Below, in pieces: positions 1 to 64,000 of a DNA stretch of 64,000 nucleotides (position 1 is the stretch's first letter; every line of letters begins with the position of its first letter). Under the pieces are notes generated by a model that saw only the letters and a program-made list of their open reading frames with translations, was not told the DNA's origin and did not search any database. Both the position numbers and the translations under genes were made by a program. The stretch is taken from the NCBI GenBank assembly GCA_030386875.1, contig CM059571.1, positions 30,002,355 to 30,066,354 on the forward strand, read 5' to 3'. This DNA comes from Morinoia aosen. Lineage: Eukaryota > Arthropoda > Malacostraca > Amphipoda > Talitridae.

Positions 1-54
1 ATTTCAGTTTTATTAAATTATGTAAGCCGCTCCAGGTTGTCTTGAGGACTGAAT

Positions 55-153
55 AATGCTCCACACAATCGTTTTTATCTTGCAAAAACTACCAAAAAAC
101 TGCCTCAAAATGAAGGGCAGTTCTTGGCAGATTATTCGATTGTGTGGAGCATT
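55..153. mobile_element. Short hairpin MITE-like element
   Basis: The 17-base word AATGCTCCACACAATCG at 55-71 recurs as its reverse complement at 137-153, so the 99-bp unit can fold on itself. The loop carries a second partial inverted pair built on CTGCC and GGCAG words. The size and perfect ends fit a miniature inverted-repeat element. I could not define a target-site duplication, so a simple foldback is the alternative. Confidence 0.5.
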
Positions 154-915
154 TTTTATTGAACATTTGAGTCGTGGCCACTAGCGGCCTCTGGCAGCTT
201 TAGGGAAGATCTAAGCAGACGTTTTCGCGAGTGCCGCCGACAGCCTCGGCAGAGATAGTCTGCCCTAAATCGGACGTAGCTACCGCTGCACTGCGCTGCC
301 ACTGCGCTGCAGCGCCACTAACTTCTGCCAAAAGCGTCAAGAAACTGCCAAAAACACTGCGCTGATTTTCAACTGGGTTTCCACAAATGAAAAATGCCAA
401 CACTATAATCATTTAATGCAAAGTGCGTCACGACTTCACGAAAAATGTGCGTGAGAATTTCTCCGACTTATTTGAATAGATTTATGCGCTTTGGGAGTTT
501 GAAGTGCCGGTGTGTGTTTACAGCGTTGTAATTACATGTTCTCAGAACTAAACCTGAAAAGAAAACCTTTTCGTGTCCTCAATATTCAAAAGATGAAAAT
601 CTAACTCGATCTTTTCATGTTAAGAGCAAGTAATGATTATCAACGTACTGTAATTATAGACGTGAAAATACCAAACGCTTTATAGCATCGGATCCAGAGA
701 ATTTTACCAGCGATCCACACCTGTGAATCCGAGTCATGCGAGTGTCTGAGTGAATATAATTCTGACTCCTGACATACCCATATTGAAGTCATGTTGTGTG
801 CTGAAAGTTTTTCATAATTTCAAGTAAAATAACTCGAACTCAGCTGACACACTTCTAACTATTGTATAATTTTGAGTTTTTTCAGGCTTTATTGGCGTTT
901 CTTTCAAAGATCGAG
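154..915. other. Upstream region of the host gene, no gene seen
   Basis: There is a moderately GC-rich patch at about 200-360 with repeated CTGCCAAA words. The rest is AT-rich. The open frame on the minus strand here (200-412) is low-complexity and has no recognisable motif. This stretch would contain the promoter if exon 1 at 957 is the true first coding exon. No clear TATA box or initiator could be assigned. Confidence 0.4.
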
Positions 916-956
916 ATTGAATCAAACATTGGCTCATTTCTTGAACGTTGCTGGCG

Positions 957-975
957 ATGGCGGATGAGAAACAAG
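957..975 (+). CDS. Host gene exon 1 (start codon, MADEKQ)
   Basis: This is the putative first coding exon of an unrecognised host protein. ATG lies in a fair context (GGCGATGG) and encodes MADEKQ plus one base, then a GT donor (CAAG|GTATTG). The one leftover base joins in frame to the exon at 7,804. The donor is weak beyond the GT. Its 5' flank (916-964) has a second copy at 6,202-6,250 that lacks the ATG. The exon is short, so its assignment rests on phase agreement with the next exon and on the start codon. An alternative is that the true start lies elsewhere. Confidence 0.5.
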
Positions 976-1417
976 GTATTGTTGTTGGTTGGCCCTGAGT
1001 TGTGCATGCTCACTCGTGAAATGTCCTGTTGCAAATAATTTACCCAATTGTTAATCATTTATTTAATTTTCCCGTTTCTCAACTCTGGACTTGGAGATAA
1101 ATCAATGAAAAAGGTTGAATCAAATGAGAAAAACTGTAAAAATTTGCCTTATCATTTTGATTTGACAACGAGAAAGAAAAAATAGCTCTCTTGTGGAGAG
1201 ACAAAGAAAGAAAACGTTGAGACGTGGATGCATAAACGCTTAGAACGTCATAGCCTCCACATTGATCTATGAGTCTTCACAATTGCGCAATAATGTTTAG
1301 TATTTTAGAGAGCATGATGAGTGAAATTGCATGATAGCACTAGTAAAATAGTACGTTTACTGTTCAGTGATTTGATTAAATGAAAATAACATGCAGTAAA
1401 AATAGTGAACATACTTT

Positions 1418-1793
1418 CCCAATTGAAAATCAAGGACGTGTCGCCGGAGGGTTAAGGACGTGACAGTCGATCGAGGATGATTTGTTGGGCAGTTGGCCGG
1501 CTCTGCCCTTAAACTATCTCTCCGCGCTCATAACTACGCACGGTCGAGCTCGGACGTGAAATTCATAGACTGCCATGGAAGGTTAGAGGGCGCAAAATTT
1601 TCGGTTGGTTATTGGCCTTAATATTTAAAAACGGCCATCCGTGGTTTACAGCCATACAAATGTTTGCGATTCGCGTGCAGTTTTGTGTCCGAAAAAGTGT
1701 ACATTTGACCCTTAAACCGCGCGTAATACAACTAGAAAACGCCTAGAAGCCGACGCGTATCCACTAGCGAAAAGTCCTTGATTTTCAATTGGG
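1418..1793. mobile_element. TIR element (MITE), full copy, 376 bp
   Basis: CCCAATTGAAAATCAAGGAC at 1,418 is matched by its reverse complement ending at 1,793, giving 20-bp or slightly longer terminal inverted repeats. The interior is non-coding and more GC-rich than the flanks. A diverged, truncated relative starts at 8,454. No transposase is present, so it would have been moved in trans. The superfamily cannot be told from the ends alone, and the flanks do not show a clear duplication. Confidence 0.75.
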
Positions 1794-4700
1794 TTGTGCT
1801 TATTCTGTAATTCTTAACTAGTACCAATAGATATTAGCATCAGTTCAAATGATATTTCGCATCAACCCCTATGTTACTGTACAATATTCGTGAGGCAACA
1901 AAGTGAATATTTCCTTTTAAAATACTGACACTTCGATTGCTGTCGCTGAAATTTGCGTAATCTGCCAAAAAAGCAGGCAGTTCAGCTTTAAAATAATTTG
2001 TAAAAATTTCAGGTGATATTGTGAGCCGAATCAAATACGTTAGGTGAATAACCTTAATATTGCTTAAATAATCAGCAAACTTGCTGTTTTTGAAAGAAAA
2101 TGTACGTTTTAATTAAGAAATAATCAGTTTCCGCAAGCTCCAACCTTCAACTCTGTTTGTCATATTGCACACCACAGAATATTGTACTCATCCGATGGCT
2201 ATTATAGAGAGCAAATCTCATGTCCCACGGATATATTAAAAGCATAGTTTATCTAAATATCTTTTTATTCAAGCATAAGAAAACTTTGAATTATTTTATC
2301 TTATCAAATTATAAATACACGGAAATTTAAAGCATAACATTTGCATTGGGTTCTGCGACGCCGAAAATATAAGTTTTTTGAACGCAGGTAGGAAGATATT
2401 TTCATAAAAAAAATACACTCTACGCAGTTTATATTCTTTGGTTTATTTCATTTTGCTTCACTGTAAATTATATAAAAAATAAATGCAAATGCTGTATGTT
2501 CAGAACCTCTGATTTTTCGGTACGTTTGATTGTTCAAAGCATGTTGCTATAAGTATTTCAAGTCATAATATTTTTTAGCATTAACGTCAGATGTCGGGCA
2601 AAAACCTAAGAACAAATGGTGTCAACTTGGAATATTTCGATTTGCGACTTCCATAAGTTGTAATTTGTTGGTTTCAAAATAGAATATAAATAAATTTAAA
2701 ACTCCGAAAATATATTCCTATTTTTTGACTGATTTGAATAAATACGGGAATTGAAGTTCAATTTACAGTCCTTCTTACACTAATCTGAATTTATCCTGTG
2801 GGACAAGCAAAGCCAATGGTCAGAATTTAAAATTCGTTACTTATTTTTCATCTATTTTTATGGGAGAGTAAACGTCACACATGTGCCAAGGCTGTGGCCA
2901 CATAATGATCTTAGCGCAATTTTTTTGCAATTATATGCTGTCAATACTGACGAATACATTATAATTTAGTCATCTGAATGATATAGTAAATTATTACCCT
3001 AATCCATTTCACTTAAAATGCACAAGTTCGTGTGATTCAACAAGAATCAAACACCTCTCCTATCGTTTCGCCTCCAGAAAGTCTCAATCACCATGAAAGC
3101 GAAAAAGCTGAGAACTTATGTCTCACTGAATTCGTTTATGTTTTTCCTGTTCTGTTCCCTGCTTCCTTCTGAATTTCTACGTTTTCTATGCCTGTTCAAT
3201 AGATTGCAACGTATCGTAATATTATTTATTTCAGGACAGACATGGAGTGACAACATTCTTTTTCATCCCTTTGGCAAATCAATGACACATGACATCAAAT
3301 TGTGTATGGAATTTCATTGTAAGATGATCTGCATTTTAACTCAATCCATTTTTTTCTTAAATGGAGAATGTTACTTCTATGTGAGAATATTTCGGGACAC
3401 GCGGCACTCTTGGTCAAGCCATGTGACGCAAATGTTGACTTTTGTAACATCCCAAATTAATGATTTAGTGCTTCGTATCAAAACCAACATTTTTTCGAAT
3501 GCATAAGCAGGCATTGCATTGATAGTTCTGTGATGTGAAATTAAGTTAATTTATATTCAAAGATAGAATGATTATCGAGTTTACTCATGTGTTAAAGGTG
3601 TACCTTAAGGAATAATTTTTTTCACCCTATAACATGAGCATACCTTATATTGTTTGCGCCTCCTTTTTTGAATAGGTCGCTGCTTAGTACATTTTCACAT
3701 CCTCAAAATAACCTAAATTTTTGGCATTATCAAATCGAGAACGAAGTCTCTTATTGCTTCACTTTGATCAGCTCCGTGAGGTTGTTCGTTTCGCCTGAAT
3801 AAGTGAGAATTAACTATAAATGTTCCTACAAGTGTTTGATCAGACCTTCAACGAACGAATGTCTAGTTTATCTAACGTGTTGCGGTCACTAAAAATGAGC
3901 AGAATTTTTCCTTACATATTGAACAAATTGGGATGTTGATTTAGCAGAAACGAAAGCTGCAGTGTGATAGCGACACCAATAATTACTGATTTTTTTAGAT
4001 GAAATTTAAATGAGACCCTGTTGGCTTCGCTACTATTCGGAGCTGTGAGATGGCATCATTCAACAAATTCTGTGAAGCGCAAATAGTGATTATCATCGTC
4101 TGAATACCATGAATCTGGAAAATAACGAGCAAATAATTCCATGGTACTGCAGAGCTAATGGCTGTTGAGACCTTAGCTTCCATAACTTCTACTGAAAACG
4201 ACTCACATGATAATTAACATTTAATATTAGTGCCGCGCAACTGCATCGTGCATCAAAGAATTGATAAAAATTCACACTTAACATGGGAGCTCCAAAATCG
4301 ACGTCACGTTACATAACGTAAAGGTGACCTGAGTAAATTTTCGTGCGATATTGGTATTCAGAATACAAATTTGATTTGATTTAAGGAAACTTGAAATTTC
4401 ATATGGTTTGTGCGTCAAACTGTGGGAAATTTCAATCTCTTGTCTAAAATCTTAAAGCATTGATGCATAGGAATTTTACTCTATAAAAATATGCACCAAA
4501 GTTTTTACTTCAAATTTCTCAGAACATATCTTGAATGAAATTGTATGCGCATGTTGAAAAATCCAACATCATATGTTTAAATATGTGTTGGAGTATCTTG
4601 CGGTAATTACTGAAACTAAAAGTGGCACGGTTTTGGACAGATTAACCGGGATTTTTACGTAACCTGCAGTACAATTTCAGCGTTCGAAAGGAATTGATAC

Positions 4701-6201
4701 AACACCCGATGCTGAAACCAGCTTGGAGATGAAAATGCTGTCAAAATTTTTATCATACAGTGTTGAAAAATCCCTGTGTATTAAACAATTCTTCGTAAAA
4801 ATTTTCTATGGTTTATGTGAGACATGGTGAAAAACTGATACTAAACTGAGATTTCGGGTTGAAATGAACTTATCTACGATGATATTGCAACTAAAACGAA
4901 TTTTGTCTAAAATTACCAACTTCAGCGACTGTTCAGAGAAAATTAAAACTGGTATGAATACTGACCGAACATATGGGCATTACCCTTCCTGATTGTTTAC
5001 AACAGAGCTGAGGTCCCATTAGAGCTCTATGCTTGAAGTCAGTGAAGAACCATGTCAAGGAATTTCCCTCTCGTGGGCCTTCCAGAATTTGCAAAGATCA
5101 AACTTTTTAGTCCAACTTCATGATGAGAAGTTACTAAGATGTAAATACTTGTGTAAGTATATTCCCACACAAAGGTGTATAGTAGTTACGAAAGTGTGCG
5201 ATAGAAAATTTCCCCGGTAAATTACATGTAGACTTTAGTATACTGACATTATATAATATACTGTTCTCCTGTAAATTTACTTACCTCGTTGAAGTAAACT
5301 TCCGGATGCAATTTTTGAACAAGCAATCTCAAATGACAAAAAATTTTTGAGTTCCAGAACTTGTTCCTCTGTCTGCTGCTGTTTTTTTTTAACTTTATAT
5401 TTCCAGAGTAGTCGGGGCAAGTTTACAAGACTAAGATGTTGATTTCACAACGGCTCAGATGATATTAGCCATTCATTGCCTTGTAACACACTACAGTTGC
5501 TAGGATTTCAGTGCTGCATGTTTCGCCCCTCGACCCCACATTCTCGAGGATAGCTAAAAATTTGAAGATAAAATGGAAAGAGAAAAGCATACCCCCTACC
5601 TACTACAGTGACGCTGACATCGCAAGGAATTGGAGAAGTTGAACTTACTGGCAATTAATATATTTTACCGCAAAAAACTCACATTCACTTTTGAAATGGG
5701 ACCAGGGAGGTGCCAATTTTTCTACAATGTCCCCTGCTTCTCAAAAAAAAATAAATGAAAAGGTTTCAAGCTAATTTTTTGTAAGGTCCTGAACTGATCA
5801 ATTTAAATATAAATTTGAGGAATGACAAATGATCAAAATAACACTGCGTTAAACTATCGCAGAAGTAAAAAGAACCTATTATCAGCTTGACCTAGCGGGC
5901 ACAGAGACTACCTCCAGCATCACGCTGCCACCACAAATCGGTCGTAAGGAGACGCCGCGCACTGTCGTCCAAGAACCTGCTTTAAAAGAGTGGCAGGTTA
6001 ATTTTACCTCGTTCTCGAGTCCTAGTTACCCCGTCCGGTACCTACAAGCAGGAGGCAGCGCATCCATTAGTTGAGTGCTGTACAATGGTCCCCCACTCTT
6101 TCTTCTCGTGAATGATTTAGTGCTGCGCTTGGTAAGGAGGAGTTATTTTCTGTACCTTGCGCACTTGAAATGGCTGCGTGCTGAAAAATTAGCACTGTCT
6201 C
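1794..6201. other. Intron 1, AT-rich non-coding DNA
   Basis: No gene is supported here. Open frames of 60-137 codons occur (for example 3,093-3,506 plus), but they have biased AT-driven composition and no recognisable domain. A GC-richer patch near 5,880-6,180 interrupts the AT-rich sequence and may be the remains of an older repeat. Confidence 0.4.
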
Positions 6202-6250
6202 ATTGAATCAAACATTGGCTCATTTCGTGAACGTTGCTGGCGATTGCGGA
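6202..6250 (+). repeat. Second copy of the exon 1 leader
   Basis: This stretch repeats 916-964 with about three differences. It begins at the same base (ATTGAATC) and runs through the position of the start codon, which reads ATTG here. Matching starts suggest that one functional unit (leader or first exon) was duplicated within intron 1. What moved it is unknown. Confidence 0.55.
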
Positions 6251-7803
6251 TAGTGAAGTTGATGGTGAACTTTACTACATGAGCAAATGAACGTTATTTT
6301 TCGATTGAACGCTCTATGCTGTGTTGCTGATCAAGATTTTTTTAACTTATAATGAAAAATATTTTGGTATTGACTATCTCCTACATTTTGAATGGATCCC
6401 TTGCTTCTCAATTTCAAGTGTCTTCAACAGTGCATTTAACTAAATCAAACCTGAACAACGTGAATATCCCTTGTAAAGTCATTACAGAAAAAAAGAACAT
6501 CAGAGAAAAGAAGTCAGCTTTACATTCATTGGATGCATGGCTCATACGATAAGAGATGTGGAAACGGTCCTCCATTAGACACATATGCCCTCCCACCTAG
6601 ACTAGCTACCAGCTAATGTAGCTACCTGGTCGGTCAGATATGGACACAGCGCGCGCGGTTAGCAGTGCAAGTGCACGCTAGATAAGTTACTTGACCGCTT
6701 CTTTTGCGTTGTTCCCGGTAAACTTTTTACCATACTAATTTGTTCCATCCTTGCGCTGTCCTGAGGAAAGATATGCACAGTTGATATTCTGGTTTCGTTA
6801 GTGAAACCCGTTACATCTCTTGTGTAAATAATTTTTTTCTTTAAATTATTTTTAAAATAATTCATACCAAAAGTATGCGAAGCAGCAGAGTACTCATGGA
6901 GGAAATGAACAATATAATACATTACTATGAAGTAGTGAACTTTGCCCGTCCATATTTCTTTGAAACTGCCCAACAACAAACTGCAATACTCGTGTTTCTA
7001 TAGGTGTCTCCGCACCATAATTTACTTTCTTGCTGGTTGTTTCCCCCTCTATCAATAATATTATGATAATTTGGTTTGTAGGTTTCGTTCATAGTAATTA
7101 TCACAATATAATACATTCATGGTTAATTTTCATAAATGTTCTTTTATGCATTTGAAAATTCGTTGAAAATTAGCCAAAGCTTGAAACATTTGAACTAAAT
7201 ATTTTCAATTTTTTCTTCGCTTTTTACTCTTTCGTGTGTGGAATTTGATATGAGGGACGCTTCCGGGAATTCGCAGAAAACGTGATCTTTTTCAACAACT
7301 GTAACATTTGGGTAAAAAGCACCAAATGTAATTTTAAAATATGTATTATTATACCCTCACACTTTTGTTGATGTTTTCTTCTACTAACATTGTGGACAGG
7401 ACTGATTCTATTCCTCAACGATATAATAAGCTGCGCAACGTGCAAATCGGGTTTCAAGATTGGACTGCTTTGCTGATAAAAATTTCTCAAATTTTGCTGT
7501 TTGTCACGAACAAAATTTGCCGATCCCCTTTTAGTGTTCGGTATCATCTATGAAAGTCATTTGAGATTGTGAAGTTTTTGTTATTTAGAGAAACAATAAA
7601 AACTTCCGTATCAAAAAATAACTCATCAATTAAACTCAAAAAATAAGTTGCATTGTAAATAATTTTTTTCTTCATGACCAAAGTTTTAAGAAGTATATAA
7701 TATACCCGAGAATTTTAAGTAAACATAAAAACAGTCTGTCAGATCTGGCACTATCGTCGTTTTTTAATTTCAATTGGCTTCTAATATTAAATTACTCTTC
7801 CAG
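6251..7803. other. Intron 1 (3' part), no gene seen
   Basis: AT-rich sequence with short open frames on both strands, none with a recognisable motif. The last 40 bases are pyrimidine-rich and end in CTTCCAG, the acceptor for the exon at 7,804. Confidence 0.4.
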
Positions 7804-7913
7804 GACCGTTGAATCAACCACTACCACTCATATTCTTCGAGAAACACATTCATGATTGTAAAAGCTATGAAGAATTTTTGGACTACATTTATCACTTCGT
7901 TGGGCTCATGGCG
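7804..7913 (+). CDS. Host gene exon 2
   Basis: The exon is 110 bp between a good acceptor (ACTCTTCCAG) and a donor (GCG|GTCAGT). With the single base left by exon 1 it gives 37 codons, beginning GPLNQPLPLIFFEKHIHDC and ending DYIYHFVGLMA, with no stop. The residues look like a real folded protein: charged and aromatic positions alternate and a helical stretch (YEEFLDYIYHFVGLMA) closes the exon. It ends in phase 0, as the next exon needs. I do not recognise the family. A cDNA or RNA-seq junction would decide it. Confidence 0.6.
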
Positions 7914-8453
7914 GTCAGTTCTATTTTTCTTTGTGACAGTTCAAGTCTATTGATTAGTTCGTTTTTACAAACGATACGAGCTAGCGAATGAACGACTGAA
8001 TCTAATTATATACAGCTGCCTGCAGTGGGAATAGAATTATTGATGATGTAAAAAGCAGGGTTTATAAAAGTTCTTTCAGCAATTTTTTATGCAAGGTTCA
8101 TACGAGTTAAATAAGCATTATTTATTCTTTGGAATAAAAAAATTGGACCCTGCTCTCTCTACTGAAGGTGTTGAGAGAGATGCATCTTGTTAATAAACAC
8201 ATCCATTTACAATTAAAGACTCGATGAACTCATACGTGGAACTAAGCGAGAAATGAGCAAAGAAAATGTTTCACATGTTGGTGCCAACTTCGGCTTAGGT
8301 ATTCATATCTTCGTTCAGAAAGAAGAAATCCTAGATTTAATCCGAAATTTCAAGTGCACACATTTAATACCGTAAAATCACGAGGGCTCCCACTTCTCTA
8401 TCAGTCTGCTCCTTGAATCTTGGGTAACAAATACTACATGGTTTTGGCTCTAT

Positions 8454-8695
8454 CCCAATTGAGAATCAAGGACGTATCGCCGTTGTATTAAGGACGTGAC
8501 GGTCGATTATGTATGATTTATAGGCTGGTCGGCCTGCTCTGTCACAAGACTCTCTCTCCGCGCTCATAACTAAGCTTGGTCGAGCTTGGACGTGAAATTC
8601 ATAGTTGGCCATGGATGATTTGGGGGATCAAAATGTACAGTTGGTTAATGGCCGTAACATTTTAGAACGGCCATCCGTTGTTTACAGCCGCACAA
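8454..8695. mobile_element. Truncated copy of the 1,418 TIR element
   Basis: It starts CCCAATTGAGAATCAAGGAC and follows the element at 1,418-1,793 through the GGCCATCC and TTTACAGCC words. It then breaks off where a GC-rich simple repeat begins. The second inverted repeat is missing. Divergence from the full copy is visible throughout, so the two are not recent duplicates of each other. Confidence 0.65.
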
Positions 8696-8697
8696 AT

Positions 8698-8776
8698 ATG
8701 TGCTGCAGGTGGTCTGCTGCTGGTGGTGTGCTGCAGGTGGCGTGCTGCAGGTGGTGCAGGTAGTTTGCTGCAGCGA
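8698..8776. repeat. GCTGCAGGTGG minisatellite
   Basis: Imperfect tandem units of about 10-13 bases built on TGCTGCAGGTGG start at the broken end of the TIR element. Slippage at this repeat may have removed the end of the element. Confidence 0.6.
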
Positions 8777-11062
8777 ATTATCGCCGTGCTTATGATGGAT
8801 GGACGTCACCCTTCAAACGTGGGTTTTGACATTGTTGCGTTCTCTGCATTATGCTTGAAAAAATATTTCGAATAGTTTATTTAATATTCATGCTTCTCCC
8901 AAAATGTTCACGACATATTAAATGGACACTCTACTATGCTGTTCAATAAAAATATTTGTGCGTTTACTGGAGTTCATTCATTTGCTTACCATTGTGATGG
9001 GTATCTTCTTATTTCATTCTTCAACGCATTGTCACACGCTAGCCGAACTAGTTTGATAAATCACGCAGGAGTTAAAGCTGCAAATGCACTTCATTTCATG
9101 ATCAATTTTATTACTCGGTTATTCCAAATTGTCATACAAGGTTGTTAGTTTATTTTTTTTAATATATGAGCTTTAAGAATTAGTACATTTTAGCAATGCC
9201 CACGAATTTCAAACTTTCAAACAGCCCATAGAACAAAAACTATAGATCATTTTTTGTCAGTATTCAATCTAAAGCGAAGACTTCATCATCAACGAAATGT
9301 ATTAAAGATAACAAGAATGTATTTAATAAAAAACATGTTTGGAAAAAATTTGCACGTGATTCATCAAAGATTCGATATATACGAGGTTGATAATTAATAG
9401 AACGTTTATAAAACGAAGACCAATCGAGGATCAATATTTGAATTACCCTAACCTTGCCAGTTTTAATTAGAATCAAGAAACATAAAAGCATAATCTAATA
9501 CACCCTTACAGCCTTGCATACACGTGTGAAATATTTGCAGTAATTTTTTCGTCTAGTGTTACATATTCTTCCAAAAAATTTGTTTTGAACATTCAAACAT
9601 ATCTGTTCGTAAGTTAATGTACCCTAAAAGTTCGGTCAATGAGATCGTTTCAAGCACTTGTGCCTACTGTCGACGCTTAATGACTACTGTCGAGTCATTG
9701 TCGACGCTTAATTGTCGAGTTGTTGTCGGGTGAAGACGTGTGCTACCGAACCTCCTACGAAAATAGAGGTGGATTAAAATAAAGTGGCTGAAATACTGAT
9801 GTAGTTTCTATATTCACGTGAATATAACGTGTAACATCGTATAAGTAGCAATATTAGTAGCCTGTGAAAATATAAGTAGCCAGTGAGAGTAGTGTTTTTG
9901 CTGCCTTAAGGCCCGCCAACACTATCAAACTCTTCGTCAATCACGAACACACCAAAACTCGAACAAAAACACAAACTTTTCCGAATCATGTCCAGACGTC
10001 CAGACTACGCTTTCAGCGAAGAGAATTTGTTCGCGAGCAACATGTAAACAAACAATACTGCATCCAAAGTAAGTTTTAGTTCATAGATGCATATGAGTGG
10101 TAAATTTAATTTTTTGAGAGTTAGTAACCATAATTCATCTGTGTGGGTATGTGTGAACAGAAAATATTAAGAATTGCTGATGTAATATGGGAATATTTTG
10201 AATACTTTTAGTGTTACAGTGGTAAGATGGGATCCTTTGATGTCCTTGATCTTTTTCCATGCTCTTCATGAAGTTTAAATTTTTGGAATTGAGCTTAAAA
10301 CTTTAAAATGTGCTCCTACTCTGTCTATATAATTTTTTTAACTTTTTGTCACCTAAATTTTCTATTAGGGGTTAAAAACGCTCATATTTTTAATTTTGTC
10401 ATAAAATATTCCTACAATATTGAAAGTAATTTGCCAAAGTTATTTAATATTAGAAATTTAAAATTCAGCTTATGCATTTTATTTGTGTCTTAAACTATAT
10501 GCAGTATCCATATTTTCTGTGCATATTTTTGAAGCATCCATTACTTAGCCAAGCATACCAGAATGTATTTCTATTATTACGCAATAAATTTTTGTGTGTT
10601 TTTTCTGTGATTTTTTCTGAGAAATTTGTTAATACCTAGATATCTTATAATTACTAAACATATCTAAGAAATAATTATAAGGGAAGAATCTGAGAACTCA
10701 AAACTAAATGTCTAGCAGGCCATTTTTATATTGAATTTTTTTTTTGCTTGTTAAGGACCATACTTTTTTAGTTCATTATCATTTATGACAGCACCTGCTC
10801 ACTTACATATTTAATGAAAAGTGTGACTGTGGAATGTAAGTTATCAATGTATTAATTTTGCATATAAAATCCGTGTGTAAAAACATAATCTGTGTATGAA
10901 ATATAATACGTGTATAAAAAACAAACGAATAAAAATTATTCTCATGTTGATTATAAATAATTTGCTCCTATTCAGGACCACAGAACAATTTTATTCCAAA
11001 AATTTTGATGCTAGTACACACTCATTTTTATGTGTTCCTCATGTGTGGAATATTTTTTACAG
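8777..11062. other. Intron 2 (3' part), no gene seen
   Basis: AT-rich DNA with a small GC-richer patch at about 9,650-9,730 where GTCGACGCTTAA and GTCGAG words repeat. No coding region is supported. The final stretch (11,020-11,062) is pyrimidine-rich and ends TTTTTTACAG, the acceptor for exon 3. Confidence 0.4.
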
Positions 11063-11188
11063 TGGCTGGCACGAGGTGATTCATGCACTTTACTACAGCA
11101 TTTGACAAGAATATCAAAGCAGTCGCTCTCCATCAAACCTGAAACTTGTGAGGCCATCTATACTCTACTTAAGGATCAAAACATGAAG
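11063..11188 (+). CDS. Host gene exon 3
   Basis: The exon is 126 bp (42 codons, phase 0 in and out) between the acceptor TTTTTTACAG and the donor ATGAAG|GTATGC. It begins WLARGDSCTLLQHLTRISK and continues with a mixed polar/hydrophobic pattern (KPETCEAIYTLLKDQNMK) that suggests two helices. Joining it to exon 2 gives an uninterrupted frame. No known domain is recognised. The following intron, to 57,785, is about 46.6 kb if no exon has been missed. Confidence 0.6.
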
Positions 11189-11569
11189 GTATGCATCCCA
11201 TTGCAGTGTTGGGTTCAAATATTACTTTGCAATGAGTATTGTAATGTTCTTCAATGGAAAGCTAATTTTTGTGGAATATTGCAACAATTGAGAAATTTAC
11301 AGTAGGTTGAAATCCCTTGAGATATGGTAAGGAAATGGGTTAAATTGACCCACGTATCATCATGAATACGGTATTGACTTGATTAGCAGCGCTGAAAATT
11401 AGTGCACTATGTTTTTGCTACACTGTCAGGTCTTGGGGTGCTGCTTGAATTGATGAGCTCTTGCACAAAAAAGTAGCGGTGTGCAAAGTACTTAGATAGA
11501 TGTATTTCAATTGTTCTCATAGTTGATTGTAGCCTACTACAATTAGAACTACAAAACCAAATTAGTTCC

Positions 11570-13026
11570 ATTATGTGCCGCTAGAGGTGCGGCTTGGTCG
11601 TGGTAAGGAAACTCGGAGACGTTTCTTAGGTGTTTACTTCAAGGAGGTGACGAGAACGATAGCGCCAGGTCTAAGTTGTCTAGTGCTTATAAAGACTCCA
11701 TTGTGAATGGGGGTTGGGGTTTTGCGTACATATCTCCCCCTCCCTTTTTTAAATTGAGGTACTTATCGTCAATGAAATGTTTTATTTTTAATAGGTGATT
11801 AAGTGAAAAAAAATTTCATTAATAAAATTAATCACTACTAACATAGCAAATTGTTTGCTCCTCAGCGGGAGATTGTTGGAAATTAAACATCTCAAAAATC
11901 TACAATATTGAACAAAGTTACTTTAAATATAAGTAAACGTATATTTTATCCATAATACACCTTGTTTTATTTTAACAACAAAAGAATAAAGAAACGCACT
12001 AACGCAAGCGGGAAAAAAGGAGGCAGCAGCTGGTCAACAATAATAATACCATCTTCTTCAACAGTATAAACTATAACGCATTAACATTAGTATATAGAAA
12101 CGCACTAACGCAAGCAGGAAGAAAGGAGACAGCGACTGATTAACTATAATAATGCCATCTTCTCTCAACAGTATAAACTATAACACGAGTTCGTACACTA
12201 CTACTATGGAAAAATAAAAACCATCAGTACTTTAGGTTAAGGGAAAAAATAAAAACGCCAGGTACAAAGTTATAAAAACACAAATAAAAAAACTCAATAT
12301 CGATACGCATAAATTCAATAATTTTAAATAACATTTCGCATTTAACCTTGATCGATTTAACATGGATATGAAAAATGGGTGTACACGTCCGTGTACTTGA
12401 ATAGTTGCAAGTTTGGCATCGTTCCCTGTCTCACATAGAGAAAACGGAGAACTGCTTTCAAAGTTAATTGAAGTCAAAGTTCTTGACTGCGCCCTAAGGT
12501 TAATTTCAGTCTAAGCCATCAATGTTTGTTGACAGTCGCTCGGCGTCATTCGGTCTCAGCCGGACACCGCACCGGAGTTGGAGGTATTATGTTTTTTTAG
12601 GTATTATTGAACAAGTTGGAGGCTTTCAAAGCTTTGAATGACTATATCATACTATTAAATTAAAGCAAACGACGGTGTGAACGCAGAGGTAATTGTATAT
12701 TGTGGAACTCATAAGAACTTCAATTACGTGTAGGGCTAGTTTACGGTTATAAAAACATCGATTAGGCATCGAGTAAACATTTGGTTATATGAAATATTTT
12801 TAAACGAAACATTTTTCAGCAGAGCTGCACTCTATTCAATGGGGTTTGTCACGTTTACAAAGAACCGAAAATAACAAATTTATTTAGAGCCAAATTTGGT
12901 TATACCTCCGTTGACAGCATTCCGAAGGTCTTTGCCAGCTTTCGCATGTTAGCCCGCGCCGGTCGTTTTGGGTGCCTAGGCCATTTCAAGATGGGTTGCA
13001 AATTAATTACTACGTGTCCCCCTACA
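11570..13026 (-). mobile_element. Probable LTR of a gypsy-type fossil
   Basis: On the minus strand the region opens with TGTAGGGGGACACG, a start resembling many insect Ty3/gypsy LTRs, just downstream of the pol remnant and small third frame. The far end near 11,570 is uncertain. The interior includes a roughly 100-bp tandem duplication. A partner LTR was not found in the window, so this may be a single surviving end of an old, broken element. Confidence 0.4.
11991..12187. repeat. Tandem duplication of about 100 bp
   Basis: Two adjacent, diverged units each begin AGAAACGCACTAACGCAAGC and end ACAGTATAAACTATAACNC. They lie inside the presumed LTR of the gypsy-type fossil and could be a duplicated regulatory segment. 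Confidence 0.65.
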
Positions 13027-13036
13027 GTTAGAGTGG

Positions 13037-13327
13037 TTACATTTCTGATAATGTCCCTTTTGTTTTGAGCACGTTTCGACGTAGCTGAAAATCTTCTTGT
13101 TTTATGCGCTCGGCCAAAAGCTCCATTTGCTTTCGTAAGTAATATACTAGAACTGTTATGGCGATCATTACGACTGTTAGGATCATCAGAAGTACATCAC
13201 TTACTCTGTCGGGTATCCAGTCTGTATTACTGTTTGCTGCTATCCAGTCTTTGGTTGTTTGGCCCTTAGTGTCAACTAGAGCCGCTGTTAGCATGTCGAC
13301 ACTAATCGAACTTATCTTGTTGCCCAT
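13037..13327 (-). mobile_element. Small third frame of the gypsy-type fossil
   Basis: A 96-codon frame starts MGNKISS, a classic N-myristoylation-like start. It has one strongly hydrophobic segment at about residues 47-63 (LLMILTVVMIAITVLVYYL) followed by a basic, coiled tail. It lies between the pol remnant (14,268-14,640) and the presumed LTR, where insect gypsy-type elements may carry an extra gene. I do not recognise the product. A membrane-associated accessory protein is an inference from the layout. The element as a whole is a fossil. Confidence 0.4.
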
Positions 13328-14267
13328 AATGTAGTGTTTCCCGTATTTAGTATTTGAAGTGTTTGTTTACTCATTTCTCAGCCACCAGGATCTGCATTTA
13401 AAACGAAAACAAGAGAGTTAGCATGGCCACAAGATTTATAACGTCATACTCAAACAATGAACCATATAATCCTAAATACAATTATAAATGGAAATAAAAC
13501 TATTAATGTAATCGTCGTTTAAATTTGAATGTTAACAGTGAAACACTAACTATTAACTGAAATTATTAAATGCTAAATGAAATACTAATTATTTTTGAAT
13601 CAGTTAACTGATAGTGAAAACAATTGAAGTGAAAACTATTAAACTGATTGTCAATCAAATAAGTTAACAACAGTATCCAGTTTCAACCCGGAAGTTTCTC
13701 ACGATGTATTCACGATGTATTTCGAATAATTAATGTCCTCAAGTCGCGAGGTTGATTTTTTTCATCAACATTGGTGCTCTGTTGATGTGATGCATTTAGC
13801 AAATGCGGAACTCGCCCATCGTTTTTAATTGGCTGTTCAGCATCAAAATTTGAACGTAAATATTGACTGTTGTGAAACATTGCAATTGCACTGATCGTGA
13901 GAACATTCGTTGAAGGATGTCTTCTGTGACATACGTTAACCTTGAATTTTAACGTACAAACTTAAACTTTAATATAGTGTAGCCTGTTTAGAAGGTTAAT
14001 TCCTTTGCTGTCAGCAATGAAAATCCCTAATACTAGAACACCCGAGATTATTTAACACAATCATACAAGTGATTAATATGAAACGAGATATAGCATATAT
14101 GAAATTAATATGATGCGAAGCAAGTAACGCAAAGTAGATACTTAATATTTAATTAACATAATACATAGAGTCACACAGTCGTATTTTTAGCAAAATAGTA
14201 ACTTGTCATGTCTGAAACGTTATAATCGCAAAAATAGTTATAAGTGAAACAGTACGTAGTAACGTTG

Positions 14268-14640
14268 TCATTTCCTTTTGCTTAGGGGCAATACATGGTT
14301 CATGTTACTTTTATGGATTTTATCCCCTATTTTGGTTTCGACCCAATGTCTTTTGATTTTCGTAATTAAGCCAGGACCCTGCAATGAAAGTTGTAATTTT
14401 TTTGTTTTGTAATGATTTTTCAACATAACCCTGTCACCTATTCTGAAATTTTTGTCTCTCCTTTTTAGGTTCTGGTACATTGTAGTATTATTCAAATATA
14501 GGTTTCAATCGTTTTCTACGGTTCGCACCGCTTCCCTTGTACGAAAATTCACGAAGTCAATTTCGTCATCGTAACTGTATGAAATGGGGAGATCTTCCCC
14601 GCGGAAAAATGGGCATGTGTCTCTATTGAACACTACATAA
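14268..14640 (-). mobile_element. Gypsy-type pol remnant (integrase C-terminus)
   Basis: The minus-strand frame contains KRRDKNFRIGDRVMLKNH, LSLQGPGLITKI and a downstream HVLPL motif. This is the usual beta-barrel tail of Ty3/gypsy integrases, where a hydrophobic GDRV is followed by a QGPY-like turn. The preceding bases read as further integrase-like sequence. Only this tail survives; gag, protease and reverse transcriptase are absent from the window. Treated as an old, broken LTR-element fossil. Confidence 0.65.
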
Positions 14641-14680
14641 CTAGGTGTATCACCTAAAGTAGAATTAAACTAACTGAACT

Positions 14681-14739
14681 TGGACTAACCTAACTCAACC
14701 TAACCTAACTTAACCTAACCTAAATTACCCTATCCTAAC
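14681..14739. repeat. Degenerate CCTAA (TTAGG) telomere-like block
   Basis: About eleven units of five bases, mostly AACCT/CCTAA, run in register (AACCTAACTCAACCTAACCT and onward). TTAGG is the insect telomere repeat, so this is an interstitial, decayed telomere-type tract lying at the broken side of the gypsy-type fossil. Confidence 0.65.
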
Positions 14740-16084
14740 ATTGCTGTAGTTGCTTGGAGGTGGTGCTGTAGCGCACTGGAGGGTGGAGGGAGAGGGGTGG
14801 GCGGTTTCCAAATCTGGCGACATTGGCGTCTGTGCATCCGGGTCTATCTAGCTAACCAATTTAGAAGAAAAATCATGCCATCAGAGATGACCTCCATACT
14901 AAAAATTTTACCTCAAGAGCGACTGCACCATCTGAAGTTAACACACGTACTAATCATCCTCCTATATCAACTGTTGCTGCTGCAGAACAGATTTGACTTT
15001 TAGATGGTCAGGATCAGCCAGTTTTCTTGGCGGATGTTCTCCACCCTTTTTGAAGCTCAGAGAAGTCATCTTCTGCATGGATTCGAATGGGTTATGGGGC
15101 TTCTTATTGTGGCTTCTCTCTTCGAACTTCTCTTCACCTATCCGGAGAAGATTAGGGACCTTGGGGAGGTCGTCTTAGCAAGAATCGCTCAGTAATGCCC
15201 CAAGGCATATATCTGAGTTCCACCCTGACGCGTTCCAAGAGAACATGATCCTGTAGATCTTCGACGTGGGATGGACTTGGAGCTGGGGACGCGGAGGATA
15301 GCGAGAGCAATTTTGGCGCTACTCCTGACGACCTGTATAGGTGGGTGCATAGGTAGCCTGGACCTCCTTTATGTTCTTGTCATTAAGAGGAATTTTCGCT
15401 CTGAGACGACTCCATTCATTTAATTGACTCAACCTTAATTATTTTTTAATTGCCTTTAACGGTTTGCCCGTCTAACTTACTTGGCTAAATAGTTTCGAGA
15501 CCAAAGGTTGACGCTTTCTCTAGGGTAATTTTATTATTTGGTTAGGGTAACTTAATTTTGACTAGCGGATCAGTGCTGAGCCAGTGGTAATCAGCACTTA
15601 TTTATCGATTGAAATCCGTGTACGTCGCAACTAATGCTTCTGTTCTCGTCTTTTTTTTTTGCAGGAAGGGAGTAGAAGTCCGGAGGCGAGGGAGTCGAGA
15701 GCAAGAATTTCGTTCTTGCCATATATTTAATTATTTTGGACTTTAAACTTAGAAGTGAAAAACCCTTTGCCTTTTCACTCCTGTCCAAGGTACTATCCTT
15801 ACTAAATGTTGCGAACATGTTGAGGTGAGCTCCTTCATTCTCTCTCTCTTTGACAGGATTTTATTTCAGTTAGTAATCTGTCCCTATGACCGTTCCGCAT
15901 TTTAGTTGTTGTTCTTTATTTTTATTTTTCCGATTTAACTCGCATTCACGATACTGGGTAGTGAAGTTAATGATATTTAGTGTTGTTTACGCCTCGTCAT
16001 TGCTCTATTTACACTCTTCTTTGAATTCAAGTAAAGAAACTTTGTGAATTATCTAGATTGGAGCACTCCTGCCAGTTTTAAAAT
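14740..16084. other. Intron 3, unassigned DNA
   Basis: Mixed composition with GC-richer sequence at 14,760-15,400. The short open frames do not show a known domain. AT-rich DNA follows. No feature is supported. Confidence 0.35.
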
Positions 16085-16260
16085 GAAAATGATAGTAAAG
16101 ATGGCTGAAATAATAATTATTTTAATTAGTGAACCTTTCGGCTTCAAGCTCAAGCCCTTATCAACATTTTTAAAAGATAATTGATATACAGAAAATCTTG
16201 AAGCCGAAAGGTTCACTAATTAAAATGTTTTTTAAATCAGCCATCTTTAATATCATTTTT
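16085..16260. repeat. Foldback hairpin next to a Penelope-type 3' end
   Basis: Arms of about 64 bases (16,085-16,148 and 16,197-16,260) are near-perfect inverted copies, sharing GATGGCTGA and CCTTTCGGCTTCAAG words, around a loop of about 48 bases. A hammerhead-like word pattern follows at 16,333. Short inverted pairs beside 3' ends are common for Penelope-like insertions, so this is probably a partial inverted copy. Confidence 0.6.
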
Positions 16261-16332
16261 CTTTTAAAACTTTGTGATTTTTTCACGGTTTTTATTTAAT
16301 ACGTGCATATATTCTTGTTTTGCAGATTATGA

Positions 16333-16360
16333 CTGATGATGATCTGAGGCTTGAAATGTC
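16333..16360 (+). ncRNA. Hammerhead-like motif (weak)
   Basis: CTGATGA is followed by a short, imperfect stem and then GAAATGTC. The order CUGAUGA, stem II, GAAA, UGUC follows the hammerhead core, but stem II is poor here. Penelope-like elements are known to carry hammerhead motifs near their ends. No Penelope frame is visible immediately upstream. Confidence 0.35.
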
Positions 16361-17616
16361 GCGATTATTTTAAAATTCTCTAAAGTTAAAACTTTCATAG
16401 TTAAACTCTTAAAAGAAAAAATATTCCTTAACTTGATTTTTTAACATATTTGATTCTTTTGGACATCACTGAGCAAAAAATATCCACCGGTATTAATGCT
16501 GTAATTACATACTGAATCTAGCGAAAACAATAAATAAAACGAGTTTAATACCCTTTGGTTTTCTTCGGCAACTGTGACAGGCATAAGACGCTGACAAAAA
16601 AATCCAAATTATGCAGTTGGAAAGCGTTGGCAATGAGTTCGGACTTTGAGAGTCTACCTTCAGTTGTTTATTTACGTATATAATTCCTTTCTATCTATTT
16701 ATTTCCATGCAAAAAGTGGACCCTAATATACCTCCAGCTCAACTTTTTGCCAAATAAGTTGTTCCATCCGATCATTTCTCCACCGATAATAATGACTTTA
16801 TTTTGTTTAATTTATATTTCATCACCTTCAGAGAACAGCAGACCTCAGCACCAAAGTACGCAGGCGTGGTCTATAGATGGCATAAGCCATGAAGAAATGC
16901 TGACCACTAAAGCCCATATTATACGGTGGCAAAAAGTGTGAACTTTGGGTGCTAGAGATGCGCTCTCTTCTTCGAAGTAATGGCGGCCGCCGTCACAAGC
17001 ACACAACAATGTTATTACACGAGACGGTGTTGGTCGGCCACAGACACAGCGCGCAGTAGCGCACGGAAATCGGACATGGGTGGTTACGTCATAATGGTGC
17101 TCGCTAAGAATGCAAAGGACCTACAAAGCAAACGAATAAAACTGCAAAAAAGCCGGATTTGTTTTCATAATTGTATTTACCAATACATGTCTTTCAAGTC
17201 ATGTTCATTTTCTACGGTTAATTCACAGTAACTCAAAATTAAAAAAAGTTTAAATAAATGCATTGATATTATTATAGGGGTTCTGATACCAGCAATTAAT
17301 ATACACCATCGAAAAAAGAAATATGAAATTAATATAGCTTAATATCAATGTCATATATATAATTAACAACTGGTTTGGAATGCGTTGCGCCCGAGAATGC
17401 AACTACGCTTGATTGCGATTAAAGTTTTTTTGCTCGGTGGAATGCAGATTGATTGTCATAAATATGAAAAACATCTAATGCTGGTAATAGCTTTTAGCTA
17501 ATTACTAAAAGCTATTAAGCTTTTTTAGTTTCTGTAACTATAGATTCAAAATTAATACTGTCAAGACGTTATTAAATCGTGCTATCAATATCTGTTCGAA
17601 TTACGTAGATCTTCAT

Positions 17617-18239
17617 ATGGAGTTTTCTTTTTTACAAAATTTTCTACGTAAAAATGGGTACCCTACTTCTATTGTCAATATACATATTAAAAAATTTTTG
17701 GCTAAAAAATACTCCGTAACCAATGCCGTGACAGAACCACTGCAACGTCTCTATGCGTTTTTCCCTATTTTGGAGATTACACTGACAAAATGTCACGAGA
17801 TTCAGAAATTCTTTTTAAACGTCATTTTCCTGCTGTAAAACTGTGCATTGTGTCTGTCAATTCACTAAAAATTGGCTCCTTCTTTCGCTACAAGGACGTG
17901 ATTCCTAAACGGATGCGGACATCCATAGTGTATAAGTTTAGTTGTGTACAATGTACATCTGGCTATGTCGGCATGACGACTTTGCCATTCTATATTAGGA
18001 TTGCCCAACACCGTGGAGTCAGCTACCGTAGCGGAAGACCTCTGACCCAACCGCCTCATTCATCTATCCGCCTTCACAGCGAGCAGTGTTGTGACCGAAT
18101 AGCAGAGGAAAATTTTTCGATTTTACGCACAGCATCAAATAATTTAGATTTACGTATTTTAGAATCTCTTTATATCTCTAAAGAAAAGCCAGAACTCAAT
18201 AGTGCAAATAGTTCTTACCCATTGCAAATTTACTTGTAG
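17617..18239 (+). mobile_element. Penelope-like fragment A: RT C-terminus and GIY-YIG endonuclease
   Basis: The 5' part encodes the end of a Penelope-like reverse transcriptase (FLRKNGYPTSIVNIHIKKFL). The 3' part (17,790-18,239) encodes a GIY-YIG nuclease domain, with YKFSCVQCTSGYVGMTT as the GIY-YIG core, an R-x-x-QH segment (RIAQHRG), and the C-terminal LRILESLYISKEKPELN signature of the family. The two parts are in different frames, so the copy is broken, and the 5' half of the element is missing. These elements move by reverse transcription, with the nuclease nicking the target. Confidence 0.85.
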
Positions 18240-18310
18240 ATTTTATATGCCCATGTATTTTGTATAGAAAGATTGATTTTGTTCTTTATTTTATCTTTGC
18301 AGAGTGTTAA

Positions 18311-18340
18311 CTGAAAATGGAGCTGGTCTCCGAAACGTTT
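18311..18340 (+). ncRNA. Hammerhead-like motif at the 3' end of Penelope-like fragment A
   Basis: CTGAAAATGGAG, a four-to-five-base loop, then CTCCGAAACGTTT. GGAG pairs with CTCC as stem II, and GAAACGT fits the second half of the core. The first core block reads CTGAAAA rather than CTGATGA, so cleavage activity is doubtful. It lies 72 bases after the GIY-YIG stop. Confidence 0.5.
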
Positions 18341-18399
18341 TATAGAACTGACTTAGTATTAAATTTATAGTTCGTGTGAAATCTTAATTAAACATGATT

Positions 18400-19503
18400 T
18401 CAATGCATTCTTCGTTTTTAAATTCTTAATGATCATTCGCCTTGAGAAAAGTAACTTTCCTGATATTCAAGTGAGAAAAATACAGATTGCGTAACAGCAT
18501 GTTACAAAATTAGCTTTGTAACGCAAATAAATTATGACAATACAAATAAATAAAAATAATAATAATTATAGCTGCTTTGGAACAATGCAATCACGAGTGT
18601 TGGATGCATAAACGATAGCATCTCAAGCCAAGAGAGAAACAAGTTAACTCTCAAGAATATCTCAACCAAGACGCTCCAAATTTGCATATGCGACTCTAAA
18701 AGTGTAAAACCACTGGTTAATAAGTCACCACGTTATAAGAAACAAAGACTAGGCCTGACGCATATTTTTAGCATCTCTTAAATTTACAAGTAACTAATCT
18801 TCAAAAACACATCTGCGTTCTGCTTCCTTTATCTAAGAAAACACATTCAAAAATATCAGAATTCACAATTTAATATATGAGAGGAATTACCATACTTTTA
18901 TTGCACAATTTAATGTAATGAAGGAAGTGTTGACTGAGGAGTATTCGCTCAATGAAAGTAAGCTATAGCAACAGTAACACAGTCACTAGCAGCCTTTTAA
19001 TTCCTCTATTTGAGCGAACGCTTCGATTCTCGAGCCTGAGCTGTGAGTTGAGACTGTTCACTGTTCCGATGTGAATCTTGTTGTAAGTCTAACATGTTTG
19101 ATCCTCGTTCCAACTTCGTGAAATTGCCTCTCATTTGTTGTTAACGAGATATTTTCTGTTCTGCGTCACGATATCTTCACGCGAATTACCATACCAGGTT
19201 TCACAATATTTAAATGAAAAAAATTTCTAGCTAAATTCCCCTAAATTTAGCCGATTTCACGAGAGTTTCCCCCATTCCCCCAGACGACCACCGTTTCCTC
19301 CAGATTTAGGGGAAATCACCCATCAGTGGCAGCCTTGCTACTGAGCAGTACTGGACTACTGGCCCATCGTCTCCATGAACATGCTAAGTACCGTGCAGAG
19401 ACTGATCAGAAAAGTTGACATTTTTGAACGCTGCAACAACGCAAAGAGAGCAGAGTTACGACAGAGAGAGAGGAAATAGGTTTAGCTAGCGATGCCGCGA
19501 CGA
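18400..19503. other. Unassigned DNA inside the 2.6-kb TIR element
   Basis: AT-rich stretch followed by a GC-richer end at about 19,020-19,480. No open frame with a recognisable motif was seen. Confidence 0.35.
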
Positions 19504-19589
19504 AAAGTTCACACTTTTTGCCACCGTATATGGGCTGAAGCACATAGACTCGAGACTCCTAGCAAGTGCAACTATGAATCAGAATTATA

Positions 19590-20684
19590 TAGAGTAACTA
19601 TTCGTAGAACTGACTAAAAATAGGAAACGAATTTTTCTTGGAACGGTGAATAGGCCTCCTACAGCCTGCCCTGTATCCTTCCAGAATAAGTTCAATCGCA
19701 TTATGTCGCAGTTCAACAGGTCCTTATACAATGACATAATAATCTGCAGTGACTTCCATTATGATCTACTGAAACATGAAAGCTCTGAACTAAGCTCATA
19801 TTTATTAAATGTCTTTCAGTTTAAATCTTTCCTTCCGAACATAATGAAGCCTACACGGATATCCTCAGGATCTGCTACGCTGCTCTACAATATCATTATG
19901 ACAGACCCAACTGATTTTCTTACTGGAATAATTATTTTTGACTCATCAGATCATTTTCCCGTATTTCTTTTTAAGAAAAATGTCCATGTCACTTCCACCA
20001 AGCCACAGGCTGAAACCTACTCGTATCGTAGAGTAAACGAATAAAATTTGGGAGAAACGCGCACAGTTCTAGAATCATAATTAATGCCAGCATTGCACAT
20101 CTCTCAATAAAACAATAGTGCAACGAGCATTGATGAAGCAGCAGTAAAATTGACTGAAATTGTGATGACCGCATACAATGTGTTGTCTAATAATATTGTA
20201 ACTCGTACAATTACCATGAAAAATAGGCATAAGCCCTGGATCACTGAAGACATGGTGATAAATACAAAAAACTTCAAGCGTACCTAGCCCTCCTTTGCGA
20301 AGGGCGAATATCTAGAGAAATGTATATCAGATTCAGAAACTATGTGACAAACCAGATAAGGACATCAAAAAATACTACTTTACGCCCAAGTTTACTCAAT
20401 TTAAAGCTGACATTAAAATGACTTTGCGCCAGCTTAATTCTTGCTATAGACCGATTTATGCCAATGAGATTTTAATGTAATCTGTTGTTCAAGATAATGT
20501 AAAATTCCATGAGAAAAAAGATGTTGCTAATCTTTTCACACTTTCTTCGAAAACGTAGGGACAACTATAGCTGATGGTATTCCACGTGAACCTACAGATC
20601 ACCTGGAATATATGGAGCATATTCGTAAACGCAATATTTTTCTTTATGCCTACCTACTCTTCCAATGTAATTGAGCACATAACT
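19590..20684 (+). mobile_element. CR1/jockey-type LINE fragment: AP endonuclease tail and linker
   Basis: The frame 19,646-20,044 carries the second half of an apurinic-type endonuclease: IIICSDFHYDLL in place of the usual GDFN motif, PTRISSGSATLL, and SDHFPVF, the SDH catalytic motif. After it come the usual pre-RT linker words (KPWITEDMV, then MPTYSSNVIEHITFE) in more than one frame, so the copy is decayed. It stops at about 20,684, exactly where the inverted duplication begins, so the reverse transcriptase does not follow. Confidence 0.8.
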
Positions 20685-21181
20685 TTTGAATGAATCATTT
20701 GTGTGAGCATTTTATTCTAGATTCTTTACCCCTCTGATGGCTCTTTTGTTAGAGTAAAAAGTATATTGGTTGTATTTTTATCAGTTCCGTGTCATGCTTC
20801 TATTACGTATTGGAAGTATGATGAAATTATTTGAAAAAAAAGAGTGAGATAAGGAAGACGCAATGCTGGTAATTATTTTAGTGTAACAAATGCACAATGG
20901 TAATTATAATAAATGAATAACAGAGGACATCTTCATATAGAGGCACGTCGAGGACTTCTTGGGTACGTACTGTGACCTGTTGGGTACCGCGACCTGTTGA
21001 GATAAATTAGACGGCACGTAAATAATTTGACGGTCGTTGGATTGAGAGCTGCCAAGAACAGATTAAAGATTCTGAGTTAACAGATAAATAAATGCACCCT
21101 ACACCTGGATATATTCAAGACATTTGAATTTACGTTTCATGATACGGCTTTAATTTTAGGGTACGGCTAGAGGACGGGAAA

Positions 21182-21451
21182 TTACAGCCACATGTAGGCC
21201 GGTGAGGAACGTTTGGGATAAATACACCAACTTTTCTCCAAACCAACCCTCACAAAAGATCCCTTGAATTCCACGTGACGACTGTGTTGAAGAGAAGGTC
21301 GACGACAAGTCACCAGGTCGCTGAAGCGCTGGACTGCTGTGGGTGGCACTGGCTCCCCGTCAGGGTTGACTCCGTGATACAGGAGACGAGAAGTAGCCGG
21401 GTGTGGAGCAGTCGTAGAGCTGAACGAGGCAGCAGCGACGTCCGTCATCAC
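21182..21451 (-). other. 89-codon open frame in the GC-rich part of the left arm
   Basis: It starts MMTDVAAASFSSTTAPHPAT and has an intact counterpart at 41,445-41,714 with the same start and stop and 13 residue differences. No domain is recognised. Differences are spread evenly and are mostly radical, which argues against selection on the protein. The frame may be open only because the segment is GC-rich, or the segment may be a 5' regulatory part of an element. Confidence 0.3.
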
Positions 21452-22770
21452 ACCTCAGCTGTCAGCCAGTTGCCCTCTCTATAACGTCAAGCGTAGAGAA
21501 TCGTAGTACAGGTCACGGGCGTTATTAGCTGAAGACGCACATCCTGAGGGCAGCCTCGAAGAATAAACAAAATTAAAGATCGAGATCAATAAAAGGGTAG
21601 TACTTCGTGGGAACGCGTATGCGAGTTGTTAATGCGATGGATGTTGGAGTGTGTCTGAGATTGTCAGGCACGATATTTTAAGAATGGTAAGAGGCGTTCG
21701 TGCTTAAAGGGTGCTAATCGGTTTGTAAATAAGGGCACACTGAACCGAACGTCCTCGGAAAAATTTAAATGTTTCTAACTAGTTTCTTATATTTATGAAG
21801 CCTTAATACTAAATCCCGGAGTAAGAACAAATGGATTTCTTCAACGGAAATGAGCCTTCGGTAAAGCATTTGCAAAGCTTTTTCAGGTAGGAAAGTTTTA
21901 CCTTTATTTAGGATTCAGATGGATTTTGATAACTTAATACTTTTATGGCGATGTGCTCTTTAAGAATCAGATAGTGCAATAATTTAAAAATCAATTCATG
22001 CAGGAGAAACAAAAAATTACGATTGTGATGCTCCACAGGTATATAAAGAAGGCGTTATTCATACTTTATTAAATAGAGCTCATAAAGTGTGCAGTGTCTG
22101 GAAAAGTCTTCATTCAGGAATTGTTCGAGTTACAATATTGTTAATAAATAACAATTTTCTCAATACTCTGGTTGACAGGATAATCAACAACTTTTTTAAC
22201 TGAAATTTGCGAAGTGAAAATAGTCCTGGACCTTGTACACGTCATGTAAATGTATTTTACGAAAATCATTTGCACAAGAACTACAAATTTGACGAACGAG
22301 TTATCAGAAATGTTGGTTAAAATTTCCTAAGCCCTATAGATTCTGAAACTGCTATTAAAGCACGTGTATACTACAAAAATCGTAAAATCAGTGATGTCCT
22401 TGTAAAGAATAATATTTCTAGATCACAGGTCGGTGATCTAGAGAAAGCCAATGTGATTTATCAGTTCAAATGCAACGGAAGAGAATGTAAGTCGTTTAAT
22501 AAAAGTTACATTGGCATGACTAAAATGACCCTGAAACAAAGATTAACTGCGCACAATACCAGGGTTCTATTTGTAATCCCTTTCATGTCGATCATAGTCT
22601 TAAACCCTCGAATGAAGATCTTTTTTCAAATATCAAAATTTCACATCATGTTATTAAAAAAGAATATATTTAAATAATAGAAGCATTACATATCCATAAA
22701 TTTGAACCTGCCTTCAATGAAAATACTATCGATTTCTTTGCTCTAAAACTAATCAATAGGACTGTAGCTT

Positions 22771-22774
22771 TGAA
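22771..22774. other. Unoccupied site for the TIR insertion seen in the right arm
   Basis: TGAA here (TTCA on the other strand) is the single copy of the 4-bp target. In the right arm it flanks the insertion at 37,847-40,099 on both sides. The surrounding bases match across the join. Confidence 0.75.
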
Positions 22775-23007
22775 GTTTGAAACAACCGCTTGATTGTTCA
22801 TTTTGCCCTGGCGTGTGGTACCGTAAAAATCTAACTCTTGTTCAATCTCATCTAGTCATCTAGTGTATTCCTGTTGTATAAATTTATCGCCTCTATATAG
22901 TCATTTTGCATTGCAACCTGTTAGTTTTTTTATATCGTCTGATTCTGTTTTGCATTTTATTTACATCTTTTTATTGTGACTGTAAAATTTACTCAGTATT
23001 TTTCAGC

Positions 23008-23035
23008 CTGAAGATAATGTTCGTATATCGAATCC
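23008..23035 (+). ncRNA. Hammerhead-like motif, 3' end of fragment C (left arm)
   Basis: CTGAAGA, then a short imperfect hairpin (TAATGTTCGTATAT), then CGAATCC. The second core block reads GAATCC, while the mirrored copy keeps CGAAACC, so this copy is further decayed. Confidence 0.4.
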
Positions 23036-23054
23036 TTGCTTTTTAATAAATAGA

Positions 23055-23202
23055 GTGATAGCCAATTGTGTAGCGAGTGTTTTAGTAAATATGATAAACA
23101 AATTTCTTCGTCGTTTAACGCGTGATGAACTGGAAAAATTCCATGAGGTTGAGAAATTGGAAAAGAAACTATGTTCATCTATTTTGATACCCAGGAACTT
23201 AC
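23055..23202 (+). mobile_element. Start of another Penelope-like copy directly after fragment C
   Basis: The frame MIANCVASVLVNMINKFLRR followed by LTRDELEKFHEVEKLEKKLC resembles the N-terminal coiled part of Penelope-like proteins. It begins just after the 3' end of fragment C, giving the 3'-end-then-5'-start order typical of partial tandem Penelope insertions. It is cut short by the LINE on the other strand at about 23,200. Confidence 0.55.
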
Positions 23203-23558
23203 ATGAGTCGGTTTCTTCGATTTCACCTCTCCCAATTTTAATGCGTGGTAGGGATATATTTTTCTTGTGTGAGAATGTAATATGTTTGGTTTTATCGGTA
23301 TTAAGGCATATTTATTAGCTTCAAGCCACAATGAAAGTTTTTGGAGTTCGTTATTTATACTCTCCGTAATCAGAGCGTGATTTTGAATTGGAAGAACCGC
23401 AGAAAGCGTGCTGTCATCGGTAAAATATATGAATTTGAAAAATAATGTAGATTTAATAACATCATTGAAAAAAATTAGGAATAAGAGAGGCCAAGGACAG
23501 ATCCTTGTAGAACTCTATGACTAATTGTCTGTAGGTCCAATTTTGCATCGTCTATGAA

Positions 23559-23913
23559 ATAGTTTAGTTTAAGCCTTCCTAACCATTACAAAAAAGAGCG
23601 TCTCCAAGAGAGGAAAGAGGAAGGCTCCATTTAGCATAGAGATTAAGGAATGCGGAATCTACGCAGAAGGGCATAAAAACAACAAGTTGATAAAGAAGTT
23701 CATGAAACAAGATAAAAGTTGAAGAAGAAAGTAGTAGATGCTGAAAAACAGCACAGCAGTGGACCGAAAAAAGGTGGTGCTTGAAGATGATAAAAAAAAA
23801 CATTTTATTTCAACAAAAAGAAGGCCTATCTAACTCTGAGCTCGGGCCGTCACAAATTTTCCTCCTGGGAGTGCTAATTCCCATATATACAATAGTTGTA
23901 ACCCCTGAGGAGG
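23559..23913 (-). mobile_element. SINE-like retroposon, copy 1
   Basis: About 355 bp, one of four copies in the window. Minus-strand start is GCCTCCTCAGGGGTTACAAC and the AT-rich tail lies near 23,560. It sits in the LINE with an imperfect flanking duplication of about 10 bp (TCATNGACGA-like). The mirrored arm carries the same insertion, so it predates the inverted duplication. Confidence 0.65.
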
Positions 23914-24002
23914 CTCTTCATTGACAACATATTGCTTCCTATTTGTCAGGCATGATCTGAAGCAATCTTGGGCAACCCCTGGAATACATTGTAGTTTCGA
24001 GA

Positions 24003-24010
24003 GTAATATG
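24003..24010. other. Target-site duplication, 5' side of the hAT element
   Basis: GTAATATG here is repeated exactly at 27,628-27,635. Eight base pairs is the standard hAT duplication length. The unoccupied counterpart at 31,968-31,975 reads CATATCAC (GTGATATG on the other strand), one mismatch. Confidence 0.85.
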
Positions 24011-25380
24011 TAGGGTTGTGACATTGCATATAATGCATATGCAGGAAAAACGTGCATATGCAGTTAAAACTTGCATATACAAATAAAAATGCATATGCAA
24101 ATCTTTGCATATAAAATAATACCTATATAAATGAAATAGTGCATGTGAATTTGAAATAGTGCATATGCATATGAACACGGCATATCTATCTATATATATA
24201 TTAATATGCTTGTATCGTATGACTGGCGTTTGCTGTCCGTACGTGTTCGCATGTTTTCATTAACAAGATAGAGCAGTCAGTATCTATAAGACATGTCATT
24301 TTAATGTAACACATTTTACCGTAATTAAACTAATTATTGTTCTCTTTAGGGGAAAATGCGTTTGTTATGCGTCTGGAACATTTCATGATACAGTTGTTAT
24401 ACACTGCAGGGCTAGTGATCTGTCGTTAGTGCTTTACAGTGTTTCTAAGTGTTTTTGTTGGTAGTGTTTGCTCCGTTCCTGTTCATTTAATATGCTTTAC
24501 AGTGATTTCAAGATTTGTTTAGTATATATTTGCGAATGTGGATATTTACTTTTAAGATTTATTATTGCATCTAATAATTGTTGATGGTCGTAAAAAAATC
24601 AAATATTTAACAGATTGTATTTACCAAGATGAAATATATTAATCTTGAATAAAACAAAATTTCAAGGACATACTGTTTGTCATAAGTGAAGATTGTAAGA
24701 TAGCATTCGAACTAAAAACACGCTAGAAATTGTAAACAAATTACCAAATACAATGGCGCGATAAGAAAGTGCTGATCCATATAAGAGTAAAAATGAATTT
24801 TTGTTTTTTGCAAAAATAAATATTGAGCAGTTGTAGTGTCCTACAAAGGCGTCAGGAATAGTTTTTTTCTAACTTAGATTGCTAGCCTAGCATTGATTTT
24901 GAATAATACTCAGAAGGAATTCCTAATTGAGTTTTTCGAAGAAATCGACACACAATGGCGGACAAGGAGGCATAACTTTATGTTCGGTTTCTTTAGGTTA
25001 GTTTAGGTTAGTTTAAGGAGCTTGTACAGTTTCCCAGGACCGGTTATTATTTAAAGGCCAATTGACACAGACGACTTTATAAAGCACTTTTTTAAAAATT
25101 TGCGATATTTTGGAAGTTGTATGGAATAGTTGTGATTTTAGGCCTAATTTAAAAAATTAATCTCAAATATTTCTGAACAAAATTTTGTCGTTTTTGGGGA
25201 AAACAATGATAATGCAGTTAGAAACAAAGCTACGCTTTCATGTATTGTAATTTTGTGTTTGGAAATCGTATTTTGACACAACTCTGATCACAACTGCTAA
25301 ATATTAATTATATTTTGCAGACTATAGCTTTAACCCTAAACTGTCAACACTGCATATTATTATCAATTGGGTTTTGAAAA

Positions 25381-25485
25381 TGGCTAAAGTAGACAAAGTC
25401 GAACGTCTGCATGAGCTGCAACGTGAATTCAAGGAGTATCAAGTAGTAGAAGGAGGTTTATTTTGTGTTCCTTGTGCAAAAGAGG
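25381..25485 (+). pseudogene. hAT transposase exon 1 (first half of the BED finger)
   Basis: ATG starts MAKVDKVERLHELQREFKEY and ends with LFCVPCAKE, the Cys-x-x-Cys half of a BED zinc finger, followed by a GT donor (GAG|GTAAGC). The acceptor that continues it is TTTTCCCCCAG just before 25,630. This gives the DNA-binding part of the transposase, which in hAT elements recognises subterminal repeats. Confidence 0.7.
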
Positions 25486-25629
25486 TAAGCTTCCATGAAA
25501 ATATCCCAATTGTACAGATTTTAAATATACTGTCCAATAATCTATAATGTTACAGTACATAATGTTTTGGTCAAATCATTTATCAAAGTCAATGATTCGA
25601 TAGCTTAATATTGAAAAATTTTCCCCCAG

Positions 25630-27100
25630 ATACAAAGCTCCAGAAGATCCTTGGTGACCCAGCATCTGCAAACAAGGGTTCATATCAGGAACAGAGAGCA
25701 ACTCCGACAAAATGAACAAGCCGGAGATGCACAGAATAAACAAGCCGAAGAGGTACCGAATGAGCAAGCCAATTTGCAAGCAAATCCTCAACCTGGTATT
25801 AGCCAACAACCCTCTAATGAATCTGGTGGGCATTCAAATCAAACATCTGCCACCCTGCAGCCTTACAAGTGAACGGAGTTCCATGAAGACTTAACAAGAG
25901 CCTTCATAGCCACTGATATACCACTGAATAAATTCAGCAATGCACAATTGAAGGCTGTTCTGAAAAAATACACAGGCAGAAACATTCCTTACCTAACTAC
26001 TCTGAGGAAATATTATGTTGCCGAGATATTCAAAATAAAGATGAACAATATAAGGAAAAAGGCAGCTGGGCAAAAAATTTGGATATCGATGGATGAAACC
26101 ACAGACGTTGAACAGCGAGCGCTACATCGCATGTTTTGTATTTGGAGTGCTGGGAGTAGCAGAACAGAAGAAATGTTATTTAGCAAACATCGCAGTTATG
26201 CCAGTAGTCAATCATGCCACTATCGCAGCTTTCATGAATGATTCACTCAAAGTCATATATCCTGAACAAGTTCCCTTTGATCAAATTCTTCTGGCATGTA
26301 CCGATGCAGCACCATACATGGTTAAATCCATGCGTGGTATGAGTGTACTCTTTCCCAAGATGATACATGTAACGTGCTTGGCTCACGGTTTGCATCGTGT
26401 TGCTGAGTTAATCAGGACCTGTTATCCAGAGGTTAACAGATTAATTTCATCAGCCAAAAGCATTTTCATCAAGGCACCACATAGAGTCCAAAAATTTAAA
26501 GAACTGAATCCAAATGTCCTACTCCCTCCAACTCCTGTTGTTACAAGATGGGGCACGTGGCTCAGCGCAGCAAAATATTATTCCACGTACTTTGAGGAAA
26601 TAAATTCTACAGTAATGTCCTTTGACAGAGATGAAGCCACATGCATTGGTGAATGTCAGGACCTTCTTCAAGACCTCCATTTGAAAACATCACTCGTATT
26701 TATTGACGCAAATTTCTCGGCGATTGCTTCCTCGATTGAGAAGCTTGAAACTCGGGGATTAGCCATAGCTGAGGGTGTGAACAGAATTTCTAAACTGGAA
26801 GAAGATTTAAATGAACTGTATGACAAAAGATTTTATAACAAATTGGTTTCTGTGCTGTTTAAAAATGTAGGATATTCGTTGATAAAAGATGTGAATGCTA
26901 TATTGAAAGGCCAGTTATAACAGAACAACAAACAAGCTAATTCTACCAGTCACCTTAGTCCATCTGATATGGGAGCATTACTACATGCCCCACTAGTTTC
27001 ATGTGATGTCGAGAGGGTGTTTTCTCAATATAAAAATGTTCTAGCAGACAACCGTAGAAAATTCAACTTTCTGAATCTCAAATACACAGTTGTGATAAAA
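25630..27100 (+). pseudogene. hAT transposase main exon (broken)
   Basis: It opens with SRRSLVTQHLQTRVHIRN, the His-rich half of the BED finger. A Gln/Asn-rich linker follows, then FSNAQLKAVLKKYTGRNIPY and WISMDETTDVEQR, with the first catalytic Asp of the RNase-H fold. Next come ACTDAAPYM with the second Asp, CLAHGLHRVAE and VTRWGTWLSAA, ending in LVSCDVERVFSQYKNVLADN, the hAT dimerisation motif. Stops lie at 25,870 (TGA) and 26,918 (TAA), and the frame shifts near 26,117, so it is a pseudogene. The acceptor precedes ATACAAAG. Homology is to BED-type hAT transposases common in insects. Confidence 0.85.
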
Positions 27101-27627
27101 GCTTGCTTATACCTTATTATATATACCTTATTTAGAAGCACAATGATACCAATCAATTGAGTGTTGTGTTGTTCCTGTTCTTGTTACTGCTTGCGGTGTT
27201 CTAGTTGTTTCATAGTTCTTGTTATTTTGTGTGGGGATTTATAAAATATTTAAATAAAAGATAAGAGATGATAATATATTTATTAACTAACACAATCTTT
27301 TCAGGACACGCATTTCTCTCAACTTAATGCAGCTATACAAGTTAACAGATATAAATTTTGCCCATTCTAAATGCAATTTAAAGAATTATCTTCTGATGCT
27401 TGAGAATTAATTTGTGTGCATATGCAGGAATTACATTGCAATTGCTAAACGCATATGCAGTTTCAATATGCATATTAATTTCGTATGCATTAATTACTAT
27501 GCATATGCATATAATTTACTTCATACGAAACTGCATATGCATTTAACAAATGCATATAACAGATGCATATTGAAAAATTAACTGCATATGCAATGCATAA
27601 TATGCAGTGCATATTGTCACAAGCCTA

Positions 27628-27635
27628 GTAATATG
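27628..27635. other. Target-site duplication, 3' side of the hAT element
   Basis: GTAATATG, identical to 24,003-24,010. The bases after it (TTATTGCCCGCACAATCGG) continue the LINE sequence seen in the mirrored arm. Confidence 0.85.
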
Positions 27636-27831
27636 TTATTGCCCGCACAATCGGTTGCTTTTCGAAAGTCAAGAAAAACAGAGAAGACAGGTTTTCCTGC
27701 AACTATATTAGAATAAAGGTTTTATAAATGATTTAATATAGCCTGTGTTGATTTTTTTTAGAGCGAAAACCATATTGTTTATCATAGGGAAATGACTTAA
27801 GTTTCAAATAAGAATACACTACACGTAAAGT

Positions 27832-29520
27832 CATTTTTATTAAGAATGATCAAATAAAACTGAACGAACGTTTCGGACTAACTGTCCATCTTCAGCAAAA
27901 AAAAAATTCAGTAAAACGGAACCAAATAAGAGAAATTAAAGCCCAAAAGTAGTATTTATACAAAATATAAACTTTGAAAAAACACAAAACAAACAACGGT
28001 AAAAAAATATGTAAAAGATGAAGGAAAACTGAATTACGCATTGGCAACATGAAGCGGGAAAGCACTTTGGGTGTCATTGAGAGCAGGTTTCATTTTGTAA
28101 ATATACAAAGATTCGAAAAGGCGCAGATCTGTTCTGTTAGAGGTACCAGCCAAGATTTTAAAAATTATTTATGGAGACCGGAACATTGCTCTCTTCCGCA
28201 TGAGATCTAACAGAGGACGTTGAGGGGACCCAAGAGGAAGACCAGTTCTGCAACTACGCCTAGCATGCTCGAAAACTCTAGTCTTCAGGGTACGGCAGGT
28301 AGAACCAACGTACTGCGATTCGCAACGTGAACAACTTTATTGGTACACCAGAGACGAGCTCAGTGAGGGTGGCAGTTTGTCTATGAAACGAGAAAGAGAA
28401 CCAATAGTAAAATTATTCACAAGGATCATTTGAACTTTGAGTTGCGGGAAAAACTTGTTAATAAGTCATTTAACATCCTCGCATAGTTTCAATGACTGAT
28501 CTCCAAAATACGGCAACTCAACATAGGAAGCTTATTGTGCACAAGATTGAACAGATTGAGAGTTATCATAAATTTTTGACAGAAATCTATTGATATGCCG
28601 GTCAACAACAGAAGGAGGAAAGCCGTTTTTCTCAAAGTATCGTCGCAAAAAGTTGAACTCTTTGTGTAAGTATTGAAAGTTAGAACACACATTAAACGCT
28701 CTATGGACGAGAGTACGAATGCCGCAAACCTTGAAATTGTATGAACAAAAGCTGAAAAAGCTGGTCCCGAGCCTAGAAAAAGTTTTCTTTCGGAAAACGG
28801 AGCACTGAAAAGTATTGCCGACTCTCTCTACACACGCATCAAGAAACGGCAACCTATCATTTTCTTCGTCTTTCCTAGTAAATATAATATTGCTTTGACG
28901 TGAATTTAAATATTTGTGGAAAAGGTCAGCATGAGCCTTATCTCTGAACAAAACAAATGTGTCATCAACATACCGCTTGTAAAATACTGGCCTAAAAACA
29001 GGAGAACATTCTTTTAACCAGTTTTGTTCAAGGTGCACAGAAATATATTAGAAAACGTTGGGCCTAGAGGTAAACCCATGCCCAACCCATCAACTTGCCT
29101 ATAATGTTTATTATTTAAAACGAAAAACGTATTACTCACTGCCAATTTTAATACCTTTTCAACAATACTGTGAGAGAGCCCCATGAAAGTTTGACAATGT
29201 GCAAATAATTTAGATAAGCCAATTTCTATAGTTTCAAGTGAAGGTAGATTGGTAAACAAATTTTTCACATCAATCAAAGGACGCCATGAATAGCCCATCA
29301 GCATTATCAAAATTACTCAAACTATCTGCAAATGCTTTAGAATTGTCTACAGTAAAAAAGCACAACACCTCGACCCTTACCTCTTTTGATCATTACGATG
29401 TCCTTTTTTACGGCAAGATTTTTCAAAAGCATAATGTTAGATTTGGGAAAAATTGCTGGAAATATTTTGAATGGTTTAAAATTGTAATAATACCTATGGA
29501 CAACATTTATGGGAAATAAT
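27832..29520 (-). mobile_element. Penelope-like fragment B: RT and GIY-YIG
   Basis: Minus-strand frames 29,014-29,310 and 28,532-29,038 carry the reverse transcriptase: DVKNLFTNLP, then YRQVDGLGMGLPLGPTFSNI, then the catalytic RYVDDTFVLF. PFLDACVERVGNTFQCSVFR and NGFPPSVVDRHINRFLSK mark its C-terminus. The GIY-YIG part follows at 28,060-28,340 (YVGSTCRTLKTRVFEHARRS and an FESLYIYKMKPALN end). A hammerhead-like pattern closes it. An N-terminal piece lies at 30,979-31,215, separated by about 1.4 kb of other DNA. The copy is broken in several places but is the fullest Penelope-like copy here. Confidence 0.85.
27867..27895 (-). ncRNA. Hammerhead-like motif, 3' end of fragment B
   Basis: On the minus strand: CTGAAGATGGAC, AGTTA, GTCCGAAACGTT. 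GGAC pairs perfectly with GTCC as stem II, and GAAACGTT gives the second core block. The first block reads CTGAAGA instead of CTGATGA. The same sequence is kept at 31,710-31,738 and, with small changes, at 60,361-60,387. Confidence 0.55.
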
Positions 29521-30978
29521 TCCCATACAATCGTTTCCAGCGAAGAAATATAAAATTTGAAGTAAGGTTTAATTAGTCAAGGTTTTTATTAGATCCACCC
29601 TTATATCGAGTGATTTAACGACATGAACGTAATGTACACAATGAACGCAATCGCAACTCTTAATATTTAATTTCATGTACAATTTTAATTTAACGCCTAG
29701 CATTCGCTAACCAGATAATTGCCTTTTTAAAAAACACTTTATTAAGTTGGTTAAAAGTTAGGGCGAGTTAAAAGTCCGCTTATGCCGTGGGCGTTAAAAC
29801 GTTAGCAGGCGCCGTCAAGGACCACAGTCCAGGGCGCTGTCGTGGCGAGCTCGAGACAACGGGCGCAGGCAGCAATAGGAGGCGAGGAACGTCGGCTCCA
29901 CGCGAAGGACTGAATTTTAAGAACACGTTGACTCGGTTCCGTACAAAGTTGACACCTCAAGCGGTGGCAGGCAGAGGACGAGTAACGCCGCGACTCAAGA
30001 AAAGGGCTGGAATAGTCGGTAGAACCCCGCGTCGACACCTCTGGCACACGCTCCACCCTCAACTGCTATGAGACAGAAGTATTAGCGAAAGTCAAGGCGA
30101 AACGACGCAACTAGCCAGTTAATTTCAAGTATTACGCAAATGCAACCTAATCATTCAAGTCCTGCTAGATATATACCTTAAAGCATCGGAGAGGCTAGCC
30201 TGTTAGAAATAAGCTGGAACAGCTGAAACCCGGCTGCAACAACGTCAGCACCAGCTGAAGCCTCCTCCGGAGTATACTATAAAAAAAACGTACAACCTTA
30301 AACCTCAAATAAACCACGATATTAATAAGGACAATATTTCACTTAAGAATCAACATCACCAATGACAATGAAAATGACAACACAATACAAGTAAAGCAAC
30401 TAACCTGAGTTTTTAATGCACTCAGTGACGATACGTTCAGACAGAAGGTTTAATTGAGGAAATTTAGAAGAAATCAGTAAGAGATTAAGTGCTTCAAGCG
30501 GAAAGACAGTAAGAATAATTAAGAGATTTTAGATACTTGCGAAAGAAGTTAAAGTTAGAAGATCGCTCTGATCCAGGCTAATTTAGCCCATCAAAAAGAC
30601 GAACGACTTCAATAGTAATATTAATAGTAAGAGTAATTAACGTCGCGAGGACGAGTTAAGAGTTAATTCATTGAAGTTTCAATGTTAATTTTAGTTAATT
30701 TTACTTGCCTGAAGCACCATAGGAAAATTGACACGATAGTCTACAAAATAAAAGTAATGAAATAATAGCACAAGCACATAAAATAATGAACAGAGAAAAA
30801 GCAGTCAGGAAGAGGGTAGAGGGTCTTAGCCTGAACTGGGTGCCACGGAACTAGCCGCGAACCACATCACCGAAGCGTAGGCCGACGCTGCAACACGCCT
30901 TTGTAGAGGCATAAACGGACGGATAAAAATAGCAACCTAAGCACTAAGTTAACCACTGCTTAATTCGACATAACGTCA
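29521..30978. other. GC-richer insertion splitting Penelope-like fragment B
   Basis: This 1.4-kb block separates the RT core (ending about 29,520) from the N-terminal part (30,979-31,215) of one minus-strand Penelope-like copy. A GC-rich stretch at 29,770-30,060 has overlapping open frames on both strands without known motifs. Size and a TATATATC word on the minus strand would fit a solitary LTR, but I could not define end repeats or a duplication. Unassigned. Confidence 0.4.
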
Positions 30979-31215
30979 TTAAAGAGTTGAGCTAACCTCA
31001 GCTTTTAAAGTAATCAAAATAAAGTAATCAAAATCCAATCTGTGAACTGGTAAACAGAAATCTAACCCAAAAGCTAGTAGACGGCAGAGTCTATCAGACA
31101 GATGTACAGAGCTATAGTTGAAAATTACATCTTTAGGGCCGACCGGTTCCAAATGATTCACAAGACCCAATGACTGAAGCTTTCTACTGTGTGTAGCTTC
31201 AACAGTTTTTTTCAA
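30979..31215 (-). mobile_element. Penelope-like N-terminal RT segment
   Basis: The minus-strand frame reads VIFNYSSVHLSDRLCRLLAF, then GLDFCLPVHRLDFDYFILI. This matches the conserved block near the start of Penelope-like reverse transcriptases (N-L-S x n L...LL..GL.F). It is in the right orientation and order to be the front of fragment B. Confidence 0.6.
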
Positions 31216-31223
31216 AGTTAAAA

Positions 31224-31790
31224 TTGATGGTAGAGATGCAACGATTCACCAAAACACGGTCACGTTGTTGTTCAACGTTGTTCACGTTTGAATTGCGGTA
31301 CGTTGGTTCTACCTGCCGTACCCTGAAGACTAGAGTTTTCGAGCATGCTGGGCGTAGTTGCATAACTGGTCTTCCTCTTGGGTCACCCCCACTGTCCTCT
31401 GTTAGATCTCATGCGGAAGAGTGTAATGTTCCGGTCTCCATAAATGATATTAAAATCTTGGCCGGTACCTCTTACAGAACAGATCTGTGCCTTCTCGAAT
31501 CTTTGTAAATTTACAAAATGAAACCTGCTCTCAACGACACCCAAAGTGCTTTCCCGCTTCATGTTGCCAATACGTAATTCAGTTTTCCTTTATCTTTTAC
31601 ATATTTTTTTACCGTTATTTGTGTTTTTTCAATGTTTAGGTTGTGAATAAATACTACTTTAGGGCTTTAATTTCTCTTATTTGGTTTCGTTTTACAGAAA
31701 TTTTTCTTGCTGAAGATGGACAGTTAGTCCGAAACGTTCGTTCAGTTTTATTTGATCATTTTTAATAAAAATGACTTTACGTGTAGTGTA
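31224..31790 (+). mobile_element. Penelope-like fragment B, right-arm copy (GIY-YIG and 3' end)
   Basis: The frame 31,224-31,508 holds LRYVGSTCRTLKTRVFEHAG, SSVRSHAEECNVPVSINDIK and the LCLLESL end, a near-complete GIY-YIG nuclease. The tail continues with KMKPALNDTQSAFPLHVAN after one stop. The 3' end includes the hammerhead-like motif at 31,710. Homology to the left arm begins at about 31,270. It stands head-to-head with the minus-strand N-terminal piece just upstream. Confidence 0.8.
31710..31738 (+). ncRNA. Hammerhead-like motif, fragment B right copy
   Basis: CTGAAGATGGAC, AGTTA, GTCCGAAACGTT, identical in the core to the left-arm copy. The paired GGAC/GTCC stem is kept despite about 10% divergence of the arms. 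Confidence 0.55.
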
Positions 31791-31967
31791 TTCTTATTTG
31801 AAACAAAAATCATTTCCCTATGATAAACAAAATGGTTTTCGCTTTAAAAAATCAACACAGGCTATATTAAATCATTTATAAAACCTTTATTCTAATATAG
31901 TTAGAGGAAAACCTCTCTTCTCTGTTTTTCTTGACTTTCGAAAAGCAACCGATTGTGCAGACAATAA

Positions 31968-31975
31968 CATATCAC
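31968..31975. other. Unoccupied site of the hAT insertion
   Basis: CATATCAC lies in LINE sequence that runs straight through (CAGACAATAACATATCACTC). In the left arm the same position carries the hAT element between two copies of GTAATATG. Confidence 0.8.
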
Positions 31976-32070
31976 TCTCGAAACTACACTGTTAGCGCAT
32001 TCGAGGGGTTGCCCATGATTGCTTCAGATCATACCTGACAAATAGGAAGCATTACGTTGTCAATGACGAG

Positions 32071-32422
32071 CCTCCTCAGGGGTTACAACTATTGTTTCTA
32101 TGGGAATTAGCACTCCCAGGGGGAAAATGTGTGACGGCCCGAGCTCAGAGTTAGATAGGCCTTCTTTTTGTTGAAATAAAATGTTTTTATCATCTTAAGG
32201 ACCCCCTTATTTCGGTCCACTGTTGTGTTGTTTTTCAGCTTCTGCTACTTTCTTCTACAACTTTTATTTTGTTTCATGAACTTCTTCCTCAATTTATTGT
32301 TTTTATGTCCTTCTGCGTAGATTCCGCATTCCTTAACCTCTATGCTAAATGGAGCCTTCCTCTTTCCTCTCTTGGATTCGGTGTTTTATTGTGGTGGTTA
32401 GGAAGGCTAAATTAAACTATTT
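32071..32422 (+). mobile_element. SINE-like retroposon, copy 2
   Basis: It begins CCTCCTCAGGGGTTACAACT and ends in an AT-rich tail (GGCTAAATTAAACTA). It is flanked by TCAATGACGA and TCATAGACGA, an imperfect 10-bp duplication, inside the LINE just upstream of its VPQGS block. It is the mirrored partner of copy 1. Confidence 0.65.
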
Positions 32423-32725
32423 CATAGACGATGCAAAATTAACCTACAGACAATTATTTATAGAGTCCCTCAAGGATCTGTCCTTGGCCTCTCCTATTCC
32501 TAATTTTTATCAATGATATTATTAAATCTACACTAATTTTTAAACTCATTTATTTTGCCGATGACAGCACGCTTTCCACGGTCCTTCCAATTCAAAATCA
32601 CGCTCTGATTGCGGAGAGTATAAATAACGAACTCCAAAAAAATTCATTGTGGCTTGAAGCTAATAAATGTGCCTTAATATCGATAAAACCAAACATATTA
32701 CATTCTCACGCAAGAAAAATATATC

Positions 32726-35700
32726 TGTGCGCCAAGCACCATCCATGCCCCTCTTCCCCCGTTCGCCTCAGAGGTCTTATAAGCGGTGAGCTCTTTAGGG
32801 CCCGCGCATTTGGTTCGCATCCCCACCTGTACTACATCGTCACCAATAAACGTCGCCTTTAACCAGCGTGATCTCTAACCTCTGTCTGCCTGCATATTTG
32901 GTGGCCAGAGAGTTGACGGACCCACGATTTTGAGAAGATATATTTGAGAAGTCAAGAAGATATAGTATTCGACGTGTAACCTACAGAAGTTTGAGAAGAA
33001 GATCCAGTGACTTCAGGAAATCAACACGGCGGAGAAGATTACTGATAACTGCAGAGAAATTAAGAGAACTACCGAGAAGATCGTCTGGTGACGACGAGAA
33101 TTATAACTTCTAAGAAGCGATTATAAGGACAGCATCTACAGAGAGAGAGCTTCAGAGATCTACGGAAAGAGTGACCACAGACCTAAAACTACATCTACGA
33201 GGTGGTTCAGCTACGTTATCTTCGTGCTGCGGACGTAGCAGTAACGGTGCATCGCCTCCAACGACTGCAGAGATCGCGACATCGTTCGACAACGACAACT
33301 AAAACTACAATTTAAGATAAGTAACGCAGCAACAATAAGTTGTTAATTGTTACAGTACTGTTGCGGTCTAGATATTCGTTGCGTGGGAGAGACAGCGTGC
33401 AGCAGCAGTGGTAGAGTTTTTGTCAGGCAGTTTTTTTGCAATAGCCGTCGCAGATGCCACAGTGCGTGCAGGCGTCAAGGTCAAGCTAGGCTGTATTTGC
33501 AGAGTGCAAGCAGTGTGTTCAATAACCCCTAGACATGAGCTGATTTTAAGATGCTATGAGAGCTGTTTTTTAAAGTGAGTGGCGTTATTTTCTTGGAGTG
33601 TTGTTGTAAGTGAATTAACTAAATTTGTATTGATTTAGTAACTGTTGTATAAATTTGCGTTTGAACAATCTTTAAGCTCAGTTCAGCAGTGATGTTATTT
33701 GTGTAATACCAAGATACGAAACTAGTAACGTAACTATGCCTGAAGTTTCCGTAACCAGCGCGTTTGAAACGAGTACCATGACTACCACGGTTATTTTTCT
33801 TGCGTGGATATATTGGCGAAAGAGACATAAGTATCCTTATATGTTTTTTGTAGCCTGTGCAGCATTTAGGTCATTACCTGAGTTTTTTTGCTGTTTGCGT
33901 CTGGTAAGATGTTGCAGGGGGAAGTGCGTTCCAATTTGCCCAAAGGTAATGCTGAAGACCTTTGTAAAACTCAACGTTCAAGCAGTTAGAGAATAAGAGG
34001 GAAATTGTTTGCAAGAGAATCATTGCATCGTGATTTCGAGGAAGTACTACTGATCAAAGGATCAATAATTATTATTGAAAGAACAATTCGCTGTATTAAG
34101 AGGACAGGAATTGAATAAAAGATGATGTACGAGTAGTACAATGCAGTAAAATGATGTAATAATGGTGAAATATGTACTGAGAAATGCAATGTGACTTCGA
34201 GAGTTAAGGATAAATTAAAGTAGGAAGAAGTAAAGGTACTCTTCCCGAGTGAAGTAAGTAATAATGGATGTTCAGATGATACATTCCTGATGTTATTGCT
34301 CTGAGTACGAAAGAAGAAATATGTGAGAAAAATAGAGCAAAAAGAGAAGATACCGCGGCAGAGTGAATGTCCGTGAGAGAATAAATAAAGCGTTTGCAGC
34401 GCTTGGTAAAAGATACCGACAAGTCTGTGGATATATCAGGTAAATGGTTAAGGTTACCAGGTACATTTACCAGCGAGGTCGAGTGATACTGTTGAGAAAT
34501 AGTGTTGAATTAATTCGCGCAGACAATTAAGTGAGTAAGCTTTAAGAGAAGCTGTTACCGTTGATTTTCGATGGGACTCTGATTTCAGTTCATAATTTCA
34601 TGTGGTGGAAATAATATAATTGATATCATGACGGTCAGAGTTTAGCATTGTAGATTACGGTTGTCATTGTGCTGGCGAACAGAAGTACTATACGAGAGTA
34701 ATAATGAGAGGCGATAGATGCCCATTAATTAACCACATGTGGTGGTCTGGTAATTAGTTAAGAGTAACGAGTAATAAAGTTTAGAGTGTGCAGAGTGTGC
34801 AGAGCAGCACGCATAATTTCATGTGCAGTTGAGCTGCAGTGCATTGGCTCAAGGCCGCAAGTAACTAAGGCTGTACCGTCCAGCCATTGAACTCTGCCAA
34901 GGCCGTGAGCGCCGTATTTGGCTGGCAACAGTTAACAGCGTGATCATGAATATGAATATGAATAGGTGAATATTCATGAATATGACTGGTGAATAGTCAC
35001 GAATAAGATGTGTTTTGGACAATTGACGAATAATTGAATAGTAGAGACTAATTAAAAGTAATAATAAAATTTAATTTGATTTATTTCTTAGTCATTTGTT
35101 TAACGAGAAAGGCGGTTTTTAATGTTTTTTGAGCACGTATAAACGATCTAGTACGTCATACAGTCATTTTGCAAGCCTACTCGAATTTCATAGTAAGTAA
35201 ATTTGAAATTAACATAAATAAATTCATAAATTTGAAGTTAATCAGACGTAAAAGAATGTAAAATTTATCGTCAAGTCTCCCAAAGTTTCTACGGGATAAC
35301 TTACAACTGATTGAACGATTAAAATTTTGAGTGTTTACCGTCAATATTGATTTTTACCTTGACAACAAATCGTGTTTTTACCTTATGTATTCAATTGTGT
35401 CTTTTTGTTGTATTTGCTTATGCTTCATGTTAACCTCGCATACGCTTTAGTATTTACCTTTTTGATTAAGGCATTAACGTCACGCGATATGTGAAATGTA
35501 AAGTAATCGTTTACAGTATAAAGGTTTAACAATTACAGAATAACAATTTTCTCATGTTCTTTTGTTAAAGCCGCACGTTTTGCGAGAATTGACGACTTTG
35601 CACATATTTAAAACTTTTTTGCCGTGCATTGTCTGAGAAAGGTTCAAGAACGCACTCTCATGTCTCGTTGACAATATGCTGAATTCACACTTTAAATATA

Positions 35701-37359
35701 TATTCGAAAATTCTAGCGACATCCGGTTGCTGATGGCAAGGTTTTAACACGGAGACATTGTTTTCGATCTCTCAGCAAATTAAATGCCTATTCGGAATTG
35801 AGCTGATCTTTATTGAGTAGGCATTCATTCTCTGAGAAAGTTTAAATGATAATGAGAGACTTGTTCTTGTTGGACATTTAAATCATCGACTCAAAGTTTT
35901 AAGAATGTTTCCTTGTCATTAACTAAATAGTTAGATTCGGTAAAGGATCACTCTGACACTAAAGGTGTTTCTCAATTTACTTTATTCAAGCATTCATGTA
36001 CTAAATTTTGCGCTTTAACCATGCTAATCTTCTCGTATTGTTTCCAATTTCAGGTCACACGTGTGCGAGCAGTAACACAACATCTTGTAACACGGTAACG
36101 CGCAGTCAACAACTTAAGCGCGCAGTCAACAACGCGTGCAGTTTTCCCATACTAACTAGGGATAATTCACCTTCGTGAAAGGGAAGGAGAACAACGGTGA
36201 ACCATTGATAAGGTGAACCATTGATAAGGTGAACCATTGACTTTAAATACAAAATAACTCAACTTGAAAAAGAGATGTTCTGCTTGAAAAGAGATGTTAT
36301 TTTCTACGATGTTACTTTACCATGTTCGTAGTGTTGCCAACGTGGTTTAAGTATATTTAGAAACTTGAAAGTAGGTAATTATAAATTCAGTCGTTCAAAA
36401 TTATGGACTTTGTTTACATTTTATTACTATTGGATTACGATAATTTGAAACGGTTTACCCAATTTCCATATTCATACTTGATGTTTCAAACTAGCGTGTG
36501 TTTGATTTTACTACATTTTTTCTTATATCATACTCCGCATTCTATATCATTACGTTACCGATAGAATTAAGTTTTACGAGTTTTACGGCACTCTTTTTAT
36601 TCTGATTGGTTGTTTTACTATTAGTGGAAAAGTTCCGTTGTAATTTGTGCGATGTTTGGATTTAACATTATAAAAATTAATAAGAATAACTTTAATTAAC
36701 ATCTATTCTGAAGTCTACGGAAACGCATACGACAATCTAACGTCAACATTTTTTCTTTTTGGTGAAAACTTTATTGATTCTTTAATTTGATTACCATTTA
36801 GATTCATTACCATTACTGCACTCATTTTTCATTACCTACGGGGTAATAGTTTTCGAATAAGATTTTCCGAGATTGTTTTGCCTAGGAACTCGTATTTTAC
36901 TTTGCAGTTAACCTATTTATGCGTTACTATAATCTTATAATCAATAGATTTATTTAGTTGCTAGTAGTAATACTTGTGTGTATGCGTGACTTTACTAACG
37001 TCAAGTAACGATGTTCAAGCAAATTGAGGATGTTTACTGTAGAGGTAATTTTTGTTGTCACGTTTCCGAAATTACCCATGTGATTACCTGATGTCGAAAT
37101 TGTTTGTTAATTTTTTTTTGTTATTATCCGCCCGAATAATATTTTTTTTTTTATTTATAATTGAATACCTATCCGGGTAAAGGGAGGAGGTATGTGCGCC
37201 AAGCACCATCCATGTCCCTCTTCCCCCGTTCGCCTCAGAGGTCTTATAAGCGGTGAGCTCTTTAGGGCCCGCGCATTTGGTTCGCATCCCCACCTGTAAT
37301 ACATCGTACCAGTAAACATCTCACTCAACCAGCGTATTCATAACCTCTGTCTGCCTGCA
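32726..37359 (+). mobile_element. LTR element of 4.6 kb without pol
   Basis: Direct repeats of about 169 bp (32,726-32,894 and 37,193-37,359) start TGTGCGCCAAGCACC and end CTGCCTGCA. They are flanked by TATATC on both sides (32,720-32,725 and 37,360-37,365). A polypurine tract (AAAGGGAGGAGG) immediately precedes the 3' copy. The 4.3-kb interior has no gag or pol frame. The two LTRs differ by roughly a tenth, so the insertion is fairly old. It lies in the LINE of the right arm only, so it postdates the inverted duplication. A fossil, probably always dependent on another element. Confidence 0.85.
36196..36241. repeat. Three tandem 16-bp units
   Basis: GGTGAACCATTGATAA is repeated almost exactly three times in the interior of the LTR element. 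Confidence 0.8.
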
Positions 37360-37582
37360 TATATCCCTACCACGCATTAAAATTGGGAGAGGTGAAATCG
37401 AAGAAACCGACTCATGTAAGTAGTTGGGTATCAGAATGGATGAACATAGTTTCTTTTCCAATTTCTCAACCTCATGGAATTTTTCCAGTTCATCACGCGT
37501 TAAACGACGAAGAAAATTGCTTATTATATTTACTAAAACACTCGCTAAACAATTAGCTATCACTTTATTTATTAAAAAACAC

Positions 37583-37610
37583 GGTTTCGATGTACGAACA
37601 TTATCTTCAG
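37583..37610 (-). ncRNA. Hammerhead-like motif, fragment C right copy
   Basis: On the minus strand: CTGAAGATAATGTTCG, TACAT, CGAAACCGT. The second core block (CGAAACC) is better kept than in the left arm. Stem II is weak. Confidence 0.4.
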
Positions 37611-37853
37611 GCTGAAAAATATTGAGTAAATTTTACAGTAACAATAAAAAAATGTAAATCAAATGCAAAACAGAATCAGTTGATATAAAAAACTAACATG
37701 TTGCAATGCAAATTGACTATATAGAGGCGATAAATTTATACAACAGGAATACACTAGATGACTAGATGAGATTGTACAAGAGTTAGATGTTTACGATACC
37801 AGAAGAAACGGCAAAATGAACAATCAAGCGGCTGTTTCAAACTTCAGGACACA

Positions 37854-38889
37854 CCCAGGTAGCAAAATTTATTGACCTAATATTGAGCAAATATACAGTC
37901 TCAATATTGACTGGATATTCAAAATGAACATTGGGGCAATACCTTATTTTGGAAAATTCTGTTGATATAAAAAAATATATTGGCCCAATAATAATATTAT
38001 CATCAACCCAATATCAACTAATTATTGTGTCAATATTGACTTGCTAATGAAGTGTTCCCTACAATAACATTGCCTTAGTACTCAATTCCTGAAAAATATA
38101 GCCCCGATATTGATAATTTCACTAACTCAATATTAGCCAATTATTCTGTCACTATGTACCTGATATTGAATTGTTCCTTAGAAAATTTTAGCCTCTAAGG
38201 CCTGGAGATGTTGCTGCTTTGGCAACTGAGACCCGCTTACGGTGAGGGTAGTAACGACCGTTGTTATGTACTCGCACTTCTCCTAGAGTTAGTACGGGTG
38301 TTTTTTGTTAACTTTTAACCACTTTTCTCCAGGATAATTTTACATTCACACGTATTAGTATTACTGAACACAAATGTACTAGAACTGAGTTTGAGGGGTA
38401 ACTAAGGAAGGGTACTACAGGCCCAATACTTATTTTCTGACATCAAGTGGATATTGGTAGAATATAGTGTCCCAATCATAATTTATTTTTAACCCAGTAT
38501 CAGCTAATTACTGTGTCACTATTGACTTGATATTGAGGTGTTTCCTTAAACAAATAACTCCGTATTATTGGCGTACAATATCAACCCAATATTTGGGCAA
38601 TAATAAATTATATGCTAACAAATTTCATTAAATTGCGAGATTTTTAATTATTATGAGATAGTTTCCACTTATATGAATATCGTACATATATATATATACA
38701 CTGTTAGTTTAATATTAGAAATAAAACTATTTACTACGTTGTCCTAATAACAAGTTGATATCATAAATAAATACATCTTATTTCGATATTGCCTTGTTAT
38801 TAGCCTATTATTTTAATCCAAGATTCCAATATCAGGTCAATAAATAATTATCAACCCAATATTGGCCTAATAATTTTTTGCTACCTGGG
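37854..38889. mobile_element. Nested 1.04-kb TIR element rich in AATATTG words
   Basis: It starts CCCAGGTAGCAAAATT and ends AATTTTTTGCTACCTGGG, inserted in the terminal repeat of the element above with CA on both sides, which may be a 2-bp duplication. The interior is full of CAATATTGA, CCAATAT and ATATTGG words on both strands, apparently a long run of subterminal binding sites. No coding sequence is seen. Family unknown. Confidence 0.7.
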
Positions 38890-38903
38890 CAGTCTGGGTA
38901 GAA

Positions 38904-40080
38904 ATCAGGATATGTGTTGATTTTCTGTTTTCATATGCATCTTATAGAGGATTTTCTTGCGCTTCCATTGGTACTTTCCGTTCACGTCTACTCCGAATAG
39001 TGCGCCCACCAGAGGGGGGGAAAGCGATGGGGGTGGAGTGACCTTGAACCCTCCCCTCCTTATTATTGGGGGTCAATTGAGCGTGTTTCTCTGCGGGAAT
39101 AGCATTATAGTTCGTTAATGGGCTACTCAAAGTGCTTCCATTACTCAAACGAAACATTCTAACGCTGAGTAAATATTTTTTTATAATTTTCGACAATTTC
39201 AGAATTGAGCTGTTCTGCCGTATCAATGATACCGCAGCTTTCATTCATAGCCCGATGACAGCTGCAGTATCATAGCTACAGCTATGGCGAGCACACCAAT
39301 CCAAAGGGCTTGAAAAGAGCTATAAAACATAGGAGTTGACTTGAGAAAAAACGTATTTTGGTTGAAAAAAAATGAATATATAAAATAAGTGGTTGTTTTG
39401 AAGAATTACACGTATTGTCTTTTGTTGTATATATTTTCCCAGAGTTACAGAGCTACAGCAATGTAAATTATATCAATCGAAAGGGCTTGAATACTCCGAA
39501 TAGTGCAATAGTGCGCCCAGGCGGAAAAGAGCTACAAACACTCAAGAGTTTATTGTAGAAAATCCTGAAGTTCAAAAGATAATAAGAATAACAATTTTTT
39601 TTTGAAAAAACATGTTTTTCTGGAAACTTGATAATTGCTTTCTCAAATTTATCTCCTTCCACAATTTTAGAGCTACAAGAATGGTTTATTTACAATTCTT
39701 TAGGGCTTAGCAAGGTGTATCCATGAACAATAGCATTTTTCAATACATTTGTTATTTTGAAAATTACACCACATGAAAAAAAAAATGAAAAAAAGGTCAT
39801 TTTATATTTTTTTGATTCCCAATATCCACAAAAAGAAGTTATCGAAATTCCCTATTGCTTATGGTTATATAGACATATAAGCAATCTAAAAACGAAGTAC
39901 TGGTTCTGTAACTTGAAAATTGTAGAAGGAGATAGGTTTTACAAAAACCCCTATTTTATCATATTTTTCGAAAAAAAAGTGCAGCTACAAAAATTTCGTC
40001 AAAATAACAAATGATCTATGCATCATTTCACACGTACTGTGAAAATTTCAGAGAAATCCATCCATAAATAACCGCCTTTT
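38904..40080. other. Interior of the 1.2-kb TIR element
   Basis: No gene is supported. Short frames at 38,942-39,244, 39,468-39,662 and 39,757-40,014 have no recognisable motif, and the last is a low-complexity Lys/Phe-rich frame. Confidence 0.4.
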
Positions 40081-41444
40081 TTCTACCCAGACTGTGTCCT
40101 TCAGAGCTACAGTCCTATTGAATAGTTTTAGAGCAAAAAAATCGATAGTAGTTCCATTGAGGGCCGGTTCAAATTTATGGATATGTAATAATTCTATTAT
40201 TTAAATATATTCTTTTTTAATACATGATGTAAAATTTTGATATTGGAAAAAAGATCATTCGAGGGTTTAGAACTATGATCGACATGAAAGGGATTACAAA
40301 TAGAACCCTGGTATTGTGCGCAGTTAATATTTGTTTCATGGTCATTCTAGTCATGCCAATGTAACTTTTATTAGGCGACTCACATTCTCTTCCGTTGCAT
40401 TTGAACTGATAAATCACATTGGCTTTCCCTAGATCACCGACCCTGGATCTAGTAATATTATTCTTTACAAGGAGATCACTGATTTTACAACTTTTCTAGT
40501 ATACACGTGCTTTAATGGCAGTTTCTGAATCTATAGGGTTTAGGAAATTTTGAACAATATTTCTGATAACTCGTTCGTCAAATTTATAGTTCTGGTGCAA
40601 ATGATTTTCGTAAAATACACATACATGACTTGTACAAGGTCCAGGACTATTTTCACTTCGCAAATTTCAGTTAAAAAAGTTGTTGATTATCCTGTCAACC
40701 AGAGTATTTGGAAAATTGTTATTTATCTGTAATATTTCAACTCGAACAATTTCCGAATGAAGACTTGCCCTGATATTGCACACTTTATGAGCTCTAACCA
40801 ATAAAGTATGAATAACGCCTTCTTTATATACCTGTGGAGCATCACCATCGTAATTAATTGTTTCTCCAGCATGAATTGATAAACATCTGATCTTTAAAGA
40901 GCACATCGGCTTTAATAGTATTAGGTTATCAAAATCCATAGGAATCCTATATAAAGTTAAAAAGCCTGAAAGGTAAAAAGTTAAAAAAAGTTAAAGTTGA
41001 AAAGCCTGCCTGATAAAGCTTTGCAAATGCTTTACCGAACGCTCATTTCCGTTGAATAAATCCATTTGTTCTTACATGGGGATTTAGTATTAAGGCTTCA
41101 TAAATATAAGTAACTTGTTAGAAACATTTAAATTTTTTCCGAGGACGTATGGTACAGTATGCCGTTATTTACAAACCGATTAGCACCCTTTAAGCACGAA
41201 CGCCTCTTACCATTCTTAAAATATCGTGCCTGACAATCTCAGTCAGGCTCCAACATCCATCGCATTAACAACTCGCATACGCCTCCCACGAAGTACCACT
41301 TTTTTATTGATCTCGATCTTTAATTTTGTTTATTCTTCGAGGCAGCCCTCGGGATGTGCGTCTTCAGCTAATAACGCCCGTGACCTGTACTACGATTCTC
41401 TACGCTTGACGTTATAGAGAGGGCAACTGGCTGACAGCTGAGGT

Positions 41445-41714
41445 GTGATGACGGACGTCGCTGCTGTCTCGTTCAGCTCTACGACTGCTCCACACCCGGC
41501 TACTTCTCGTCTCCTGTATTACGGAGTCGACCCTGATGGGGAGCCAGAGCCACCTACAGCAGTCCAGCGCTTCAGCGACCTGGCGACGTGTCGTCGACCT
41601 TCTCTTCTACACTGTCGTCACGTGGACTTCAAGGGATCTTTTGTGAGGGTAGGTTTGGAGATAAGTAGGTGTATTTATCCCGAACGTTTGTCACCGGACT
41701 ACATGTGGCTGTAA
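41445..41714 (+). other. 89-codon open frame, right-arm twin
   Basis: It starts MMTDVAAVSFSSTTAPHPAT and ends PDYMWL, with the same length, start and stop as the left-arm frame at 21,182-21,451. There are 13 differences in 89 residues and no gap. No domain is recognised, and coding status is doubtful. Confidence 0.3.
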
Positions 41715-42273
41715 TTTCCCGTCCTCGAGCCGTACTCTAAAATTAAAGCCGTATCTTGAAACGTTAATTCAAATGTTTTGAATATTTCTAGGTGTAGGGT
41801 GCATTGCCTTATTTGTTAACTCAGAATCTTTAATCTGTTCTCGGCAGCTCTCAATCCAACGACCGTCAAATTATTTACGTGCCGTCTAATTTATCTCAAC
41901 AGGTTACAGGACCCAACAGGTCACAGTACGTACCCAAGAAGTCCTCGACGTGCCTTTATACGAAAATGTCCTCTGTTATTCATTGATTATAATTACTATT
42001 GTGCATTTGCTCCACTAGAATAATTACCAGCATTGCGTCTTCCATATCCCACTCTTTTTTTTCAATAATTTCACCATACTTCCAGTACGTAATGGAAGCA
42101 TGGCACGGAACTGATAAAAATAAAACCAATATACTTTTTACTCTAACAAAAGAGCCATCAGAATGATAAAGAATCTAGAAAAAAGTGTCACACAAATGAT
42201 TCCTTTAAAATTTAACAAATACTGATCTTTCAAACTGATTTAAAATAGGTTTCGTTTTAAAAATGAACAGAGA

Positions 42274-42417
42274 CTCCAAAATTTGCAATTCCGACCACAA
42301 ATTTGCGTTGGCTATGACTTTGAAACTATTTTTCTTGACTGCTGTGTCGCATTCAAGAAAAATAGTTTCAAAGTCATAGCCAGGGCAAAGATGTGTTCGG
42401 AATTGGGGATTTTAGAG
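42274..42417. repeat. Foldback hairpin at a Penelope-like fragment
   Basis: Arms of about 65 bases (42,274-42,338 and 42,354-42,417) pair through GGCTATGACTTTGAAACTAT and its complement, with a 15-base loop. The right arm is sense Penelope sequence (FKVIARAKMCSELGILELLF). The left arm is an inverted copy of it, so this is probably a target-primed snap-back event. Confidence 0.7.
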
Positions 42418-42600
42418 TTGCTGTTTATTTTTAAAGCAAAACCTGTTTTAAATAATCATCTTAGCTAATTTCCTTTATCCCTAGTCAATAGGTAATGTGA
42501 TACATTATTTTGAGTTGTTTTCTTTTTATATTTTACGGATGACTTTTTGTTCGAATTCGTATTGCTGATGATGAGCGAAGGCTTGAAACGTCCATTTTTT
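42354..42600 (+). mobile_element. Penelope-like fragment E (C-terminus and 3' end)
   Basis: CSELGILELLFIFKAKPVLN is the C-terminal signature of the GIY-YIG region. The stop follows and then the 3' tail with the best hammerhead-like motif of the window. Confidence 0.7.
42565..42592 (+). ncRNA. Hammerhead-like motif, best match in the window
   Basis: CTGATGA, TGAGC, GAAG, GCTT, GAAACGTC. Both core blocks (CUGAUGA and GAAAC...GUC) are canonical. Stem II can form as GAGC/GCUU closed by a GAAG loop with one G-U pair. Stem III would be minimal, as reported for ribozymes in Penelope-like elements. Confidence 0.6.
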
Positions 42601-42619
42601 CACGAGTCTTTTAGTCTCG

Positions 42620-42787
42620 AGAATATATTTTAACGAAAAATGTTTTATACCATTTTCCTGCTTCTCTCTTTTTTTAAACAACTGTTTTGAGCATATGTAA
42701 GCTTCTCTTGGGAACTCCACATCTCTGCAGCCGATTACTGCTAGCCATTTATCTTTTCTCTCCTTATCTTCAAGTCTACTGAAGCAA
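42620..42787 (-). pseudogene. Possible THAP zinc-finger exon
   Basis: On the minus strand a pyrimidine tract ending TTTTGCTTCAG precedes RLEDKERKDKWLAVIGCRD and then YICSKQLF. This resembles the second half of a THAP finger (a K/R-x-x-W helix followed by VCS-x-HF), though the final His is replaced. The first Cys pair is not seen. It could come from a host THAP gene or a P-like transposon. No continuation was found. Confidence 0.35.
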
Positions 42788-42954
42788 AATAAAAGCACGT
42801 ATTTAATAAAAGGGTTAAGTTTTCGCGTTTCTAGCATAAATAGTAAGAAATCATAAAATTATTACCACGAAAAATATTGCATTTCAGTATTAAATTCTGC
42901 AGCCACTGCATTGACAAGCATATGTGATAGACACTGTACGAGTATGTCGGCTCT

Positions 42955-43070
42955 ATAACCCGTACAATAGGTGTGAGACAGGCGGAATACGTCGGAATAA
43001 GTTCTAGAACTGGTGCTCGTCTCTGTCACCCTCCACCCACAGCCATAAGATCTCAGCCAGAGGAACCAAG
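42955..43070 (+). mobile_element. Penelope-like fragment D piece
   Basis: VRQAEYVGISSRTGARLCH matches the GIY-YIG region of fragment D at 45,050 (VRQAEHVGVSSRTGARLCH). Only about 110 bp are recognisable; after that the frame turns into unrelated sequence. Confidence 0.65.
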
Positions 43071-43940
43071 GATGTTGGATATATGGAGCCGGCGCCATCG
43101 CTTCGAAGTGAAGCCAATTTGCCGCAGCTGTAGGCGGTCGGCTCGTGTAACGGAGATGGTGCGCACTGCGCAGTTCGTTTCTGACACTCAATGCGGAAAG
43201 ACGCTGCTTATTCAAGGACTACTTTTTCAATATGCCGCCTTCATGCATTGTCTATAAGTGCAGTAGTACTTGAAAAAAAGATTCAGGCACAAGTTTTCAC
43301 ATGCAAAAATTATATTTTTTTTGTAAGCGCTTACTTGTTACAGTTAGCATACAGTGGCATTAGTGTAGTACTTGCAATGGATTTCTAATGCAAATAGTCC
43401 ACTAAAGCTTTCCACTCTTCAATTACTCCTTCAGAACTCCACTCTCCATACGCTATTGCTTAGGTTTAATAATGCAGCCTAAACTGACATTTTAACGTTT
43501 ACAGATGTGGCCATCATAGATCTAATATAAAGTTTAAATGAAATCGCTTTCTACACGAATTCGAAGAAGTTCTGCATTTTGTGTAGAATGATGACCATTT
43601 AGTGACCATAGTTTCTTATATATGACAACCAATATTCTCCAAATAGGCAATTCAAAGAAAGAAGTATAAATGTAATATTTTTATTCATTACTGACATTAT
43701 TTTCCGACTTCCTTCCTCATAGTGCCGTCTAATATTCATAACTATCTGTTTTCATAGCCAAAAAATTTTGGAATAAGCTTTGTTTTTGCAGCCACGATAC
43801 GATACGAACAATACAACAATATTATTTGAAACATAATTTATTAGGGTGTTAGTGAAATTTGTATGATATAAGTAAAAATATGCATAAACTTTCACTCCAT
43901 AATATATATTAATCATTTGAGAAATACTACATAATACATA
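43071..43940. other. Unassigned DNA between fragments of Penelope-like element D
   Basis: Mixed then AT-rich DNA without a supported gene or repeat. Confidence 0.35.
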
Positions 43941-44560
43941 TACCAACATATTGTAGGATGGAAAATATACGCGTACGTAGATGTACACTGTGCACAACTG
44001 TACTTAAAAGACAAAACTAAAAAGGAGACGCGAAGGAATTTTGTCCTTATACTGGAAAAAAGTATTAATAGTGAATATGTTGAATAGTAAACTCTAAAAC
44101 ACACATAAGGGAGGAAGGACGATATTAGTGACAACAGTTCCCGTTTCAATTGCTCTGACTGGTCACCAAAATGCGGAATACAAACAATTCAAGTTTATTA
44201 GCTGTTTGGGTACGTAGAGAACATTCATATTTCTCGTTCAAAAATTTACTTCTCTGTAGTTCAGCTTGTACGATTTTGGGATTGACGTGGTCTTGATTCA
44301 TAACTTTATTAGAACTTAGTGTAACGGATGGTTTCTTTATATTTAAAGGCAAATTGTACAAATGACTTGAAGGCCTCGGGATGGGAATACCATTGGGTCC
44401 CACATTTGCCAATATATTGATATGCCATCATAAGAAAGAGTGGTTAGAAGACTCTTGAGTATCGGCGCGTTTTTTATCAGAAGTAAATTGATTTTACATT
44501 TGTTTTTTAAGCGATCACTTGCATGCTTCTCGGTTTTAACAACATTTGAACTCTCGACAT
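43941..44560 (-). mobile_element. Penelope-like fragment D, minus-strand copy
   Basis: FLNEKYECSLRTQT and KYSCAQCTSTY match the plus-strand copy (FLNEIYECSLPTLT, KYSCTECASTF). The fragment is spread over several frames. It lies head-to-head with the plus-strand copy, about 15 bases apart, an arrangement frequent for Penelope-like insertions. Confidence 0.65.
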
Positions 44561-45415
44561 CCATCCATCAAATTTACGACGGAATGTGAAAATGATGGAA
44601 AACATTCTATTTCGAACGCTCGTGCTACTAAACAAAATGGCAAATTAGAAACGTCAGTATACTGTAAAACGTGGTTCTCTGGTTTGGGAAGCAGTTTTTT
44701 TCAGTTTTCTCCTTTTCAATTTAAAGTTAACGATATTAGAACCCTTTTGTTCCGAGCACACAACACTTGCTCTTCTTTTAACTCACTGCATCCCGAATTT
44801 GAACTTTTACACACTTTTTTCAGTGCTAATGGTTTCCCTCTCACGCTAATCGATGTTAGAATAAGAAATTTTTTGAACGAGATATATGAATGTTCTCTAC
44901 CTACCCTAACATATAGCTACTTACTTATGGGTACTTTTTACCGGCATGAGGACCAAATTCCTTCGCGTCTCTGTTCTAGTCTCGTCTATAAATACAGTTG
45001 TACAGAGTGTGCATCTACTTTTGTCGGCTCTACAACTCGAACATTACGTGTCAGACAAGCAGAACACGTCGGAGTAAGTTCTAGAACTGGGGCTCGTCTT
45101 TGTCACTCTCCACACTCTGCCATAAGATTTCATGCAGAACAGCAGTGCGATGTTAAAATGTCAGTTTCCGATTTATCAATTTTATGGTCTGTTCGTAGCG
45201 TAACTAAACTTAGAATTCTTGAATCTCTTTACATCCATATGCATAAACTCAATCTTAATGATATGCAAAGTGCGCATCCCCTGCTTCTGGTTGGACAGCT
45301 ATATAGCTTGAGGGTGCGCCCTGGTATTTACTTTTCATTTCGTCCTATTACGCAGAACATTCATTTTTTCGCAGTGCATTTTAGGCTGCTTATAGGGTAC
45401 GCCGTTTGTCCGTGA
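44546..45415 (+). mobile_element. Penelope-like fragment D, long open frame (289 codons)
   Basis: The longest open frame of the window. Residues 1-120 are the RT C-terminus (HPSIKFTTE, VYCKTWFSGLGSSFFQFSPF, RTLLFRAHNTCSSFNSLHPE, ANGFPLTLIDVRIRNFLNEI). A shortened linker follows. The GIY-YIG domain spans about residues 145-230 (YKYSCTECASTFVGSTTRTL, RQAEHVGVSSRTGARL, IRFHAEQQCDVKMSVSDLSI, TKLRILESLYIHM). The catalytic RT palm is absent, so it is a 5'-truncated copy. The tail beyond residue 250 is probably read-through into flanking DNA. Confidence 0.85.
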
Positions 45416-45760
45416 TCACCCGTATTTCAACATTCCTAGTAATTTAAAATATGTGCAATTACCTAGTCTGAATGTAAAATTCTCTGTTTATAATTGCAGA
45501 TTTTTGCTGGTGGTCTTGAAAATAATTCAGGATGGGCCAATAATAACAGCTCACGAGAACAGAGTTTATTATATAAGTGAAACTTGACTGGTTCTCAAGC
45601 CAACACCCCAGCCGGTCGGAGGGTTCTACTCTCAATAGGTAGAGAACGGGGGGCGACCTCCTTCCCAGCACCCCGAAGTTTCTCAAGAAACGGCCACCTG
45701 TTAGAGATGGAGTCACGCATTATAGCCGGAGAGTAATAAAGCATGGCTTACTCAAGATAT
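45416..45760. other. Unassigned flank of the LTR element
   Basis: No gene or repeat is supported. It ends with ATAT at 45,757-45,760, the 5' copy of the target duplication of the next element. Confidence 0.4.
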
Positions 45761-47535
45761 TGTTGGGAAATACTTTCGGAAACAAATTTTGGAAATACTG
45801 TACTCGGGGAAATACTTAACGTTATTGTTGGGGAAATACTTCACTCGTGCAATTTTTGGAAAATACTTCGCTTTAGGAAATGTCTAAAAAACCGTTATCA
45901 CTGTTATTCTCGAGCGTGAGAATGTCGACCAAAGTTTATCCGTGTGTGTAAGGACAATTCGTCACTGTTCGGTCGGAAAAACAAGCGGCGATTGTTTGGG
46001 GTAGAGGTAGGCGTGTCAGATGTCGCGGCCTCAAGTTCGGCGAGCGCAGGCATAGAGAACGACGCACACACGAACACACGCACGATACAAGCGCACCCAA
46101 GCCGAGGCTTTGCAGGGCAAGGAGGAGGACGTGACGTCTGAACACAGGCCCGCACAACCGGAGCCAATCGCCGCTCGCCAAAGCTATGACGCAAGAAGGT
46201 GTGTCTCAACACGCACCAATGAGAGTCCCAGACGTCAGAATAAGCAAGGATTCCGCCAATGAGGTTGCAGATGCTGCCTCTGTAGAATGGAAGCGTCGAG
46301 AATGATCTCGAAAGAGGGAAGCGAAACAGATATAAGGATGCGAGAGGAAGCCTCGTGAGGAATTTTTGAACACACGTGAGAGACTGCGCAAGACGTCTGA
46401 GGGTGTTCTACACAATAGGCCAGCCTCGTCGGCTGGCCTTATACCCAACTGCAACTTGAAAGTTAATAATTCGAGGCACATAAAACAACGTTGGACGTCG
46501 GAAGTCATTGGAGCACCGTCTTACAAAGGAAGCCTAATCGAAGTAAACCAGCCTCGCATCGGGGATCGTCATGAATAAACGCGTCGGAGATTCAACCAAG
46601 AACAATCAACATCTGTGCATCGGGGTCGAACTCAAAATCAACTTCAGCGGCAGTCGTCAACATTGCAAATGGCAAACAGTTAAGATCGCTCACCAACACT
46701 GCAAAGTTCAACGCATGAAACTGCAATGAATCAGCTCACAACCGCTTCAAGGGATCAGCTGCCCGTAGAGAGAAGCGGGGGAGGGCACCACTGCAGCGAG
46801 GTAGCAAGAGATCAGCCTACGCCAGCAGCAAGCCTAAGCTGCGACGCGGAACATCAGCAGTGAGCAATAACATCGGCTGTAAACGACGCGGAACATCAGC
46901 AGTGAGCAATAGCATCGGCAGTGGATACCCATCAGTGAATCATTTATTATCAAAAGGGCGAGTGTTTTATAGTTGTGAGAGCTCTTTTAGGTGGTGATTG
47001 AAGTTCAAATTCAGATGTAGATCAGCACACAGAAAAGTGCTTTTCAAAAGTATCGCGAGGAATCATCTAATTTTTGGCTTTCAATTTCCTGTGTCTATTT
47101 AGTCGAGGATCGACTTCCCGTTGTATGATTCGACACCGTGTCACAATTCCAGGTTAAATCGTGATGTGTTATTCTCGCAAATATTATGATTTGTGTTACT
47201 GTGGATGCGTGAATCGTTGTCAACGAGGGAGTATTTGTAACTTGAATGCTCGGTAAGCATCACCTTTGTGTCATGTCGTGTTTAAATATTTGCGGCGGTA
47301 GAAACTTACGTACTTTTCATTGACGCCGTTGTGCCATTTCAAATCATTTCGTCCCCATGCCTTGTGTGTTTATCCACGTGTTTCCCAATAAATTCGTGTT
47401 AATCTTGCTAACTCTTTCATTCTCCAAGTCTGGTATGCAGGTGTACGCAAGCATAAAGGATAGTACTATAACATGTTTGGGGGTTGAGACTCCCCCTGCG
47501 TGCGTGATTAGTAACCCTTTTCACGTATCGCGACA
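45761..47535 (+). repeat. 5' LTR (1,775 bp)
   Basis: It begins with about six GGAAATACTT-type words within 130 bases. It also contains a perfect hairpin (AGGCCAGCC, TCGTC, GGCTGGCCT at 46,419-46,441), a 41-bp tandem duplication near 46,850-46,920, a TATA-like ATATAAG near 46,330 and AATAAA near 47,386. The U3-R-U5 boundaries cannot be fixed from sequence alone. Confidence 0.85.
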
Positions 47536-50500
47536 GGGAAAATATCAACTGTCCTATGCAAGCGTACTGTCTGTATGTCAGCTTGGAAATTTTAAAGGAA
47601 TTCATTTTCAGTTGTCCAAAAATTTCTGTTTCTTTTAATTCAGTCAAACAGTCGCTCGATAATTAAGCAGAATTTTCTGCAAGTACAAACACCCCGTGTC
47701 ATTTCGTGGACATTCCAATTTTTGGAGTAAAATTCTAACGTAGAGCGGTGCCCCGTCGCCTGCACCGGGCGTGCTGTATACCGATGCCTACCGCCGATCG
47801 CGCTGTTGGAGGACGGAGTCATAAAATTTGAGATTCTGGGAGCTGCAGTCTAACCATTTTCTGAGCGCCTAATTTGAAGTGTACTTGCCTAAGTGTTATC
47901 CATGGCCATTAATTTCGAAATGCTATGAGGAATTGATATTTTCCGGGATCTTTGCTCATTTTTCTCGTGCCGCTGAGTTGATTCAGTTAATGTTGTTTGA
48001 GTAAATATTAAATCAAAGTTCAATTAATAGCGTTGTCTTCTTGGCACATTTTGTTTTTGGTGCATCTGAGAGCCAGCATAATTTGGCCACGTTCCGTAAC
48101 AGAATAAAATGCAAATTGGATTGTGTGCTTCGTGATATCTATTTATCAGCATGGGTGAATATTCAAATGATTTATGCGGTGTCCGAATATTTTTTTGTGT
48201 GGGTAATGATCAAACAGTCAATTCAATCATATAAGTGCTCAATGTTAAATAGAAATTTCTGCCTGTTGAATTTTTTCTCGATGCATTTTTGAGTGCCGTC
48301 TAATTGACGGCCCAGAGTTTGAGGAGACAGGCAGGCACTGGACACTGTTCGTAAGGCGATAAACCAAATTCTTGTGGTCGTAGCCAGACCATTTCCTAAA
48401 GTGGCTAATTTAAACGAGCGCGACTAAGTCATTTGAAGCTGAGTAATCCATTAACATTAGTTTTTATAAATCAAATAAGAAACTCACTTCATCAGTATTA
48501 CACAAAGTGTTCAAGCTCGTCATAAGGCTGAGTTGACTTGATTTAACTTTCCACAGCGAATCTAGCCCCAATTATTTAGAATGATGGAGCATGGTTTCCT
48601 GAGCATTTCTCATTTTCTTGAACTTCCAAAACCATCAAAATCCTGTCAAATGCTGCAGTGAGTCATCAAATTTAAATGTCCTTCATTCTTCAGTGGAAAT
48701 TTACAGTTGAATGTGTTATGAGTAGAAATAATCATTGTGCATCAGTAGATAAGCTCTGCTGCGTTTGCTAGGAGAATACTTGCTCTATTTTCTTGACGCT
48801 GTGTTCTATAAAAGTTTTCTTGAGTGCTAAAAAATTTTTTGGTTGAATTTTATATCATCTGTACAATTATTAGGTTTAACTGAATTTAGGTGTGCAGAGA
48901 TGGCTCTGGAAAGTGACGCCGTAATTTAGCAAATACCACCTTATCTCAAATGAATCTTTGAAACAAGTTTACATTTTCTGGGCTTTGAGACATTTAGTAA
49001 TTAATCCAGTTGGAATTTTCATTTTTAATGATACCTTACTCAAAATAATTTGCAGAAATTTTTGGCCTCGTGTGTGTCAAGCTTCTACAATCAGCTTTAG
49101 CAACATGCTTAACATTGGATTCGAAAGCATTGGAGCATTTAATTTGTAATAATTAAAATATGTTGAAATTAAATTGAATGTTTCCAGGACATGTCGATCC
49201 ATTACAGTTTACTGACTGACATGTTGAGAGCAGCATGATCCACAGTTTCATTGATTAAAATCCGAGTGTTTAGTTGTGATGATAAAAACTGTTGAATGAA
49301 TTAAGTGACGGTGCTGAGGATAAAAATTAAATGTAGTGTTTTAAAGTAAGTGATAATTTCAACGGTGCTGCGAATTCAGTTCGTAGTCTAATTTTATTTG
49401 CTTTGATATAAATGACGCCTCTGCTCGTGTGTTAAGTAAAGTAAAATTCATCATTCTTTTCCATTCACAAGATCATTATGGCAAGCTCCAGTACATCAGA
49501 GTGAGAATTTAAATAATTGCTTCAACAATAATACACTAAAATCATTAAATATTTTGGGTGATTTTTCACATGTGCCAAGTATACAATCCATTTCGACACT
49601 GACATAAGTCAATCAATACCTTTATATCAAATTCACTGAGCATAAAAATTTTGCTTCCTTAACTTTTATAAATTCATGATGTTTGAAAATTTCCTTTTGA
49701 TGTGAATTCGACAGTAGAGCGTAGTAATTTAAGATTATTCAATCCTAGCTGCCTTCAGGTAGGAAGGAATTTTTATTATATTAAGTGTCTGTAGATTTTA
49801 AAAGGTAAACACGTGGATTAAATGCAATTTTTTTTGTAGTCTAAACGGTTACAGGTCGCCGATAAAATAATTTTTCTGTATCAGTTTGAACGCGTATTGA
49901 ATTTTGAGCTCGCATTTTTGTTTAAATCGTTGATTGCCCGGAATAGGAACTTTCAAGTTGATGCTCACCATGATGAATTGAAACTTTTAATAATTTCGTT
50001 AACACTGGAATATACCACCCAATTGGAGTTTGTTCCTAAGGAGTTAATGAAAATTAAAGAGGAGATTTGCTGTATCAAGGAGGATTTTTGCTGTATCAAA
50101 GTGAGAATTTCATGAAGTCAGCTACAATACTCGATGTATAAATTTCGTTTTTGAAGTTGCAAGCGTAATGCATTTAATATTTTTGTAAACTCTTACTTAA
50201 ATGATGCTGTCCATTCTCGTCGGTAATTCAAACTGAATTATTGTGTAACACTGAGAGTGTGTTCTTGCTTAGGCAAAGTTAACGAGTTAGCTTCACGGAA
50301 ATATGAGCGTTTCACATTGTCGGAAATGTACAATATTCCATATGGAGACTTTATTTTCTGTTAGATGGATTTAATACAGCGTGAGAATTGAAATGAAAAG
50401 CATTGCAGTGAATACATGGAATTTATCTTAACGATTCAAATCAGCGTGACAGTCTGCGGTGCAGCGAAGCTATGTAATTTATGGCCGTTCTGAGCCAAGG

Positions 50501-50995
50501 CTATAAAAGTCTCTTGTGCGTCAAGTTAAGTGTGGTATTACGTGAGGTTATAATGTAGGATATGAAAGTAAGAAATGTCTGAGAGAGTATGATCAGTAAC
50601 ATTGATTTATAAATGTGTCGTATCAAAAATGACGAGTTATTTGAGTCAAACTGGTGAAGGTGTCAGCACCGTTGTGTGGGAATTTCTTGATCACTCTTTC
50701 CCCATAATGTTGTTGACGCTGACGCTGGTCATTCTCAAACATCATTGGTATACGTCATTAATTTCATTTTTCGTTCATTGTCATGTAGGCATGATAATTA
50801 TTAGGGTGATAATTCCCTTAATGCGTTGTTTAACGACGTTAGTGAAACTTTGAAACAGAAAGAATATATACAAATCGTATGTACGAACGATGTCGTCGAG
50901 CAACGTGGAATCATTTAAATGTGCTGCTCTGAATCTGGGGCTGAGAATCGGATAAATTTTGTGTTATGTCTATTTTATTTCTGCATTTCTTTGTA

Positions 50996-51313
50996 TGTCG
51001 GTATTGCTAGAATGTCGGATCGCTAGAAAAGCCTTCGCGGCCGAGTATAACGTAAAGTCCGATGACCTGATAGTACCCAATGTATGTGCAATTTTTTTTG
51101 GAATGTCGGTATTGTTAGAATGTCGGATCGCTAGAAAAGCCTTCGCGGCCGAGTATAACGTAAAGTCCGATGACCTGATAGTACCCAATGTATGTGTAAT
51201 TTTTTCTGGTGTGTCGGTGTTGTCATATTGTCTGATCGTTAGAAAAGCCTTCGCGGCAGAGTATAATGTAAAGTTAGACGCCTTGACAATACCCAATGTA
51301 TATGTGTTTTTTT
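50996..51313. repeat. Three 108-bp in-frame tandem units inside the LTR element
   Basis: Units of exactly 36 codons carry LECRIARKAFAAEYNVKSDD, the third being diverged. Both strands are open across all three units (plus 50,959-51,351; minus 50,970-51,296). A start at ATG on the plus strand would fall only inside the repeat. The spacing multiple of three may be chance or a trace of a coding past. Confidence 0.7.
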
Positions 51314-51945
51314 TTATTGGTGCGTATTCAGGATTTCGGCCTACAAGGTAAATCTCCTGCGAGTTCGTACATCATGTGTAATAATGTTCATATAGTCTTG
51401 TGAGGTGATTTGACCGATTAGTAACACCGTCGAACGAATTTCGGCTTTGTCTAGAGTTGGTTGAGGAGACCGGAAATTAAATATTTTATGTATGTATGTA
51501 GGAATTCTTCACGTAGCTCACGTCCGCCTCACTCAAGGCAGATTTGAAGGAAACCGAGGAACCATTCTTACGTTGAGCGACCATGTAATGCGCTGTCTCT
51601 CGATTACCAAGTAACCATGTTAGACAATTAAACGCGTATTTACGGAAGTTGATCTTAGCACTATAACGCGAACCTAAGGGGTTGATGTCATGCTAGTCGC
51701 CGAGCTGACTGAGAACAAAACATGAAGGTCTTCGCAAATAAATGCGCTTCATTTTCTACAATTATAATGAAAGAGCTTATGAGCTCCAACGTGGGAGTCC
51801 TACGCGTATTGACGCAGTAATCTACAGGATTTGTCCGCGATTTGACGCAACGAGGATCTACGGAATTTCCACGAGTTCACGTGACGCCAAGGATGAATTT
51901 TTATGGAAAAGCTTCAGTAACCGATTCTCAGCAAGGGGGCCCTCC

Positions 51946-52048
51946 CCAGGATCAGTAGCAAGCCAGGATCAGTAGCAAGCCAGGATCAGTAGCAAGCCAG
52001 GATCAGTAGCAAGCCAGGATCAGTAGCAAGCCCAGGATCAGTCGCAAG
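51946..52048. repeat. 17-bp tandem repeat, six units
   Basis: CCAGGATCAGTAGCAAG is repeated five times without change and once with an extra base and one substitution, in the interior of the LTR element. Confidence 0.9.
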
Positions 52049-52716
52049 CCGAAGAGGAGTAGCACGTCACAGGAACAACAACAACAAGCTGTACCTAGGT
52101 GCACAGGAGGACCAACAGCAAGTTTTTGTTGCAAGAAAAGACGTCTACTTTGAATCACAGGATGAAATGATAATTACGAGGAAGAAAACTTGAGGTCGGA
52201 AAATTACCTCCATTTGAGATTGTGTTTTTAGGTGGATTGCAACCGAGAAAGCTGAAAGGATGTCTCTGCTTGTAACAAATTCGCCGATTTTTCGTTCTCT
52301 AATTGATATGTTTATCTATGTCGATGAATTGCCGAGAGCAATTCGAGAATAATATGTCGTGTGTGTTTTATTTGATGCGTGTAAGTTGTCGGATGTGTGC
52401 GGTATCTTTACTGTGTTCTTTGCTATTTGCGTACTACAATAATGTGTGTAAGAGATGCGTTTCAATTATTTACTGTCAGGTATCAATGAATTTCTCATAA
52501 ATGTGTCAACATTGGCGTGTTACAAGAAGGTAAATGATTAGGTGATATGTAAGGATATTTTCATGTCGGGAAAAAGCGAAGGGTTGAAAAATGGGGGCGA
52601 ATATTTTCTAAATTTTTAACGTAAAGGGTACGTCACGGTTATAATTTAAATTAACGGATGAAAATTTGCACCAACTTTACAAGTTGGCACAAATTTTTCT
52701 GGGGCGATGCGGGTAT

Positions 52717-54491
52717 TGTTGGGAAATACTTTCGGAAACAAATTTTGGAAATACTGTACTCGGGGAAATACTTAACGTTATTGTTGGGGAAATACTTCAC
52801 TCGTGCAATTTTTAGAAAATACTTCGCTTTAGGAAATGTCTAAAAAACCGTTATCACTGTTATTCTCGAGCGTGAGAATGTCGACCAAAGTTTATCCGTG
52901 TGTGTAAGGACAATTCGTCACTGTTCGGTCGGAAAAACAAGCGGCGATTGTTTGGGGTAGAGGTAGGCGTGTCAGATGTCGCGGCCTCAAGTTCGGCGAG
53001 CGCAGGCATAGAGAACGACGCACACACGAACACACGCACGATACAAGCGCACCCAAGCCGAGGCTTTGCAGGGCAAGGAGGAGGACGTGACGTCTGAACA
53101 CAGGCCCGCACAACCGGAGCCAATCGCCGCTCGCCAAAGCTATGACGCAAGAAGGTGTGTCTCAACACGCACCAATGAGAGTCCCAGACGTCAGAATAAG
53201 CAAGGATTCCGCCAATGAGGTTGCAGATGCTGCCTCTGTAGAATGGAAGCGTCGAGAATGATCTCGAAAGAGGGAAGCGAAACAGATATAAGGATGCGAG
53301 AGGAAGCCTCGTGAGGAATTTTTGAACACACGTGAGAGACTGCGCAAGACGTCTGAGGGTGTTCTACACAATAGGCCAGCCTCGTCGGCTGGCCTTATAC
53401 CCAACTGCAACTTGAAAGTTAATAATTCGAGGCACATAAAACAACGTTGGACGTCGGAAGTCATTGGAGCACCGTCTTACAAAGGAAGCCTAATCGAAGT
53501 AAACCAGCCTCGCATCGGGGATCGTCATGAATAAACGCGTCGGAGATTCAACCAAGAACAATCAACATCTGTGCATCGGGGTCGAACTCAAAATCAACTT
53601 CAGCGGCAGTCGTCAACATTGCAAATGGCAAACAGTTAAGATCGCTCACCAACACTGCAAAGTTCAACGCATGAAACTGCAATGAATCAGCTCACAACCG
53701 CTTCAAGGGATCAGCTGCCCGTAGAGAGAAGCGGGGGAGGGCACCACTGCAGCGAGGTAGCAAGAGATCAGCCTACGCCAGCAGCAAGCCTAAGCTGCGA
53801 CGCGGAACATCAGCAGTGAGCAATAACATCGGCTGTAAACGACGCGGAACATCAGCAGTGAGCAATAGCATCGGCAGTGGATACCCATCAGTGAATCATT
53901 TATTATCAAAAGGGCGAGTGTTTTATAGTTGTGAGAGCTCTTTTAGGTGGTGATTGAAGTTCAAATTCAGATGTAGATCAGCACACAGAAAAGTGCTTTT
54001 CAAAAGTATCGCGAGGAATCATCTAATTTTTGGCTTTCAATTTCCTGTGTCTATTTAGTCGAGGATCGACTTCCCGTTGTATGATTCGACACCGTGTCAC
54101 AATTCCAGGTTAAATCGTGATGTGTTATTCTCGCAAATATTATGATTTGTGTTACTGTGGATGCGTGAATCGTTGTCAACGAGGGAGTATTTGTAACTTG
54201 AATGCTCGGTAAGCATCACCTTTGTGTCATGTCGTGTTTAAATATTTGCGGCGGTAGAAACTTACGTACTTTTCATTGACGCCGTTGTGCCATTTCAAAT
54301 CATTTCGTCCCCATGCCTTGTGTGTTTATCCACGTGTTTCCCAATAAATTCGTGTTAATCTTGCTAACTCTTTTATTCTCCAAGTCTGGTATGCAGGTGT
54401 ACGCAAGCATAAAGGATAGTACTATAACATGTTTGGGGGTTGAGACTCCCCCTGCGTGCGTGATTAGTAACCCTTTTCACGTATCGCGACA
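52717..54491 (+). repeat. 3' LTR (1,775 bp)
   Basis: Same length as the 5' LTR and almost identical to it. The preceding 20 bases are only weakly purine-rich (GGGGCGATGCGGG), so the plus-strand primer is not a classic polypurine tract. Confidence 0.85.
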
Positions 54492-54699
54492 ATATGAAGA
54501 TAAAAGTAAGCTCGATTCATGAGAATGGACGACATTCTGTAATATCTTGGTTTTTCATCACGATATTAGGATTAGTAATTGTAGCTGCAAACTACAGTAT
54601 CGGTAGCTGTAACTACCGTAACTGAAGCGTTAACTTCAGGAGTATGAAAAGGAAACTCTTAGCTAGGTTCCTATTCTTGTACTGAATCATCCAAACACC

Positions 54700-54860
54700 G
54701 ACACTGCTTATAAGCTATAGCGCTCGGAAGTTAAACAATGCTCTTCCGGTGCATACCAATGCGATGCGCTCCCAAGGCACGGTTTCCGGCGCGTGCGGTC
54801 AGGGCGCTTCCGACCCATTTGAACCCAAGTACGAAATAGACATAGGGCAATCCGCAACCA
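54700..54860 (+). repeat. Possible 5S-rRNA-derived (SINE-type) fragment
   Basis: GCGCTCGGAAGTTAAACAAT followed by CCGGTGCATACC and GCGATGCG loosely follows the internal promoter of 5S rRNA (GAAGTTAAGC, then GGTTAGTACTTGGATGGG). The match has many gaps and no 5S gene could be folded. Chance resemblance is quite possible. Confidence 0.25.
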
Positions 54861-55384
54861 GCGCTTCCGTCGGCTCCGTCTTGCGGTTAAGACGCTTCCG
54901 CCGGTGCCGCGATATCCCAAACCAAGTGTGATAAGGACATCATGCCTGAAAGGCCTATATTGAGATACTACACATTCCTAGAAAGTGTTCAAGTTTACGC
55001 AATTTACGCAACTCTACGATAGTATCGTTATATCAATATTGAGAAAATCTCAACTGAACTCCAGTCCAAACTTGACACGAGAACGTAAAAAGATCACTTC
55101 GATGAAATACAAGCTGCCGTATGAACTTTTTATGGGTTCTCACACAAATTGTAGGACAATTACAATTGCTCGCAAGACCTCCCAGCGAATGGTCAAAGCT
55201 AGCAACTCCCACTACCTTTCCAACCAATCTCCGTCGAGATTCGTCCCATGAGGAGTCCCGAAGTAGTTTCGTGTGCCGAGTAGACCCTCTCGCAACGCAG
55301 ACCGAATGGATTCAGCTCATCGCGCTGGCGGGCAGGCTCCACGAAGATCTACGTTTAGAAAACATATAACGTAGGAGCGGCAGG

Positions 55385-55585
55385 TGTAACCGTACGTCCA
55401 TAGCAGCTGCCAATGTAGCCGTCACCCGATAGTAAACGTAGCAGTAGATATTGCCGTTCCCCAATAGTAACCGTAGCAGTAGATGTTACCGTGATCTCAA
55501 CAGTAGCCGTAGCAACAGAAGTAGCCGTAACCTCAACAGTAACCGTAGCAAGAGAAGTAGCCGTGATCGCAACAGTAGCCGTAGA
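55385..55585. repeat. GTAGCCGTAAC-type minisatellite
   Basis: Loose tandem units of about 12-24 bases (CAACAGTAGCCGTAGCAAC and variants) fill this stretch. They produce long open frames in several phases with repetitive Val/Ala/Thr or Ser/Arg/Asn composition, which are not genes. Confidence 0.8.
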
Positions 55586-55704
55586 GGCAGCACAAGCACG
55601 GTACCTTGTCACAGTACACAACACGGCACATTCTTATAACCGCTTTCAAACGGTAAAATTTACAGCCAGAGACACGGCTTTCCAACTTTGCTCGCTGCCT
55701 CTTA

Positions 55705-56951
55705 GGGTGCGTTCACACTACGAGCGGAGCGAGCGGAGCGTCGTGGCACGAAGCGGAGCGGCGCGGCGCGTGTGTTCACATGTGAGCTGAGCAGAGCGAC
55801 CTACACAAGCATCAGTCGCTATGGAGCGTTCCGTGAGTGCGCATCTGTTGCTCGACGGCAAAACGGAAACACTGGATCCATCCCATCAACATGAGGAGAG
55901 ATCGCTATGGAGAATACCACTATCTATTCGCAGCACTGAGGAGAGATGAATCACAATTCTACGAGTATTTACGGATGAAGCCGGCAACTTTTGATGTACT
56001 ACAATCCCTTATAGAAAGAAAAATTTCCAACGAGATAAATTTGCTGTTCAGTAATAATTCACAAATTTTTATTGAGGATACATTTAAAGCAGAGTAGTTT
56101 AAGCAAAATTAAAGTCTTTCCATATAGGCTGTATCACTTTATATTACTACAGGTTTTCGTAGGCCAGTACGAACAAAAAAAGTCTTGCGGTGACTTAAAC
56201 GTGAGTGCAAGTAAAGTAATTCCCTTCAGAAATTCAGGGTTGTGCCAGAAAAAGCTAAGTGAAAAATACTGACAAATACTGACTTGTCCTGACCAAATAG
56301 TTCTCGAAATACTGATATGTTTTCCGTTAGTATTTAAAAAAATCACCCAAGCTCATAAAATTTTGCAGCTTATTGTGTATTTGAAACTCATTCAGTCCTC
56401 ATCATCATCATACGGCCTCCTTTTTCTCCCATTTTACGGAAAAAATGAAAACTTTATTAAAAAATCGTACATAATTATACTTTATCAAGATCATAAAATA
56501 AAATAAACAGCATCACAAGAAAAATGAAACTACATCACGGGAAAAATAAAATAAAATTCCTTAAACTGAAGCAATAATAAAGTAACTTATCAGAGAAAGC
56601 AGAAGAAAATAGAAATAAATGATTAACGAACCCAAATGGGTAAAATTACACTAAAATATTACATGTTACACTATCAGTTATAACTGTTATATGATTAGTT
56701 GTTCAAATTACTAATTATATATTAGATTTTTTACCTCAAACGACAATTCTACCCCTGTAAGATATGACGATCCAAAGGCGGAGCCGAGAAGAAACGCTCG
56801 CCGCGAGCGTCAAAAAATCCCAACGAATTTCCCGAGCGTTCCACTCCGCTCCGCGCCGCGCCGCTCCGCTTGTCGTGTGAACAGCCAAGCGTTTCTGCAT
56901 TCAAACATGTACAAACATTATTGCCGCTCCGCTCGTAGTGTGAACGCACCC
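55705..56951 (+). mobile_element. PIF/Harbinger-type element, internally deleted
   Basis: Terminal inverted repeats are GGGTGCGTTCACACTACGAG and its complement, with more GCGGAGCG-rich matches inside. A transposase remnant on the plus strand at 55,837-56,030 reads RKHWIHPINMRRDRYGEYHY, then LFAALRRDESQFYEYLRMKP. This is the well-known start of Harbinger nucleases (WVHP-IN...GEY, then F..Y.RM....F). The catalytic part is missing. The flanks read TTA on the left and TAA on the right, so the expected TWA duplication is not exact. Confidence 0.8.
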
Positions 56952-56959
56952 TAATAGTA

Positions 56960-57784
56960 AATTACCAAGTACCCAAACGTACCCTGCACAAACCAAACCT
57001 ACCGCTATAACTCGTTTAATACAGAATTGCGACGGTAGGTACATAGAAGAAAAGTTGTTTATTTCGATCTAATTAACTATTTTAGGGCAGCAAAAATCAG
57101 AAAATTGATCATGATCCTCTTTTACAAATACCCTGATGACTTTCAAAGGTGCCTTCTAATGCAATGAAAATTGATCAAAGTTGTTCATGATTGGCAGCGA
57201 TGCAGAATTGGCCATCAAAGGTGACCATGCAAAGTTTACATAAAATTTATCTTAGTTACTTCAATTGTGAACATAATCATGGGATCTTTCTGCGAAGTCT
57301 TGTTAAGGGTAAATGGAATTTCCATTTTTATGAACTTTACTTCCAAATTGAAATTTGACTTTAATTGAATGAATTGAAATACAGGTAGAATGAAAAAAAA
57401 TTATTGAGATAAGAATGTTCCCACTGAGAATGGTAATTGACACATTGAAAAAGTGAAATGAATTTTAAAATCAGATCATGTCAAAATTGAAAATCACATT
57501 AATTTATTGTGTACCACTACATAATTGAGAAATGTCACTTTTAAATAATGTTGTGTAGACAATGATGCGCAGTTTTTAATGCATATATATCTCAAAATTT
57601 GTGTATTCCAATGTGTTGAACACTGAACATCATTTTTTAAGGAAATCCTAAATGTACTAGTATTGCCTAAAGAGAAACAGCAGATATTTGGTTTCAAAAC
57701 ATGTATCAACATTGCACATAATAGCCATAATATTGCGTACAATTTAATGATATGTTAATCAATTTTTGTTTTCTGCTTAACCAG
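56960..57784. other. Intron 3 (last part), no gene seen
   Basis: AT-rich DNA without recognisable repeats. It ends with the pyrimidine-rich acceptor TTTTCTGCTTAACCAG of exon 4. Confidence 0.4.
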
Positions 57785-57873
57785 ATTGTTCATGTCAAGT
57801 GTCAGCTGCGATATACTCATCAGGATCTGTGCAATGGTTCACTTGATACAGAGGTTAGGAGCTGGGTAATAGG
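57785..57873 (+). CDS. Host gene exon 4
   Basis: The exon is 89 bp after the acceptor TGCTTAACCAG. In the phase left by exon 3 it reads IVHVKCQLRYTHQDLCNGSL, then DTEVRSWVIG, and ends with two bases before the donor AGG|GTGATT. Joined to exon 5 this gives an open frame. A shorter version ending at 57,853 (GAG|GTTAGG) would bring a stop early in exon 5, so the longer form is preferred. The residue mix is typical of a structured protein. No domain is recognised. Confidence 0.55.
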
Positions 57874-58672
57874 GTGATTTACTTAAATTGTTATTTGTAT
57901 TTTATGTGATTAATTTACATCTAAAGAGGTAAAAACAACTTGTTTCTGGTAACTCAAAGGCCTGTGTTTTAAAATGGTGTGGGTACTAATGCGGGGCTAA
58001 CGCACCCTGAGCCATCTATTGTGTATGCATTCATTAAATAATTTATAAGCATTGCAAGAGAATTTTTGATATTTTCCAATAACCCTTCTCTGCTATTGCA
58101 AGTTATTGACAACATCAAAAAATGCTCTGTCCCTCTTTGTAGAAACTTGATTCTACTCTCATTTGATGCATATATGATCTGTTTTCAAAAATAGAGATCA
58201 AAATTTAAAGTTCTACTCTAAACCTGAGAATAGCAAGAAATTTGTGTTCTTTCAAATATTTTGATATTGAATATGTATCTTTTTTTATTTCAATATAGAA
58301 AATTATGTTTCCATTTGATATATATTGTTTATTTTTGTGCTTGAGCAAACCTGGATCAAGTTTCTGCATTGAAAAGTTATGGAGCATTTGTTGCTGTACA
58401 AAAAAATTTGCACTTATTTGTTGAAATTTTTCTAGTTGCAAAAACAAAGAACAGAGGCTAAAAAAGGCATATCCTTACCAGTAAAAGTACTCCTCGATAG
58501 ATTGGTATTTCAAATTTGTTGTTCACCCTTTCCCCTGAGCCATATAAAAAAAGCTTGTTATTCGGATAATATATATTAGAATGTTTACTATTGTAACTGT
58601 AATATTTGGATGTCAGCGCTGCTGCAACATTCTTACTGTGATGTCGTTTCAGTGGTTTTTCTTCTGATGCAG
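57874..58672. other. Intron 4
   Basis: About 800 bp of AT-rich DNA without supported features. Confidence 0.4.
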
Positions 58673-58714
58673 GAAAGGAATTAGAACATCAAGATGGGGG
58701 AAAACAATTTACAG
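58673..58714 (+). CDS. Host gene exon 5
   Basis: A 42-bp exon between a strong acceptor (TTTTTCTTCTGATGCAG) and the donor ACAG|GTGTAA. In phase it gives GKGIRTSRWGKTIYR, with the last codon shared with exon 6. The basic, aromatic content continues smoothly into exon 6 (YRYLPKINPEGG). Confidence 0.6.
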
Positions 58715-59143
58715 GTGTAAAATTAATGAATATACGCTTTTTTAGTAGAATATCAATGGTTTAAAATATGATTATTTTTCAAAATGATTTCATAAAATAT
58801 ATCATGCTGAAGAATCTCTACAAATTACTTCTGTGCAATAGTGTTTTCAAATGGTTAAAACTAACTGAATCGAGACTAATCATTGCACAAATTTGGATAA
58901 ATGTTTATATGTATGTGTCTACATGGATGTGTATATGCATTCAAATATAGGCATATTGGTACATGACGTTCTAAATTCAGGGAGGTACGTGCTTGCATGT
59001 TCCTGCGCATTCCTTTGCCAAACATTTACTTGAGGTGAAACTGAGAGTTTTACGCATTTAATTTCTGTTGGCTTGTATATTTTCAGTAGTATGAAAATGA
59101 CTTCACTAACTTACAAATGCTAATGTATTTTCAACCATTCCAG

Positions 59144-59300
59144 ATACCTACCGAAAATCAACCCCGAAGGAGGCTTCAAGATAAAATTCATGAATGGAAG
59201 GAAACGCCACTGCGGGATGCATCCAAAGGACCTGCCGTTGGTCGCGTGCCTCAGCACGGAAGAGTCTCTTGGCCTCGACCCTGCCACCCTTGCTTGCTGA
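59144..59300 (+). CDS. Host gene last exon (stop at 59,298-59,300)
   Basis: After the acceptor TTTTCAACCATTCCAG, the exon continues the frame of exon 5 as YLPKINPEGGFKIKFMNGRK, RHCGMHPKDLPLVACLSTEE, SLGLDPATLAC and TGA. It is the most protein-like stretch in the window: no low complexity, balanced charges, and a possible beta-strand segment (GGFKIKFMNG). The whole gene would give about 180 residues. I do not recognise the family. The other frame of the same exon runs to 59,335 but is Arg/Pro-biased. Confidence 0.65.
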
Positions 59301-59320
59301 TCTTTGCCTCAAGTGTGATT

Positions 59321-59677
59321 AGATTCGATTATTAGTTAATTTAAACCTCCCTATCCTCAACGAATGAGATCCAAAGAGGAAGGATGAAGACAACATTTAG
59401 TATGGAATTAAGGGAATGCGGAATCCATGCAGAAAGGGCATAGGAACAGTAAGATGAGAAAGAAGTTCATGAAACAAGATCGAAGTTGAAAAAGAAAGTA
59501 GTAGGTGATGAAGGAACAGGATAGCAGTGAACCGGAAAAAATATGGTCCGTAACAAAACAAAAACCTATGCTATTTTAACAAAAAGAAAGTCTACCTAAT
59601 CTTTAGCTGAGGTCCTCTCATTGTCCCCCTGGGAGCGCTTATTCCCATAGATACAATAGTTGTATCCCCCTGAGAAG
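59321..59677 (-). mobile_element. SINE-like retroposon, copy 3 (full, 357 bp)
   Basis: It is flanked by a perfect 15-bp duplication, GCCTCAAGTGTGATT, at 59,306-59,320 and 59,678-59,692. The minus-strand head is CTTCTCAGGGGGATACAACT and the tail is AT-rich (GGTTTAAATTAACTAATAAT). Long, variable duplications and a tail at one end are the marks of target-primed reverse transcription, so it is a short retroposon rather than a DNA element. No tRNA-type A and B boxes were found. It lies 20 bases after the host stop codon, in the presumed 3' UTR. Confidence 0.85.
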
Positions 59678-59692
59678 GCCTCAAGTGTGATT

Positions 59693-60310
59693 GAAATCTT
59701 CATGTATGATTAAAACCTTTCTGACAAGTTTTCATATTATAAACATTGTATAGGTCTTTTCAAGTAAGATTGCTCCCAACCGAGGTTGTCAGTTCATTCA
59801 TAAATTAACAGTCAAAAATTGAACAACTCATTATCACGATACAATTCAATACGTAGAAGGAGAGCGATTTTATATATCATTACTGGAATGCAGGCTATAT
59901 GAAACTGGTGATTCATTTCAATCTTGTTTTTTATCAATGCTCCCCTCCCCTTCCCACCAATGGGTAGTCCTCATGTATGCTTTGCACTTCGAGTTACTAA
60001 TAGGCTGTGTAGGCCCTAACTTTAAGGACAAGTTGGCCTTCATTTCTCGTTGCAATGGGTTGAGGACTTATGGTTGAGGACTTCCTTATTTGCATTTCAA
60101 TCTTGATGCTTTTCTTTTCCTACACTTCTTTTAATCCTTTTTCTATGCTTAAGACAATACTTCGCTAGAAGCTACTTTGTGTATTATAGATTAGTAGTTA
60201 CCACATGGCCAATGCCCCTTCTGTCGCATACTTCTGTTATGTTATTGATATAACATTGTGATCTGTTATAAGATAATTGTGACTATCTTGAGCATAAAAA
60301 GCAAGGCGAA
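59693..60310. other. Host 3' flank or 3' UTR, no gene seen
   Basis: Mixed sequence without recognisable repeats. A polyadenylation site for the host gene was not assigned. Confidence 0.35.
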
Positions 60311-60360
60311 AATCGCTACACGTAAAGTCATTTTTATTAAAAATGATCAAATAAAACTGA

Positions 60361-60387
60361 ACGTTTCGGATTAACAGTCCATCTTCA
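60361..60387 (-). ncRNA. Hammerhead-like motif, fragment B third copy
   Basis: On the minus strand: CTGAAGATGGAC, TGTTAA, TCCGAAACGT. Stem II is reduced compared with the other two copies. Confidence 0.45.
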
Positions 60388-60470
60388 GCAAAATATCTGT
60401 AAAACAAAACCAAAAGAAGAATTATTTCACTAATGCAGTATTTATATAAAGTTTGAACTTTGAAAAAACA

Positions 60471-60825
60471 CCCCTCAGGGGATACAACTATTGTATCTAT
60501 TGGAATTAGCGTTCCCAGAGGGACACTGTGAGGGCCCGAGCTAAAGGTTAGGTAGGCTTTCTTTTTATTAAAATAGAATGGGTTATTGTTTTGTCACGGC
60601 CCATCTTTTTCGGTTCACTGCTTTCCTCTTTTTTTCAGCACCTACTACTTTCTTCTTCAACTTTGATCTTGTTTCATGAAGTTCTTTCTCATCTCACTGT
60701 TTCTATGCCCTTTCTGCATAGATTCTTACGTTAACTCCATACTAAATGTTGGTTTCTTTCTTTCTCTCTTCAGATCGTCTTCGTTGCGGATAGGGAGGCT
60801 TGACTAACTAATATGCTAATCTAAC
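60471..60825 (+). mobile_element. SINE-like retroposon, copy 4
   Basis: Head CCCCTCAGGGGATACAACTA, tail AGGCTTGACTAACTAATATG. Flanked by CTTTGAAAAAA on both sides (about 11 bp), inside the Penelope-like copy. It is in inverse orientation to copy 3, about 800 bp away. Confidence 0.75.
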
Positions 60826-61342
60826 CTTTGAAAAAAAAACAGACAACGTTAAAAAAATAATAGGTATAGGAAAAACTGAGCAACTGCATTATGTGTTGGC
60901 AACATGGAGCGGAAAAGCACTTCGAGTGTCATTCAGAGTAGGTTTCGTTTTTTAAAAAGGAAACGATTCGAGAATGAGCGGATCTGTTCTTTAAGGTACT
61001 GGCCAAGATTTTCAAGTCGTTTAGGGAGACCGGAACATTGCACTCTTCCGCATGAGTTCTAAGAGAGGATAGTGGGGGGGGGGATCCGTGGATGAGGAAG
61101 ACCAGTTCTGCAACTTCGCCCAGCGTGCTCGGAAACTCTAGTCATCAGGGTACGGCTGAACAAAATTGTAATTAAATTTCTTCCTGAACCATGGTAAAAA
61201 ATACGAATTGCTCCCAGAAAGGGGATTCCATTATTTAATAATAAGCTTCATTCTCAAATAAAGAACTGTCATGAATTGTAATGCACTGCTGCATGGCGAG
61301 TGGGCCTCAGCAGCAACAACGTCAACCAGGGCAGCACAGTAA

Positions 61343-61879
61343 AGGCCCCGATACACTGGCGTTCATGACTCGAGAAATTGCGGCAGTGGTTCCGTCCTCC
61401 AGTTGAAGTGAGAACTGGCGACATGATACACTCAGCACGCAAGATGAAGCACCGCGGAATGCAATGCAAGGCGTCAGTCTGCCTCAGCGTGTCGAACGAG
61501 TAGGTGCGCGACTGCGACCAGCCGTATGGAGCGCAGGATTAAACCAAAGCCCACGTTGCGCTGTGTTTTAGCCTTCTGTAAGCCCTGCTCATCACATTCT
61601 GCAAGCAGTCGAATTTTTTAAATGCGTCTATAGAATTCAGCGTTCGAGTTTTGTCTACTCAATTGCGGAGCAAGACATGGCCGTGCACCTCTCCCGTCAA
61701 CGTTCAAAACGGTACTGCTCGTCGCAGTGACGACTGACGACCGTCCTAATCCAGACATGCTCGGATCGCTGAAAGCTCGGTGGCCACTCTGCCAACTGGC
61801 TGGTGTGCAGGGATGGGAGGCACATTGAGAGGCGTGCTGGCGGTTATCACCGCGATTTTATCCCAGTGTGTCGGGGCCT
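61343..61879. mobile_element. MITE with TAA duplication, 537 bp
   Basis: Ends AGGCCCCGATACACTGG and, inverted, AGGCCCCGACACACTGG. TAA is found directly outside each end (61,340-61,342 and 61,880-61,882). A 3-bp TAA duplication and such ends fit the PIF/Harbinger group. The interior is GC-rich and non-coding. Confidence 0.8.
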
Positions 61880-61882
61880 TAA

Positions 61883-62035
61883 GCAGTGAAGCGGCAGGCG
61901 ACGTCTCATAGGCTGCAAAAGAAAACCGAGCGAAGCATACTTTCGTATTATGGAGCTGATTCCATTCCAGTATAGGTAAATACGAGCCGAGCCCAGAAGA
62001 TTGTTACAGACTAATAGTTGAGCTCGAGGACACTA
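61883..62035. other. Short unassigned stretch
   Basis: No feature is supported between the MITE and the minisatellite. Confidence 0.3.
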
Positions 62036-62039
62036 GATT

Positions 62040-62305
62040 GCCGACTCCTACATTGGGCGCGAGGCCACGAGATTACAGATTACAGATTACAGATTCCTAA
62101 GTTGGGCGCGAGGCCACGAGATTACACAGATTACACAGACTCCTAAGCTGGGCGCGAGGCCACGAGATTACACAGATCACACAGACTCCTAAGTCGGGTG
62201 CGAGGTCACGAGAGTACACATTACAGACTCCTAAGTTGGGCGCGAGGCCAAGAGATTACACAGATTACAGAGACTCCTAAGTTGGTCGCGAGGCCACGTG
62301 ATTAA
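62040..62305. repeat. Minisatellite of about 55-62 bp units
   Basis: About five diverged units, each with GACTCCTAAGTTGGGCGCGA and GGCCACGAGATTACACAGAT. The number of internal ACAGATTAC words varies and changes the unit length. Confidence 0.9.
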
Positions 62306-62479
62306 TGATAAAGAACACGATAACAAAATTGAATTAGGTTCCAGGGTTCATCGGTACAGATTGAGCAGTGAGCCACATTTCGGAACGATACTAAACCTAA
62401 GCTAAGGACAGTCGGCAAACATTGGAGAGTCCATCTCACCTTAGGCCAGGCTCATTGAGCTCGAAGACGTCAAGCGAGG

Positions 62480-62596
62480 GGCGCAGCCATCGAAGGGGGG
62501 CGCAGCCATCGAAGGGGGGCGCAGCCATCGAAGTGGGGCGTAGCCATCGAAGTGGGGCGCAGCCATCGAAGTGGGGCGCAGCCATCAAGGCATCCT
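62480..62596. repeat. 19-20-bp tandem repeat, six units
   Basis: GGGGCGCAGCCATCGAAGT and variants. The open frames across it on both strands are products of the repeat. Confidence 0.9.
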
Positions 62597-62599
62597 TCC

Positions 62600-63060
62600 G
62601 CTCAACGGACGCAAGCCGGCCAGAGTGTCGCAAGTTGCCACCACCTAATTCTTCACACTATCATCTTAGGTTGATGGTGAACTAATGAAGAAACAATAAA
62701 TAGATAGATGAATAATCGTCCACTTGATGAGATATATTCCACTGTAGAGTGGTCGACTTGCTAATACTAGCGAGTTCAAGAAAAAGTGACGGAGACACTG
62801 CTCGCTTGCGCGGCGCAGCGTGGAAAAGAACCGTTCAAATAAAGGGCAAGTCAGACTTCCTTCAACTTGCTTGCATCTAAGAAATGTGGATGGAGCTCTC
62901 AATGTGTGCCGACAACTATTCTAATACAAACTTGATGAAGATCACAGCAACGACAAAGATTATTTAATACATTTAGGAACACTTAATACAGCTAAAGAAA
63001 ATTCAACACTGGCAAAGAACATTAAACACAGGCAAAAAACAAATACATGGGAACACGAAA
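62600..63060. other. Unassigned DNA
   Basis: No gene or repeat family is supported. Confidence 0.3.
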
Positions 63061-63074
63061 AGCATGAGTTTTGT

Positions 63075-63139
63075 AACTAGTCGTAACTTCCTATCAACGC
63101 GGGAAGTCTTCCGCGTTCATAAAAAGTTACGACTAGTTC
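63075..63139. repeat. Nested hairpin
   Basis: AACTAGTCGTAACTT at 63,075-63,089 pairs with AGTTACGACTAGTT at 63,126-63,139. Inside it AACGCGG and CCGCGTT form a second stem around AAGTCTT. Confidence 0.75.
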
Positions 63140-63159
63140 TTTTATTGCACCGTTCACTG

Positions 63160-64000
63160 CGGTCCGTACACATAGCCTTGCAGCTATACTTCTATGTATA
63201 TTAACGGACAAAAGTACATCGCATGTAATATTTACTGGGTACCATAATGTATCTGCACGTGGCAGATGCATCAGAGTACCGTCCAATTTCCGGTTCCTCT
63301 AATCGTAGTAACAGAATCTCTTGAAACTGTCACTTACCCAAAGGCTTCTTTATGTTTCTGTTGATTCAACAGAAGCTCTTTTAGTGTCTAAAAAAAAAGA
63401 CGGCAACCTATATTTCGTCCGGCACAATGCCGGCCTCGCCCGTTCTAACAACAGACATGTAGACGTTCCCTGTCTGATATACAGATCGTTCATCACATTT
63501 CTGTAAATTGAACAGAGAAATACGATAATTCCCGTTGGACCAACGGTGCGTCTATCGCAGTCCGTTAACTCAACAGATGTCTGTAACGACGACAGAAGCA
63601 ATTGATGCATCTCGAGGACTAACAGAGGGAAAAAACTCTCTGACGAAAAAGCTGTCAGACAATTTTCGCTTGTTTTGACACTTTTTTTACAGTGCACATT
63701 AATTTTAGCAGTTTTTGTGTTAAAAATGTATATGTTGGACGTGATGAGCGAGACAATCGTTTTTCATTTAAGCAAGGAATACATAAACTTCCGCCAGTGT
63801 TGCAATCTATGTAAAGACAAGCTGTCGTAAAATGCGCTAAGTATCCAGCATCAGGAGGCAGTGTGATTCAGATCTTTGACCGGCGTAAAAAATGCAAGTC
63901 AATTATAAAAGCTTAGCATTATAGTAATAAGCAGAATACCAATCAGAGCACAATTTACCACAATTAGCTTAAAATGGAAATTACTTAGGAAAAAATTTTC
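63160..64000. other. Palindrome-rich, otherwise unassigned DNA
   Basis: Many short palindromes occur to about 63,680, among them CTGTTGATTCAACAG, TCTGCACGTGGCAGA, CTGACGAAAAAGCTGTCAG and ACAGATGTCTGT. No coding region is supported. It could be a decayed DNA element with subterminal repeats, but ends were not found. Confidence 0.35.

Follow-up and report, generated by a model that had tools for sequence, protein, structure and literature searches.

The window analysed here, a stretch of 64,000 nucleotides from Morinoia aosen (contig CM059571.1), contains a large inverted duplication within repeat debris, which raises the question of whether such a structure is a mobile element with long inverted ends or the trace of a single rearrangement. 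We propose, with a probability of about 0.6, that it arose by a one-off, old deletion plus inverted duplication (copy-number order 1-0-1-2-1) that was seeded by inverted repeats, and that it is not a mobile element.

Two inverted arms and their insertions

A self-comparison of the window by BLAST, which had been proposed in a preliminary description of this DNA, gave colinear inverted arms made of LINE and Penelope-like element (PLE) sequence. Both self-BLAST and a four-arm alignment (see below) showed that the segment adjoining the PLE inverted repeat occurs twice, in opposite orientations.

20680-28338, + strand: left arm, made up of a LINE part that runs in - orientation and contains inserts D, E and G, and of the outward PLE end (self-BLAST, four-arm alignment)
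31274-42214, - strand: right arm; same order as the left in mirror image, with its LINE in + orientation (self-BLAST, four-arm alignment)

The arms match in four colinear inverted blocks, 20680-22775/42214-40099 (90.1% identity), 22771-23259/37846-37359 (93.3%), 23253-24011/32725-31967 (90.6%) and 27627-28338/31976-31274 (92.3%). The first block had a bit score of 2413, against 42.5 for the best inverted score in five mononucleotide shuffles of 20680-42214. By block coordinates, with the second copies of target-site duplications (TSDs) counted in, the net arm lengths are 4,044 and 4,056 bp, and the arms are about 92% identical once later insertions are removed. This bears out the mirror-image landmark order and the equal arms of about 4.0 kb described earlier, and the outer ends given there (20685 and 42210) were correct to within 5 bp (20680 and 42214). 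An extension of the duplication past these ends was rejected, the flanks 15680-20680 and 42232-47232 sharing one weak match of 109 bp (64%) in direct orientation.

Beyond what had been described, the locus is part of an inverted segmental duplication (SD) and has LINE sequence reaching to 42231, an inverted PLE dimer as its core and a gap of about 258 bp in the LINE at the left outer join.

The arms carry the following insertions:

20830-21846, unstranded: insert D, in the LINE of both arms; 7-bp TSD GAAATTA/GAAATGA, by eye
21973-23170, unstranded: insert E, in the LINE of both arms
23571-23914, unstranded: insert G, a SINE-like short repeat in both arms, related to 59336-59679 and 60473-60807
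24011-27627, + strand: hAT-like element in the left but not the right arm; TSD GTAATATG, end sequence TAGGGTTGTG; also in the SD copy
32726-37359, unstranded: LTR element, right arm only; TG..CA, TSD TATATC; its insertion site is exactly empty in the SD copy
37847-40099, unstranded: TIR element, right arm only; TTCA on both flanks; also in the SD copy
37854-38889, unstranded: nested insert inside the TIR element; the SD copy is without it

As had been claimed, the hAT, LTR and TIR elements are insertions, the opposite arm providing the empty site for each, and for the nested insert an empty site was seen in the SD copy. The hAT-like element gave a match to DUF659 below the cut-off (E 2.2e-4), a domain that we take to be tied to hAT. 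Insert E is presumably a PLE-like fragment, judging by motif; its frame 22321-22677 had no match in Pfam.

A segmental duplication and the order of events

The whole locus lies within the inverted SD, which reaches far past the arms on both sides and whose second copy, tens of kb long, is about 1 Mb away. Long inverted repeats are able to mislead assemblers, but about 8% of sites and four insertions separate the arms, and the SD copy repeats the architecture while bearing mutations of its own, which makes an assembly artefact hardly credible.

In the alignment of the four arms, 168 informative sites grouped left with left and right with right, compared to 4 and 1 sites for the other two groupings (167 versus 3 and 1 when a badly cut stretch was masked). 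These counts do not support gene conversion between the arms. The mask covered 23800-27818, where the SD copy's left arm was badly cut around its deletion beside the hAT element. With it, K was 0.083 and 0.079 between the arms, and 0.027 and 0.035 between the SD copies; the unmasked figures of 0.032 and 0.082 are inflated by a misaligned 'LINE d' segment (73 sites) of the SD left arm. Together, the site counts and the masked values imply that the arms (K about 0.08) formed in one event before the SD (K about 0.03), in agreement with the earlier claim of a single inversion-duplication of an already mosaic PLE, LINE and SINE-like patch.

The previously proposed order of patchwork, inversion-duplication and then insertions also stands, and the SD copy refines its last step. 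The hAT and outer TIR elements are older than the SD, since both are present in its second copy, and the LTR element and the nested insert are younger, since both are absent from it. The two LTRs of the LTR element differ at 7.6% (BLAST), most differences lying after position 115 of about 170; by itself, this divergence would make the element older than the SD, contradicting the exact empty site. We trust the empty site over the LTR divergence and place the element after the SD.

The PLE dimer and the host LINE

Genome copies identify the core of the locus (27819-31786) as an inverted PLE dimer.

27819-31261, - strand: PLE body, 5'-truncated at 31261 and interrupted; 3' end leftward, without the usual terminus of about 22 bp; family from genome copies
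31262-31276, unstranded: filler of 15 bp at the head-to-head join; repeats of adjacent bases, by eye
31277-31786, + strand: inverted truncated PLE partner, equal to 27819-28338 reversed; 3' end rightward, the same terminus missing

In both arms the PLE ends about 22 bp short; the 17 genome PLE ends displayed (some of them duplicates) run on into the terminus. Among the candidates scored, the PLE/LINE join was found at two places only, the window locus and the SD copy, and 37 scored matches to it from other places end at the PLE end. The identical joins between Penelope-like and LINE sequence reported earlier are one abnormal join common to both arms. Normal insertions of this PLE, as seen in genome copies, have inverted terminal copies, a short TSD (by eye in L050, L051 and L055) and an optional tail, a combination not seen at the window copy itself. 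Matches to protein domains were below the cut-off, with RVT_1 at E 0.0022 and GIY-YIG at E 0.038 in one genome copy (L059) and RVT_1 at E 0.023 in another (L070). The window PLE frame 28532-29047 had no Pfam match, and in a PDB sequence search with two PLE proteins one had no match and the other weak matches only (E 0.08 and above).

Dimers of this kind are frequent: 11 outward pairs within 3 kb (some may duplicate each other) and no inward pair were found among 100 ends listed of 338 exact ends, and a repeat-like filler is also present at another dimer join (L072). The other dimers have no long inverted flanks, the inverted match extending at most about 70 bp past the window-PLE end point in seven dimers that appear independent and show both ends, with flanks mostly of 0.2-1 kb (L052, L054, L058, L059 and L071 (one end only) were left out). 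Because PLE dimers are frequent and those with two visible flanks lack flank duplication, the inverted pair most likely preceded the duplication event.

Alternatively, an inverted duplication of a generic kind, made by microhomology template switching or fold-back priming and with no role for the PLE pair, could have made the 28338/31277 join in the same event. The filler of adjacent repeats at the inner join, which end joining can also leave, would fit this possibility, as would an arm identity that changes little toward the inner edge; divergence in the PLE part is close to that of the whole arm (K 0.076 versus 0.081). However, head-to-head PLE dimers with varied inner joins are frequent, and those with both flanks seen lack flank duplication, so that we consider this explanation doubtful.

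The flanks of the dimer belong to a LINE, whose parts and boundaries are as follows:

19538-20682, + strand: LINE 5' part, in the orientation of the right-arm LINE; the next ~258 bp of other copies are missing
20680-20684, unstranded: left outer join of the LINE 5' part to the inverted LINE part; at most 3 bp (TAA) in common, 1 bp unassigned; by eye
31787-42231, + strand: LINE RT and downstream part with inserts, right arm; ends 17-21 bp further out than the left-arm LINE
42238-42453, unstranded: palindrome of 216 bp just outside the right arm, left over from an inverted, truncated dimer of a different repeat

The LINE 5' part is presumably endonuclease-like, judging by motif, and its stretch 19598-20044 had no Pfam match; the right-arm LINE gave RVT_1 in 32464-32862 below the cut-off (E 5.8e-5). 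From 15 genome loci examined, 11 copies allowed both LINE parts to be placed; a further RT match in L034 (2553), which is distant, and an opposite-strand pair in L031 were not counted. In 9 of these 11 copies, the points matching 20682 and 31787 lie 257-259 bp apart on one strand, and in the remaining two the distance is 269 and 226 bp. Judged from these genome copies, the LINE lacks about 258 bp on the opposite side of the PLE inverted repeat, and their place is occupied by an inverted copy of the right flank together with the PLE. The two LINE parts could also stem from separate insertions of the same family. The spacing of about 258 bp on one strand in the genome copies and the 17-21 bp longer right-arm LINE suggest that the right arm is the original, so that the left arm would be the copy and the right arm its template.

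Improbable, in our view, is PLE-driven retro-copying, in which a transcript reading through from the PLE to the LINE mosaic would be reverse transcribed and inserted head-to-head beside its source. PLEs do produce head-to-head copies, and in Adineta vaga a host gene between PLE pLTRs was copied to a new site, according to the part of that source available to us (PMC3846280). However, such copying requires the new copy to land no more than a few hundred bp from its source and a 258-bp deletion in addition, the PLE ends lack the usual terminus, and no TSD was seen, by eye, around the whole structure.

The suggestion of the preliminary description that the whole is a composite foldback transposon with 4-kb inverted repeats fits the long inverted arms on either side of a spacer. 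However, a genome search for the same outer ends, also proposed there, returned only the SD copy besides the locus itself (best 40 candidates scored per search), the joins look repair-like, and the sequence context of the two outer joins differs. Together with the failure to see a TSD, this speaks against the suggestion, which we regard as very improbable.

Proposed origin and known systems

Under the proposed deletion plus inverted duplication, the ancestral order, as reconstructed from repeat copies, would be a LINE in + orientation, into which inserts D, E and G had entered, as had a PLE in the form of a head-to-head inverted dimer. About 258 bp of LINE would then have been lost at a break, or at a fork that stalled, immediately to the left of the PLE, and the broken PLE end may have paired with the inverted PLE copy to its right (about 510 bp). 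Synthesis would have proceeded outward through the PLE/LINE join and on for about 3.5 kb in the LINE mosaic, ending about 25 bp short of the palindrome. The new end would then have been attached to the LINE 5' part, the two having no more than 3 bp in common. This would give copy numbers of 1 (LINE 5' part), 0 (258 bp), 1 (PLE), 2 (mosaic) and 1, followed by the hAT and TIR insertions, then by the SD, which placed a copy of the entire locus at a distance of about 1 Mb, and last by the LTR and nested insertions. Pairing through the PLE repeat and the direction of copying are what we infer from this arrangement, and a role of the PLE repeat would look the same as a simple template switch within the PLE.

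The palindrome, in which 89 of 108 arm bases match, has a DNA fold of -77.8 kcal/mol (z -17.7) and derives from a repeat that is presumably PLE-like by motif. It may have been the stop of copying, which rests on the ~25-bp distance noticed after the fact. No continuation of the LINE right of the palindrome was found in the window at E 1e-3 with the post-42231 sequence of L028, L031, L035, L041 and L043, the L031 matches being its own second, inverted LINE copy. A motif near 42570-42610 that we take to be hammerhead-like is unconfirmed, Rfam (17000-46500, gathering thresholds) having no match there or elsewhere in that range.

Down to single bases, one can read at this locus the duplicated arms, the repeat that probably seeded them, the segment that was lost, the two joins and the insertions that followed, and the SD copy serves as an internal clock. 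A less likely extension is that head-to-head PLE dimers are recurrent seeds of flanking deletion plus inverted duplication in PLE-rich genomes, through dimer repair or through flank-copying PLE reverse transcription. If true, PLE activity leaves a class of lasting germ-line inverted duplications. A genome-wide test is suggested, namely a search for PLE dimers with one abnormal flank common to both ends, which would ask whether dimers drive inverted duplication. Among the papers listed for Penelope with inverted duplication or break-induced replication, none resembled the proposed mechanism, judged by titles, and a search on long inverted repeats in combination with five further terms returned no papers.

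Known systems are compared here on the parts of the sources available to us. The human Factor 8 1-0-1-2-1 rearrangement likewise combines a deletion, a copy-neutral stretch and an inverted duplication, with one junction at inverted repeats, as is probable here, and the other with little or no homology (PMC10766186); unlike it, our locus is a few kb in size and old, and its inverted repeats are two halves of one retrotransposon insertion. In the DUP-TRP/INV-DUP rearrangement of PLP1, inverted repeats are the substrate of a replicative template switch, as they may have been at our locus (PMC4352052), whereas here there is no triplication but a deletion and a single inverted copy. Fold-back inverted duplications, in the accessible portion of their description, share the inverted arms around a spacer (PMC3907307), but the spacer here is a 2.9-kb retrotransposon stretch that probably had inverted ends already. 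Finally, Penelope-like elements with inverted pLTRs, as far as the available parts of those papers describe them, are alike in the inverted arrangement, in the short TSD and optional tail of normal copies and, on domain matches below the cut-off, probably in being RT plus GIY-YIG-type elements (PMC3846280, PMC11167929). Unlike those of normal elements, both ends of the dimer described here lack the terminus, and its flanks are a 3.5-kb inverted duplication in place of a TSD.

An inverted duplication built into a LINE

Mobile-element debris makes up most of the stretch studied (G000:C16:30002355-30066354, from a genome of 1.99 Gb in 29 contigs). A self-BLAST of the window aligned 20680-28338 with 42214-31274 in four colinear inverted blocks of 90.1-93.3% identity, with an inverted score of 2413 bits versus at most 42.5 bits in mononucleotide-shuffled sequence (five trials). 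With the gaps removed, the matched arms measure 4,044 and 4,056 bp, which bears out the mirror-image arms of the preliminary description. The gaps, whose edges were checked, are insertions confined to one arm, in line with the four insertions of the preliminary description, and an empty site is readable in the opposite arm. These and the Penelope-like element (PLE) core are as follows:

Left arm: hAT-like element, 8-bp TSD GTAATATG
Right arm: LTR element, TSD TATATC
Right arm: TIR element, flanks TTCA, with a nested insert inside
27819-31261, minus strand: PLE, 3′ end outward
31277-31786: inverted truncated PLE partner, 3′ end outward

Five stretches of the left arm (20681-20829, 21847-21972, 23171-23570, 23915-24011 and 27627-27820) are directly consecutive in genome copies such as the LINE locus L035, and hence represent a single LINE, split in both arms by the inserts D, E and G. 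One frame of another LINE copy, L047, gave an RVT_1 match (3.6e-33). Just outside the left arm lies a further LINE piece (19538-20682), oriented like the right-arm LINE. Of the 15 LINE loci examined, 11 allow both LINE parts to be located on the same strand, and the points matching window 20682 and 31787 are 257-259 bp apart in nine of these 11 copies (269 and 226 bp in the other two). Thus, about 258 bp of the LINE are absent from the window, at the site that now holds the left arm and the PLE. In the arm-LINE family, the locus L031 carries two inverted copies (1-788 and 1438-2222), separated by about 650 bp and 89% identical across 793 bp, which may represent a further inverted duplication.

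At the left outer join (20680-20684), the LINE 5′ part abuts inverted LINE with at most three bases in common. The right-arm LINE ends at 42231, 17-21 bp beyond the left-arm extent, and no continuation past this point was found within the window. A 216-bp palindrome, left over from a truncated inverted dimer, starts at 42238 (42238-42453), and its single-stranded DNA fold reaches -77.8 kcal/mol (z -17.7). Its two arms agree in 89 of 108 positions, below the identity of the duplicated arms, which fits a palindrome older than the arm duplication. A related 682-bp palindrome, 97% self-complementary, lies at the locus L040 (1213-1893).

The PLE dimer and its abnormal ends

Inverted PLE dimers are common in the genome (many of the loci L050-L059, plus L072 and L073); in our own count, covering 100 listed ends of 338 exact ends, 11 end pairs within 3 kb point outward and none inward. 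All 17 printed genome PLE ends, some of which are duplicates of one insertion, carry about 20-22 bp more, in some cases followed by a tail, and the first 11 of these terminus bases follow exactly at 186 of the 338 exact ends. By eye, direct TSDs of about 8-12 bp lie beyond the terminus in three dimers (L050, L051 and L055). At the window PLE, the terminus bases are missing at both ends, and the LINE begins at the identical base on each side; all 37 scored matches to this PLE/LINE join from other places end at the PLE end. Seven dimers that seem to be independent could be viewed at both ends (L050; L051+L053; L055+L056; L072; L073; and the less clean L063+L066+L067 and L065, which have a further PLE piece close by); in these, the inverted match runs at most about 70 bp past the window-PLE end point. 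The window locus, with about 3.5 kb of inverted flank, is therefore exceptional.

Two PLE end pairs on C1 (13044266-13044800 and 16190120-16190654), 3.1 Mb apart, have an equal spacing of 515 bp and are perhaps one insertion copied by another segmental duplication. Window 59319-61156 contains repeat G twice, inverted (83%), adjoining pieces related to the PLE end.

The second copy and the order of events

Among the best 40 candidates scored, a 1-kb outer-left query gave matches above 90% at four places, namely both window arms and a second pair of arms at a distance of about 1 Mb. Queries spanning both outer ends and the PLE/LINE join were matched across the junction at these two loci alone, again among the best 40 candidates scored per search, a depth at which strongly diverged old copies could escape detection. 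The inverted match to C16:28.96-29.02 Mb covers blocks of the window between about 5.9 and 55.7 kb (about 5893-55701), mostly at 95.8-97.5% (92.8% in one short block). Hence, the second locus is a segmental duplication (SD) that encloses the entire inverted duplication, and no independent insertion. Since the ends and the join were found at two loci only, a dispersed foldback element is ruled out at this search depth, and the earlier suggestion of a composite foldback element with 4-kb inverted repeats fails.

We aligned the window arms (WL, WR) with the SD arms (PL, PR), excluding the insertions. Identity was 3701/4007 for WL-WR, 3629/3746 for WL-PL and 3920/4056 for WR-PR. Informative sites unite the two left arms and the two right arms in 168 cases, same-locus arms in four and crossed arms in one (167:3:1 after masking of a badly cut PL stretch). 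With the same masking, the two arm-to-arm Kimura distances are 0.083 and 0.079, and those from one SD copy to the other are 0.027 and 0.035. This pattern implies that the arms arose once, before the SD, without sign of later mutual conversion; by these distances, the SD would have roughly 30-45% of the arms' age. The proposed chronology (patchwork, inversion-duplication, insertions) is thus right, and can be refined: the hAT and the outer TIR element are present in the SD copy, and the LTR element (exact empty site) and the nested insert are missing from it. However, the LTR pair differs by 7.6%, above expectation and against an LTR insertion after the SD; the differences are concentrated near one end.

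Within its right arm, the SD copy carries a separate insertion of some 6.5 kb (L011, C16:28983829-28990371) at a point near window 32327; portions of this insertion show about 69% similarity to the interior of the window LTR element. A further insertion in the window, about 8.7 kb long (45761-54491), has TG..CA ends, ATAT flanks and a direct repeat of 1,778 bp at either boundary (45758-47535 and 52714-54491; 99.9% identity); tandem repeats of about 108 bp (50986-51315) lie inside it. This structure, together with its absence from the SD copy, indicates a young LTR-type insertion.

A possible route and its human counterpart

In the simplest history, a DNA break or a stalled replication fork to the left of the PLE dimer would have cost about 258 bp of LINE, and the broken end would have invaded the inverted PLE copy. 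Synthesis may then have run outward across the PLE/LINE join and the LINE mosaic and halted about 25 bp short of the palindrome, the new end being joined to the LINE 5′ part by end joining. The joins, the missing LINE sequence, the abnormal PLE end common to both arms and the chronology are read directly from the data; invasion, direction of synthesis and the reason for its halt are inferred. A two-break route (recombination between PLE copies) would account for the locus equally well, as the same product is expected. The locus is a clear fossil from a known class of rearrangement, in this case likely seeded by a retrotransposon dimer, the PLE. For human Factor 8, one study describes a deletion plus inverted duplication in the order 1-0-1-2-1, with one junction in inverted repeats and the other with little or no homology (PMC10766186); the window locus resembles it in having the same copy-number order.
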